Shown here: piece after piece, positions 1-64,000 of the stretch | Layout of the letters: each line of letters begins with the position of its first letter | Numbering within the stretch: the first letter of the stretch is position 1 | Assembly (NCBI GenBank): GCA_025603075.1 | Contig: MU626271.1 | Coordinates: 124,001-188,000 of the forward strand | Origin: Neoconidiobolus thromboides FSU 785 | Lineage: Eukaryota; Entomophthoromycota; Entomophthoromycetes; Entomophthorales; Neoconidiobolaceae | Reading direction: 5' to 3' | Length of the DNA stretch: 64,000 bases | Made by a program: the position numbers and the translations under genes | The notes under the pieces: model-generated | Seen by the model: the letters and a program-made list of their open reading frames with translations, nothing else | Database searches by the model: none | Told to the model about the DNA's origin: nothing

Positions 1-1
1 A

Positions 2-199
2 CCCGAATATCATCGTTGTATTATAAAATATCAAAATAATCAATTAAAAGCTAGTTCGATTGGTAATCAAGATTCTTCAAGATTATTATCCATGTTAAAT
101 GCAAATGCACTATTAATATTACCTGAGAAAAAAGAAGATAAAATTCAATTAAATCCTGGTGAATTAGTGGAAGCTTTATTATTAGGAACTATTCAATAA
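2..199 (+). CDS. Gephyrin/MoeA-type molybdopterin molybdenumtransferase, C-terminal end (partial)
   Basis: Only the last 65 codons lie in the window; the gene continues off the left edge. The frame reads PEYHRC, then SSIGNQDSSRLLSMLNANAL and LNPGELVEALLLG before TAA at 197-199. This matches the end of eukaryotic gephyrin/Cnx1 E-domains (MoeA domain IV), which insert molybdate into adenylylated molybdopterin in the last step of molybdenum cofactor synthesis in the cytosol. The STGNQ-SSRL-SM-ANAL block and the final GE-V-xx-L-G are family hallmarks; here STGNQ reads SIGNQ. Whether a MogA domain is fused upstream cannot be seen. The gene converges on the small tail-anchored protein gene, whose stop is about 100 bp away. 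Confidence 0.85.
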   Translation, partial: PEYHRCIIKYQNNQLKASSIGNQDSSRLLSMLNANALLILPEKKEDKIQLNPGELVEALLLGTIQ

Positions 200-297
200 T
201 AAATAAATAAAATTTGATTCATATTATATAGTTGGATTTTTTTACTTTATTTTAAAATTAAATAGTTGATTATTTTTGTCTCTATAAAAGTTAACAT

Positions 298-731
298 TTA
301 ATAAGTATTATTGTTATTATTACCATTATCATTATTAAAACTTACATCTCTTTCATTTAATGCTTTATAAGCTCCATTAGCTAAAGCTAATACCAATACC
401 CCACCTAAAAATATTCTTCCATTTCGACTAACTAACCATTTAGAGAGGGGATCTATTACCTATTTCATAAAAGATTAAACTCTTTTATCTTAATTTCTCC
501 TTTATAATAACTTACCTTAAATTTCTGCTCCACTCTTTCGCCTGAAGTTATTGTCTTATGCTTTTGTTGTACTTTTTCCAATTCACTGGAATTAAATACT
601 TTTAATTTTATAGAAGTGTCATTACTTTTATTATTGATTAAGATTTCTCTTTTTTTATTACGTTCTAAATTTAACAATTGATTTGGATTCAAAGGTAAGT
701 TGTATTTCTTTTTTGTTGATTTTTTTTGCAT
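298..731 (-). CDS. Small tail-anchored membrane protein, unknown family
   Basis: Two exons: 731-516 and 459-298, joined across a 56-nt GTAAGT...AG intron, giving 125 residues. The single-exon reading continues into the intron and stops early, so the intron matters. Residues 1-72 are basic and polar (MQKKSTKKKY start, no signal peptide). Exon 2 supplies one hydrophobic segment (GRIFLGGVLVLALANGAYKA, about residues 86-105) followed by an Asn-rich tail. This architecture suggests a C-terminally anchored protein with an N-terminal cytosolic part, possibly mitochondrial or ER; that is inference. No family was recognised. The neighbour on the left is convergent, and the DUF1748 gene on the right starts divergently at 1013. 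Confidence 0.6.
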
Positions 732-967
732 TATTTATGAAGGTTGATAAAATCAAGTTGGGGTGAAAGAGAGGTCTTTGATAATATTGATTGGAAATAA
801 ATAAATGAATACTTTGACAATTTAAAGTCCAGATTTCAGACTTAGTTCATTTATTTTTGTCTACAAAATTCCAAACTTAAAAATTGCGTATTTTAAGAAT
901 AAATTAAGTAAAAATAGGAGCTGAAATTTTTTTATAATTTCAATTCAACTACTTTTCCGTTTGAATC

Positions 968-1001
968 TCAATTTCAATTTCAATTTCAATTTCAATTTCA
1001 A
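968..1001. repeat. (TTCAAT)n-type simple repeat in 5' flank
   Basis: A hexanucleotide run, about six units of ATTTCA, ends 11 bp before the ATG of the DUF1748 gene, so it probably lies in its 5' UTR or core promoter. Confidence 0.85.
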
Positions 1002-1012
1002 ATAACAAGAGG

Positions 1013-1482
1013 ATGTCGATGCTTGGAAAATTATTTCATTTATCATTAGATGCTGTCTTGGTATCTGCTGTGTTAGCTGGTATTAAAAGGAGTAGCGGAT
1101 TAAGGTAAGTTTCTTTAGAAAGTTATTTTTTACATTGGAAATATTAAGCTTTTTATTTATTTTTTATTTTAAATCATTTATTATAAAACTTAAATTTCCA
1201 TATCTATAGTTTAAAGTAAGTAAAAAATTTATTATTTTCATTATTGTAAATCTTAATTTAAGCGTATACTTGCTTTAAATTTCTTTAATCATCAAATTTT
1301 TATTCAATGAAATATTAATCCTTTTTTTCTTTTTTAGTTTGAATGTTGATACTATCTCTAATGATACTACTCGTCCTTATATATTAAGATATTTAGATTT
1401 TGGTGAGTGGGTATTCGATCAATCCATTTTTTGGATGTCAAGGAGTACTTATTTCTCCAGAAACAATAGTAATAATAAATAA
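1013..1482 (+). CDS. DUF1748 family small protein
   Basis: Two exons, 1013-1104 and 1338-1482, encode 78 residues across a 233-nt intron, the longest intron seen in the window. The protein begins MSMLGKLFHLSLDAVLVSAV and continues LAGIKRSSGLSLNVDTISND, then YLDFGEWVFDQ and a STYFSR end. This GKL-H---DA-L-S--LAG--R--G pattern with a later YL-FGEWVFD block is typical of the fungal DUF1748 family, whose members are 70-85 residues long. Function is not established. The N-terminal half is amphipathic/hydrophobic, and no signal peptide is obvious. The ATG is the first in the exon and follows a hexanucleotide repeat. Confidence 0.8.
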
Positions 1483-1913
1483 ATAAATTATTATGATTCT
1501 ATTTATTAAATAAACTCTTATTATTGCTATTGTATTATCTATTATTCTTTTGTTCTATCCTGATTTGTTTTTTGCTTATATTTTAAACTTCTATAAAAAT
1601 AATTCTATTATTTTTTTTAAAAATTTATTGCGATTTTTTTAAAAAAGAAAGGGAGATAAGCTAAAAATTTTCAAAGTAGAGAGAATTGAGATAATAATGG
1701 CATGAGGGGGGGATAGGGTAGATTTAAGGGTAAGGGGCTAAAGAGAGTTTTGAAAATGAAGAGATCGTTGGTAGGTAGAGGGAGATTATAGAAAACACAA
1801 TATCAAAAAAGGATGGAATGAAAAAAAGAACTAAAAATTTACAAATTAAAAAAATTATATTATTGTAAACTTAACAAAATTAACTTTACAATTTTTTTTT
1901 TAAATCAATTTTT
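1483..1913. other. Intergenic, no gene seen
   Basis: This AT-rich gap lies between the convergent ends of the DUF1748 gene and CCR4. A purine-rich stretch (about 1640-1840, GGGAGATAA/GAGGGGGG-like) is present on the + strand, with no ORF or repeat unit identified. Confidence 0.6.
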
Positions 1914-4112
1914 TTACTTTTTTTGAATTTTCATTGTTCTTTTTTGATTGAAAGTTACCGTACTTGGTCCACTACCCGTAAGTTCTTTATTATTGGATAA
2001 CAAACCATTATTTTTAGTATAAGAATTACTATTGAAGGTAGGTCCATTATTTCCTGTGTAAATGGGTTTACTTTTGGGCTTAATTTTGACTTCAATTAAT
2101 AAAGGTATATGATCGGATGGAAAGTGAACATTTGGAAATCCTACAAATTTTGAACAGTAATAAGGATCAATTGGGCCAAGTGTATGAGAAATTGTTAAAC
2201 TCATTGGAGTATACCAAATATAATCAATAACTCCAGTAAAAGTAGGCGTAAAATTAGTAAAATTTAAACCACGATAAGCTGATTTTAAAATTAATTGTTG
2301 ACTTAAACCAGATTTACAAAAGTCCCCATAATCTCTACCCGCAATGTCTGGATGATCTAAATCAATTTTACCGTTGTCTAGAAAAGTATAAACACCACTA
2401 TCAGGTAATGAATTAAAATCACCACATAATAATAGTTTCAATCTTTCATTACTATCTTTACGATTAAATTGTTCTGCTATCTTTTCCAACTCCTTTGTTA
2501 CTAAAGCAGTTTGTACTAATTTAACATCCGCACATTCTGGATCCCAATGAATATGAGCATTAGCTACCACCAATTTATAATCCTTTTCTTTTCTTTCTAA
2601 TATAACAATACCAGCTACATTATCTCGATTCATTAGTCGGTTTAAAGTATCTGTGGATTTACAAAATTCTGGCTTATCAATTACTGAACCCAATTCAATA
2701 ATTTTATCAAAATTTAACGAAAACTTATCATTTTTATAAAATGTAGCACATCCATCTACTAGTAATTTGTCGGCTTCATTCATGCGATGAACACGTGATT
2801 TACACCAATGAATACCATCATATCCTTTTTTACTTAACTCGGGTTTAAAAAAAGTATCAAATTGACCTGCTTCAATTTCCTAAAATAGTAATAAAAAAAT
2901 AATTATTATTAGATTTACTATATTAAAAGATCATTATAAAAATTTACTTGTAAACAAATAATATCTGCATTCAATTCTAAAATTTCTTCGCAAATTCTAT
3001 TGCGACGGTATTCCCATTCCAATGCCCAAGAAGGGGTATAGCCATATTGAGATGGGGTAGCATAACGATCAGATAATATATTATAAGTCATAACAATAAG
3101 TTTTTCTATATTAAAATAAAATTATTATTATTACAATACGTTTAGAATCTAAAATATACGTACCATAATCATCTTTAGCATCTTTTTCTGTTTCTTCCCA
3201 AATTCTAGGTGGTGGACTTACTCCCTCTAAAATAGATAAAAGTTAGTATTTTGATTTTAAATATAAATAACTATTACCATATTGGCTATCTCTTAATCTA
3301 CCAATAACAGCTGGAGCGCCTTCTGTAGCCAATATAAGTTTATAACGTTCATCTAGCGGATTACCGTCCAAACCCAAATACTTTAATCTATAAAGTGTAC
3401 CCATTTCAAGAGGAAGCCCCACAATTGAATTATCATATAAATACAATTCTTTTAAATTAACCAACAGCCCAATTTCTGGTGGAATAACATTGATGTTATT
3501 AGAAGTAAGATCAAGTTTTACTAAGGAACGTAATTGACAAATTTCAGCTGGTATATAATTTAAATTATTATTACAAAGATAAAGGGTCGTTAAAAAATCA
3601 TATTGAAATAATTGGGGACTTAAGGCTCTTAATCGCATATTACTTAAATCAAGTATAGTCCATTGGCCTGCTTCTGGTGTAAATGTAGGTCGACCATGTT
3701 TGCTTGGACCTGAATGTTGATTAGCTAAATTCGTTGATTGACGTGATTGTTGCATTGATAGCATACGATGTTGAGGTTGAGAATGAATTGGATGACCGTT
3801 AGTTTGAGATAAACTAGTTGAGTGAATAGTTGGACGCCCTTCAAGTAATGCGTTTTCTAATGGATTATTAGTCGGATAATTCATATTCTTTTGAATTATC
3901 GGATAACGTGGATTATGTTGTTGATATAAATTTTGTGGTGATGGTTGAATATAACTTAAGTTTGGGTTAACTGAAGATGGTAAACTTTGGTTCATATTCA
4001 TAGAATAATTCGGTTGGGCGTTAATTCCATTACCATATAACATATAAGGTGGCATAGGGTAGTTCTGAGCACCCGGCGGATACCCGTTGACTAGGTTGTC
4101 TTTATCATTCAT
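1914..4112 (-). CDS. CCR4: CCR4 poly(A) 3'-exonuclease (LRR + EEP nuclease), catalytic deadenylase of the CCR4-NOT complex
   Basis: Four exons on the minus strand (4112-3278, 3226-3164, 3105-2948, 2879-1914) give 673 residues. Residues 1-148 are Gln/Asn/Pro-rich. Residues 150-255 are leucine-rich repeats (LTTLYLCNNNLNYIP, LVKLDLTSNNINVIPPEI, LKELYLYDNSIVGLP), the part that docks on NOT1/CAF1 in known Ccr4. Residues 300-625 form an exonuclease-endonuclease-phosphatase domain: VMTYNILSDRYATP, the metal-binding Glu in CLQEIE at residue 353, HIHWDPE, CGDFNSLPDSGVY, and SDHIPLLIE at the end. All key catalytic residues are present, so an active cytoplasmic mRNA deadenylase is expected. The start at 4112 (MNDKDN) is preferred over an upstream in-frame ATG at 4226 because the family begins with a polar low-complexity tail. 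A Ser/Asn tail of about 50 residues follows the nuclease. Confidence 0.93.
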
Positions 4113-4226
4113 TTTGCTTCTAAATAAAGCTAAATTAAAAAATAACGTTTTTATAGGAAAAGAAAATTTACTTTGAAATACTTTAAAATTCTTTTTTATT
4201 TTAATTGAACACTTGCTTGTTAGCAT

Positions 4227-5648
4227 TTAAGTACACTTTAAATAAAAAATAATAAACTGATACCTAGATATTAAAGAAGTTAGCAATGGCTGCAAACGAA
4301 ATGTATTTTTAACTAATAAATAAATAGAAGATTTGAATAACTATATTTTTAAACTTACCTTAATACTTTAAAATAACCTAATTTATTGAACACTCTGATA
4401 AAAATAGAAGATCGACTTTATAAAGCTGGGACTAATAGTTAACGAAAAAATAGTTTTCTCACTTTAGTAAAATAGAATATGTAATAAACGTTAGGCAGCA
4501 TCATACTTTAACTATGCAAATTTAGTGCCCACTTGAGTTATTCACCAATAATTGGAGATCTAAGCAAATGAATTCATTTTATTGGTAACCTTAAGACTTA
4601 ATTATCAAATTAGGTTTGACTATGGGGAAACTAAGCTACAATAATTGGATGAAAAAACTACCTCTTTAGATGACTGAAATGCTGGGTTATCTTATTAAAA
4701 GAAATTGAAACTGAGTAGTTTGTTTTTAATTTGATTAAAATTTTTAAGTGGCATTTCGTAACTATTAATAATTTTCAAATTAAAAGAATTAAGTTAACTA
4801 AGTATAGTTGTTTCAATGTGGTAAATATTAATTTTTGTAACTATTATAAGTGATATTTTTTTCTAATATTTTACTATATAATTAACAAAAATATAGTATA
4901 TAACAGTACATATATATGTATTACTAGTATAAAAAATGCTATTACTTATTCAATATAAACTAAGAGTAAATATATACTAAATTAATTAGGCTAATTATTA
5001 GAAGAATTTTAAGTAGAAATAAGTATAATTAAATTACAATTATATATAATAGATTATATATAGTTATTATTTTTTTAAATGTATTTATTATATAACTCCA
5101 TATTTGAAAACTTTAAATAAATTAATTGAACACATTATTAATATTCCGGATAATTAAATTATAAGAACCAAATTACTAATAAAATTTCGAATCAACTATT
5201 CTATTTATTTAATAAATTTTAATCGTAGGTTTAAAATATCTATTTGATTATTTTTAATAGAAGGTACTAAATTAATGCTATACTAAATATTTTTATATTT
5301 ATAATATTTAACAAAGATATTTAATGAATAAAAATCAAGTTAAAGGTTTTATATACTTTTTTAGGATGAAATTTGAAAATTGATGCAGTATATCCGAACT
5401 TAAACTTTAATTTGCTTTTTAGTGATCTGTTATTACATTTGTATAAAATAATAATCAATAATTTATTAAATTTAATATTATGTTATTTGATTATTTTTCT
5501 ATTAAGTAACATTGAATTCACAGTATTTATGTCAATCTCCAAGATACTCCTATCCATCTTACAATCCTTCAAAGAATCATAAAGTAACAACATTAAACAT
5601 AAATTAAAAAACTAGTTAATATAAACATTAAAGCTATTAAAAATTTAT
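4227..5648. other. Intergenic, AT-rich, no gene seen
   Basis: This lies between the CCR4 promoter and the SEC24 3' end. A 69-codon ORF at 5373-5582 is composed almost only of Leu/Ile/Asn/Phe codons expected from AT-rich DNA and is not supported. The CCR4 promoter and 5' UTR must lie near 4113-4400. Confidence 0.6.
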
Positions 5649-8600
5649 TTAAATTTTCCCTGAGTTCACCATTTCCTTTAATTGGGCAATAAATTGATAA
5701 TAAGATTGAATAGTATTAGTACGATCTTCTACTAAATAAGTCAAAAATAACAATCGAAGTGCTGGATCTCCATCTTCTTTAACAATAAATGTTTCTTGAT
5801 AATAAGTATCTCGAACAATTTTACGATGTTGATTCAAAATTGCTTGTACTCTCTTTGAAAGTTTAGTATCAAGTAAAGGTAAAGAAACCTAAAATGAAAG
5901 AATCAATTTAATTTGTTTTATATAGTTTACTTAATATTAATATTACCTTTCCACCAAATAACGAGCCATAGGAATTAACTGAAAATAATTCATTTAAAAT
6001 CCTTGGATCGGCTCTAGTACCCACATAAATCATAGCCCTTTGAGTATTATCTAATAGATAAACACCTTGAGAATTGATGCTATCACTACGTAAATTAAGA
6101 GGCGTTGGAAGTATTATTTTTCCTTCATTATCAATTGTACCTGCCTAATGAATAAAAAATTAATATATAAAAACAAACTTACTTAAAAAACAAACTTACT
6201 TCTTCTGGTAACTCATGTAAAGCGTAAAGTTTAGGTGCTAAAAATGGAGTCAAAAATTCGGGTGGTGATAAATTGATAAAATTAATAGCAGCTGATCGTA
6301 TATCACTTGTAGTAGTAGAACCAGCACGAAGTGAAATCTAAAATTATGTTAATATTAATTTATAAAAAATTCAACAGTCAACTTACGTTTTTGAGCATAG
6401 CTAAAGTCATAAAAGGATAATGACGAAGGTTAGAACATATGGGCAAATGAGTAGTAGCACCGGAAGAAGAAGACGTTAATTCAGTTTTAAACGTATGTAA
6501 AATTTGAGCACATTTATTAATGAGTGCATCTCTAGCATCTTCAAGTTTAGATGTTAGTGCACGATCAACAGCTATTTAAATTGTTAGCACCTATACATAT
6601 ATTGAATTAGTAATAGTATGTTACCTTTCTTAGCAATAAATGAAAACATAGCTGTTTGATCAGCTGATTGATAAAGCTCCGAAATATTCGAAGTAGTTGG
6701 AATAGCTGAAGTCATAACTCTAATCCTTCTTTCACCTAAAAATAATTAGCCTTTAAACTTAAATAATAAAAATAACAATTGCCTGTTGAAGAAGTATAAA
6801 GAAGAGCGGATTGAACAATAGCAATTGGAGTTTCTAATTTATCTTCTAAAGATAATTCAACAGTATAGCAATGGTCTGGAGTCACATTAGGAAGAGATAA
6901 AAGCTGACTAGCTCTTAAGAAAAAGTTTCCAAAATAAGCATCGGTACGGATACCCTGAGAGCATCTTAATCGAAGTACAGCTTCAAGTCCAACTTCATTA
7001 GCCAAAAATTCAGAAACTTCATGTCTTAATTTGGTGATATCTTCAGTACGTTGCGCATTGAATCCAGGATAATGGTACAAATGCCCACCCGTATACTTTG
7101 GTGCAGAGGCTAATACTTGTTAACATATCATAAAACAAACAATAAATTACTTACATAAAGTAGCAATATCCATATATTGGCCACCAAACAAAAACATATC
7201 TATACCAATGTAAGCTCTTGAACAATCAAGTGCAAAGTTTTTATAAAAACTAGAAGCTGGATTAAGTAAAGAAGATTCCTAGAATAAAATAAAATAAATA
7301 AAGTCATGATCATAATAATAAGCTTACTTTAGCAGTCCCCAAAATTTTAGGATCTTCACGAATAGTAAGGTCACCAGATTGAATGGTTGGAAGTATAGTT
7401 TGAAAGTTAATAATTTTACCACCAGATGGAGTCTAAAAATAAGTTAAACACAAACATGAGCAAAAAAGACAAACTTACCAAAATCTTTTGAGCTGATTGT
7501 AAAGCAGGCCCCAAAGCACTTTGTACATTTTGAGTGGATTTAAACATTAAGCCTAAACGAGAGAGGAGAGATTCAATAGCTGGACGAGCTTCCACTAAAT
7601 TGACCAATAAATCTTCAGGTGACGGAAGATATACTTCTTCTAAATCAGCTACTACTAACATTTGGGGTTCTGAAGATTTTATCTAATAGATTGTTAATAT
7701 TAAATCAAACTTAATATATACATATACTTACATCAAGTTTATAAAAATGAAGGGAGCTATCAAAAGTCATAAAACCAACTTTAACTCTTTGATCAGCATT
7801 TGGTATACGATCTAATGAGTCTAAAATTGTTTTTGCAATAGCTGCAACTATGCCACTTTGTACCGAAGCATAAGATACATCAATAACAAAAAAATAGATA
7901 GGAGGTTGGGGAGCGCGAACCTTAAGTCTTTATATTAGAAATTGTCAATTTAAATTAACAAGTTAATAATTACCATATATTCTACAGGCGCAGAATAATC
8001 AACTACAGCATGAGTTACTTCTGGACGTTGGAAACGATCGATTGGTTGGCGTGTATTAAGATCGTAATCAAAGGATTGGGGTACTAAATAAAACTGTTAA
8101 AACTGCATCATTTCTTATATATTAAAATTACAATCGTTATGAAGGTTACATACATTACATTTCCATTTGGTTTGAACAAATGTTACAAATGGATTAATGT
8201 ATGTACGACAAGCTCTACAACGGATGATTTCATAAAGGACTGGAATATACTATAAGTTTTTAAAAAATTGTGGAAATTACAGTAGTTAAACAATTACTTG
8301 TTCTGGGCCCAGAGTTTTAAATGGGGTAATAATCAAGCCCAAAGGTAAGTTTGATTTTTTTAATAAAGCCGGGGTAGCCGGAAAAGCATTAAGGGTAGTT
8401 CTTTGCATTTCAATATCACAAACTAAATGACTGGATGTTGGATTGATCATAGACTAAATAAAATTTAATAAACTAATTTAAAGTAAAAATAAATTATATA
8501 TACCTCTTGCGGAATCTTTGGTATTGGTGGGAGTTCATTAAGTTCATGCATCTTTGGTTGAAAATGAAGCAAAGGTGTGGTCTGCAATGGATTTTCCACC

Positions 8601-9322
8601 TTTTTTTAAAAAAATTATTATAAACAACATCATTAATAAATTTAGCTTACTAAGCCACTGGATTGTATATTCATATTTGCCATTGGTGTTGTTAGATTGT
8701 TTGGATCATAGTTGTATTGACTATCCTGTTGTTGATAAGGATAAGCTTGGGGATATCCTTGTTGAGGTTGGTTTTGGTTTTGGTTTTGGCTTTCTCCAGG
8801 TACGAATAGTTGTGGTTGATAATCATTAGGCATTTCATTTACTTGCGGAGGTTGATTATACAAACTAGTATCAGGTTGATTGGGATACATTCTACGTCTA
8901 GCTGGATTCATATTACTTTGAGCATGATTTTGAGGTGGCGGACTTTGAGGATTTGGCTGTTGAGGCCTTGGTGCAGATGGATATTGATTTGCATTTGGTC
9001 CTAATGGCATTGGCCTTTGTCCCATATTTGGTGGTTGCTGCTGTGGCGGGATTTGTCCTGTTGGACGTGATGGACCTTGATGTTGCTGATTAGGATGTTG
9101 CTGATTAGGATGTTGCTGATTAGGATGTTGCTGATTAGGTGGATACCTTGGTGGAAACCCAGGACGAGGTGGGCCATTTTGGTTTGGACCAGGTCTAAAG
9201 TTCCCCATACCTTGTGGAGGTGGACCACCTGGACCCATATTAGGTCTAGGTCCCCCTTGCCCCTGCATTTGTGGCCTTGGCCTTGGTGGTTGGTTTTGTT
9301 GTGGTGGCGGTGGTTGTGACAT
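5649..9322 (-). CDS. SEC24: SEC24 COPII coat cargo-adaptor subunit
   Basis: Fifteen exons give 992 residues: 9322-8651, 8599-8504, 8453-8298, 8249-8132, 8083-7974, 7920-7732, 7682-7479, 7432-7328, 7278-7155, 7115-6783, 6735-6625, 6571-6387, 6337-6200, 6144-5947 and 5888-5649. All introns are about 45-55 nt. Order: Pro/Gln/Asn-rich N-terminus (1-220), Sec23/24 zinc finger ([10 protein letters not shown]...WKCNVC), trunk domain ([30 protein letters not shown]), beta-sandwich, helical domain ([13 protein letters not shown]) and gelsolin-like end. Sec24 partners Sec23 on ER exit sites and selects cargo. The ATG at 9322 is the first Met; the codon before it is TTG. The intron after exon 10 appears to use a GC donor (see findings). 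The N-terminus carries a 15-bp tandem repeat encoding HPNQQ units. Confidence 0.95.
9079..9139. repeat. 15-bp coding tandem repeat in SEC24
   Basis: Four successive copies of a GGATGTTGCTGATTA-type unit encode repeated HPNQQ on the minus strand, inside the disordered N-terminus of SEC24. It is in frame, so copy-number change would only vary linker length. Confidence 0.9.
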
Positions 9323-9329
9323 CAATAGC

Positions 9330-9767
9330 TTTTACTATGTATATTCTATTGTTTTAACTTTTTTGAAAAGGTTAGTTTTTTGAGTAATTTGATCGAATCA
9401 GCTATTGGTTTGCCTAATCGGGCACTAACTACAGTAAAGGTAATTTTGACGTGGAGCTTTCTGAGCATATTAAATATTGAATCAAATTTTGATTGGTTAG
9501 TATAACTTTTTGTAAATTATATAAATTATATAGCAATATAATATAATATATAATACAATATGTATATTATATTTAAATAAGATAAATACAGTTATATTAT
9601 TATCACTAATACAAATATTTTTTAGGCAAAACAAAACTATCAATAAATCACATAGATGCTTGATCTTTATCAAAATAAACCTGAATCCCATAAAATTTAA
9701 TCTATAAAAATAAAATAAAATTTAAACGTTTTTGTGCTTTAAAAATTTTGTTATTATTTTATATAGA
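9330..9767. other. Divergent promoter region SEC24 / PSF1
   Basis: A 440-bp spacer separates two divergent start codons (SEC24 at 9322 minus, PSF1 at 9768 plus), so it must hold both promoters. It is AT-rich with TATA-like runs near 9520-9600. A 64-codon minus ORF here is low-complexity and not supported. Confidence 0.55.
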
Positions 9768-10754
9768 ATGGGATTATCTGAAGACTTAACAAAATTGATG
9801 CAAGATAGCAAACGTTGTAAACGCATACTATACCCATATAATTCAGAGCTTGTTCAAAAGCTCAAAAATGATATGACTTCCATCTATTGTTCTTTTAAAG
9901 CTAAATCAGAAGATAAAGATGCGAATGAAATAGAAGCAGAGATAGGATCAAGCCATGTAGGAATAAAGAGAAGTTCTGGTTATCAAATTCAAAATGAAGG
10001 CTCATCTGTACCAATATCAAGCTCTAGCCAGGCTGCGCCTGACACAAGCACTGCTAATTATACTCAAACTCAAACGAGCGCATCGCAGTTCAGTATCAAA
10101 AACCAAATAGAGAATATGCATATGGAGTATATGGTAGAAGGGGCCGCAATAAGTAGGATCAAAAGAGCAATTAACATTTATCATAACTCTAGGATTCAAA
10201 CTCTTCAAGAGTTTATTTGGAAAACAGGGCATTTACCAACGAATGAGAGAAACGACTTTTCTTCATCACTGGCTAGAGTAAGACCAGTTGCAAGATCAGA
10301 TTCGATGCCTTTAGAGTTAAAAAGATTAATATCAAATCCAAAGAAGGCACTAAACAATAATGGTGGGAGTAAGCTAAAGGCAAGCTTGGCATTGGGCCAA
10401 AAGAGGTCTAGTATAGATGAGGAAGCCGAAATTAGAAATAAAAGGAGTAAATCAATACAGGAAATGAGATCCATGCCACCTAAAATCTCAGATAACTTAT
10501 CAGCAGGAGAAAAAAGGTTTGGGATGGATTATCAGAACTTGATCCGAAAGTTATCAAATAAGTTTCCTAACTTGGATTTGATGGGACCTATGAAGCCACC
10601 AAAAAGTGTATATATGCAAATCAAGTGTTTGAAAGACTGTGGTAGTATTATCACTGAAAGCGGAGAAATTAATTTGAAGAAAAATTCAATCCTTTATGTC
10701 AAAAAGACTGACGTTGACCACTTGCTTAAAAATGGTGACGTTGAAAAATATTAA
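9768..10754 (+). CDS. PSF1: GINS complex subunit PSF1 with two long inserted linkers
   Basis: A single exon encodes 328 residues starting MGLSEDLTKLMQDSKR; the in-frame codon at 9732 is GTG and was not taken as the start. The A-domain is recognisable at 1-45 and 110-165 (AAISRIKRAINIYHNSRIQT) and again at 243-270 (NLSAGEKRFGMDYQNLIRKL). The C-terminal B-domain is clear at 277-325 (KPPKSVYMQIKCLKDCG, LKKNSILYV, LLKNGDVE). GINS (Sld5-Psf1-Psf2-Psf3) binds Cdc45-MCM as part of the replicative helicase in the nucleus. Typical Psf1 is about 200 residues; here Ser/Gln-rich (about 47-110) and Lys/Arg/Ser-rich (about 166-242) segments are inserted. Base composition is less AT-rich than in the neighbours. 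Confidence 0.88.
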   Translation: MGLSEDLTKLMQDSKRCKRILYPYNSELVQKLKNDMTSIYCSFKAKSEDKDANEIEAEIGSSHVGIKRSSGYQIQNEGSSVPISSSSQAAPDTSTANYTQTQTSASQFSIKNQIENMHMEYMVEGAAISRIKRAINIYHNSRIQTLQEFIWKTGHLPTNERNDFSSSLARVRPVARSDSMPLELKRLISNPKKALNNNGGSKLKASLALGQKRSSIDEEAEIRNKRSKSIQEMRSMPPKISDNLSAGEKRFGMDYQNLIRKLSNKFPNLDLMGPMKPPKSVYMQIKCLKDCGSIITESGEINLKKNSILYVKKTDVDHLLKNGDVEKY

Positions 10755-10836
10755 AATACTATTTAAATTATTTTCGTTTTTTATCATTCTATAATGTATA
10801 TTAATTATTTACAAGAAATAAAAATTAAGTAAATAA

Positions 10837-11649
10837 TCAACAAGTTTTTTCTTTATTATTAGTTAAAAGGATAGCTTTAAATTGCTTGATCGCAACAAAA
10901 TAGGTCAAGAGCAAACTAACCGCAATATAGATGATCAATTTAATTAATCCTTTAGTTAATGCTTTAAAGTAAAGAGTTTCTAAAACTGATATGAATTAAT
11001 AAATAAAAATATAGCATAATGTAATAAAAATTACTTAGATTAAACTCGAAATTAACATCCTTATTTACATAACTAGGATTATACAACACACTCGGTTTAA
11101 ATTCAATAATAGAAAGATAAGTTAGTTCCAAGCTCAGGTTCAACTAATATAACTTTCTTAGAATAAATATAAAAAAAGAACCAAAAATACCGTATCTGAG
11201 ATATTATTCAAAAACTCTGTTTTATCATTAAAAGCAGCATTACTAAGCAGGTGAACTAGCGTATTCTTATTAACAACTTGGAACTCCAAGTCGGCTTGGT
11301 GCTAAAATATTAACTAAAGTTTCAAAAACTAAAGACTAAAAACTAAAATTACAATAGCTGGAAAGCATAGCCTGAGTTCATAACGATTATTTAGTTCCAA
11401 GTTGGATAGCAGATAAAATCTATAGTGAGGAAAAGTGATCTTATTAAACGAAGGTATGAGTTCTGAGCTAAGTTGATGGTTAAGTGGTATGCTTCTAACG
11501 CTCGAGTTGTACGAATTCTTATCATTTATGAAGTTGGATAATATATTAGGACTTTGATTATGTGCTATGTGGTCATTGACGTCAAACTGTATTTTTTCAT
11601 TGTTGCATGTTATTAATTGGAATAATGAAATTAATAATACTATTAACAT
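10837..11649 (-). CDS. Predicted type I ER/secretory membrane protein, unknown family
   Basis: Four exons (11649-11353, 11301-11191, 11143-11035, 10985-10837) give 221 residues. The first true ATG (11649) starts a signal peptide, MLIVLLISLFQLITC. The lumenal part contains RYELRLCFPAI at the exon 1/2 junction, and a C-terminal membrane span follows (LIIYIAVSLLLTYFVA), then a short basic tail ending NNKEKTC. Asn-Ser/Thr sequons are present. The phases of all three introns (47-51 nt) agree, which supports the model. The overall form (signal peptide, beta-rich lumenal domain, single span) resembles small ER quality-control or GPI-pathway accessory proteins, but no family is claimed. Its 3' end lies close to that of PSF1, so the two genes converge. 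Confidence 0.6.
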
Positions 11650-11767
11650 TATGTAAAGATGGATCAAAAAAAAAATTGCAGCCCATAAGGAAATTCTTGT
11701 TTTTTTTCAAAACAAGATTTAAATTTTGCATTTAGAACTTTGTAAAATCAAATATCAATTATTTCTA

Positions 11768-13893
11768 ATGGATAATAAAAGGATAAAAAATCAATTTTAT
11801 ACATCAAAAAGTTACATTAATCAACTTCAGAACAAAAGTAGCATATCAAGAAGGAATGATAGTAATGATTTAAATAGTAAAGTGATAACAAAGCATATAT
11901 CTCAAGAAGACAAAATAGAAGCACCGACGTACAAAGAAGTAAAGGCTTGGTTAACTGAAGAGTTAAAACTAAACCAGAGTGACTTAATAGGAGTGATTAA
12001 TGGGATAGACGAAATAAAACCTAAGTTTGAGCAAAAATTGTTAACGGAAGAAGAGTATCATCTTTTAACAAAAAGCGACTGCGATAGAATTATATTAAAT
12101 TATTTAATTAAACATATACGCGATGAAAATGCAATAACGGAGTTAAGGAACCAGTTATATAATTTATCAATAGAAGAAGCCAATATGATTAAAGGAAGGA
12201 TACTCAAAAAGAATAAGTATTATGAGGGTAGTGAGTATATTAGTTTGAAGGAAAGGCTAAAAGACCAGGAGATACAATTTAGATTTCAAAATAGGATTTA
12301 TGAGGAGCAAGTTAAGTTGTTAGATGATAAAAAGAAAAGAATTACTGAGCTAAAAAAGGAAAAAGATGAGCTGATTCAAAACATCAAAGAGGATAAAACG
12401 AAGGTGATTGCCAAAAAAAAGATACATGATTATTTGGAACAAAAGAACGAAGAAGTTAAAGAATTGTTAGATGATATTAAAGTTGAACAAAATGAATCAG
12501 AAGAGTGTAATAAAAGAATGGAGTTAGTTTTTGGCTTAATTAAGGATTCAATAGAAAATAACAAAGATAATAAAGCTTTAATTCTAAACCATTTAACAGA
12601 GAACTTTGTAAATATTGATGGCTCATTGCTGATGTCTTATTTAAGAGATAAAACCAGTATATTGAAAGAAGAAGTGATGGCAAATTTTTGGAAACTTAAG
12701 ATAGAAACAAATGAAAATATTAAACAAGAAGATTACAATATAGCTAGTGAGGAGTTTGATTATTATCAGGTAAATAATAACAATAATCACAAAAGCTTTA
12801 ATAATTTTTTTAAAGGCATTTAAAGATAGAATACTGGAAGATCAATCGATGTTAAAAGAAGAACTTTTAAACAGTAATCAACTAGATATTGAAATTAGGC
12901 AATTGCTTCAGACTCAAAATGAACCATTCAAACAAAAGTAAGAGATATTAAGCACTATTATGTTTATTCTAATCCCTCTTTAGGTATGACAAAGAAGACT
13001 TTAATACAAATTTACATGATTCTTCAATACCATCAGATATAGAAAGTGACTACAGAACTTTGATAGAAATGGAAGAAGGTACGATTCAATCACAGAACAA
13101 TGAAGATGAACTGGATAAAATCAATGAACAGATAGTAAGGATAGGATTTCATTATTTGACACGATATTAATAGCTTTAAGGAGGATCAAAAAGAAAGGAT
13201 AGTACAACTAATACATATTAGTATGAAAAAGGAGGAAGAGATGAAAGAAATAAAAAAGGAAACGAATTTGTATTTAAGTGAAAATAAACAGGAGATTCAA
13301 AGTAAGATCCATAATATTAAAAAGGCACACGAAGAATTTGATCTCAAATTGAAGCAATTTAACCAACTTATTAATAGTAACTTTGAGTAAATTGTTTTAA
13401 TATTTGCTGAATATCAAACTTATTTTTTTAGTGAAATGCTTGAATTAAAGATCGAATCTAAGATACAAGAATGCTTTAATGCTTTATATCCATTTAAGGT
13501 AATAATTTAGGTTCATCGAGTAAAGATATAACTAACAAAAAATAGAATAAAGATAATTTACTGCTGACACTTCTAAATAAAAAAGAAGAAATTGATGCAA
13601 ATACACTAAAACAAGATAAAATAACACAATTTGAAACAGAATTTTATAAACAAATTCAAAGTTATTTAAATAAGTGGAAAGAAACAAGTGAAGAAGAAGA
13701 TATTAATAGCTTTAAAAAATTTATTCATTTTGTGATTGAGAATGATAATAAAAGAGGGGAAAAGGCAAGGGAAGAAGAGAAAGAAATTGTTTCAAAAATA
13801 AAAAACCATCTTTTACCTATAGCACAAGAAGCTTCAGTGAACCTTGAAGTTGTTTTCGATGAAAAAAAGGAGTTGGAAGAGTTTAGTGGTTAA
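11768..13893 (+). CDS. Long coiled-coil protein, unknown
   Basis: Six exons (11768-12769, 12816-12937, 12984-13134, 13181-13386, 13432-13498, 13546-13893) give 631 residues. The introns are 45-49 nt and all phases agree. Residues 1-60 are polar. A compact helical region at about 65-160 (YKEVKAWLTEELKLNQSDLI) may be a folded domain. From about residue 165 to the end the sequence is Lys/Glu-rich with heptad-like hydrophobics (LKERLKDQEIQF, KKKRITELKKEKDELIQNI), i.e. long coiled coils. This could be a spindle, kinetochore, augmin-like or tethering protein; no diagnostic motif allows a choice. The start at 11768 (MDNKRIKN) is the first ATG in frame. It starts about 120 bp from the divergently transcribed membrane-protein gene, so the two may share a promoter. 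Confidence 0.65.
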
Positions 13894-14118
13894 CTGTTAT
13901 TTGTATCTTTATGTTTGTAATAAATAAGTAAAATTTATTTTCATTTATTTTTAATAGGATTTAATTTATTTGATAGTTTGTATTTTGTATTTATATAATA
14001 TATAATATATTTTAAGCATTAAACCGAATATATCTAACACATATTGTAAAAAGTTCAAAATAAAAATTTAAAATTTTATTAAAGTGTGTTATATTGAAAA
14101 TTAGTTATTAATCACTAC

Positions 14119-15075
14119 TTAAGCTTTCTTAACTTTAGGGGTAGAGCGAGCTTGATAAGTTTTGTAAAAGAACTCAACAAAAAGTAAGAGATAGGAAGAG
14201 AGAAGATAACACCCAAAATTAGCCGCTGTTTCTGTCCCTGCACATGAGCCGACATGAGGTAAATGAGGATAATATTTGGAAACATACAAGTTATAAGTAC
14301 AAAAATATACGGCAGCTAAGTCAATGACAAATTGAGTAATTTGGAAAACAGTAACGTATTTTTTCCACCAGATCTTGCCTCCGAAGGTGGCTAAATAATA
14401 GTAGAAATACATTAATACATGTACGGCCAAATTTAATGTGATTGGAACATAAGACTATAAATAGTTTGTTAAATTAAAGTTAATCAAGAAAAACAAGCTC
14501 TATTACCACTGGTGTTTTTCCATTTAATTGGGTATAACAAAGTACCATTGTCAAACTATGATGATAATAATGTAAAAAGGCTAAAAAATTGATTAAGGTT
14601 AATTCAAAGTTAATAAATTGATATTACCTAAAGGCTTCTTTTTAACGACTAAAAAGAGTGTGTCAACAAGTTCATAATATTTAGTAAGATAGTTAAGATA
14701 GTATAAAAGTTGAAGCTTCTGAGTCCAAGCAGCTTGGTTACAAAGGGAATAATATAACCCATCGTTAACAATAACTGGTAATATCTGTTCAATAAAAAGT
14801 AACAATAATGCTAAACTCACTAAAGTTAAAAACAAATTGTGTGCACGGAACAAGAAGTTGAGCTTCAACGGGGAAGCAAAGGACATCAAATATTGTAATG
14901 AAAATATAGTTATCAAATATCCAACACAAGTACCATATACTATGCTATTCGTTGATAGTGGGGTGATTCCCTGTTCATAGTTGAAGTCTTCAGCTTTAAG
15001 ACCAGTTACAAAGAAGTATAACTTCTCAAATAAACGATATAAAGGTATACCAAAAGGAGTTTCTATACTAATCAT
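14119..15075 (-). CDS. ELO family very-long-chain fatty acid elongase (3-ketoacyl-CoA synthase)
   Basis: Three exons (15075-14628, 14580-14507, 14454-14119) give 285 residues. The protein has about seven hydrophobic spans. YLTKYYELVDTLFLVVKKKP ends exon 1, the short second exon carries the catalytic histidine box (FLHYYHHSLTM, HxxHH at residues 153-157), and NLAVHVLMYFYYYLA follows. These are the hallmark motifs of ELO condensing enzymes, which add malonyl-CoA to acyl-CoA in the ER to make sphingolipid or polyunsaturated precursors. The C-terminus KVKKA fits a KxKxx-type ER retrieval signal. Length is normal for the family. Substrate range (ELO1/2/3-like) cannot be told from motifs alone. Confidence 0.92.
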
Positions 15076-17134
15076 ATTATACTAGTGTGATTTTTAGTTT
15101 AGACCAATTTTAAAAGTTTAATAAAATAGAAAAGATAATCTAACTACCTTTTTAACTCTTTTTAACTCCTGATAGCAAAAAGTATTTGAATTTAAACACC
15201 GAACTTATTTCTTCAATGAGTGGTATTCTTATACAAATATGGTAATCCTATTACCATGATTAATTAACACCCTTTATTTGATTCTTTTCCAATTCCCTGC
15301 TCCTCCCTTACTTCCTGGCCTCGCTTCATTGGCTATTTTTAGTTTCCATTTTTCTTTTGTATCGTTCTATTTTTTTGTATAAAATAGTGGTCATTTTTTT
15401 AACTTTTATTGGCCGTTTATAATTCATGCTTTTATCCCTTTTAAAATTTTAAGTTGAGATAAACTATAATAAATCGAACAAGCATAGTATAATTACTTGA
15501 AATAATATATATAACTTTTTTCGATATCTTCTTATCGCAAAACATATACTTTATTATAAAAACATTATAGTTTTTATAATGATTTTCCTCAAAGGATACT
15601 CTACAATGTTATTAAAATAAAAATCTTTGTTGTTACTATAATTGTTTAAAATGAAATTAATTTCTATTTATAAATACTTTCTCCAATGTATAGTTTCAAA
15701 ACGCTTCACCATTAGCAACTTTGAAGCTTGTAATTTTGATGTAAGTACCAATAGTTACAATGTTGTTTAATATTACACTTTTAGACAAATACATGTTTAG
15801 GAGAGTGTTTGTTTATCAGATTATTCATGACTTTTGTTAATGCAAGCTATCACTTTATTGCTAAAGGTTTACATACTAACAAATTTTCATTAGATACCTG
15901 CATTTAAAATTAGTGTTTTGTATTGTTATTATAATTTATAGCTAAAACTAACTGCTTCGATACATTTTATTGGATATATTCTAAAGGCTAGTTGAACCTT
16001 ACCGTTAACCCCCTATGTTGAATAAAGTACAATATACCATTTGCGTCTAAGTTGGTGAATTTGTATCAGCCAATTGGGATTAGTTTCCATTTTTCAATCA
16101 AGGAAAATTACCAATGGAATCAAGAAAAACTTGTTGTTATTTAAGGATTATAATGAAACAATATAAATTTATAATATAATCGAAATATTCAATCAAAATT
16201 AATAATAAACATATTGTTTTTTATATCTTTACTTTATAATATTAAATCAATCTCAAGCTATTAATGAATTTTACTCTAAAATAAATTCTACAAGAATTTT
16301 AGAATTGGCTTGAATTATTGGCTAGCATTTAAATTTAGTCCCAGTTAATTTATCAACTTAGGTCAACTGTTATTTACAAACTTTAGTATATGATTTCAAC
16401 TGGCAAATATCTATATATATGAAATACTTTCACTTGATCATTTTTTTCCTATTTAATTTTTAAAATTAATAGTTAGCATTTCTTTTTTTGTTTTTTGTTT
16501 TTTTATTAAGCTGACTGTAGTATTTTTATTAATTTTGTTATTATTATTATGAAATTTGTACTTGTATTTGTTTTTATTTTTACAAATTAAACACTATGTA
16601 TAATATAAAGCTGAAAAAAAAGAAAAGTTGTATCAGAAAATTATCAAAATCACTATGAAAGTAAAGTTGTAAAAAATATTAATATTTTCTTCAATAATTC
16701 AGTTTTATACTTAGTTTTTTAATTATATTAACTTTTTTATAAATTACAGGCTTTAGTCTAAAATTAACTTTTTTCAATATTTTTAAAAAATAAATAAAGC
16801 AATTCTTATAATAATTTAAGAATATTTAAATTATTGGTTTAAAATTTTATTTTATAATTTAAAGTAAATAATTTAGCTGATTAATAAATTAAAATGTAAT
16901 ATTTATAAAACTAATATAAAATATAAAAAACAATAACAAAAATAGAATTTTAATCTAACATTTGAAAATATGTATAAATGAAATTTAATTTTTTTTTAAA
17001 AAATTCCTTTGTTTAGTATTGTGTTTTTATTACTTTTATTATTTTATTATTTTCTATTTTTTACACTTTTTAAAAATCATATTATTTTACCTAATGCTTT
17101 GAAACTATTTTTCCATTATCAAAGATTTCTAAAA

Positions 17135-17239
17135 TATGGGGATATATTTTTGTATTTAAGAATTTCACTAACAAATTTTCCACTTAAATAGCGCTTAAAA
17201 AAATGGAAAAAGTAATGAAGTCAAAAAAACGCTCCCATA
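17135..17239 (+). mobile_element. MITE-like element, copy 1
   Basis: Begins TATGGGGATATATTTTTG and ends CGCTCCCATA; the middle has the family signature AAATAGCGCTTAAAAAAATGG. Same orientation as copy 2. Confidence 0.8.
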
Positions 17240-17812
17240 TTGTAAAACCTGATACTTAGTGATTGAAGTCAATAACAGCTATCGCTTGGTTGACTATACT
17301 GTAAGTCGAAAGGTCTTAGTTTATATGACTAGGATGGACTTCAATTATGAAGAATAGCAAGTAACATAATACAGACTATGGAAGAAAAATATAATAGATA
17401 ATACTACTGTAAAATCTACATAAAATACTATTAAGGAAATTTAGTGGCTTTATTAAATGTATAAGGTATCGGGGAATAATTCAGTTAAAAAGCCTTGAAC
17501 TACTATGTTCTAAAATCTGTTTTATACTCTGACAAGTACAAATACCAAAACGAGAAGATAATATTCCTTAAGATGAAGCTAGAAATTCTCATAGCAAATC
17601 AAGCTAAGAGCGGGGATTAATTGTCTCTGAACCCGAGAACATAACAATTTAAGTGATTATTATGTTATAATCAATTATGGAGCTGATAAAGCGATATTTC
17701 ACAATCCCTATGTTAAAAACTTATAAATAAAAGCTTAATTTAGGTTAATTTTTGAATAACTTCTGGGACTAATTCAGACATCCTCTTGTGTTTTAAGTAA
17801 ATACAATAAATA

Positions 17813-17917
17813 TATGGGGATGTATTTTTGTATTTAAGAATCTTACTAACAAATTTTCCGCTTAAATAGCACTTAAAGAATGGAAAAAATAATGAAGTCA
17901 AAAAAGACACTCCCATA
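17813..17917 (+). mobile_element. MITE-like element, copy 2
   Basis: TATGGGGATGTATTTTTG start and ACACTCCCATA end, with the centre AAATAGCACTTAAAGAATGG. Confidence 0.8.
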
Positions 17918-18091
17918 TTTGAAAATTAAATGAATACATTATATATAAATACATATATACATATATCTAGATTAAATGTATGTAAAAATATACAAGTTTT
18001 TTAAAAAAAAGCTACCAGCTTATATATGCTTATGTAAAAAAACATATTAATAGTTGTTATTGATACAATAAATAATAAATAAGAGCTGATA

Positions 18092-18195
18092 TATGGGGAT
18101 GTTTTTTTGGTTTCATTACTTTTTCTATCTTTTGAGCACTATTTTAGCGGAAAAATTATTAGTGAAATTGCTAAACACAAAAATATATCCCTATA
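18092..18195 (-). mobile_element. MITE-like element, copy 3
   Basis: Reverse orientation: TATGGGGATGTTTTTTTGG to ATATATCCCTATA, centre GAGCACTATTTTAGCGG. Confidence 0.75.
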
Positions 18196-18249
18196 TTATG
18201 AAATAATATCATTAAAAGTAAATACAGGGATAAGTTTAGTAACAATAAA

Positions 18250-18351
18250 TATAAGAATATTTTTTTGGTTTCATCACTTTCTATTTTTCAAATACTGTTT
18301 AAGTAGGAAAATTGCTAATAAAGTTCTTAAATAAAAAAATACATTTTCATA
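18250..18351 (-). mobile_element. MITE-like element, copy 4 (degenerate)
   Basis: Diverged reverse copy: TTTTTTTGGTTTCATCACTT, then AAGTTCTTAAATAAAAAAAT and ACATTTTCATA. It lies 54 bp from copy 3 in the same orientation. Confidence 0.6.
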
Positions 18352-19030
18352 TGATTAAAGGTCATTATAAAAATATTAAACTATAAGTTAATTACATCCA
18401 TAATCTTTATTATTTCAATAAAGAATTGATGACGAAGATATAATTACAATGTAAAGAAAGCTATTTTTACTCTAAAATAATCTTTTTAAAATGAAAGCAA
18501 GATTATTTATGAGGCCTTTTTTTGTTTATAAGATCAAGCTTTGGTTCTAATACTTTTTGCATCTAAAATGGTAAAGATATTAAAGTATTTATTAATAGAC
18601 AATAGAGAATAATCGATATTCTTAAAATATTTAAATTCAATATAGATTTATCTATATTGGTTAATGTATTGTGTATTTGATATTAATTGTTGTTTATAAA
18701 GTGGACAGCTTAGAGTTAGATAGGTGTTACAGTTATAAAAAGCCTTTTGAGTTTAAATAGTATTGGACTAACCTGTTGCGAAGGCATTGAGTATAACTAT
18801 TAGTATTTATAGACAATATTTAACAAAATGAAATTAAAAGTCAAAGCTGTAAAATGTCATAATATTATATCTTTAATTTATAATTCATATTTAAAATAGT
18901 TATGATCGCTAAAGAGAAGGTTATGACTATCCATATGGAAATAAATTGCGAAAGATGACGAAACGATCATAAAATGATATCAATTTTACAAAATTTTATT
19001 TCTATAAAATTGTTTCAAATTTAAATAATT

Positions 19031-19713
19031 TTAAATGGAGTCAAGGAAGTTGTTGGCAAGGGAGCAAGAGAGACCAACTGCATCAGGCTAAATAACAGTA
19101 AGGAAACTGGTAAAAAAAAAGTATAAACTATGAACTTACTTCAACATCAAGCTTCTTGACAACACCATTTTCAATATAGGCAGCAAAACGCTTGACACGA
19201 GTACCACCAAGAGCTAAAACAAGGGTTAATACATATCAAAGAAAACTAACAATCTCTTACGAGCAGCAGGGAAGTCAAGACCAAGAGCCTTAGCAAGATC
19301 AGCTTGGAAATCAGCTAAGATGGTGACTTTGCCTTCAGCCTTAGTAGCTTCGGACCAAGCTTGGGTTACAAAAGCATCGTTAACGGTGACACAAACTACT
19401 TCTTCAATGCCTTTGTTTTTGATTTCTTGGTGTCTTTCAATATAAGAGGGTAAATGACTCTATAAAAAGTTAGTGTTCATTACTATTAGTATCATACTAA
19501 TGCTATCTACCTTGGAGCAACCTATAATGAATAGTTAGTAAGTAGTATAATAGCAATAGAAAAGCAAAGCTTACCAGGGGTAAAGGCACCTGGGACACCA
19601 ATCAAGATAGCCTTGTTTAATTTCTTAAAGTGTTCTAAAACGTTAACGTTGTCTTCTGGGTGTTTGTTATGTACAACAACAGATGGTAAAGAGTCTCCTA
19701 CTTTAATGGCCAT
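19031..19713 (-). CDS. Atypical 2-Cys peroxiredoxin (Prx5/Ahp1 type)
   Basis: Five exons (19713-19575, 19521-19511, 19459-19261, 19213-19140, 19087-19031) give 159 residues. Motifs: GVPGAFTPGCSKSHLPSYIE with the peroxidatic Cys at residue 48, VTVNDAFVTQAW, ADFQADLAKALGLDF and RFAAYIENGVVKKLDVEPD. A Cys at 149 in GLSCSLANNFL is the resolving cysteine position of Prx5-type enzymes. It reduces H2O2 and alkyl hydroperoxides using thioredoxin. Length matches the family and no targeting peptide is seen, so cytosol (or a peroxisome by another signal) is likely. The second exon is only 11 nt and carries the catalytic Cys codon. The gene stands alone between long gaps. Confidence 0.94.
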
Positions 19714-21317
19714 TTTTATATAATATAAGTTAATTTATTTTATATCGAAAAGTAAGATTTAAAGCGACTTATATACTTTTTTCATTGAAGTATGATGTCA
19801 GCGCAAAACTCATAATTTATCCATTTCATCCCTTATCATTTTAGTGAACTATTGCTTTTTTTGGTGTTTAATTGATATTTAGGTTACTAACATCTCAGCT
19901 AATTAGCCTAATATTATTAGCAATGGCTTTTTAAGCGAGGTTCTTTTATGCTATCTAGAAGGTGCTAGTCTAATTCTTGAATATTATTATGATACGTCAT
20001 TCAATTTGATTTGTAATCTATTTATTATAGTTTCGATAGAACATTATTATATTTTGTAAAGCTGTTTACCCGTACTAAAGGTTAATTTGTATAAATAAAT
20101 GCAATATTCCTCAATGATAAAACCCTCTTTTAATGCTATCTTTGAGCTGCCTCTAATACAGCAATTATAAAATATTCTATCTTTATTATTCCATTTATTA
20201 ATATTTTTTAGACACTTTTATATAGCACTGAAAATAGTATTCCCAAAGTAATATAACAAAGCTGGGCCAGGAGAAGTATTTCAATAATTTTAAATTTCTA
20301 AGGATCACTAAAGCTCTTCAAATAGGATATAAATTAAGCCAAATCTTTTATAACTTGTTAGTTTATAAATAACTTTTATAATCAATATTATCTATTTTAT
20401 TTTTTACTTATAAATTTAGATTAAGGTGCAATGAGTTTAGCCAGCAATCTAGAAGTTATAAAAAAAGGTATAAGGACTAAAGGATATTAATACACAGAAG
20501 CTAATGATTTATAAAAAGATCAATTTTTTTTTGTAAAACGGCAGTTAAAAGATTTGAATATAAATACTACATGTTATAAATTAGTTTATAACAAATAGAA
20601 TACAATCATTCAAAATAAATTACTATTTTTTGTTAAATTTTGGACACTAAATAGATTTATAATAGCAGCCTAATGATTGGCTAAAAATAAGTTATAATAA
20701 CCTGGGTTTATTTCAAATTTAGCTCATTAAAAATAGTCAATTTATAATTCAATTAAACTCAGTGAAATTAGTAATGTCATGATGCTATAGCAATAAGTAT
20801 TTAGGAATCAGATCGCCTTGATTTTTACAAGTACTTTTTATTATTAAAACAATGTTTTTACATAGCTTTTCACTTTACCAATAACCTTTTTATGGATAAC
20901 TAACGTTTTTTATAAAATGAGTAATTTTTTAAGAAATAAAATAAAATAAAATAAAATGTTCACTCTAAAGTCGATTTCTGATTAAAAAGGTATGGGGATG
21001 TATTTTTTTGTTTAAAATTTTGCTAATCTTTTCCGCTCAAATAGCGCTTAAAGAATGGAAAAAGTGGCGAAACCTAAAAAGCATCCTCATATTTTGAGAA
21101 TATTCGATCATATATAAGAAGTGCTTATAAGTATAAACAAAATCATTTAAGTAAAAAGGATTTCAAATAATTGATAATAAAACTAGGATTCATTAGCTAA
21201 TTTTTATTTAAATAAATTATACCTTATAATAGTTATTAAACTTTTTAATTTATTTTACCAAATACAATAGAAATATAAAAATACTAATTAAGACTTATTT
21301 ATTTATTACTTTTAGCA
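19714..21317. other. Intergenic, no gene seen; one MITE
   Basis: Contains the peroxiredoxin promoter at its left edge, an (ATAAA)n run at about 20934-20957 and one MITE copy at 20991-21091. The rest is featureless AT-rich DNA. Confidence 0.6.
20991..21091 (+). mobile_element. MITE-like element, copy 5
   Basis: TATGGGGATGTATTTTTTTG to GCATCCTCATA, centre CGCTCAAATAGCGCTTAAAG; directly follows an (ATAAA)n run. Confidence 0.75.
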
Positions 21318-22250
21318 TTATTTAACTATAACATATAACTCTTCTTCTTTTTCACTGTCTAGTATTTGTATTAATTTCAAATAATACTGTTGAGTTGAGA
21401 TAGGTATCTTTTTCCCTTTATGATTAATCTTATAAATCTCAAGCTCAACGCTACTATTGTTGATAATTTCCTATAATAATTTAAGCACTATATATCATAT
21501 ATCATTATTAAACTTACTTTATTAACTAAATCTCTAACATGATTTAAGTCGTCTTCAAGTGTTAAATAAACTGCGCCAATTAGTTTACCAACATTACAGT
21601 ATACAATAATTTCAAATAATTTTTTATGTGAAATATGTTTCGTTGTTTGTGTTTGACTATTATTACTAAACCCTAATTATTTAAGCTATAAATTATAATA
21701 AATTATGATAATAGTACCTGAAACTGTATTAAAATCAATAGGATTTAAATTGTCATTTTTAGTTATTGGAATATCTTCTTTAAATTTTTTAACATCTGAC
21801 TGGCTACTCTTATCTAATGGAAGATCTTGTGGCAAATTCCATACTTTATCATAATCTGGATTAGCTAAATAATTAGGTATAAAGCTTTGCCTATCAGCTT
21901 GAACATTAATCTCTATTTTACTTTTCCCCAAAATCTCAAGTATTTGCTGACTCTTTGTTAACTGATATCCTGTTTGACTCTGGTTATTTTTTAACTCAAT
22001 ATCAACGCCATGAAGCAACAATAGCTCTACTATATTCACATGTCCTCTTTTACAAGCCCAATGAAATGCAGTCCTTATAGATTTAATTTTAGTTTGAATC
22101 GGTTTAAAAAGTCAGAAGTGATTATTACCAACCGTTTACAACGTTTGCTGCATTCGGATTAACCCCCAGTGATAACAACGCTTTAACTGCCTTAATGTTC
22201 CCTAGTGCAGAGTATTCACGTAGCTGCTCTTCTTGTTCGCCTTTACTCAT
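21318..22250 (-). CDS. ANKRD40-like ankyrin repeat protein
   Basis: Four exons (22250-22129, 22073-21718, 21672-21518, 21470-21318) give 261 residues. The N-terminus EEQLREYSALGNIKAVKALL begins the first of two ankyrin repeats; NGWTAFHWACKRGHVNIVEL spans the first splice junction. A linker then holds FIPNYLANPDYDKVWNLP, matching the FVPNYLANP motif typical of animal ANKRD40, and the C-terminal domain (KLFEIIVYCNVGKLIGAVYL, EEELYVIVK end) corresponds to that family's ubiquitin-like tail. The cellular role of this family is poorly known; the ankyrin repeats imply protein binding. Human ANKRD40 is longer because of a Pro-rich linker. An orthologue in a fungus is notable. Confidence 0.8.
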
Positions 22251-23368
22251 CTCTTTTTTAAAAACTTGTAAAAGTTTGCTTTTGGAAATTTGTTCTTTTG
22301 TGATTCGCTAAGATTATTAATTTATAAGATAAGCCAGCCAACCTCTGGTTTTTGCAAAACAAGCTAGACTATAGTAATAGCTTTACTTAATTTCTTTCAC
22401 AATCCTTCTCAATCAAACAATGCATCAATGAAAAGGACTAATGACTAACCGAATCGTGTATATTTTTCTATGGCCTGATTCAATTATATGTCTCTTTATT
22501 GATCCATCGTTTGATTGAGAGATACATTATAAATTATTAATTCTATTTCAGAGTTGTTAATAATGAAACATTGTCTACTTTCCATTGGTTTAAAATAGCT
22601 GTTCAGGAAATTCAAAACTAACACTAAATGGAGAGTGCTACTTAACTGTCTTAGTCTAATCAATAATGTTTTTTGGTTGGAACTTGTTTTTTTGATAATT
22701 AAGCTGAATTTATAAAGGTTGGCTTCATAATTACGGTTGTTACTCTTGCAACCTATACCACAAAAAAGGTCAGATTTATAACTTACCTCATAGTTCGTGT
22801 TAAATAATCTAGTTCTGAAATTTTGGGTTTTAGTTTTGAGGTTGAACGGGCAATTAGATAAATTAAGTTATTTTTTACCCTATGGGGGTGTATTTTCTTT
22901 GTCTAAGAATTTTATTAACAATCTTCCACTCAAATAGTACTTAAAAAATGGAAAAATAATGAAATTAAAACATCCCCTATAGCACTTTCATTCAATAAAT
23001 GAACATTGAGAGGAAAAAAAGATATTGTATATAAATTAGCATTTCTAATGATATAATTTTTAAAATATTATAATTGTAATTTAAAAGCAAACTATAAAAA
23101 TTATTTTGATACTTCAAACCATTTAAACTAAACAATTTTAAAGTTTTATGTAAGTTTTAGGGTAAATAATCTAGATTGAAACCTGATCTATAGTAAACCC
23201 AGCATTTAAAAAATAGGTTTGAATTAGGGCTAAGGTTTCTTGGTAAAGCGGTATAATATATAAATAAATATGATGAGCATAAATAAAGATAAATGAGTGG
23301 TATAAAAGAAAGCTTTATATTTGATAAAAAACATTAAAACTATTAAGTGTTATAATCCATTATAAGAA
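22251..23368. other. Intergenic, divergent promoters; one MITE
   Basis: Lies between the divergent starts of the ANKRD40-like gene (22250, minus) and the surface-protein gene (23369, plus). One MITE copy at 22881-22981; no gene seen. Confidence 0.6.
22881..22981 (+). mobile_element. MITE-like element, copy 6
   Basis: TATGGGGGTGTATTTTCTTT to ACATCCCCTATA, centre CACTCAAATAGTACTTAAAA. Confidence 0.75.
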
Positions 23369-23833
23369 ATGCGATTCGATATAATATCATTGGCTTTATT
23401 TATTACACTAATTAACACTCAATTTTCGAACAATAATATCAATCCTTCCCTTAACCCTCAACTTGCTCCTAGCCCTAGACTGAGCCCCCAGAATATTAGT
23501 CCGATTTTAATTGATGACGAGCCTACAAGTACACGTAATAAGTTTCCGGTAACCACTAGCATTAGGGCATCAACAGGTTTTGGTGATATAAGGTCAACGA
23601 TGGAGTTCACTTCTACTCGAACTCCAAATGGCACAAAAACTGTTTCAACTTCTAGTCGTTCCAATATGTCGAGCAGCACCTCAAGTTCAACAGATCCTAA
23701 GTCTACCACTAGTAAAGCGTTTACCAATGTATCGGTTAAAACTTATAGTTCTACAAGCAATGGACTTAAATTACAGGCTGGGTATTTAAGTTGTTTCTTG
23801 GTTGGTATAGGTTTAGGTATTTTTTATTATTAA
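23369..23833 (+). CDS. Predicted GPI-anchored or cell-surface Ser/Thr-rich protein
   Basis: A single exon encodes 154 residues. The signal peptide is MRFDIISLALFITLINTQ, followed by a Pro/Asn-rich stretch and then a Ser/Thr-dominated body (about 50-125; e.g. SSSTSSSTDPKSTTS) suited to dense O-mannosylation. The C-terminus is a hydrophobic stretch (YLSCFLVGIGLGIFYY) preceded by SSTSNGLKL, the form expected of a GPI attachment signal with a small-residue omega site near SNG. This is the usual plan of small fungal cell-wall or plasma-membrane mannoproteins. No enzymatic domain is visible. Codon composition is less AT-rich than the surrounding spacer, which supports real coding. A minus-strand frame overlapping it is a shadow. 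Confidence 0.7.
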   Translation: MRFDIISLALFITLINTQFSNNNINPSLNPQLAPSPRLSPQNISPILIDDEPTSTRNKFPVTTSIRASTGFGDIRSTMEFTSTRTPNGTKTVSTSSRSNMSSSTSSSTDPKSTTSKAFTNVSVKTYSSTSNGLKLQAGYLSCFLVGIGLGIFYY

Positions 23834-23989
23834 TTTTAATACGCTATAAACAAATCATTGTTATTTTAGTTCGTTTTTTATTCTAATTTAATACTTACTA
23901 TTTAAATTACCATTGTTAGATATATATTACAACCTTACAAAGTTTAAAATACTCAATTGTTAATATAATCAGTTTTACTCTTATTATCA

Positions 23990-24020
23990 AAAAATAAAAT
24001 AAAATAAAATAAAATAAAAT
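23990..24020. repeat. (AAAAT)n microsatellite
   Basis: About six pentamer units, 30 bp left of an inverted MITE pair. Confidence 0.85.
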
Positions 24021-24048
24021 ATTTAATACAGTTTTATCAGTTTTAGCA

Positions 24049-24152
24049 TATGGTGTTGTTTTTTTTGGTTTCCTTATTTTTCCATTTTTTAAGCGCTATT
24101 TGAGCAGAAAGATTGTTAGCAAAATTCTTAAACAAAAAAACACATCCCCAAA
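24049..24152 (-). mobile_element. MITE-like element, copy 7 (left arm of inverted pair)
   Basis: Reverse copy from TATGGTGTTGTTTTTTTTGG to ACACATCCCCA; over about 77 bp it is the exact reverse complement of copy 8. Confidence 0.85.
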
Positions 24153-24163
24153 TAATAATTAAA

Positions 24164-24266
24164 TATTGGGAATGTATTTTTTGTTTAAGAATTTTGCTAA
24201 CAATCTTTCTGCTCAAATAGCGCTTAAAAAATGGAAAAATAAGGAAACCAAAAGAACATCCTCATA
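24164..24266 (+). mobile_element. MITE-like element, copy 8 (right arm of inverted pair)
   Basis: Forward copy from TATTGGGAATGTATTTTTTG to ACATCCTCATA, separated from copy 7 by about 11 bp. Confidence 0.85.
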
Positions 24267-25840
24267 CAGTGATTATTACCAAATTAAGTTTTAAATAGCA
24301 AGTTGTTAGATTCTATTGCTCTCTAAAATAAAAATAAAAATAAAATTTATTTTCAACTTTACCAATTTGATAATTATTTTTACTTATTCTGTCATAATTA
24401 AAGGTATGATTAGTAGTTGAACGTTAAAATCAAGTCAAAAATACACATAAAAATAAATTTAAAATAAAATAATCCTTTGAACTAATATGTAATATTATGA
24501 ACATCTAAAGATCGTTGTTGAATAAAGATAATCAATTTGGCTCTAAATTACAAATCCAATTATACTGAAAAAATCATGTTTTTCAAGATGCGGATAAATA
24601 TTAACTAATATTTCAACTAACGATAACATAACGTTATATCCCCTATCTTTAAATCGGGGGGAAGCTTGAGAGCTTTAAATTAAATTGCTTTTTGTATCTT
24701 ATATTCTGTTTACATACAATTTTTCATTAGTCTTTAGTTAAAAATGATTGCTTTTTAATCACTCAAAAAAACCTTAATGCTTATTTATTGCTTCAAGTTT
24801 TCTAGAATTTCAAAAGAATTATTGATCTATTTAGCGGCTATAACCTTTATAATGAATTCAATTTTCTAAGCGATAATAAATATTTTTAAAATGATTTGTT
24901 ATCTTTTACTATAAAAATTTCAGACTTTTCATTGAGCTGAGCTCTGTTACTTTAGCCATATACTAGGTTGGCATTTCTTGATGCAGTGAACTATAAGTAA
25001 AGCTAATAAAAGATAGCAGAATAGGATGTAAGAATCTAAAAAAATGTATATAGTTAGAAGGATATCCCGATTTTAACAAAATAACAAGTTAATGTTTTAG
25101 ATCCTTTATATCCAACATATTTTTCATAATATTAGGCTGGTATGATGTAGCTTTACACAAGTAGCTTAAGTAAATTTAACTATGCAAAACACAATTAAGT
25201 CATAACAACAGTTCCAAATATTCTCTAATAAAATGGTCTATTTTTATTAGTTGAATTTATTAAAACTTGTACCTGATTATTCTGAAAGTTATAAAAAGAA
25301 ACTAACTTTGAAAAGAACCTTTTATAGCAACCAATGAATGACTTAATAAGTCCTTAAAATATAGAAGCTAACTCTTAATAAATTAGTATAATAGACGATA
25401 TTGTGTTTATTCTATTACATGATGATATATTATTTGAATATACTATATGACAGTACATTTTATATTGTTATTAAGCTAGTATTAAATCAAGTTTGTGATA
25501 AAATTAAATTTGGTGTTAAATTGTTTGAATCTAATTGTAATCTAAAGATAGTAAACTTTCTTCCAGAGTTGAACTGGAACGTTAAATTGAGATGGGGTAA
25601 ATGAAGAACTAATTCCAGCCCAAAAAGTGCAGCTTAAAAACCAATCAAAATATTCAAAACAAAGCAAAATTTCAGTTGTCCTAAAAAAGTCTCAATTTAT
25701 TAATAGAATAAAGTTTTACAAGTTGGTTAGCACCATTAATCTATTTTTTAAATTTTAAAATCGTTTCTTTTTTATTTAACTTAACGGTTAAAAAGCTATC
25801 TTTTAACTATCATCTAATTTACATCCCGCGTAAATAACCA

Positions 25841-27192
25841 ATGCCAAATCCCTCCACACCCTTACAGAATAACCCACAAGGCTCAACTAGCACTAATGGC
25901 ACCCCTCCATTAATTCCTCAAATAAGGTTTGTGCCACATAATACTAGCTATGCGCGTTCCCTTCACTTTGAAGCTTTTTCAAGGGAAGTCAAAAATGGAG
26001 TAATTATTAAAGTAGGGAGATTCACTGATAAAGTTCAACCATCACTATCTAGGATTGCTTTTAAGTCTAAAGTAGTATCTAGGGCTCATGCAGAAGTTTG
26101 GACAGAAAATGGACAGGTAAAAAATCAATAGATTGAGATAGATAACAACTAAAGATAAAGAATAATTTATTCACCCTTTTTTGTTAGTTCTTTATTCGAG
26201 ATACTAAGTCAAGTTCTGGTACCTTTTTAAACCAACAAAGATTGAGTCCGCCTAATCAAGAGTCACTACCTACTCCTTTAAAGGACGGCGATATCCTTCA
26301 GTTGGGTGTTGATTATCAGGGTGGGGTACAAGGTATTATTAAGCTATTAATACTTTAAACCATTTTAAATGAGCATTTTAGATGTTTTCCGTTGTGTTAG
26401 AATTCGATTAGAAATTAATCGTACATGGCAGCATGATCAAGATAACCCATTTAGGTAATAACAAAGCTTTTAAAAAAGAGACACCTAATTAACATAAACA
26501 CTAGAAAAAAAGCATTACAAACCCTTGATGCATTAAAAGAAAATCTGAAACAAAGTGGCGCATTGGGTGCCTCAACAAGTGATCTTGAAGAATGTTGCAT
26601 TTGTTTATCGGCACTTGCTCCCTTTCAAGCACTATTTGTATCCCCTTGTTGCCATACATTTCACTATAAATGTATTTATCGACTTTTGATTGACGGGCCT
26701 TCTTTTGTATGTCCACTTTGTCGTACATATGCTGACCTTGATGCTGATGTATGTACTGAAGAAATTACAGAGGCATTAGAGAAGTCATCAATTAATGGAA
26801 ATTTGAATAATAATATTGAAGATAACAATAATAATAGCAATTCTTCGCCTGAACAAGCAAATGCTCAAATAGAAAATAATAATGTGCCAAGCGACAATAA
26901 TAATAATGAGGAAACATCTGAACACAATCCAGCTATAGTTGAAGGAACATGGAGAAATCAAGATTTACCACCACATTTAGGGGAGATATTGACACAACAT
27001 GAAGAAAATATAAATACATATTCAAATGAGATTCAAGATTGTCGTACACCAGCAAATCCTACGCCTAATTTATTTTTTTCAGAGAACCCTAATGAAGTCA
27101 ACTACAATAATACAATTTCGAACAATAATGGACCCAATACTTCTTCACCCTCCTCTCTTCTTTCACCCAATTTTGGGGAAGTTAGAAATTGA
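25841..27192 (+). CDS. DMA1: FHA-RING E3 ubiquitin ligase, Dma1/Chfr type
   Basis: Four exons (25841-26116, 26188-26332, 26382-26454, 26505-27192) give 393 residues. An FHA domain at about 45-160 shows VGRFTDK, KSKVVSRAHAEVW and FFIRDTKSSSGTFLNQQRLS across the first junction, then LKDGDILQLGVDYQGG; the R/S-R/H-SS-T-N phosphothreonine-binding set is intact. A C3H2C3-type RING starts at about residue 196 (CICLSALAPFQALFVSPCCH, HYKCIYRLL, FVCPLCR). The tail is Asn/Glu-rich and disordered. In yeasts Dma proteins bind phosphorylated targets and delay septation or mitotic exit. The FHA-then-RING order with a C-terminal RING is diagnostic. The RING exon alone looks like an independent ORF; the upstream exons show it is fused to FHA. 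Confidence 0.9.
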
Positions 27193-27343
27193 TAGTTTTT
27201 ATTCCATTTAATTTTGTTTGAGGTTAACCAAAAATGTTTCTTTTAATCTTACTTTGAATTTTTCTATATATTTTTCACTTTTTAAATAAAATATAATTAT
27301 AACTGATGTTTGTTATTTTTAATACAGTTTTATTTAATAGCAA

Positions 27344-28384
27344 TTAAAGATTAATTTGAGTAGTAATATGCGAAGGCGGAGCATTTAGAATTTTATACCT
27401 TAATTTACAAACCTTAATAAACTCATAAGAAGCATTCAAAAAAAAACACCAACCAATAATTAATAAACAATACGATAAAATCATCAAAGGTAACGTTAAC
27501 TTACCAAATGAGGGATCAATAGGATAATAGCTAAACTTAAACCTGGAGTCAAGTCCCAGTTGGATTTGTTCCATTTTATAAAATAGATAAAATCCATACT
27601 GTAAGAAAGTAACTCCCAAACCAGCGAGGGCAGCTTGCTTAGTGGCATGACTGAAATGAATAATATACGCAATAAAGAATCCAATAAATTGAAAGAAAGA
27701 ACCTGCAAATAGTACGAAGACAAAGCTAGTTAAAGTACCTACAGGTAATCCGTTGATAATAGGCTCGGAAGGATAGTTGGATATCATCCTTTCTTGAAAA
27801 AAAGAAGAAAAATTAAAACTAGGTGGTGAAGGCTCAGTCAAAGCTTGGTCATAATTCGGAAGTCCCTCCACTCCGTTTTCATATTCATAATCTTGTAATC
27901 TTTCTACAGGTTCCTCTTCTGTTTCAATTGAAACTGGAACACCTGAGCTACGCTCAGGCTTAGCGGCCATATTAAAGAATACTCCGTCATAACTTTTTAC
28001 AAAGTGGGACTTCATTAATGACGGTTTTTCAATATTAGCCCTTACTTCTTCATATCTTAGTACTGTGTCTTCTTGAGAAGATTCTGACGTTTGCTGAGTT
28101 TGTGTTAAGTTGGGAAGTAAACTACTTGTTTCCAGTTCGGGTTCTTCCTGAATTTCATTAGTACGGATATTGCTTTCTATGTCGATAATTGACAAATCCC
28201 CAGTTTCCATTACTATGTCTGAAGTCTGATTATCCCTTGATAATAGAGCATAATCGCTGTTCTCTTCAATGGGCGCGAATGGATCACTTTGTTCCAAGTC
28301 GTTTTGGGATAACTAGTAAGTAAGATTAGATATGATATTTGTTTTGTCGCTTTAAATTACTCTTATGTATTTATTGTTCCACAT
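27344..28384 (-). CDS. BSD2: Bsd2/Ndfip family adaptor of Rsp5/Nedd4 ubiquitin ligase
   Basis: The long exon has no ATG at its beginning. A short first exon, 28384-28361 (MWNNKYIR), splices over a 48-nt intron to 28312-27344 in frame, giving 330 residues. Residues 1-110 are acidic. SYDGVFFNMAAKPE is the conserved Bsd2 motif, and LPNYDQAL is a PY-like motif for WW-domain binding. Three membrane spans follow (FVFVLFAGSFFQFIGFFIAY, LGVTFLQYGFYLFY, MILSYCLLIIGWCFFL). Bsd2 recruits Rsp5 to metal transporters and misfolded membrane proteins in the Golgi/endosome route to the vacuole. The start exon is inferred from splice consensus and frame; an internal Met about 45 residues in is the alternative. 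Confidence 0.85.
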
Positions 28385-28720
28385 TATGATGTATTAATAT
28401 CAAATTAATAAATTAATGAACTAAAAAGTAGCTTTTTATAAAATGACAAATCTAAATTTAAATTACTGCAATAGTAAAAGCTTGTTCTTGAACGCAATTG
28501 CTACAGTTCTCTTCTGACCTTATTGACCGCTTATTTAAGAATAAAGTTTTGATAAATTGTTCAAAAATTGAAATTAGGCGTTAAAAAACTAAACAAACAA
28601 ATAGCTAGCTATAAAAATCACCGCAAATTAGGTCGCAATAGACCAGTAGTAGCAGTAAATTGAGCTTATTAAAAAATTTGAAAATTCTGAAAATTGAAAT
28701 CTCTTTTTAGATATTTAAAA

Positions 28721-29215
28721 ATGGTTCTAACTCTCTTACAAAAAAGTATTAAACAATATGAGACTGGATACACAAAACAAAGCGAAACGAAAAAAGAAGA
28801 AGCAAAACAAATCCTTAGAAAATTGCCAAAAGTAAAACAAGGGTTAAAGAAAGCGAAATTTATCAAAAGATATCAACATTCCCTTAGTTATATTTCTAAA
28901 AATAAAGGCCAACAAAAGAAGAAGGCACTAGGTAAATTCAAAAAAGAATGTTAAGCTATATGTTGTTAATTCGATTTTTAGATCAAATCAAAGATGAGGT
29001 CCAAAAAAAGGAGGACTATTTTGAGTTTAATAGCAATTTATTGAGTAATCCTGGTTTGAGTTATGATAAAGAGTTATCAGAATTGAAAAGAGAGGTAATG
29101 CTATAATGAAATAGAGTAGAAGGTTTGTTAATATTATTTATAGATCCTTGGTCGTGACACTATTAAAAACAAAGTTAAAATCCTGAAGAAAAAAGAAAAG
29201 AAGAGAGACGATTAA
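28721..29215 (+). CDS. Small Lys-rich protein, probably nucleolar; family not recognised
   Basis: Three exons (28721-28931, 28982-29094, 29144-29215) give 131 residues with introns of 50 and 49 nt and consistent phases. The sequence starts MVLTLLQKSIKQYETGYTKQ and is strongly basic (KQGLKKAKFIKRYQ, KKKALG). The middle part has LLSNPGLSYDKELSELKREI, and it ends KILKKKEKKRDD. Such composition suggests a ribosome-biogenesis or RNA-associated factor. The unspliced frame stops at 28954, so gene callers may truncate it. It is transcribed divergently from BSD2 with a 340-bp spacer and convergently with the kelch gene. Confidence 0.55.
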
Positions 29216-29538
29216 GTTATTAATATAGAATATAGAAACTCATTTGTTTTATGATTGTTTTTTAATAACTATTCACAATTTATTTTTATTGTTTTGTTAA
29301 GTTAATAGCACTTTTAATTAGAAAACGAATGATTTATGGTATTTACAAATTCATCCATTAAGCATTATTTTGTATTTTATATTTTGATTAAAATAGCGAT
29401 ATATAAAATATAATTAATATTAGCTAGTATTAAAAACACTGTTAGTTCCATTTATTAACAAAGAAAAAAGAATAGCGTGATCCATTTGATCTTAAAAATA
29501 ATAATAAAATATATGGACAAAGAAACTGTAGGGGAAAA
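29216..29538. other. Convergent 3' spacer
   Basis: AT-rich 320-bp space between the stops of the basic protein gene and the kelch gene; nothing further seen. Confidence 0.6.
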
Positions 29539-31392
29539 TTAAGTAAGTATTTTGATATTATCCATCTGAGTAAGGTAAGCCGAAGCTGAAAGATCCAAAA
29601 CATGCATATCCCCAAAGAACTTGACTCCATCATACCCTCCAAAGACAAATAACCTTGCGTCATGTAGAATTGTGGTATGGTAGCCCCTTGGATTAGGAAA
29701 TGTTCCATACACTTTCCTAGTTTCCCAAGTCCCTTTTTCTAAAATTATAATTTAGTTTGTTATTTACTAGAATATATTAAAATCTTACGCAAATTAAGTA
29801 TCATTAATTCATTAGAGTAACTTCGATTATTACGTCCTCCTAACACATAAAAATAAGGCCCGACTAGAGTAGCTGTATGCGCTAATCTTGGAAGCCTTGA
29901 ACGAATTAATAATTCCACCCAATGACGTTTTTCTATTAATTGTTTTAGTACATAAACTTTAATTCTTATATTAATATTACCTATATCGAACATATAAAGA
30001 TCTTCAAAGCAATCAGTGCCATCTGACCCACCATATACAATAATACAATTACTTACAAGGGTAGAAGTATGGTAGCCTCTAGGTGGTGGTGCTTTGCCAC
30101 TTACTTCAATTTTAGACCACATATAGTTGTTGGGGTTGCCTAAAAATAAATTTAAGTATATTCATACTTATAATGCTAATCTAGACTACTTAAATCTAAA
30201 CGATAAACGTCATTTAGAGGGTATAAACCATCACCGCCGCCAAATATATATAACGAATTATTATAGTAGCAAGCAGTATGAGCACGACGTGGTGAAGGAA
30301 CTTCACCATGAGTTGGAGGAGAATACCAAGTTGAAGTAGCTACAGTAGTAGAAATAAATTAATAATGTTATTTTTATATAACAAATCTATTACCAGTATC
30401 TAAGATATGTAAATCGTTATAATAATTCGAGCCATTACCCCCTCCAAAAACAAATACCTTAGTTTTATCAACCAAAGTAGCTGAGTGAGCTCTACGAGGA
30501 GAAGGCGGTGTACCAGCAATTTGGGGTCTAGACCAATACATTGTATCTTTAAATCAGCTTAGTATAATTTTTAATGTTTCTAATTAAATATTACCTGTAT
30601 CAAAAACATAAACATCATTATAACATGATCGGGCATTACAGCCACCAAATAAATAAATCTGATCCCCAACCAAGGTAGTTGAATGTGCTCTTAATGGCTT
30701 AATAGGTCGATCCCCATGTCCAGGTATTTTTCTCCAATACATAGCAGGGGCAGGAGCAGGAGGAATATCCTGAACCTGAGGAGAGCCATTACTTATAGGG
30801 CTTAAGATTGAACTAGCGGAATCTGGCTTAACTAAGTCACCATTTAAAGATTTACGATTCGGATTTTTAATACCGATTTGGACCAAACCGTTTCCAAATG
30901 ATTTGGTATTAGATAGGTTAATTTTACCATCAACTGAAAACCTTGAGTTACTGCTCTTATTTTTCGTTTCAATGTTTGAGTTATTAGCCTCTGATTCATT
31001 ATTTGGCATTTGTAAGTCTAAAGATTGTAGCCTTAGACTTAATTGTGGGCTATTAATGTTACTTTTTTCTGTTTCTCCTTCTAGTTGGTCTGATATTGAG
31101 CTTTTTCTATGAATTATTGATGGTGTGTCTAATGTTAAATTACTCTTTGGTGTAGCAATGTACCTATTTAGTTCCTCTGTGGTATCTAAATGTAAGCTAG
31201 TATTGATACTAAAACGTTAATTCAGTAAATAAATTTAAAGTTGAATTACCTTTTTGAAGTAACCATAGGTTGTTCAGATTTACCGCTTCTTTTAATTCGA
31301 AAAAAATTTAAAGTAGGTGACTTTGAGTTGAGATCGGATTGAATACTCTTTGAACGAGCAATTAAAGGGAATCCTTTTGAATTTGAAGACAT
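29539..31392 (-). CDS. Kelch-repeat beta-propeller protein
   Basis: Seven exons (31392-31250, 31208-30595, 30546-30394, 30339-30190, 30139-29981, 29932-29789, 29738-29539) give 520 residues. Residues 1-180 are Ser/Asn-rich and disordered. Six kelch blades follow at about 190-515, almost one per exon, each with a P-R-(A/G)H-(S/T)-(A/T) strand, a double Gly (FGGCNARSCYNDVYVFD, FGGGNGSNYYNDLHILD, VYGGSDGTDCFEDLYMFD) and a Trp. All exon junctions are in phase 1 within the repeats, suggesting growth by exon duplication. Six-blade kelch proteins of fungi act as scaffolds in polarity and Ras signalling (Tea1 or Ral2-like), but no further domain narrows the role. The last exon ends the propeller, and no C-terminal coiled coil is present. 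Confidence 0.88.
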
Positions 31393-32634
31393 AATTAATT
31401 ATTAAATTAAAGTATTTTGTTGTTAATTAAATCTAAAGTATTATTTGGAATTAGTATAGTATTAATGTTTTTAGTATAAAATAGAAAGTAAACTTTAGTT
31501 CGATATTAGTAAGTATAATTAATTCAAATTTAAAAGTAGCCAATTATAGTTTAGTATAGGTAAGAACCAATCAATATTTTATTGTTAAATTTAATGCTTT
31601 GCTAGTGTAAGCCAATAATAAAGATAAAAAGCTGCGAGTCAATTTTAAATAAAATGCTTGAACCTCTTATTTTTATTTTATTTTAAATATTAGCTCAGCG
31701 CATATCATAAATGTTCGTCTTACTATGCTAAATCAGCTAAAAACGTTTTATTTGTTAGTAGAATTCAGCGAAAAGCAATTAAAAGGATTTTTATTTTATT
31801 CTCTTTAATGCACCTTAATTATGATCTACTTGAATATTTAAGGGTTGGAAATTAAGCCTTAAATATTTTCAGTTGAGTAAAATAGAGTATGATATTATTC
31901 TTATTAATAAAGTATCAATATTCACTATTTGTATATAACTAAATATAAATTTTATTAAGATATCAGCTGCGAATATACTTAGTAGAAAAAGTAAAGCTAT
32001 ATTTTTTATAATGTATATAGTAAAATTGGCCATAAAATTTAAATAAGACCCAGAAAAATTAACTATTTTAAAAAATTAAAAACTCCGAAAACCCATTTTT
32101 AGGTTAAATTTAATTATACTTCCCTGTGCTTTGACCCCATAAAGTAATAAATTAACTTTAATTTAAAACTATTATTTTTGTTAAATATATATATATTATA
32201 TATCCATTTCAAAATATAAGTGTTAAGTGTTGAATACTTAGTGATAATATGGTATTAATTGTTTTACGTTTGGACCCTGAGACCTAGTTAAGTTAGTTAT
32301 ATTTTATTTATAAAAAGGATTAATTCAAAAAAAAGACTGCATAATCTGTAATGGACATTTGTTTTTATAAGTTAAAAGTCTGGCCAAAACGTTTTAAGTA
32401 GAATCAGCTTACCAAACATCTGATTATCAAAAGTAAATTTAATAATGTAAAACTATTCATTTTAAATAAAATAGTTAAAATCTGTAATTCAAAAAGATAG
32501 TTTTTCATCATAAATAAATAATGTTCTTATTAGCTATTAGTAATGAAGCTTTTATAACTGGATTCTAAGTTTCTTGAAAGCCTAACAACAGATATTTTGA
32601 CTTTTGTTGAGACCAAAACATAAAAAATCTAAAA

Positions 32635-32736
32635 TATAGAGTTTTCTTGGTTTCATCACTTTTTCCATTTTTTAAGCGCTATTTAGGTAGAAAAACTAGT
32701 TAGTAAAATCCTTAAACAAAAAAACACATCCACATA
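32635..32736 (-). mobile_element. MITE-like element, copy 9
   Basis: Reverse copy: TATAGAGTTTTCTTGGTTTC to ACACATCCACATA, centre AAGCGCTATTTAGGTAG. Confidence 0.75.
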
Positions 32737-32788
32737 TGCTTAAATTATGATTTAATATTTCAAATAATTAAAACAAACTTTATTTGTA

Positions 32789-32893
32789 TATGGGAGTGTT
32801 TTTTTTGGCTTCATTACTTTTTCCGTCTTTTAAGCACTATTTAAGTAGAAAGATTGTTAGCAAAATTCTTAAACATAAAAATGCATCCCCATA
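32789..32893 (-). mobile_element. MITE-like element, copy 10
   Basis: Reverse copy: TATGGGAGTGTTTTTTTTGG to ATGCATCCCCATA; 52 bp after copy 9 in the same orientation. Confidence 0.8.
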
Positions 32894-33204
32894 TATTATT
32901 TTGAATGCAATATTATCATTATTGATAATATAACCCATTAAGCTGTACTTTGTCGATTTTTATAAAATAGAAGCTTTAATTTTATTTAAACAGTCTGATT
33001 TAAATAAAAATAATTATCATAATGAATATTGTTATAAACAAGCTTTATTTAAATTAAACTAAATCTAGTTTGATACAAGTTTACAAAACAACTAATTTTT
33101 AATATCTACAGTTTAACTTTTTAGAATATTTTTGATATTCTATATTTCCTAATATTAAAATAATCAAATTTAATTAAATTGATTTATATAATTATAAAAA
33201 ATGA

Positions 33205-33309
33205 TATGGGGATGTATTTTTGTGTTTAAGAATTTTGCTAACAATCTTTCTATTTAAATAGTGCTTAAAAGACGGAAAAAGTAATGAAGCCAAAAAAAAC
33301 ACTCCCATG
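33205..33309 (+). mobile_element. MITE-like element, copy 11
   Basis: Forward copy: TATGGGGATGTATTTTTGTG to ACACTCCCATG, centre TTAAATAGTGCTTAAAAGAC. Confidence 0.8.
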
Positions 33310-33616
33310 TATAAAATTGCCAGACTTGTTTTGATTTGTTTTATTCCTCTACTAAAATCAAATATAATAACTATAGATTTTTTAATTCTTCTAGTTATAT
33401 TAATAGACTGATCTATTCTATTTTTAATAATATTTTATAGTATAGTAAATACATTGCATTATTTTAAGTTGTTGAACGATTTCAAACTTTTATTATTCAA
33501 TTATTAAATTTTTTTTTTATTTCATTAATTTCCATTGTTTTAATCAGACTATGCTTTGAAATAAATTTTTTGTTTTTTTACAATATCTAAAAAGTATTAA
33601 TAGAAATATATTACAA

Positions 33617-33719
33617 ACGGGGATGTATTTTTGGATTTAAGAATTCTACTAACAAACTTTCCGCTTAAATAGCACTTAGAAATGAAAAAAATAATGAAGT
33701 CAAAAAAAAACGCTCCCAA
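33617..33719 (+). mobile_element. MITE-like element, copy 12
   Basis: Forward copy: ACGGGGATGTATTTTTGG to CGCTCCCAAA; the terminal TA is mutated. Confidence 0.75.
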
Positions 33720-35074
33720 ACTCTTTTAAAAGTAGAACAACTTTATTAACAAAACAATTCAAATTAACATCTTAACAATTGATGGTCACTTTAAATATTT
33801 AGCTTGTTTTTGCTATACTAAAAGCAATAATAGTACAGAAATTAAAACATTTGTTCGGACCATGTAAAATTAACTATCAATAATAGTAAAATAGATAAAC
33901 TCTTTAGAAAAATTTAAAAGTAAACACCGTAATTATTTTATCCACAATCGAAATAAATGAAGAGATGGTTTACAAGAAAATAAAACTACAAACAAATCCT
34001 ACCCCTCTGTTGGTGAATATACAAACATTTTCCACTAAAACTTCAAAGATACCTTGATAATTTCGGTTGAATAACACAAATTACACATAAAGTAATGTTT
34101 GATATTTAACAAAAACCGCTCTGAGTTTATTTCACTTTCTCAGGTCCCTTAAGTTAGTCAAAAGAATAGTATGGCTCACTTGCAATTTTAACATAACTAA
34201 ATAAAAGCCTTTGAACATATCATGATTAGAAAAAGGCCTTTACCGAAGCAATGAGTAACTATGAGGCCTTTTGGAAGACAAGCCGACTCTACTATTTTCT
34301 ATTTCAATCTCAACATAGTCCTCAAAAAAAATTGAGCAAGCTCCTTGTAGCTTAATTAGAGTCGCCATGGAATATTTTAGCTCATATTACTTTACCCACT
34401 TTTAATTTCAAAAATTTATTATATCAAAACCTTTATCACCTACTGTTTCCTATACATGTGACTAAATGGCTTGATTTTAAGTTGAAATATATTAATTCAA
34501 AAAAAGATTAAAATCACTTTTTATTTACCATCATCACAAATACTACTCTTACTTTTATTTAAATAATCTCTTAAGTGTCCTGAAACATGACTATGAATAT
34601 GCCTAAAAAGTTGGATCAGCTTTTTTATCTGCTAATACCTGGCTGTTATTATAAAGCCAGGATAGTAACATGAAACTCAGTTATTTGAGTAATCTCTTCA
34701 TGGATTTTTGCAATAAAAGCCTTTTTGATTCATCATTTCATATTCCTAGTATTTCGTAGCTTTGAAAGATGCAACATTACATAAACTAAAATATCAGTTA
34801 TAGCCTTATATTAGTTTTGTTTAATTATCTTGCTATGTAAACCCATAGTCAAATCTCTGCTGATCGTTATATATTTTTTGCTTCAGTTTATATTATGTTT
34901 CTATAATATGTTCTACTCCCATATAGATATCAGATTATGTCAATAGTATAGTATTTTTCGGAAAATTTTAAATGAAATATTGGGAAATCAAAAATGAAAG
35001 ATGAAAACGATAAAATGAACTAAAAACGAATTTAATCTAATTTAAAAAACATATTTTTATACTATACAGAGGGA

Positions 35075-35878
35075 TTATAATGAAGAGTCAGAATCATTAT
35101 GGAATTTATATTGGAATTCTAAGTCATCCATACTCATTGTTAATGGATAATTTGTTTTGTAATTAAAGTCAATATCTTCAATATGTAAAGGTTCTTGAAA
35201 CTGAGGATAGCCATAAGTATTAAGATCGTTTTGGTGCATGATATTACTATCACTGACAGGTGGATAAGAATAGGAGTAATTGTTGGGTTGTGGAGTAGTA
35301 TTATTAGAATAGTCGTAGTTATAATACAATGAATTTAATGAGGAAGCATCACTGGTAGTATTAAATGAATAGCGTTGTTGATAATTATAGTCTAAGTTAC
35401 TATAACCATTATTACAATAGGCATATTGATTTGAGATCAATAAAGTAGTAGTAGGCAATCCTAAAGCGGATCTTTTAATATCTCTATCCAAGATATCATT
35501 TAACATGCGGTCATGAGGCACAGCATGAAAGTAAAATACCTTTTGTTTTTTCATGGTACGGATGCAATGATTTTTATGTAAAAAGCGTAAGAAATTAGAA
35601 TGACTAAGTTCTAATTTACAGTCTAAATTTGGCTTCAGGTTCCTTAAATCACTAAAGATACCCTCCTCTAGTTTTTTTTGATTGATAATTTGGCGACCTA
35701 ATAAGCTTAGCTTGTAGTTTAACGAGCGTATGATGTCCATTCCTGTTATATAGTGTTCGCCTTCCCATTGAATGCAACTTATGCTGCTGCCGTCCAACAA
35801 GTTAAACTTTAAAATTTTGTTCTCTTGCCCATTGAATTGAAAGTGGGCTTGCTTTAGAAAATGATTGATGGCATCCAT
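35075..35878 (-). CDS. STE12: Ste12-type homeodomain transcription factor, short form without zinc fingers
   Basis: A single exon encodes 267 residues. Residues about 20-145 match the fungus-specific STE12 DNA-binding domain: ISCIQWEGEHYITGMDIIRS, EEGIFSDLRNLKPNLDCKLE, HKNHCIRTMKKQKVFYFHAV, PHDRMLNDILDRDIKRSALG, then LPTTTL. The remainder is Tyr/Asn/Ser-rich (NNYSYSYPPVSDSN) and acidic near the end, a plausible activation region. Ste12 factors act downstream of MAP kinases in mating, filamentation and, in pathogens, invasive growth. Most filamentous-fungal orthologues are 600-700 residues and carry C-terminal C2H2 fingers; here neither fingers nor a long tail is present and the frame ends cleanly at TAA. 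Long AT-rich flanks surround the gene. Confidence 0.9.
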   Translation of the reverse strand: MDAINHFLKQAHFQFNGQENKILKFNLLDGSSISCIQWEGEHYITGMDIIRSLNYKLSLLGRQIINQKKLEEGIFSDLRNLKPNLDCKLELSHSNFLRFLHKNHCIRTMKKQKVFYFHAVPHDRMLNDILDRDIKRSALGLPTTTLLISNQYAYCNNGYSNLDYNYQQRYSFNTTSDASSLNSLYYNYDYSNNTTPQPNNYSYSYPPVSDSNIMHQNDLNTYGYPQFQEPLHIEDIDFNYKTNYPLTMSMDDLEFQYKFHNDSDSSL

Positions 35879-36650
35879 GATTGTAAGTTTAAGTCTAAAT
35901 GTATGTTATTAAAAGATAATATAAACTAACAAGAATTGATTCTCTTTTTATACTTTTATGAATTGTTGGCATATCATTAGTTTTACCTTTTTTTGTTCAG
36001 TTGTTATAATTACAACTTTACTACTACCCACCTATTACTTATATTTAATATTCTTTTTTTTTAATATTTTGTTGTTCTTTTTTGTTATTATAATTTAATT
36101 TGGTTTTACTTATCAAATTTGATGCTTCTTTTAGTATTATGTTGATCTTTTAGATGAATTTTATCTTTTATTAAATAAAATTTAATATTTTAGTTGTGGC
36201 TAATACTATGATCGACCTCGCCTATCGACACACTGAAACTCGAGCTGAAACTTAGCACATTATTGTTATTTTTAATAGTTTTTTGTAGTAATAGACTTAT
36301 GTTTTCATAATAGATTAAGACATTTGACTTTTTTCACAATAAACATGTACAATAATTTAACTTATTAATACAAAATGTCGACTTTATTAAATGTTTCATT
36401 TATTTAACAACTTTATTTTGATATTAAACTAGTACTTTATTTTAGATACAAAAATAAATTGTCTTTTGCCCAAAACACTAATGAAGTGAAATACTAAGCT
36501 GTTTATACAAACAATAACATGAATAAGTTTGACATCAATTTCAATAATAAATTACATTCTATATTTATTAAATATACTCTTTTATTAACATGAATTAAGG
36601 AAAATATTAATGATTATAAACTAGTTTTCGAAATGAAAAATTGAAGATTC
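35879..36650. other. STE12 promoter region
   Basis: Spacer between the STE12 start and the LCB2 stop, both genes on the minus strand. T-rich tracts near 36000-36100; no repeat copy or gene seen. Confidence 0.55.
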
Positions 36651-38507
36651 TTAATTAAGATTCTTAATTTGTAATCTTTCTCCAATGATATTAATAATAG
36701 CTAATGAAGCATCAAGATCCTGTTTAGTGTGTGCTGCTGACAAACAGAATCGAACCCTATCTCTCATCACAGGTGTTGCAGGGTATCCAACAACAACAAC
36801 AGCAATACCAGCTGCCAAACACTCCCTAGAGAATGCAGCAATCTTTGAAGAATGATATATCATCATAGGAATAACAGGTGAACCACAAGAACCAATTAAA
36901 GTAAAACCCATGGACTTTAATTTAGTGAAAAAATAGTGCGAGTTAAAGGCTAATTGATCCAGACGTTTTTTGCCTTCATGGGGATACATTGAGTCTGATT
37001 CTCCCATAATTTCTTGCATACTACTAATCGTTTGTTGTAATACTGGAACTGACATGGTTTCACCATAAAGGGAATTATGATTTGTTACTCTTAAGCGTTG
37101 AATTAATGCTTTTGTTCCGGCAATGTATCCTCCAGAAGCTCCAAAACTTTTTGTAAATGTACCCATCATAATATCAATTGATCTTGGGTCAACTCCTAAT
37201 AAATCACATACTCCTCGTCCTCGACTTCCTAAAGCTCCTATAGAGTGAGCTTCATCTAAGTAAATATAAAATTTATATTTCTTCTTTAACTCTAGAATTT
37301 CGTTTAATTTCGGGATGGTGCCTTCCATAGAATAAAGCCCTTCAATGACCAACAATATCTTTTTCCAAGGTTTATGGGTTCGAGGTTGCCCAGAAGCAAT
37401 CGATTCTCTCAACAATTTTTCAAGCTGTTTAATATCTGTTCGTATACTATTAAATTTTTACACTAGGAAATATATCAAGTTAACTTACTGTTATGTTTAA
37501 ATGGTCGAATAACGGCGCCTGAAATTCTGGATCCGTAAATGAGCGAAGCATGGTTTAATTCATCGGATAATATAAGACATCCTTTATCAACAATGGTAGG
37601 TATAACAGAAGCATTTGTAGAAAATCCCTGAGAAATGATTACAGCGTCTTCAGTACCAACAAATCTAGCAACAAGCTGTTCAGCCATTACCAATTTTTCA
37701 GAATATCCAACCTCACAAGGGGTAGAGTTTGAAGTGACCCCTAACTGGGTAATAGATTCAATCACTTTATCGGTACAATACCCTTCCTTTTCAGAAAACC
37801 CTAAATAATTATAACTTGCTAGATTCATTACTTCGATCGAGTTTCCAGTATATCTGAAATAATTTGTAAATAACTTGGTCGTCAAATATTGAAACTAAAA
37901 CTTACTCAAAAGTTAAATTGTAATCGTTAGTTGTACGCTCAAGAATTTTAACTGTACGCCCAGGCACCCCAGTAATAGTGCGTGCAAAAACATCTCTTAT
38001 ACGTGTATATACATAACGATGAAAACTTCTTTCAAAACCTTCAACTAAAGGTGCATAACCCTAAAAAAATTAACATCATTTTAAATCAGTTAATAATAAA
38101 AAACCTACATCGCTGTGAGAATAACATTTATACTCTTCTGGTTTAAATATTTTTCCATATAGATCTCGAAAATAGCCAAACAAAAATAATAAACAATAAG
38201 AAAATACGGTGGTGGTATATACAAAGACGCTAAGTTTTTCCGCTTCATTAATAGGCTCTAAGACGAAACTAGTTTTTTTGATGGCAGGGCTCACATTGGT
38301 TTCTTTAGTAGCATACGACTCCAACTGGATACTTGAGGCTCTTTCGCCTTTGATCATGGAGGGCTTAGCTGGCTCAGTGGTTATAGAGGTGGAAGACACC
38401 TGCTTTTTGCTCTCATTATCAAAGGAGCCTAACTCAATCAATCGTTGCCATTGTGTCTTAAGTTTACTTTCACCACCAATACTACTTTTAAATTTGCCTT
38501 GCCCCAT
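36651..38507 (-). CDS. LCB2: Serine palmitoyltransferase subunit 2 (long-chain base synthesis)
   Basis: Four exons (38507-38109, 38060-37906, 37853-37489, 37435-36651) give 567 residues. A polar N-terminus is followed by one membrane span (about 96-120, TTTVFSYCLLFLFGYF), then an alpha-oxoamine synthase fold: EVMNLASYNYLGFSEKEGYC, DELNHASLIYGSRISGA, YLDEAHSIGALGSRGRGVCD, and MMGTFTKSFGASGGYIAG with the PLP-binding Lys at about residue 402. With Lcb1 it condenses serine and palmitoyl-CoA, the first committed step of sphingolipid synthesis, in the ER. Presence of the Lys marks the catalytic Lcb2 rather than Lcb1. The third intron was closed with the acceptor at 37436-37437 because it alone keeps frame; an AG nearer the donor would shift frame. 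Confidence 0.95.
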
Positions 38508-39503
38508 TTATTAAAATACAAAGAATTAAAGGTTAAAAAAAGATTGTTTTGACAGTTACTTTTTAACTTTTATAAAGTAAAATCTGGGGAGATATTATTT
38601 TTTATATTTTCGCGCTAGCCCCAAATGCTCCAATAATATTCCAAATTAAGCTCTTTTTACCCTCCGTTAAATCTTAATTTTTTAATTTGTGTACTTTAGT
38701 ACTTTTTTGATTAGTAAGTTATTGTTTCCCTCTTAAATGGCTCGACTTTGATTTGCCTTGATTTCATGGTACTCCAACTTATCTTTTTTCTTGTTACTAA
38801 CAGAGGAATAATTAACTTCAATAATGAAACTCAATAATTTATGTAACAAAATACTAGGTTAATAGATAAAGTAAAGATAGAGCAAAGTGTAACATTATAA
38901 TGTCTCAATCTATTATGATAATCTATTACTATTTCTTATTTATTTCTTATTATATTTTCATGACTTCATTATTTGGTTACTTTAATATTCTCAATTTCTG
39001 GTTTCATAAATTTACCCAGCTTATTACCAATCATTTTCTATCCTTTACAAAGTCAAGAACCATGAAATAATCTTCTTGATAAAAATTCTTGGTAATAAAA
39101 ACCTTATCATTTCAATTAAACCCTTGGTATAAATTAGTTTGAGTATTACTAATTAGGTGACAAGTTAATTTGTAAATTAAATTTTATACTGTTGATTAAT
39201 TTCAAGTCGGTAGGGTAAACAATATCTGAGTGGATTGAAAATTTTTGATGAAGAGTCTATTTTTATGGCATAAAAGGATTATTAATAATTTTATAAATAC
39301 AAGAACGCTACTAAAACAATTATTAGCAGAAATCTTGAACAAAAAAGGTATTCCTACACTTACCTAACCCTAGTCTCAACTTTTATACTAACCCTTATAT
39401 AAATAATAAAGTCGTTATTCTTATATAAAATTTAATATGACATTTTAATTTTGAAACTGATATAAAATCATTTACTCTTTAAAAACTAGCTGCAACTACT
39501 TCT

Positions 39504-39668
39504 TTAACCACTTGAATACCATGGATAAACATTGGTTGCATGGCTTAAATCAAGCTAACCTTTTGAGTATTAAGTTTCAAAAAACTGATCCAATTGGGGC
39601 ATAAAATCGTTGGAATCATGATACAATCGCATAAAAAAAATTGAGGCGTCTGGCACTCAAAGGGTTAA
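39504..39668. mobile_element. Possible piggyBac-like MITE bounded by TTAA
   Basis: The left end reads TTAACCACTTGAATACCA; the right end, reverse-complemented, reads TTAACCCTTTGAGTGCCA. Fourteen of 18 positions agree, including both TTAA sites, the target duplicated by piggyBac transposases. The 165-bp interior has no coding frame. Only one copy was seen in the window, so this rests on its ends alone. Confidence 0.35.
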
Positions 39669-39918
39669 CTCAGCTATCTATTCCTTTTTGATTGGAATTT
39701 GATTTGTATAAAAATGGCTAATGTTTTATCCGAACAACTTATTTGCATCTACTGATTCTTAAAATTTCCTGATGTTCTTGCATAATGAAAAGAGTAAAAT
39801 ATTGAGAAATAGTTAGGAGTTCGACTTTTGTTGAGAGTAATATTTTTCTCCAACCCTTCAACATTCAAGGTAAATGAAAAAACTATTTTAAATAAAGCTA
39901 TAATATTGATAAAAATAA

Positions 39919-40021
39919 TATGGGGATGTTTTTTTGGCTTCATCATTTTTTCCATTTTTAAGTACTATTTGAGTGGAAAAATTGTTAGTAAAATTCTTAA
40001 ACATAAAAATACATCCCCATA
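39919..40021 (-). mobile_element. MITE-like element, copy 13
   Basis: Reverse copy: TATGGGGATGTTTTTTTGG to ATACATCCCCATA, an excellent match at both ends. Confidence 0.85.
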
Positions 40022-40251
40022 TATTTAAGTTACTTTAAATACCAATTTACTTTATCTATTTTCATTCTAATTTGTATATCCTATACTATTTGATCAATAA
40101 ATGTTTAAAAATCGAAGTAATAGGATTAAACCCAACTCATAAGACAAAAACATACTACTCAACACTCAACCACATAATGCAAGTATCAAAAACTTAAATT
40201 GCATAAATAATTTTTTATTTTTTTGGTTTTTTGTTAGTAAATAGATAAAAT

Positions 40252-42105
40252 TTAATGAGAAGCTGAAGTTGTAGTACGATTTGAAGGTAATGAAGTACTT
40301 TTAGAGGGCAATGAAGTATGCTTGGGTGGCAAAGTGCCTTTAGTAGGTGGTACATTATTTTTAGGAGGTAGTAAAGCATTTTTAGATGACAATGGGATAT
40401 TTGTAGAAAGTTGTGAAGCACGCTTAGAAAGTGGTAGTTCACCAGTTTCTTCTTCATCATGACCACGTTTAACTGAAGGTTTGTTAGCCTTTGGTCCAAG
40501 CACTGGTTTTATTTTTGGTGTCTTTTTTTCAAATATGCATTTGGGTAGCTGATCAACTTTATAATTAACAATGGCAGTCCACTTATCTGGATACTCGGGG
40601 TCAGGTTGTTGTTTATATAAAGATCGAATGTATGCTTTTTGTGAGTCAAGTTTATCTACTTCGCTGGCCGATTCTGCTTTAACTCCAATCCCAACATAAA
40701 AAGAGGTGACATACAATGTTTTGTAGATTTCATTTGGTGGTAGATCTTTATTGTCAGGTGTGGCATCAAGTTTTCCAGCTTTAACCGATTCCATCTCTTC
40801 TTCATTCTTACATTTATGTACAGTTGACATTGATTCAGATCTAATATGAAGCACCTCTATATACCACTCTAAGTCGAGGTACTCTGTAAACTTACGCACT
40901 CTGGATTCTAAGAGACCTGCATAATCACCATGCGAAGTTTCTTCACTTGTTATAGCTGATATTTGAACATAATGAGAATATTTTTTAAAAAAGTTTGATG
41001 GCGTAAGAAGCTTATTCCATGGAATTTCTTGGTTCGTAGCTCTAAGAGCAAATTCGGATCCTCTTAAAAGCTCGCATAATAAAATAACATGCGACGACCT
41101 GGTAACATTATGAGTACAACACATAGTAGGATAAGCTGGGGTAATGATTGGCATCCTATGACCTAAATCAGTACCATTAGTAGAGGGATCCCACGAACCT
41201 TTAGCTATTTGTCCATTTAGTTGATATTGAAAATCAGTTAAAATCATTGGATGAGGCCAATCCCAAATTGAGGCAATTCTAAAATATTCATAAATGGCTC
41301 GAGCTGCAGTAGCATTAGGAAAAAGTTGACAAACACGTGCCACTGAAATAGCCCAAGCTACGCCACCAAAATAGCCCATAACATTGGAAGTAAGCCCTCT
41401 CATTTTTGCCCATAATTTTATAAAACGAAGTGCTATTTGAAATACTGGGACATTGGGTACAAGCTTCATTATAAGGGCAGCAACTCGACGCCCATTCACA
41501 CTCTTCGTATAATCTTCACTACACAACATATCCAAAGGCATAGTACCCAAATCAAAATCTTCAGGGATAATATCGTATTTAACTGAAGCAAAAATAAGAT
41601 CAATGGGGATACCAAAGAACTTTAATTTGACAAGTGGTACGTAAGCACCAACCACCGAACTAACTTCAGTGATGTAATTTTTCCCTTTAAGAAAATTATA
41701 AAACCCAGTAAAGAAATCATCTTTGTCAATATAACTAGGAGTGACACATAGCGCATCAATATCAGAAGTAATATTATGGGCACCAAGAGCATACGAACCA
41801 AACGGAAGGATTTGGGAGTTATTTGCTTTTGCTATTTCAGGATTTTCTTCTTTTTTAATGCCTATCTCAGCTACATACTCCCTTAGATAAAGGGTAAGCA
41901 TTCTTAGTGCTTTTTCTTTGTTCGTTGAGTCAGTAGCATTTGGGATGCAGCCATTCTTTTCAAGCAGCTTAATTACCTCTTTAGTGGCGTGTAACTCGGG
42001 TTCTGTTGGGTCTTTCAAATCTAAGGGATGAGATACACCATGGAACTCAGTCACTCTTTTCCCATCAATAAATATATATGGCAATTCATCATTTTCAATA
42101 TTCAT
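40252..42105 (-). CDS. PAP1: Nuclear poly(A) polymerase
   Basis: A single exon encodes 617 residues. The N-terminal nucleotidyltransferase domain has PFGSYALGAHNITSDIDALC with the GS motif at 103-104 and metal-binding Asp115 and Asp117; the third Asp is at 169 (GIPIDLIFA). The central domain has NGRRVAALIMKLVPNVPVFQ and GYFGGVAWAISVARVCQLFP; the RNA-binding domain spans about 360-530. The length fits canonical Pap1. It adds the poly(A) tail to cleaved pre-mRNA in the nucleus, the opposite reaction to CCR4 found earlier in this window; the two are unlinked. The last 60 residues are a Ser/Pro/Lys repeat-like tail with a basic KRGHDEEE region, probably regulatory. It is intronless despite its length, unlike most neighbours. 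Confidence 0.95.
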   Translation of the reverse strand: MNIENDELPYIFIDGKRVTEFHGVSHPLDLKDPTEPELHATKEVIKLLEKNGCIPNATDSTNKEKALRMLTLYLREYVAEIGIKKEENPEIAKANNSQILPFGSYALGAHNITSDIDALCVTPSYIDKDDFFTGFYNFLKGKNYITEVSSVVGAYVPLVKLKFFGIPIDLIFASVKYDIIPEDFDLGTMPLDMLCSEDYTKSVNGRRVAALIMKLVPNVPVFQIALRFIKLWAKMRGLTSNVMGYFGGVAWAISVARVCQLFPNATAARAIYEYFRIASIWDWPHPMILTDFQYQLNGQIAKGSWDPSTNGTDLGHRMPIITPAYPTMCCTHNVTRSSHVILLCELLRGSEFALRATNQEIPWNKLLTPSNFFKKYSHYVQISAITSEETSHGDYAGLLESRVRKFTEYLDLEWYIEVLHIRSESMSTVHKCKNEEEMESVKAGKLDATPDNKDLPPNEIYKTLYVTSFYVGIGVKAESASEVDKLDSQKAYIRSLYKQQPDPEYPDKWTAIVNYKVDQLPKCIFEKKTPKIKPVLGPKANKPSVKRGHDEEETGELPLSKRASQLSTNIPLSSKNALLPPKNNVPPTKGTLPPKHTSLPSKSTSLPSNRTTTSASH

Positions 42106-42813
42106 CTTAGAATTTTAATGAAATTCAAACACTGATTGAAGGATAATCAAAAATCAAATAAAATTATGAAAAAAATAAACTAAAATTTACCATTTTTTCA
42201 CAGCTCAAGTTCAGATTTTGCTTAAAGTAGGCTAAACTAATTCTAGCCAATCAAATTTTACATGAATATTAAATTTCGTTTTTTGTTCCTTCTCCTTAAT
42301 CTTCTAAAAAAATAAGTTAAAAGCTATTCTTTTTTAAAAAAGAATTAATAACAATAAACTAAATACATGTATATTAGGTATCAAAGTAAAGTGGATATAT
42401 GATTTATATAGGTATTATTTTATTACTAAAACAAAATTTATGAGCTTGATTTTAGTATAAAAATTAAGGACTCTTTCTATAAGAACACCTACAAAACATA
42501 AAAGATAAAAAGTCATTATTTATTTAATCACCAACTATTCTTATATTAAGTTTTAAACAAACGTAATATTGGAATAACAATTAGATAATTCAAACCATTA
42601 TTAATAAATTAATTTGAAATTAAAAAGGAGCTATTAGATAACATTTGAACCTATAAACCCAATTGAACGATAATAAATTTTAAAGCCAAAATAAAAGTAT
42701 ATTTAATAATAGTAAAAATAAAAGTACTTAAAGAGATAACTCTTAAGGTATTGCTCTTGAGATTATTTAGATTTCAACAATCACACTTAGTTAATAATTG
42801 GTAACTCAGTTAC
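42106..42813. other. PAP1 promoter and 3' spacer of HSF-type gene
   Basis: AT-rich, about 700 bp, with no repeat copy or ORF of note. Confidence 0.6.
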
Positions 42814-44040
42814 TCATACTGTAAACTTAAGCTGCGAAAGTAACTTTCTATGAATACAAGTTTGTTCATCTACAAATCGATCAATTTCGTCTTTAATTTC
42901 TGGATTATTAGGATTATCAGTTGCACTTTGAAAAAGTTGTCTAGTTTGTGGCGTTGGTTCTGGAAGTGGAAATGGGGTTGTTTGAGGAATTCTATTTTCT
43001 CCACTATTGGCAAGGTAATTAATTAAGGAAGTATGGATTTCTTTTTCTCTAGAATAATATTCTGCTGGAGATATCTTACTAAACTCATTACTTGGATCAA
43101 CTAAGGCTAAAAACGCTTTTAAATCCATACCATCATAATGTATATCATTGTGTGCACTGCGAGTTTGTTCAGATGTGTTATGGTTTCCAAATGATCCCAA
43201 GTTGTTTTCGCGAATCGTATTCCTTGGTGTTGATATTTGTGGGATGTTTACTTCATTACTATATTGATACGTTTGCTCGTTAACGCTATTGTATATATCT
43301 CTTTGTTCGTTATAGTTTCTATTAAAATTATTATATGGACGATTGGTTTCAAATGATCTTTTAGGTTCATTATAGTGTGCGTTATTTCTTGAATAAATTT
43401 CATTTTCTTTGATATTTAAACTACGATTGTATAAAGTTCGTTCTGATAAATAGTTTTTTGGTTCATTGGAATTGCTTTCAACATTTGCAGGGAGAATCAG
43501 CTTATCCTTAATATTTTCCTTTTTAGAATGCTCAGGACGAGGTTTAATAAAAGCATTAGTAATGGGCAAATTACTGTTTGCTTCATCACCGTTCGCAGCA
43601 GCTATTTTTTTTGCTTGGTTGGATATACGATGAATGTTTGATAGTAAGTCTTCTCTACTTCTTTTAAAATAAGGATGTTCAAACCAGCTTGAATCCAAAT
43701 TAGTACCTCTAGTTTTTCTTCCATCACTGATCCTTTTAAATCCATACATCTAAAACAACAATTAAAAACAAAAAGTTTGATTTTAAAAAATTATTTACAT
43801 TCAATTGACGAACAAAAGAGTTAAAGGAAGCGTTCTTAAAATAGTTTGGAAACAACTCCTCTTGAAATGCTTTTTGAGACTTGATTACAAAATTGTCTCC
43901 TGCATCGCACCAGCCTACTAAATGTACATATTCTTGGCTATGAAGAAGACTAAAATCTATGAATAAAAAGTAAATAGACCCAAAGTAATTACTTACTTGT
44001 ACATCTTTTTAGCGAATGATGACACTTCTATTTCTCTCAT
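42814..44040 (-). CDS. HSF-type DNA-binding domain protein lacking an evident trimerisation zipper
   Basis: Three exons (44040-43997, 43949-43799, 43749-42814) give 376 residues. The first two exons and the start of the third form a heat-shock-factor DNA-binding domain: FAKKMYNLLHSQEYVHLVGW, NFVIKSQKAFQEELFPNYFK, FNSFVRQLNMYGFKRISDGR, then SSWFEHPYFKRSREDLLSNI. The recognition helix (SFVRQLNMYGF) is canonical. The usual HR-A/B leucine zipper does not follow; instead an Asn/Tyr/Arg-rich disordered segment (about 130-290) and a short helical C-terminus (IDRFVDEQTCIHRKLLSQLK). So it may be an Sfl1/Mga1- or Prr1-like regulator rather than the main Hsf1. The ATG at 44040 is in the correct place relative to the family. 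Exons 1 and 2 would be missed by ORF-only annotation. Confidence 0.85.
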
Positions 44041-45498
44041 ATTTTGTTTTGCTATATGCTAATATCTTATATATACTGTTCTTTTACTTAAATACTTTTA
44101 AAGTAATCAAACAAAGTTCTATGTTCTATTTTTAATTTTATTCACTAAGCTGAAGGCTTTTTATTGGTTGGGATCATACTAAAAATTTTATTTGAATTTG
44201 CTTTTCATTTTTTAAGCCCAAAATGTTCCATTTATAATCATTATTTTTTAAACTCGTTACTAATCATACTGTAATATTTTATATCATATTGTAATAAGTT
44301 TTTAGGCTATAGTTTTATAATATAAAGCAAATTAAAACTAATAGTTTTGATACTTATTTTTTTATTATCATTTTATTACTATTTCAACATCAAGTATTGA
44401 CTTTATATTGTTTTCTTAAATTAAAATTTAATCCCTTATCATGTTAAAAACTTGTTAAATTATAAATTAAAAAACCTGATACAATGTATTAATTTTATTT
44501 ATATAATAAATTAAAATGAACATTCGTAAATGGAACTATATTCTTCAATGACGTTTACCTCATTTTATTTAAAAAATCAAAATTACTTTTTGCTTATAAT
44601 AGTTTACTTTTTTATTAAATGGAAATAAAAACTTTTAAAAATAATACTAAAACTTTATCCAATACAGAAGATTTAATCTTTTTACAACTTACTGAAATAT
44701 TATCATATGAGAACAAGATCTAAGCCTTCTTTCTAATATTTTATATTTTATTTGATGACTAAAATAATAAATAGTGATAAAAGTAAAAAAAACTCATCAT
44801 TAAAAATTATCATTATTAATGTTTGGAATAAACCTTTATTAAATAATACATATCTAGTATTTTCATTTAAACAAAATCATGACAAGATAGCAAAAAACTC
44901 ATTTGTTTATATTAATTTTATACACTTTATTACCGTTCTTGTATTATGTCCTAAACAGAACAATATACTTATAAAATAAAATATCATGTTAAAAACTTAA
45001 GATGTAATATTCGAAAAAAATAAAGTGGTAAAAGCAAAATGCTTACTATACAACAACAATTATAAACAACTAAAAAATTACTATATGGGGATGTATTTAA
45101 GGATTTTACTAACAAGTTTTCCACTCAAATAGCGCTTAAAAGATGGAAAAGTAATGAAGCCAAAAAAACACCCCCATATAATTAAATAGTAGTGAAAAAA
45201 AGAATAAAGTTAATGGAATGACAATTAGGCTTAATATATTAAAATTGATTTTTAAGAGTGTAAAAACAAGGAAATAATAAAAAAGTGTATATTAGGTTTT
45301 ATATAAAAGTTTTTTATAAAGGTACTTTAATACATATTAATTTTGTTATTGTTTTTTAATATTGTCTAATGCAATAGCTGGTAAATTATCTTGCTCTATT
45401 TTGATCAGTTTAATAGTTTATTAAACAACAAATTACTCTTTTTAATTATAGTAAAAAGATTAAGAAATAATCATAATTGTTTTATTTAATAAATGATA
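44041..45498. other. Intergenic with one MITE
   Basis: HSF-type gene promoter at left; MITE copy 14 at 45084-45178, about 320 bp downstream of MFS copy A. A 75-codon ORF at 44752-44979 is Lys/Asn/Ile-rich and unsupported. Confidence 0.55.
45084..45178 (+). mobile_element. MITE-like element, copy 14 (short internal deletion)
   Basis: TATGGGGATGTATTTAAGG to ACACCCCCATA, about 95 bp; the TTTTTGTTT stretch after the left end is missing. Confidence 0.8.
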
Positions 45499-47059
45499 TC
45501 AACTATTATTGATAATAGATTTAGAAAGATAGCAATTAAAAAAAGCAACTCCAGCCAAGATTATAAGGGACGGATTTAAAATATTAAAATAATAATTTTT
45601 CATTGCACTAAAGTAAACAAATAAAGGATCTAAAGTAATAGATGCTTGAATCAAATCGAGAATACTATAACCACCGAATGCTAGACCAAACACAGCAAAT
45701 TTACCTATATTTATATCTTTTACTTTAGATAATAACAAAATTATTGAAAGATTAGAATATAAGAAGCATACAGGTAAAGATATAAAAGTCAAGTTAACTA
45801 ATAAAACAAAGAGAAAAGTAGGAAGAATGGACTGTAAAAAATTGATTACAATCATACAAATAAATTCAATGACAATTATACTGTAAGTAATATTATAAAT
45901 ATAGCTTGAATTAAATTTGTTTAAAATAGTGGGTAAATAAAGATAACTTAAAAGCAAAGTTCCTACTACAAAAAGAAGTAAGGTGGGAAAAGGGCCTTCA
46001 AAGGTTATACCTAAGCCACCCATTTTGGTGTCAACCATATACCATGCTGGGAGACTTGTCATCAGATTCACAATTAAAAATTGATTCAATATATATGAAA
46101 TAATTAAAAGTGAAGTTTTTTTAGTAAGTAATTTAAGTGCAAAGTAATAATATAGAACATTTTGGGACGAATTAATAGAATCGTAATTGTTGTTATCCAT
46201 ATCATTAACTAATGTTTGAGTTTCGTCACTTTCAGTCAGAAGTGAAATAGTATCTAATTTATCCTCCGAAGGTAATAATAAAGAATTAGAACAATAACCA
46301 AGTATCATAAATATAATGGCATTGCATAAAGCTGGAAATAATAAAGGATATTGAAGGAATATTAATTTAAGAGTAAACCAATTTGGGATTTGATTTCTGT
46401 AAGACCCAAAAAATAAACTTACAACATACCATAATGAATAGGTAAACAAGTTACTAAAAAATAATAGTGTATATGCAAAACCTATAATTAATTAATACAA
46501 TAATCTCCATATGATAAATATATATACTTTGATATTTTGATTGATAAATAATTGATATAAGCCCATAAGGAATAGTCTCTAATCCATTAGATAAACCTAG
46601 ATTAAGTAAAATAACACGAATAGAAAAGAGATTTGGTGATATGGATAAAAGTACTACTAAGATAGATGCTGCATAAATTGATGAAGGTACAGTTTTTTTG
46701 GCTCCATATTTATCAGTCAAATAGCTAACAAAAATTATAGCTATAGGTACCATATATTTAAAATAATTAAAACTTGACACAATGTAGAGGTACATTTCAT
46801 GCTAATCATGTGGAGCGCCCCCCAACTCGATTAAAGCCTAATAATTTTATTAGTTTATAGAATTGAATTATCATTAGGTTTACAATTCTATGAAGAGTTT
46901 CAATAAATAGTTTAAACGCTTTAACAAGGCCATATAATAAAAGTATTTTTAAATAACTTAAATCTGGAAAGTAAGAGGAATCTAGTTGTGGTTTGTTAAA
47001 ACTTTATATTCTATTATATTCTATTATATTCTATTATTACTAGTTATCATTGAAGTCAT
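45499..47059 (-). CDS. Major facilitator superfamily transporter, copy A (possibly impaired)
   Basis: By analogy with copies B and C the exons are 47059-47041 (MTSMIT), 46981-46884, 46837-46528 and 46481-45499. Motif A-like VSYLTDKYGAKKTV lies in exon 3, and about 12 membrane spans are predicted overall. With the conserved exon 3 acceptor the frame meets TAG at 46804-46802 (GAPHD stop HEMYLY), where C has Arg. That TAG itself forms an AG acceptor: starting exon 3 at 46801 keeps frame and drops 12 residues, giving 457 residues. So the copy is either a pseudogene or rescued by a shifted splice site. Substrate unknown. Intron 1 carries a 10-bp tandem repeat. Confidence 0.7.
47005..47039. repeat. 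10-bp tandem repeat in intron 1 of MFS copy A
   Basis: About three and a half units of TATTCTATTA. Copy C has a similar (TATAA)n run in the same intron, so the intron is prone to slippage. Confidence 0.8.
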
Positions 47060-47692
47060 TTTAAGAAAAATAGAATAAATCAAAATAGAAAGGTTGTTTT
47101 ATTTTATATGTATCAAATTACTATACTAAGCTAAACACTTAGTTAACTTCCCTTGGCATCAACTTACCTTCACCCTTGATTGCCACTGTATCGTCATTCC
47201 TTGGACCACATGGTTCTTTAGCTCAGGTTAAAGCTGAAATAAGAAAATTGTATTTTTTATCTAATACTACTTTCGGAAAATTAAAGTCTTTTTATATCAT
47301 TTAACTAGATTTCAATTAATTTTGAAAAACAATTTTTCACATTCTAAAGTTATTCCCTATTCTAATAAATTGAAACTTAAAACAAAAGCACTTCAATTAT
47401 CGTATATAATTGAATTCTTCAATATAATTTGTTTATAAACACAAAAGTCTTTTTTAACACCAATTTAGTGTAGTAAATATAATGTTATTTGAAAATTAAT
47501 TTTTCATTTTTCAATTTTTAAAATCTTAAGCAATCAAGGCATTAATTTTATATTAATTCTCAACCATCAAATTTAAAATTTAAAAACAACCAATAAGACA
47601 CCTTTAAATTAACAAGAACCCCAAAAAAGCTGAATATAAAAATAACTTTGGGAACTTCGACTATTCCTTGTTAATACAATTAAAGATCAAGT
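47060..47692. other. Divergent promoter region MFS copy A / DBP3
   Basis: A 630-bp spacer between two divergent starts. It contains a possible coding relic at 47143-47263; the rest is AT-rich. Confidence 0.5.
47143..47263 (+). pseudogene. Possible fragment of a subtilisin-like protease
   Basis: A less AT-rich island reads TSLGINLPSPLIATVSSFLG, then PHGSLAQVKAEIRKL in one open frame. The TS-x-x-x-P-x-(V/L)A spacing and the following LG-HG-L--QVKA-I pattern recall the segment around and after the catalytic Ser of S8 proteases (GTSM-PhVAG). The family GTSM-P core is altered and no upstream Asp or His domains are present, so this is at best a relic or a shuffled exon. The opposite strand reads no better-known protein. 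It lies in a promoter-sized gap. Confidence 0.25.
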
Positions 47693-49378
47693 ATGGCAAT
47701 TGAGGATAAAAAATTAGATAAAAAGGTGAAGAATGAGGTAGAGGGCAAAAAAGATAAAAGTAAAAAAGAAAAGAAAAATAAAGCTAAAAAAGAAAAGAAA
47801 GAAAACAAACGCAAAGTAGAAGAAGAGAGTGATAAAGAAAATGATAGTAACTCAGAATTAGACAAAAAAGCAAAGAAAGAAAAAAGTAGTGAGATTGAAG
47901 CCAAGGCTAATAACAACAGTAATGAAAGTGGTACTTATGTTGAGCACGAAGAAACAAGTAAATTAAGTACCGATGATATTCAAAAGTTCCGTGAAAAGAA
48001 TAGTATTACTTATAATGGGGATAAAGATTATAAACCAATTCTAAAATTCAATTATGCTGGTTTTTCTTCTGAAATTTTAGAATATTGTAAAAATTTTAAA
48101 GAACCAACCCCAATTCAAAGCTCATGTTGGCCAATTATTTTGAATAATAGAGACGTAGTTGGTATTGCTCAAACTGGGTAAGTAATTATTGTAAAAAAGT
48201 CATAATTTTTTATTTATTTTCATTTATTAGTTCTGGTAAAACATTAGCTTTTACTTTGCCAGCGCTTATGCACATCAAAAGAACTGGGAAGATGAAGTCA
48301 AAGCTACCAACTGTCCTGATTTTAGCTCCAACTAGAGAGTTAGCTATGCAATCTTATGAAATTTGTGAAAAGGTAGGGCAGATGTTTGGTATCAGAAGTA
48401 CTTGTATTTATGGAGGTGTACCAAAAGATAGTCAAAGAAGAGATTTAAAGAAAGGAGTACAAATCATTATAGCTACCCCAGGAAGATTGTTAGATTTAAT
48501 TGAAGACAATAGTTGCGATATAAGTCAAGTAAACTATTTAGTCTTAGATGAAGCTGATAGAATGTTGGACTTTGGGTTTGAACCAGCTATCCGTAGTTTA
48601 ATTTCAAAGATCCATAGTAAAAGACAAACCGTTATGTTGTCCGCTACTTGGCCAGAAACTATTCGTAAGTTGGCTAATGAATTTTTAAGTAAGCCCATCC
48701 ATGTTACAATCGGTTCTGAAGATTTAGCAGTATCGCATAATGTTACTCAAATTGTTGAAGTATTAGATGATCCATTTGCAAAAGATAGAAAGTTGATTGA
48801 AATACTTCGAAACTATCACAAAAGTAGAGAAAATCGAGTTTTAGTATTTGTTTTATATAAAAAAGAAGCAGTACGTGTTGAACAAAGTTTACGTTATAAA
48901 GGATACAAAGTTGCGGTAATTAACTTAGTTTATTGATTTATTAGTTTTTTAACTTAATTCTACTTAGGCTATTCAAGGTGATTTAAGTCAAAACCAAAGA
49001 ACCGAAGCTTTAGCCAGATTTAAGGATGGTACTTGTCCATTATTAATTGCTACTGATGTGGCAGCAAGAGGGTTAGATATTCCTAAAGTAGAATATGTAA
49101 TTAATTACACTTTTCCATTAACCATTGATGATTATGTACATCGTATTGGACGTACAGGTAGAGCAGGGAATAAAGGAATTTCACATACCTTTTTTACGGC
49201 TCATGATAAACAGCATTCTGGAGCATTAATTAATGTATTGAAATCAGCAAATCAAGATGTACCAGAAAATTTATTAAAGTTTGGTACTACAGTTAAAAAG
49301 AAGGAACATAAAGCATATGGTGCTTTCTTTAAAGACATCGACGAGAATGCTAAACCTACTAAAATTGTGTTTGATTGA
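47693..49378 (+). CDS. DBP3: DEAD-box RNA helicase, Dbp3-like (60S ribosome assembly)
   Basis: Three exons (47693-48177, 48231-48915, 48968-49378) give 526 residues, close to yeast Dbp3. The first 80 residues are Lys/Glu-rich, a nucleolar-type tail. Helicase motifs are all in order: Q motif ([13 protein letters not shown]), I (AQTGSGKT, split by intron 1), Ia (PTRELA), Ib (TPGR), II (DEAD), III (SAT), V ([20 protein letters not shown]) and VI ([12 protein letters not shown]). Dbp3 aids pre-rRNA processing at site A3. At the junction of exons 2 and 3 the sequence [17 protein letters not shown] has Gln where most Dbp3 proteins have His. The start is the first ATG of the frame, and the high Lys content argues against a later start. 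Confidence 0.9.
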
Positions 49379-49892
49379 TTATGAGATAGAACTATAGAAT
49401 AGTAGTAAATTAATATAGATGATGTTATACTATGTTTAAGTTTATTATTATTTATTTCACTTTTTATTGTCCCTTATAGATTTTTATGTTCATAGTTATC
49501 TGTGTAATATAGATTGATAGTAAATAAATATATTCTATTATAAGTTTTGCTATACTTTATGCTAATAATATTCGTTTAATTTATATAATTAAAGCATTCT
49601 TTTGTTTTAATAATAGTATTTTAGGCTAAAAATCAATATCAATAAATGTATAGATTAAAGGAACTTATCTAACCTTAAAAACAAACAACTTATTTATCTA
49701 ACGCTATACTAATAATACTTTTTGTGGTACTTTTTATTTGTAATTATTTATACTATATTCTTTTCATTTGTTATTGTCTCTCCAATCAATAGATAGCCCG
49801 CATTTTTATGCAGTTTAGAAATGAGTATTAATTCCAAATATTCGCTAATTAACAAAAGCTTGTTATTTAAACAAGCACAGAAATAATACAAA
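49379..49892. other. Intergenic, ATG7 promoter
   Basis: 514-bp AT-rich spacer between two same-strand genes; no repeat or ORF seen. Confidence 0.6.
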
Positions 49893-52248
49893 ATGGAAAC
49901 TTCAGAAGGAAAAGAGCTAAGTTTCATGAGCTATAAATCAGCTATCGATATCAATTTTTGGTATATATTAAGAGAGAAAAAATTAGAAGAGTATAAGCTA
50001 AATGAAGAAATTATTACCATTCACGCACAAATTTTAAATCAATTTAAAAATAAGATGGCACCCTTTTGTTCAGTTAATGAAAAAGCTTTTCTCCCATTGA
50101 GTAATACGGTTGGCTGTACTACATTGATAACACGCTTGAAAATATTTAATAAAAAGAAGGAGTTTATGGAAATGGAGATTAAAGAAATGGAAAAGAAAGT
50201 TTTAGATAAAGTAAATTAAGTAAATTCAAATTGAAGTTAATTAATATATTTAATAGGTAATAAAAGACATTTCAAGTGAGGAGATCCTTAACAACATATT
50301 ATTGTTAAACCCAGTTTATTTATTTTGTTATCCGGATTTAAAGAAATATGAATTTTATTATCAATTTTTATTTCCTATATTATGCTTGGAAAACCAAGCT
50401 TTAGCTTCTATTAGTAGTATTCAAACTATGGACAATTTATTTGATGATGAAGAGGTATTTTTTAGTTCGAGTTTTATCGTTTTATTTAATTATCGTTTAG
50501 ACTAATATAATTCAAGAACACATCAATGTAATGTATAATAGTAATAATTCTACAAACCAGTTTTCTCCTTTTTTCATATTCCTAAATGATAGCAAGAACA
50601 ATATTAAAATTTCGGATATTAGCGAACTTAAAGAAGTTTATTTAAATGATAGCAGTAGTACTAAAAGATATATTGGCTTTATCGACCCTTCTTTTGAAAA
50701 TGAAAAGCCAAGTTATTTACTAAATAATTTACTGATTTATTTAGGTATCAAAGGAATTAAACAGGTTGATGTATTACGAATAAGGAGACAAAACAATTCC
50801 AAGATTCAAAAATGGAGTAACGCAATCCAGCTAAACATTACCAATATTACCAATGTTAAAGACATTAAACTAAAAGGATGGGAGAATAATAGATTTCAAA
50901 TTAAAAAGGTTAATTTAAATTCAAACATGAACCCTTTATCTCAAGCTACTGCTTCTGTCAGTTTAAATTTAAAATTGATGAAATGGAATGCAGAGCCAAA
51001 CATCAATTTAGATATTATTAGAAGCTGTAAATGCTTATTGTTGGGGTCGGGTACGTTAGGCAATCATGTTGCTTTAAATTTATTGGTAAATTATAATAGT
51101 TATTTATAAGATACATTTATAATTATACTATTATAGGCATGGAATGTAAATAATATCACTTTTGTTGATAATGGCAAGGTATCTTTTTCAAATCCAGTTC
51201 GACAACCTTTATTTAAATTTGAAGATTGTATAAATGGTGGGAAAGAAAAGGCTACCACAGCTGCTGAAAACCTCAAGTTAATTTATCCGGAAGTTGTAAG
51301 TGACAAAATTATTACGAAAGCGAGATAATACTAACTCTTTAAATAATAGAACGCTAAAGGGTATAAAATTGATATACCAATGCCTGGGCATGTGGTAACC
51401 CAAGTAGAAGAAAAAGAAGTAATAGAGCAAGTCGAATTACTTGAGAGCTTAATTAAAGAAAATGATGCAATTTTTATGCTGACAGATTCTAGAGAGTCTA
51501 GATGGCTCCCAACTATGTTGGCAAACAAACATAATAAACTATTGATTAATGCAGCTTTAGGGTTTGATTCTTACACTGTATTGAGACATGGTATGAAAGA
51601 CAATAATAACGAAAACACTTTATCGTGCTATTTTTGCAGTGACGTTGTTGCACCCCGTGATGTAGTTATATTTTCTATATATATTTTAGTCCTAATTATT
51701 TTTTAGTCTATTACCGATAGGTCCTTAGATGAGCAATGTACAGTTACAAGGCCTGGATTGGCACCTATAGCCGCTGCAAATGCTGTTGAATTATTAGTTT
51801 CAATTCTGCAACATCCTCAACAGTAACATTTTAATTTATTTTTTAAGCTTTATTTAATTCTTTATTAAGTGGGTTAGCTTTACCACCAGATTTTAATAAA
51901 AGCGATGAGACTAATAATGGAGAGGTTAACAATCGATTGGCTACTACAATTCCTCATCGAATTAATGGATATTTAGCTAACTATAAACAGATTCTTACTT
52001 ATGGTACACCTTTTGATAGATGTACAGGATGCTCTAAATATGTAAGTTTATGCTAAAATATAACTTTATTTTAATTAATATTATTTAAGGTTGTTGAAGC
52101 TTATAATAAAAATGGGATTGAGTTTTTATTTAAAGTATTTAATAACTCTCAAATATTGCAAGAAATAACTGGGATCCAAGGATCACTTCTTGATACCCTT
52201 ACTTGGTCTGGTTCAGACGATGACCTTGATGAAAATGATGAATTTTAA
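49893..52248 (+). CDS. ATG7: Atg7, E1-like activating enzyme of autophagy
   Basis: Eight exons (49893-50210, 50257-50470, 50517-51085, 51137-51295, 51350-51661, 51707-51822, 51870-52041, 52090-52248) give 672 residues. The N-terminal domain starts [20 protein letters not shown] and includes [16 protein letters not shown]. The adenylation domain has [20 protein letters not shown] (ATP loop), [35 protein letters not shown] and INAALGFDS. The catalytic Cys is in [21 protein letters not shown] CxxC pair (CTGCSKY) helps bind zinc with CYFC. The acidic C-terminal end ([13 protein letters not shown]) is typical. Atg7 activates Atg8 and Atg12 for Atg3 and Atg10 in the cytosol. The second intron needs a weak GTTTTA donor at 50471 to keep frame; the stronger GTATTT at 50456 does not. 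Confidence 0.94.
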
Positions 52249-53305
52249 ATTTTGAGTATTTATTTTATATGTATTAAATTTTTCTAATATGTCGCTAATA
52301 TATTTAGTTAGTTTAATTTTAATCGTATAACTATTATTTATCAAGTTATTTAAATGACTAGTATATATGCATTTAAACAGCTTTGAAAATACTTTAACTA
52401 TTATTGAGTAATAAAATCGTGCTTTTTTTAGAAGGGTGTTTTTAGCTTTGTTTATTTTATAACCGTGTTATATTAAAAGCTACTATAAATTATTTGATGT
52501 TATTATCACATAATAAGGTAATAAAATAATAAAATAATAAAATAATAAAATAATAAAATAATAAAATAATAAAATAATAAAATAATAAAATTAACAATTA
52601 TCTTTTTTTAAAAGTGATGTTTCTAATATTAATGTACTAAAAATGTATTAACTAAAATAGTACTCAAATGAGTATTTTTTCAAAATTATTAACTTCTCCA
52701 TAATAAAACCAATATATGTCGTCATAGTAGCTAATATATTGCTATATAAAATGAACAGTAATATCATTTTTGTCAAAGGTACCAGTTGAATAGTTATACA
52801 TCACTGAGTTTAATTTAATTTATATTATAATATTAAATAGATATTAGTGTAATAATTACAATAAATGTTGTAAAAATTAAAAGTAACTCTTTATTCAAGC
52901 TGATAACATTATAAAAATTGAATAATAAATTGAATAAAAAGACGGTGAGTTATAATCAAAGAGTTTATTAAAATAACGATGCTAAAAACTAATGCTATTA
53001 TACATTAGTTGAATATACTTTATTATTTAGATATAGTTGATATATATTAAAATACTAATATGTGATATTTTTACATTAAATAAGAGCCAATTAAGCATCA
53101 TAAAAATTGAAATTGTTTCAAAATGATTGAAATTGAACAAAACTATCAATTTCTTATGCCAAAAAAGGACAAAATAAGCGAATGGGATTCAACAAACGCT
53201 AATTTTGATAAAGCTAACAATTCAAAAAAAGAAAACCTTCTCTTAGCCTACCTAATAAGTGTAGTTAACCCTTTTGGTATCTTATCCATCCATCACTAAA
53301 ACATA
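52249..53305. other. Intergenic, RPS14 promoter, microsatellite
   Basis: AT-rich, with an 8-bp tandem repeat at 52519-52591. The last 100 bp before RPS14 are pyrimidine-rich (CCTTCTCTTAGCCTACC), as expected upstream of a ribosomal protein gene. Confidence 0.55.
52519..52591. repeat. (AATAAAAT)n octanucleotide microsatellite
   Basis: About nine uninterrupted units, 270 bp downstream of the ATG7 stop. Confidence 0.9.
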
Positions 53306-54076
<771 letters not shown>

Positions 54077-55296
54077 TTTGCTATTGCAATATTTATATTT
54101 TTTGACCTTATGCTAATCTGGACTGTAACATAAAAAGGAATCAATAAATCAGTCTAAAATAAGTTAATCGCAAAATATTAAAGTATATAGACAATTTTAA
54201 ACGAGAATTTATGGATATTTTTAGGTAATTGCTAATATTTTTTTAGATTTAATTATTTTATAGATAATATTTTAATATTAAATACTATATGGAGGCATAA
54301 ATAAAAAGCAATAAGGATAATAGAGATATGAAATATGTATATAACGAAGCGATTCTATGATTAACAAAACATAACCAGTGCAATCAGTTCAAAAAGACTA
54401 GTATTAAATTACAAAAGCAATAAATCAAAATTTCGCTTAAAAATTTATGAAAAGTTTTTGACTGGGCTGTTATTATGTTTGTAATATTTCTTAAATGGAT
54501 AGTTATTTTAGATTAATTATTGAATTATATTTTTATTTAGTCCTATTTAATGGCAATATGTGATTAGCTACTAAATTAGCTGGGCTGTCACTAAAGATTA
54601 TTTGTGACTTAATAAGTAACATCAATAATATCATAAATAGTAGATTATATAATTTGCCCGAACTTATGAATGTTGTTTAAGAGTATAGTATTGATAAGTG
54701 TGCAATAAGGCCATAGGATTAATAGCATGTATTATCAAATTATAGATATAAATGAAATATACAATTTTTTTAATTCATTTTGTTTACTAATATAATCTTG
54801 ATTTATCTTATTACTACTTTTTAAAAGTGTATATTTTTGGTTGTGTTGAAAAAAAGATTAATTTATCTGATTTTAATATTTGGACTTAAAACTAAGGATG
54901 TTAGAAAATATTAAATAACAGTGTTTATTTTTATAGCTATATTTGTATTGAAAACTTTACTCCATAATATTTCATATTTTAAAAATGATGCAAATTGAAT
55001 AATAAACCCTACTAACTATGCTATAAAACATCATTTAAAATCATAAGCTGCTCCAACTTTTTTAGGGGGCTCTTTTTTTACCAAATTAAACTCTTATCCA
55101 AATATTTCGTATTTTTATTATATCATCTTTAGCCAATCAGGTTTAAAACTAAAACCTTTTATTTCACTTACTTTAGTTCAAATAAAACCTTAATTTCAAA
55201 CTCAGCTCATTATTAATTTTCAAAATAAAAATTAACAAAGAAATCATTTAATAGCAAAAAATCAATTTTATTAAAATACACAAAGTAAAAAACTTA
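54077..55296. other. Intergenic, convergent, no gene seen
   Basis: 1.2-kb AT-rich spacer between the convergent stops of RPS14 and the 4-TM gene; no MITE copy recognised. Confidence 0.6.
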
Positions 55297-55785
55297 TTAA
55301 AAGATAAATGAAAAGGTCCATGAGATCCAATTAAGTAAAGATATCGTTGTTAAAAACTTAGTTATGTAGATAGCTAAAAAGCTGGCTTCAAGATTTGTAT
55401 TTATCAAAACAACTGAGCATTGTAACCAAGTTAAAGAGTGAACCATCCAAGCTACCGAGATGGCTAATGAGATGCACTCCAAAGAGCCAGGAAATATTTG
55501 AGCTGACATATAAACACTTGGCATAGCTTTATAAGCTACATGTAAGTCTCCTAATAATAAAGCAACAATAAAGGAAACTAAGGAAAATAATAAGGTCATA
55601 TTGCTATTTTCGGTACTAAAGTTAAGTTCGTAGAAAATAAAAAATAAGTAATAAAGAGCTCCCATGATGGCTTGGGTCAGTCTTAAAGATTGATAACTTG
55701 AAAAATCTTCTTGAAATTCTTTAGATTCAGGAATGTCTTCATTAACTATAGTATTAGAGTTGGATTGAAAGGTCAAGGACGACAT
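55297..55785 (-). CDS. Four-TM membrane protein, MARVEL-like topology
   Basis: A single exon encodes 162 residues. A polar 30-residue N-terminus is followed by four hydrophobic spans (about 34-52, 63-82, 98-118 and 132-160): LTQAIMGALYYLFFIFYEL, LLFSLVSFIVALLLGDLHV, LECISLAISVAWMVHSLTWL, FLAIYITKFLTTISLLNWIS. An acidic Asp-His pair lies after span 2 and there is no signal peptide. Size, both ends in the cytosol and a conserved Arg-Leu-Thr-Gln before span 1 fit MARVEL-domain proteins of fungal plasma membrane microdomains, but similarity is too weak to assert. The Met at 55785 is the only possible start, and the frame ends directly after span 4. Neighbouring spacers are long. Confidence 0.6.
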   Translation of the reverse strand: MSSLTFQSNSNTIVNEDIPESKEFQEDFSSYQSLRLTQAIMGALYYLFFIFYELNFSTENSNMTLLFSLVSFIVALLLGDLHVAYKAMPSVYMSAQIFPGSLECISLAISVAWMVHSLTWLQCSVVLINTNLEASFLAIYITKFLTTISLLNWISWTFSFIF

Positions 55786-57006
55786 GTTATATAATAAATT
55801 AGGAATAATAGTAGAGCTAACTAGTTTTAAAATAGAAAGTATTTAAATTGAATTGGAAGTTTAAGAGGTCCTATTTATATTATTATTTTTTATACTTTTT
55901 TCAGTTGCTTTTTTCACCCCATCTTTTTAGAGGTTGAATCTCTTTCTAACTTTTCCATTGAGAAAATTGAGATCCTGAACATACTAATTTCGATCTTCAC
56001 TCTTAGATCGAAAGTAATTTTTTAATGGGTGGGTGACAAAAGATAGTACTAACAGAAATCATGAGATTGTACTGATTGGCCTGTGATTACATTAAACCAA
56101 TCAAGTATATGAAAAAGATAACATTCTTGATATTTTACGTAAAATAAAATTTCGATCTCTACGACATTTTTCTACAAAATTATCTCAAAACGGTAAGTTA
56201 AAATTAAAACTCAAGTTTGTGTTGCATTTATAATTAAATCCATTCTAATAACTTCACACTGAGTCGAGACGTAAATAATAGAGTAACTTTCTTTAATTTT
56301 TCATAGTAACTTTGACAATTAAAAAGTTAACTTCTGAACCCACGCCTATCAAATAAGGATAATTAAAACTCCTTTGAACACGTAGCTAGCATTTTAATTA
56401 AATATTTATCAAATAGATGCTGCTCAGGATATTTTAATATAAAATGCTGGTAAGGGTGAACTTGGGATTTATATTATGTTTGTGGCAAAAGTCAAATTAA
56501 AGTTTTATTAAATTTGTTAAATAAAAATTAATTTTTAATTTAAGGTTGAATTTCTACTGTTTTTTTTCAAATGCTTACTGAGAAATTAGAACTGACATGT
56601 TAAAAATATTCAATAATAGCTTATTATATTAATAATATTTAATCTTATTATTGATAATTGTATAAAATTTGAGATTATGATATGTAGATTCATATTTTTG
56701 TAATCAATAGTTTATTTATTAATATTAATTTAATATTCATTTTATGACTCAATATTCCAAGTTGCTAGAATTGAATGCTGGTTTTATGACTGGGTTTAAA
56801 TACTGAAACAATTACAGTTTTAGATCAAAATTTTAAAATTAATAATTTCTTTTATTATTCTTATATCATTAGATAATTTTAAATTGATTTCGCAAACAAA
56901 ACCTAATCAATTAGCTTGATTTATAGCTTCCTATGATATTATCAATTTCAAATTGTATTTTAAAGCATTTATTATTAAAGCAATATTGTGATTAATGAAT
57001 AAGTTA

Positions 57007-57112
57007 AGTGGAGATGTATTTTTATATTTAAGATTTTACTAACAAATTCTCCGCTTAAATAGCGCCTAAAAAGATAGAAAAAGTAATGAAGCCAAAAAAA
57101 CAGCCCCAAGTA
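57007..57112 (+). mobile_element. MITE-like element, copy 15
   Basis: Starts GTGGAGATGTATTTTTATAT and ends ACAGCCCCAAGTA; centre CGCTTAAATAGCGCCTAAAA. Confidence 0.75.
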
Positions 57113-57253
57113 TTTTTTTTTGAAATTTATTTTTATTAATAAAGGTTTAAGTTTAGGCTTTATTGTAACTAATTCATAAGTTTAATAAAACAGTAAGCTA
57201 ATTATGGCTTCAAAACATTAAACTATATGTTCAAAAGCATTTATCAAAAGGAG

Positions 57254-57303
57254 CAAAAGTATTGATAATAAAGTTCTTAAAAAACAAAAATACATCCTCA
57301 TAT
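57254..57303 (-). mobile_element. Truncated MITE-like element, copy 16
   Basis: Only the last half remains (AAAGTTCTTAAAAAACAAAA, then ATACATCCTCATA). Confidence 0.6.
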
Positions 57304-57839
57304 GGTAATTTATAATATTATCTTCGAAAAAATTATACTTTCATGTATATTCAACTATTAATTATCAAGTACTTTCAAATATGCTGCTATATAAATCTTT
57401 TATCCATTATCAGAGTAATTTTATAAATAGTAAAATATTTAATTATGGGGTTTTAAAAGCAAATTTAATAGGATCAAATGAATTCTATATACAATTATAA
57501 TTGAAGTTCGAGAGAACACTAAATAAAAAATCAATCATATTTTACTTGGATTGTAAAACCAGGTGTATAAAGAGCTAACTTTCGGATTACATCTCTAAGT
57601 CTCAAGTAATAAAAGATTATTGATCATCTTTGTCTATAATCTTTACACCGTCCTCTCGTTCTATATTGAAAAAATTCTTAATGAATAAGAATTTCAAGGT
57701 TTTTTAATTTGTTGTATCTTAAAACTTATATCATCTAATTACAATTAGAATTTTTGATTTTTTTGGTATTTGATAAAAATATCCGATGTCTTTTTACCGA
57801 ATATCAAGGAAAGTAATAACCATGACTGTAATAAACTAT

Positions 57840-57980
57840 CATAAGGCTAATTTCTTGATTTCTACGAAAAATGAGAGCTTTCCGCAGCTATAAGTTGAGT
57901 AATTCTTTAGAATTAACGTATCCTTGCTATATGATACTTCAACTCAAGCTTATGATTTGGTGTTCTTATTTGGCATATGG
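57840..57980 (+). promoter_or_regulatory. Conserved 5' flank of MFS copy B
   Basis: AAGGCTAATTTCTTGATTTC, GAGCTTTCCGCAGCTATAA and AAGCTTATGATTTGGTG recur upstream of copy C. The stretch 57899-57942 is inverted relative to C. Conservation in a non-coding flank may reflect recent duplication or retained regulatory sites. Confidence 0.6.
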
Positions 57981-58026
57981 TATAAATTAGAGTGTTTTTT
58001 TTACTTGTAGTCTATTTTTCTTAAAA

Positions 58027-59589
58027 ATGGGTTCAATATCAACTGGTAATAAGAGTATTATCTATAATATAAAACTAAATTTTAATAAAACTATAACTAG
58101 GTTCAGCTCATTTTTCGTATTTGAATTGTTTCAAAATAATCTTATTATATGGTTTTATTGACGTATTACCACTGTATATCAACAATCTTTATACTAATGT
58201 AAATATAGCAACAATTTAACCCTTACAAATTAATGGAACTTTTAGACTTTAGTAGAACTGGGTGGGGGCCCACGTAGTCGCCTTGATAAGAGGGTTTATC
58301 TTATATCAAATTTTAATTATTTTGATTATGTGGTACCTATAGCTATAATTATCATTGGATATGTAACTGATAAATACGGAGCTAAAACAATTATACGATT
58401 GTCAATTTATACAACATCCATTTTAATAGTACTTTTGTCTATATCACCAAACCTCTTTTTTATTCGGATTACTTTAATTGGCTTGGGGTTATCTAGTGGA
58501 CTGAAAGTTATTCCTTATGGACTTATAGCAATTCTCTATGAATCCAAACATCAAAGTATTTTCAAATTTACTACTTTAAAGTTGATAAATTAACTACTTA
58601 TAGGTTTCGCGTATGCATTGATAATATTTAGTAGTTTATTTAATGTGGCCATTTCGGATGCTATAGGATCTTTTTTTGGATCTTATAAAAATCAAATTCC
58701 AGATTGGTTCATTCTAAAATTAACGTTTCTTCAATATCCGCTATTATTCCCTGTTTTATGCAGCGCTACTGTATTAGCTATATTTGGCTATTATTTTCAT
58801 TACTTATTACCTTCGGATGATAAATTAGATAATAATCTACTTCTAATTAAAAATGATAAAGCTCAGGCGTCAATGTATGATACAGCGAATCCCAAGTATG
58901 TTTTTATCAACTCATCTCAGGATACCTTCTATTCCCAATTTTTAACTAAGTTGCCTACTAAACGAACTTCCCTTTTGATTGTTTCATATGTATTAAACCA
59001 ATGCTTAACTACATCTGCAATGATGGTATTACCAGGATGGTATATAGGTATGTTTGGGACTGATAGAAATGATTTAGTTTCAGGCTTTGAAAGTTTTTTT
59101 CCTGCTACAATCCTATTTATAGCAGCCACTTTGCTCTTAAGCTCACTCTATTTACCTACCGCCTTAAACAAATTTAAGCCAAGCTATGTATATAATATTG
59201 CTTGTAGTGGAATTTTCATTGTATTTCTTTGCTTAATCATAATTAACTTTCTACAACCAATCATTCCTATTTCATTCCTTGTTTTTTTAGTTAATTTGGC
59301 TCCAACATCTTTACTTGTATGTTTTTTATGTTCCAATTTTTCAGTAATATTATTATTAGCAAAGGTAGAAGATATAAATGTAGGAAAATTTACTGTCCTT
59401 GGTTTGGCATTTGGTAGCTATGACATTCTTGATAAAATCCAAGGGTCTCTTGTTTTAAAATCTTTACTTGTTTACTTTAGTGCCATTGAAAGTTGGAATA
59501 TCTATGTCAAAGTTTCCCTTTTTATCTTAGGCATAATTGCTTTTCTCAATCGTTATCTTTCCCAAGTTATTTTCATTAATAGTAATTAA
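58027..59589 (+). CDS. Major facilitator superfamily transporter, copy B
   Basis: Four exons: 58027-58045 (MGSIST), 58101-58198, 58246-58555 and 58604-59589, giving 470 residues with all frames open. Splice positions and the lengths of exons 2 and 3 (98 and 310 nt) are identical to copies A and C. Exon 2 supplies the first span (FKIILLYGFIDVLPLYINNL). Exon 3 has the loop 2-3 motif IIGYVTDKYGAKTI followed by two spans and GLGLSSGLKVIPYGL. Exon 4 contains the remaining spans with a hydrophilic central loop (about residues 220-260), giving a 12-TM MFS fold. The substrate cannot be read from the motifs. The 19-nt first exon and 98-nt second exon are invisible to ORF finders, which makes the gene look 5'-truncated. 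Confidence 0.8.
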
Positions 59590-60067
59590 TTAATATTATT
59601 TATTAAATAAAATAATACGGATCGTATATTGTCTTATGTGTTATATTCAATTGCACTAAAATGTTTATTTTTCGATACTTTTATTACTTTTAAAAATAAT
59701 ATAGTTTTCTAATAAAGTATAGGTTCAATAAATTGAGCGAAATAACTGTTATCACTATATGCTATTAAAAAGATTACTCTACCATTATTAATAATTATGC
59801 TTTATAAAAATATTAAAATTAGCGTTATTTAATATACAATACTCTTGTTATAGTATAGTTTACATTTAATAATAATTTTTATCTGTTCAAGCTTAACTAA
59901 TCTCTTATCTGCTTTATATTATTTTGCTATTATTATTTAATCATAGCCCAATTTTACATCAGGCTATATATAAGATGTAAAGTAACTATTTTATTTATAT
60001 AAAAGAGTTTTTGAATACTACTTTTTGTAGACTTTTTTTTTAAAAATCCTCAAAAACAAACAAACAA

Positions 60068-60168
60068 ATGGGGGTGTTTTTTTGGCTTCATTATTTTTTC
60101 CATCTTTAAACACTATTTGAGCGAAAAAATCATTAATAAAATTCTTAAACACAAAAAAACATCACCAA
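60068..60168 (-). mobile_element. MITE-like element, copy 17
   Basis: ATGGGGGTGTTTTTTTGG to ACATCACCA; reverse orientation. Confidence 0.75.
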
Positions 60169-60226
60169 ATCCCCAAGTGCTTTATTATTTAAATAAAATA
60201 TTACAAGTTAACAAAAGAAGCAATAA

Positions 60227-60327
60227 ATGGGGATGTCTTTTTTAGCTTCATTACTCTTTCTATTTTTTAAGCGCTATTTAACTGGTAAAATTAGTAAAGC
60301 TCTCAAATAATAAAATGCATTCTCAAA
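60227..60327 (-). mobile_element. MITE-like element, copy 18
   Basis: TGGGGATGTCTTTTTTAGC to GCATTCTCAAA; reverse orientation with a small deletion near ATTAGTAAAGC. Confidence 0.7.
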
Positions 60328-60929
60328 TTATTTTTAGGCAAACACAACCTTTCTTGCTTTTAGATAAACAAGTTACTGCTACTGAGTGAGAAAAACCTTT
60401 ACTTTAGCCATTCTCAACTAAATAAAAAAAATCCTGAAGGACAAGAAAGGGTTAGATTAAATGCTATTTTTTTATGTATTTTATAGATGGTTTTTCTAAA
60501 CTTGTTAATTTTTCACTTTTAGTTGTAATATTTATTTTCAAACACATCAAATACTTCAAAAAAAAATATTGAAAAAATATTGAATACACTGCTACATAAA
60601 AATTTTCTCGTTAAGATAATTTCCAAAATAAAACATTTAACTACAATAGTTAAAAAATCAAGGTGTAAGGTTAGTAAATTTTCTCATAAGAACTTGAATA
60701 AAAATGAGAATTTCATTTTATTTGAGTTGTTAAAATTTAATACACAAAAAGCTAACTTTCATCTTAGACTTCTGATTCTGAAAGAGTAGCCACTTATTTC
60801 ACATTCGTATACGATCCTTTTTCATTGGTATATGCTCTCGTTATTGAAAGCAACCTTAGCCGCTTTAAGGAGATTAATTTTCTCAATTTGTTCCACCTTA
60901 TAAACTTACATCATCTAACTACAAATCAT

Positions 60930-61070
60930 AAGGCTAATTTCTTTATTTTTATGAAAAATGAGAGTTTTCCGCAGCTATGAATTGAATTAAAGTATCGTAT
61001 AGCAAGAATACGTTAATTCTAAAGAATTACTTAAGCTTATGATTTGGTGTTCTTATTTGAGAGGCAATAT
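60930..61070 (+). promoter_or_regulatory. Conserved 5' flank of MFS copy C
   Basis: Counterpart of 57840-57980; the segment 60987-61030 is the reverse complement of the copy B sequence with 3 mismatches in 44 positions. Confidence 0.6.
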
Positions 61071-61112
61071 AAATATGTTATATTTATATTTCATAAAAGC
61101 ATTTCTTAAAAA

Positions 61113-62719
61113 ATGGGATCAATATCAACTAATGACAGTGATAATATTCATGATAGGGTATCAACTAGTAATAAAAACATTAAATATAATATAATATAAT
61201 ATAACTTATTAATAAAATTATGACTAGCTTCATCTCGTTTCCCAGATTTAAATTATTTAAAAATAATTTTATTAACTGGGTTTATTCATGTATTTATACT
61301 ATGTATTTCAAATATATCTATAAATGTAACTTTAGCAATAAATCAATTTCTATACATTAATTGAACTCTTAGACTTTATTGGAGCTAGAAGGGCTTCCCC
61401 ATGATCGTCATGAAAAAAAATATTATATTGTATCCAACTTCAATTACTTTCAATATATGGTACCTGTAGCTGTAATTCTTGTTAGCTATTTGACTGATAA
61501 ATATGGAGCCAAAAAAACTGTATCTCTATCAATTTATGCTATATCCATTTTAATAGTACTTTTGTCTATATCACCAAACCTCTTTTTTATTCGGATTACT
61601 TTAATTGGCTTAGGCTTATCTAGTGGACTGAAAGCTATTCCTTATGGACTTATAGCAATTCTCTATGAATCCAAACATCAAAGTATTTTCAAATTTACTA
61701 CTTTAAAGTTGATGAATTAATTAATTATAGGTTTTGCATATACTTTATTATTTATCAATCAAATTCTCAGTGGAATTATCTATTATATTATAATCTTTTT
61801 TAAGTCTTATAAAAATCAAATTCCAAATTGGTTCATTCTAAAATTAGTATTCCTTCAATATCCTCAATTGTTCAATGCTTTATGCAGTGCTATTATAATT
61901 TTAATATTTGGTTATTATTCTCGCTCACTACTATTACCTTTGTATGATAAATCAGATACTACTTCGCTTTCAATTAGAAGTGATGAAACTCAAACATTAA
62001 TTAGTGATATTGATAATACAAACTACAACTCAATTAATTCATCTCAGGATGCTTTATATTTTCGCTTTATACCTAAATTACCAACGGAGAGAACAGTACT
62101 TTTAATTGTTTCGTACATTCTAACACAATTTTTAATCACAAATGCAATGATCATATTACTTGAATGGTATATGTTAATGTTTGAAATTGATAAACATGAC
62201 TTAGGTTTAGGTTTTGAAAGTTTTTTTCCTATCATAATCTTTTTTGTAGTGGTTGCTTTTCTCTTAAGTTATCTATATCTACCTAGTACTTTAAACAAAT
62301 TTAATCCAAGCTATGTATATAACATTACTTGTACTGCAATTGTTATAGAATTTGCTTATTTAATAGTGGTTATCTTTTTACAACTAGTCCTTCCTACTTT
62401 TTTTATTACCATATCAGTTACTTTAATCGCTATATCTTTACCCATATGTTTTTTATATTCTAATTTTTCAGTAATGTTATTACTAGCAAAGGTAGAAGAC
62501 AGAAATGTAGGTAAATTTACTGTGTTTGGCTTGGCATTTGGAGGCTATGGTATTCTTAAATCAGTACAAACATCTATTAATTTTAAAGATATATTTGCTT
62601 ACTTTGGTATTATTGAAAATTATTGGATTATTTTTGTTAAGGTTTTCCTTATTATCTTAATCATAATTGCTTTCCTCAATCGTTATCTTTCCCAAATTAT
62701 TTTCGTTAATAATAATTAA
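61113..62719 (+). CDS. Major facilitator superfamily transporter, copy C
   Basis: Four exons: 61113-61167, 61228-61325, 61373-61682 and 61731-62719, giving 483 residues. Exon 1 is longer than in B (MGSISTNDSDNIHDRVST). Exon 3 starts TLLELEGLPHDRHEKKYYIV and has VSYLTDKYGAKKTV; the stretch LLSISPNLFFIRITLIGLGL is identical to B. About 12 spans in all, with an acidic/Asn-rich central loop after LLLPLYDKSDTTS. B and C are in tandem about 3.1 kb apart; A, on the other strand 14 kb away, matches C better than B around exons 3-4 (for example SDETQTL and INSSQ). No disabling mutation was found in C. Substrate unknown. Confidence 0.82.
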
Positions 62720-62878
62720 TTAATATTATTAAATAAAATAATACGGATTGTATATTTTTTGTATGCTCTATTCAGCTATAATAAAATAGTCATGTTTCAA
62801 TCTTTTTATTGCTTTTAAAACAATAGCTTTTTAATAATACATAAGTTCCATAAATAGAGCAGAATAATTACTAACATT

Positions 62879-62984
62879 ATGTGGGGATGTATTTTTTATT
62901 TAAAAATTTCACTAACAATCTCTCCGCTCGAACAGCCCTTAAAAAATGGAAAAAGTAATGAAATAAAAAAAATATTCCCATGTA
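62879..62984 (+). mobile_element. MITE-like element, copy 19, absent from the paralogous site
   Basis: GTGGGGATGTATTTTTTATT to ATTCCCATGTA. The flanks AACATTATG and TATTAAAAAG correspond to contiguous sequence near 59755-59770 in copy B. Confidence 0.85.
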
Positions 62985-63352
62985 TTAAAAAGTCATTATC
63001 ACATTACCAATAATTCAACTTCTAAAAGAATGCAAAAGTTGAAATTATCTAATATACATTATTTTATTTACTTTGTTGTGCTTTTGTTGCTGCTACTTAA
63101 TCCCAACTTAAGTTTGGATCAGCTTATGAATACTAAATACAATAAACACTTTATTTTTAAATATATTAGAAACTTTAACTAATATTAATATGGTTGATTA
63201 TTGCTATTTCACCTAATAGATTGCTTAAATCCTTAGATCAAGAAAGTAAACTCATCGAAAAGAAAAAAAGATCCCATTTAGTTAAATATTTCCATTATTT
63301 CTCATGTATTTCTTACTTTTTTTATCTTTAATATATTTCATTCTACAATTTG

Positions 63353-63451
63353 AGACTGTTTTTTTTGGTTTCACTATTTTTCCATTTTTTAAGCGCTATT
63401 TGAGTGGAAAAATTGTAGTAAAATTCTTAAACAAAAAAATATATCCCCATT
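63353..63451 (-). mobile_element. MITE-like element, copy 20
   Basis: TTTTTTTTGGTTTCACTATT to ATATATCCCCATT; the left terminal GGGG block is degraded. Confidence 0.7.
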
Positions 63452-63821
63452 TCTATTTTCTTCACTCAAATAAGGCATTTGAGAGCTAATCTCTTCAAAA
63501 TTTATGAAAGTCCAACATTGTATTAAAAAAACGTTTATTTTAATTATTAAATCCTCATAATTCTTTTTACTATTTAAAACTTATTAATCAATTATAAATA
63601 AAAGATAATTTTTATTTGTTAATGTTCTTATAGCTCAAAATTTAATAAAATATTTGCATTGAAATTTCATCATATTACATGATATAATATCAACTCATTT
63701 CTGGAAAAAAGGTATGTAAATAAGTTATATTAACTTATAATAAACAATAACAACTATTTTAATTATATTGATCATAATTAAATTATAAAATATCAGCACC
63801 TACATTCCATATTCCACTAAA

Positions 63822-64000
63822 ATGCAATTGACTATATTGATTTCAACATTATTAACCCTTTCCAGCTTTAATACAGACACGTGCTACTCTTGTCCTGGAG
63901 AAAACTTTCAAGGTCAATGTGCTCAGAAGTGTTGTATTGAATTTGGAGGCACATTAATAGGATTTGGTTTTTCATCAGTATGTTGCAATATTCAAGCATT
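63822..64000 (+). CDS. Secreted cysteine-rich protein (partial, cut by window end)
   Basis: ATG at 63822 opens a frame of 59 full codons to the window edge. The signal peptide is MQLTILISTLLTLSSFNTD, probably cleaved just before the first Cys. The mature part has seven Cys in about 40 residues with the pattern C-x2-C-x8-C-x3-CC-x14-CC, including CYSCPGENFQGQC and KCCIEFGG. This is the form of a small disulfide-rich extracellular protein (effector-like, adhesion or defence). No named family matched. The base composition is clearly less AT-rich than the flank. Whether an intron or stop follows cannot be seen. Confidence 0.65.
   Translation, partial: MQLTILISTLLTLSSFNTDTCYSCPGENFQGQCAQKCCIEFGGTLIGFGFSSVCCNIQA

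Follow-up and report, generated by a model that had tools for sequence, protein, structure and literature searches.

A 64,000-nucleotide stretch of the genome of Neoconidiobolus thromboides FSU 785 (the window) carries a short dispersed repeat which a preliminary description, made from the sequence alone, interpreted as some 20 MITE-like elements with Tc1/mariner-type TA target duplications. The locus thus raises the questions of whether the repeat is a mobile element, what it duplicates on insertion, and what kind of enzyme moved it.

The repeat family in the window and the genome

Iterative nhmmer searching identifies 19 clear copies in the window (Table 1), the weakest with an E value of 2.3e-15, and a larger model adds a fragment that is probably the truncated twentieth copy of the preliminary description; in the reversed window the best E values are 0.99 (19-copy search) and 1.6 (larger model). 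The features first described are all present, including both orientations, shared ends, a T-run with GG, and a central AAATAGCGCTTAAAAA block, and the reported absence of copies from the first 17 kb is borne out, bases 1-17,134 being free of them (P=0.0027 assuming independent and uniformly distributed copies, a value that is optimistic because the copies cluster). The statement that no exon or intron is interrupted holds for the 20 listed ORFs of at least 150 aa, none of which is overlapped by any of the 19 copies (a comparison with long ORFs only). Confinement to gene-poor gaps is too strong a description, as seven of the 19 copies lie 163-481 bp from an ORF of at least 150 aa, six of these seven on its 3′ side.

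Table 1. Copies of the repeat in the window, with the bases found on either side.
Feature	Position	Strand	Evidence and flanks
MITE copy	17138..17236	+	nhmmer E 1.2e-25; duplication ATAT at 17134-17137 and 17237-17240
MITE copy	17816..17914	+	nhmmer; ATAT duplicated, both sides
MITE copy	18095..18192	-	nhmmer; ATAT duplicated, both sides
MITE copy, ends decayed	18255..18344	-	E 2.3e-15; ends not anchored
MITE copy	20993..21089	+	nhmmer; TA either side; ends not anchored
MITE copy	22883..22980	+	nhmmer; 4-mers CTAT/TATA unequal; right end probably indel-shifted
MITE copy, half of close inverted pair with 24167..24264	24050..24150	-	nhmmer
MITE copy, half of close inverted pair with 24050..24150	24167..24264	+	nhmmer; 4-mers TATT/ATAC unequal
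MITE copy	32636..32734	-	nhmmer
MITE copy	32792..32890	-	nhmmer; ATAT duplicated, both sides
MITE copy	33208..33306	+	nhmmer; 4-mers ATAT/ATGT unequal
MITE copy	33619..33717	+	nhmmer; AAAC duplicated (33615-33618, 33718-33721), lacking TA and ending in C both sides
MITE copy	39922..40018	-	nhmmer; ATAT duplicated, both sides
MITE copy	45087..45175	+	nhmmer; ATAT duplicated, both sides
MITE copy	57010..57107	+	nhmmer; AAGT duplicated, both sides, no TA
Probable truncated MITE copy	57251..57299	-	E 0.0047; model positions 2-49
MITE copy	60070..60166	-	nhmmer; ATTT (element strand) duplicated, both sides
MITE copy	60228..60325	-	nhmmer
MITE copy	62882..62980	+	nhmmer; centre dinucleotide TG both sides
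MITE copy	63351..63449	-	nhmmer

The element is about 98 bp long, non-coding and imperfectly palindromic, with inverted ends GGGGATGT..ACATCCCC; its consensus comprises 100 bases when a terminal T and A are counted, and folds into a hairpin of -27.3 kcal/mol (z -4.8 versus mono-shuffles). The element contains two CpG positions. Full length is seen in 140 of 155 profile hits, a set that includes redundant hits from overlapping loci and some double calls of the palindrome. Genome-wide searching, as suggested in the preliminary description, points to thousands of copies: the exact ends occur 1180 and 1208 times in the assembly (2388 in total) versus 2 and 4 times for the control. When both exact ends are required together, with A/T at the outer positions, the count is 483, and the control gives 0. 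From the pooled density we estimate approximately 6,500 copies, or about 2.8% of the 23-Mb genome; a survey puts N. thromboides at only 13.5% repeats, with 0.01% Ty3 elements (PMC10515909, excerpt).

Several observations support the conclusion that the repeat is a real mobile element, a non-autonomous DNA transposon (MITE), much as had been proposed: its length is uniform at about 100 bp, its ends are inverted, thousands of copies are dispersed, targets are duplicated, one insertion site has an unoccupied relative, and identical copies lie in unrelated flanks. Two further ideas about its arrangement were discarded. Gaps of 56-60 bp between neighbours seemed over-represented in the fetched loci, but genome-wide the 29 pairs are spread over about 20-75 bp (using a pattern admitting gaps of about 15-75 bp, with lengths worked out by hand); and the spacers between neighbouring copies look unrelated by eye, arguing against a dimeric element.

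Length and origin of the target duplication

The TA said to lie at both edges of the copies is found by eye in only seven of the 19 in the window. When the 12 window copies that can be anchored by both cores are considered, nine have identical flanking 4-mers (six ATAT, and one each of AAAC, AAGT and ATTT), and three of the nine duplications therefore contain no TA. The same is seen in the larger sample, in which 53 of 163 examined copies were either unanchored or repeats of a copy already counted. Identical 4-mers flank 80 of the 110 anchored copies, and 72 of 101 after removal of six loci picked for non-TA; the remaining 29 comprise 17 that differ by one substitution and 12 that differ by more. 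ATAT accounts for 54 of the 72, with ATTT, AAAT, AAGT, TTAT, TGAT, GTAT, ATAC, ATAA, AAAC and others also represented and TTAA absent, and 14 of the 72 are centred on a dinucleotide that is not TA.

The duplicated unit appears to be four base pairs, with consensus ATAT (A-N-N-T), and the "TA" is its middle. A 2-bp TA model is inadequate because six copies with fully identical 4-mers (TTAT, TGAT, GTAT, ATAC, ATAA and AAAC) share a non-A first or non-T last base, and a 4-bp unit is needed because departures at the two outer bases are correlated: positions 1 and 4 together show eight matching departures in the 110 copies, and the maximum over 200,000 permutations is six. Two of these eight belong to copies with 4-mers that do not otherwise match (TCAT/TTAT, and ATAC/TATC, the latter probably mis-anchored). 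A 2-bp duplication with fixed A..T neighbours was set aside for the 4-bp reading on the 4-mer and permutation data, and a 6-bp duplication of the IS3EU type was also rejected (offset 2, k=6, z 0.2). T precedes GGGG in 96% of copies, and the matching right-hand base is present in only 88%; departures beside the core number nine on the right only and none on the left only. Several of these right anchors appear indel-shifted, but there is a small chance that the element itself carries a terminal T. Relative to the boundaries first proposed, the element starts and stops one base further in (GGGG..CCCC), its duplication extends one base further out, and about one-fifth of copies lack TA, an outcome that agrees in part with what the preliminary description would have taken to show a different repeat type. 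A 4-bp duplication of the ATAT type can be mistaken for TA, a pitfall when MITEs of AT-rich genomes are classified automatically.

The duplication derives from the target and is not inherited with the element. TA and non-TA are mixed in 23 of 70 copy pairs with at least 96% identity, and four copies that are 100% identical (L034, L035, L055 and L056) have the centres TA, TA, TT and TC. That the dinucleotide travels with the element, in the style of serine recombinases, is thereby rejected for the copies that were not selected on this feature, although AAAT is the common duplication of four sibling copies that were selected. Empty sites were sought with joined flanks, many of the matches being the element itself or neighbouring copies, and six insertions were aligned in nine pairings. 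The predicted gap is seen for L040 and L029, and the alignments for L036, L044, L055 and L011 are ambiguous. The L040 insertion has ATAC on both sides, and the unoccupied sequence of L044 and L055 holds ATAC once. Empty sites alone cannot separate a 4-bp duplication from a 2-bp duplication plus terminal T and A, because the total length is the same; only L040, whose outer base is C, is of help here. The family has probably been recently active, and young insertions might be used as markers to tell strains apart.

The partner enzyme and competing explanations

Seven transposase or integrase families (DDE_3, DDE_1, Transposase_1, DDE_Tnp_4, Plavaka, rve and Transposase_21) were searched genome-wide. 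The earlier remark that the window contains no transposase stands as far as it was followed, there being no match to any of the seven on its contig and no transposase in the ten of its 20 long ORFs that were scanned against Pfam. Elsewhere there are 24 matches to Tc1-like DDE_3 and two to DDE_1, and none to the other five families: none to rve; none to Transposase_1 (PF01359), Plavaka or Transposase_21, for which the control genomes also give none; and none to DDE_Tnp_4 (PF13359) at E<=0.001 in six-frame translation with introns not bridged, a family matched in one of 14 control genomes. It had been suggested that the same ends might surround a transposase gene, and this is not seen: in the 20 of the 24 DDE_3 loci that were fetched, with about 1.5 kb of flank, no unpaired ends of the MITE type stand on either side of the gene, and the two DDE_1 loci have no MITE ends, an inverted-repeat scan giving AT-rich imperfect pairs only. 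Each of the 17 long DDE_3 frames that were aligned lacks a catalytic residue, and hmmscan of the frame at the second DDE_1 match shows only a CENP-B_N domain. Among the seven families searched and the loci fetched, no autonomous element or active transposase was found.

These observations are very probably explained by a new family of approximately 98-bp MITEs, mobilised in trans with a 4-base stagger at AT-rich palindromic targets and of unassigned superfamily. The near-palindromic ends would have been recognised by a transposase supplied in trans, which placed the element in targets of the form A-n-n-[A-N-N-T]-n-n-T, mostly ATAT, a preference that is observed here, and where a 4-base stagger would lead to four target bases being copied to both sides. 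The mover may have been a DDE-type cut-and-paste enzyme, now lost, unassembled, or from a family outside those searched. A Kolobok- or Sola-like enzyme would be a special case of this explanation, and is possible although we think it doubtful: Sola elements duplicate 4 bp, as is seen here, and GGGG..CCCC agrees with RR..YY termini, but the canonical Kolobok target is TTAA rather than ATAT or ANNT, and the likeness is one of ends and duplication.

The original assignment, to a Stowaway-like Tc1/mariner MITE with a 2-bp TA duplication and an IS630-Tc1-mariner transposase, is largely contradicted and we consider it very unlikely. Tc1-type elements prefer palindromic targets, which the ATAT target resembles, Tc1-like DDE_3 matches are present in the genome, and TA lies on either side of 56 of the 93 copies with recognisable ends. 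The assignment fails because four bases, mostly ATAT, appear to be duplicated on insertion, with correlated outer-base departures that require a 4-bp unit; the 20 fetched DDE_3 loci do not have the ends, and each of the 17 long frames aligned lacks a catalytic residue. Moreover, perfect duplications of a non-TA dinucleotide occur in 16 of the 93 copies, versus approximately 1.4% non-TA insertions for Sleeping Beauty (PMC5801840); 54% non-TA insertions in one re-analysed Sleeping Beauty dataset count in favour of Tc1/mariner, and the same source has such events as mainly aberrant and one-sided (PMC7987939, excerpt). Very unlikely, too, is an ISL2EU/PHIS-type element duplicating 2 bp within an A-NN-T target and with ends starting GG. 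A survey gives the target A-AT-T, in which the outer A and T are conserved, and TIRs that mostly begin with GG (PMC4482050, excerpt), and a fungal PHIS lineage duplicating TA exists (PMC12730594, excerpt), but the outer A and T here behave as shared target bases, PF13359 is unmatched, and the excerpted survey places ISL2EU only in animals. That the repeat is no transposon, but a structured element with a regulatory or RNA role that occurs dispersed in the genome, is scarcely credible; the near-palindromic hairpin and the 3′ placement beside long ORFs would suit it, but the target duplications, the unoccupied site and the identical copies in unrelated flanks do not, and the window has no Rfam match at gathering scores.

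A bolder scenario, which we regard as improbable, is that of an undescribed entomophthoralean cut-and-paste lineage (4-bp A-N-N-T, GGGG..CCCC ends) that was recently active, some copies being still identical, in a host whose long Tc1-like genes are catalytically altered and apparently under purifying selection, their DNA-binding remnants perhaps acting on or repressing thousands of MITE copies.

Comparison with known systems

Stowaway and other Tc1/mariner MITEs, including the fungal mimps, are likewise short, AT-rich and imperfectly palindromic, and TA is central in most duplications here, but the present MITE duplicates 4 bp rather than 2; the mimps are also longer, at 200-220 bp, with TIRs of about 27 bp resembling impala (PMC3599309, excerpt). 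In ISL2EU (PHIS) elements, as here, the duplicated bases sit between a conserved A and T and the ends start with G; they differ in their 2-bp AT duplication (PMC4482050, excerpt). The ends TAYGG..CCRTA of IS3EU in rust fungi resemble TATGGGG..CCCCATA here (PMC12730594, excerpt), whereas IS3EU makes 6-bp duplications and the genome has no rve match. piggyBac differs in having CC..GG ends, rather than GG..CC, and a TTAA duplication. Kolobok makes 4-bp duplications, has 5′-RR..YY-3′ ends and occurs in fungi, and in KolobokP the duplication is of 3-5 bp, with little selectivity for the target (PMC9587614, excerpt); the likeness lies in duplication length, purine-purine..pyrimidine-pyrimidine ends and fungal occurrence, and the canonical target differs. 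The silkworm BmMITE-10 is 258 bp long, comes from an insect, and has unlike ends (TIR CGTCGC...), but it too is a MITE with an ATAT duplication, and is listed as a novel family (PMC2997013, excerpt).

MITE copies in the window and across the assembly

An iterative profile search found 19 copies of the MITE family in the window, in both orientations and with a weakest E of 2.3e-15, against a best match of only E=0.99 in the reversed window used as a control. As the preliminary description had it, the first 17 kb contain no copy, and its figure of about 20 stands as 19 clear copies plus one weak fragment, recovered only with a larger profile model (E=0.0047). Its statement that the copies are confined to gene-poor gaps holds in part: the 19 copies all lie outside the 20 ORFs of at least 150 aa, but seven sit 163-481 bp from one, so that the copies are intergenic rather than restricted to gene-poor land. 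Three other frames in the window, alike by eye and without a Pfam match, apparently belong to a local membrane-type protein family. A poly(A) polymerase frame of the window matches a Neoconidiobolus thromboides protein at only 37% identity, with nothing near-identical among the 120 hits listed of 902; a paralogous match or an unannotated gene would account for this.

Coordinates of features in the window and at related loci
Feature	Location	Strand
Further MITE fragment	window 57251-57299	
Frame of the local family	window 45499-46449	-
Frame of the local family	window 58618-59589	+
Frame of the local family	window 61868-62719	+
Repeat resembling the L040 flanks	window 17473-17544	
Repeat resembling the L040 flanks	L044:96-174	
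Repeat resembling the L040 flanks	L055:2177-2252	
Repeat resembling the L040 flanks	L055:2518-2596	

The whole assembly (23.1 Mb in 392 contigs) has 1180+1208 matches to TATGGGGATGT, against 2+4 for the backward pattern, and 483 matches with both ends exact and A or T at the outer positions (R/Y permitted at one position; at least one site counted twice), against none in the control. Extrapolation gives ~6,480 copies when scaled from 19 window copies per seven exact ends, and 6,468 from the pooled density of the window and 93 kb at or beside DDE_3 transposase genes (44 copies); at ~100 bp per copy, the extrapolated share of the assembly is ~2.8%. The family is genuine and abundant, and it has probably been mobile recently.

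A majority consensus built from 133 copies spans 100 bases with the terminal T and A counted in; its outermost 9 bases are perfectly inverted, the remainder is an imperfect palindrome, and its fold has an energy of -27.3 kcal/mol (z -4.8 against mono-shuffles). Divergence from the consensus has a median of 11% (range 4-34%) in these copies, a set that leans young because best matches to a query are over-represented in it, and is 12% for 18 window copies. Full-length hits make up 140 of the 155 from the profile (redundant hits counted), so the sequence examined shows no gradation of the family into longer relatives. Two CpG sites lie at consensus positions 45-46 and 56-57; among the 133 copies the first and second are TG or CA in 47% and 33%, TA in 8% and 5%, and something else in 4% and 3%, a pattern expected from methylated-cytosine decay, to which subfamily structure could also contribute.

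Length and origin of the target-site duplication

The TA at both edges had been read as a Tc1/mariner-type duplication, which corresponds to a 100-bp element with a 2-bp duplication; the reading favoured here is a 98-bp element with a 4-bp duplication. At first sight the flanks seemed to be TA between an invariant A and T. In a set of 93 copies whose ends are recognisable, TA/TA occurs in 56, a one-sided TA in 17, an identical non-TA dinucleotide in 16 and unequal non-TA dinucleotides in four, with none inverted, and a pattern requiring a non-A second base on both sides has 55+58 matches genome-wide against 0+0 in the control (some sites matching on both strands). Because these early patterns held the outer bases fixed, they could not reveal the full duplication length. 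Anchoring on the inner cores with neighbours unconstrained kept 110 of 163 copies, the rest being unanchored or mutual duplicates, and 80 of the 110 have four identical flanking bases. With six loci fetched for being non-TA set aside, the 4-mers are identical in 72 of 101 copies, differ by one base in 17 and by more in 12; the 72 comprise ATAT (54), ATTT (5), AAAT (3), AAGT (2) and eight others once each. The 16 perfect non-TA dinucleotides speak against a TA duplication.

Nine anchored copies have a non-A first or non-T last base on both sides, six with fully identical 4-mers (TTAT, TGAT, GTAT, ATAC, ATAA, AAAC) and three as TCAT/TTAT, ATAC/TATC and CTAT/TATA, the last two of which look mis-anchored; the departing base agrees on both sides in eight of the nine, against a maximum of six in 200,000 permutations. 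No other repeat length or offset beside the element rises above z 2.3, compared with 10.4 for the central two bases (older anchor). Around ANNT the target is palindromic: the seventh base out from the element is A on the left side in 72% and T on the right side in 69%.

Empty sites bear on duplication length in one case, since the length gained is equal under 98+4 and 100+2. The L040 insertion (ATAC/ATAC) lies inside another dispersed repeat, and unoccupied relatives in L044 and L055 read ...TATACTC..., with ATAC once and its C belonging to the target itself; another L055 stretch and one in the window are more diverged. These four stretches are ~84-87% alike to the L040 flanks, with 70-80 bp seen. 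L029 has the gap predicted by either model, L036 has a longer one, and the insertions at L044, L055 and L011 align ambiguously with possible empty sites.

Identical MITEs occur in unrelated flanks at L034, L035, L055 and L056, with centres TA, TA, TT and TC, and a second identical set lies at L047, L049 and L051; both sets came from a best-match search and therefore represent the youngest end of the family. Of 70 close pairs, 23 combine a TA with a non-TA centre, and in one pair two non-TA centres differ; the duplicated bases hence derive from the target. The counter-case is L065-L068: these four selected copies are 95-100% identical and lie in unrelated surroundings, yet all carry AAAT, for which their selection may account.

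Candidate transposases and relationship to known elements

The DDE_3 search gave 24 matches in the assembly and none on the window's contig, in agreement with the earlier observation that the window holds no transposase. In 20 DDE_3 loci (match plus up to 1.5 kb per side, less at contig ends) there are no unpaired MITE-type ends bracketing the gene; L012, L014 and L018 have copies on both sides, of which the right-hand ones at L012 and L014 are a fragment and one truncated at the edge of the locus. DDE_1 is represented by two genes with CENP-B/pogo-type domains, and Transposase_1, DDE_Tnp_4, Plavaka, rve and Transposase_21 have no matches in the assembly, three of the five being without any positive control. 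For rve, the retroviral-type integrase (E<=0.001), six of 14 control genomes have matches; recognisable LTR elements thus seem to be almost absent from the assembly.

The Tc1-derived DDE_3 genes (L009-L028) lie on C225, C162, C96, C3 and other contigs, several clustered on the first two; they are ~25% diverged in DNA, and no terminal repeats of their own were found at these loci. One of the encoded proteins, from C3, shows 100% identity, across 95% of the query, with a protein of Neoconidiobolus thromboides FSU 785 (order Entomophthorales). All 17 long frames aligned are without at least one catalytic residue: Asn replaces the first Asp in eight of the nine group-A proteins and the second in the remaining one, in group B (four proteins) the second residue is Asn, and the other four carry Asn, Cys plus Asn, Gly or His at one or both of these places. 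In L011 the second and third places were fixed by alignment to Sleeping Beauty and the first by a FIDE-type motif; those in the other frames come from an alignment at 20% identity. By NG86, dN/dS between pairs ranges over 0.20-0.51 for group A (36 pairs) and 0.22-0.37 for group B (six pairs), rough values as dS is often near or above 1. Judged from these sequences, the genes look like domesticated, catalytically dead transposases. The seven remaining matches comprise three that are broken or short and four outside the fetched loci, one of which has a 386-aa open frame, so that an intact gene may exist.

Supplements aside, no earlier description of the family was found in searches of the literature on Conidiobolus/thromboides transposable elements and MITEs and on MITEs in general; the main text of a paper on transposable elements covering Conidiobolus thromboides has no word starting "MITE" or "miniature", and one study applied MITE-Hunter to C. 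coronatus. The label Tc1/mariner should give way to "4-bp ANNT duplication, GG..CC ends" with the superfamily left unassigned, for which Kolobok-like elements are the first candidates.
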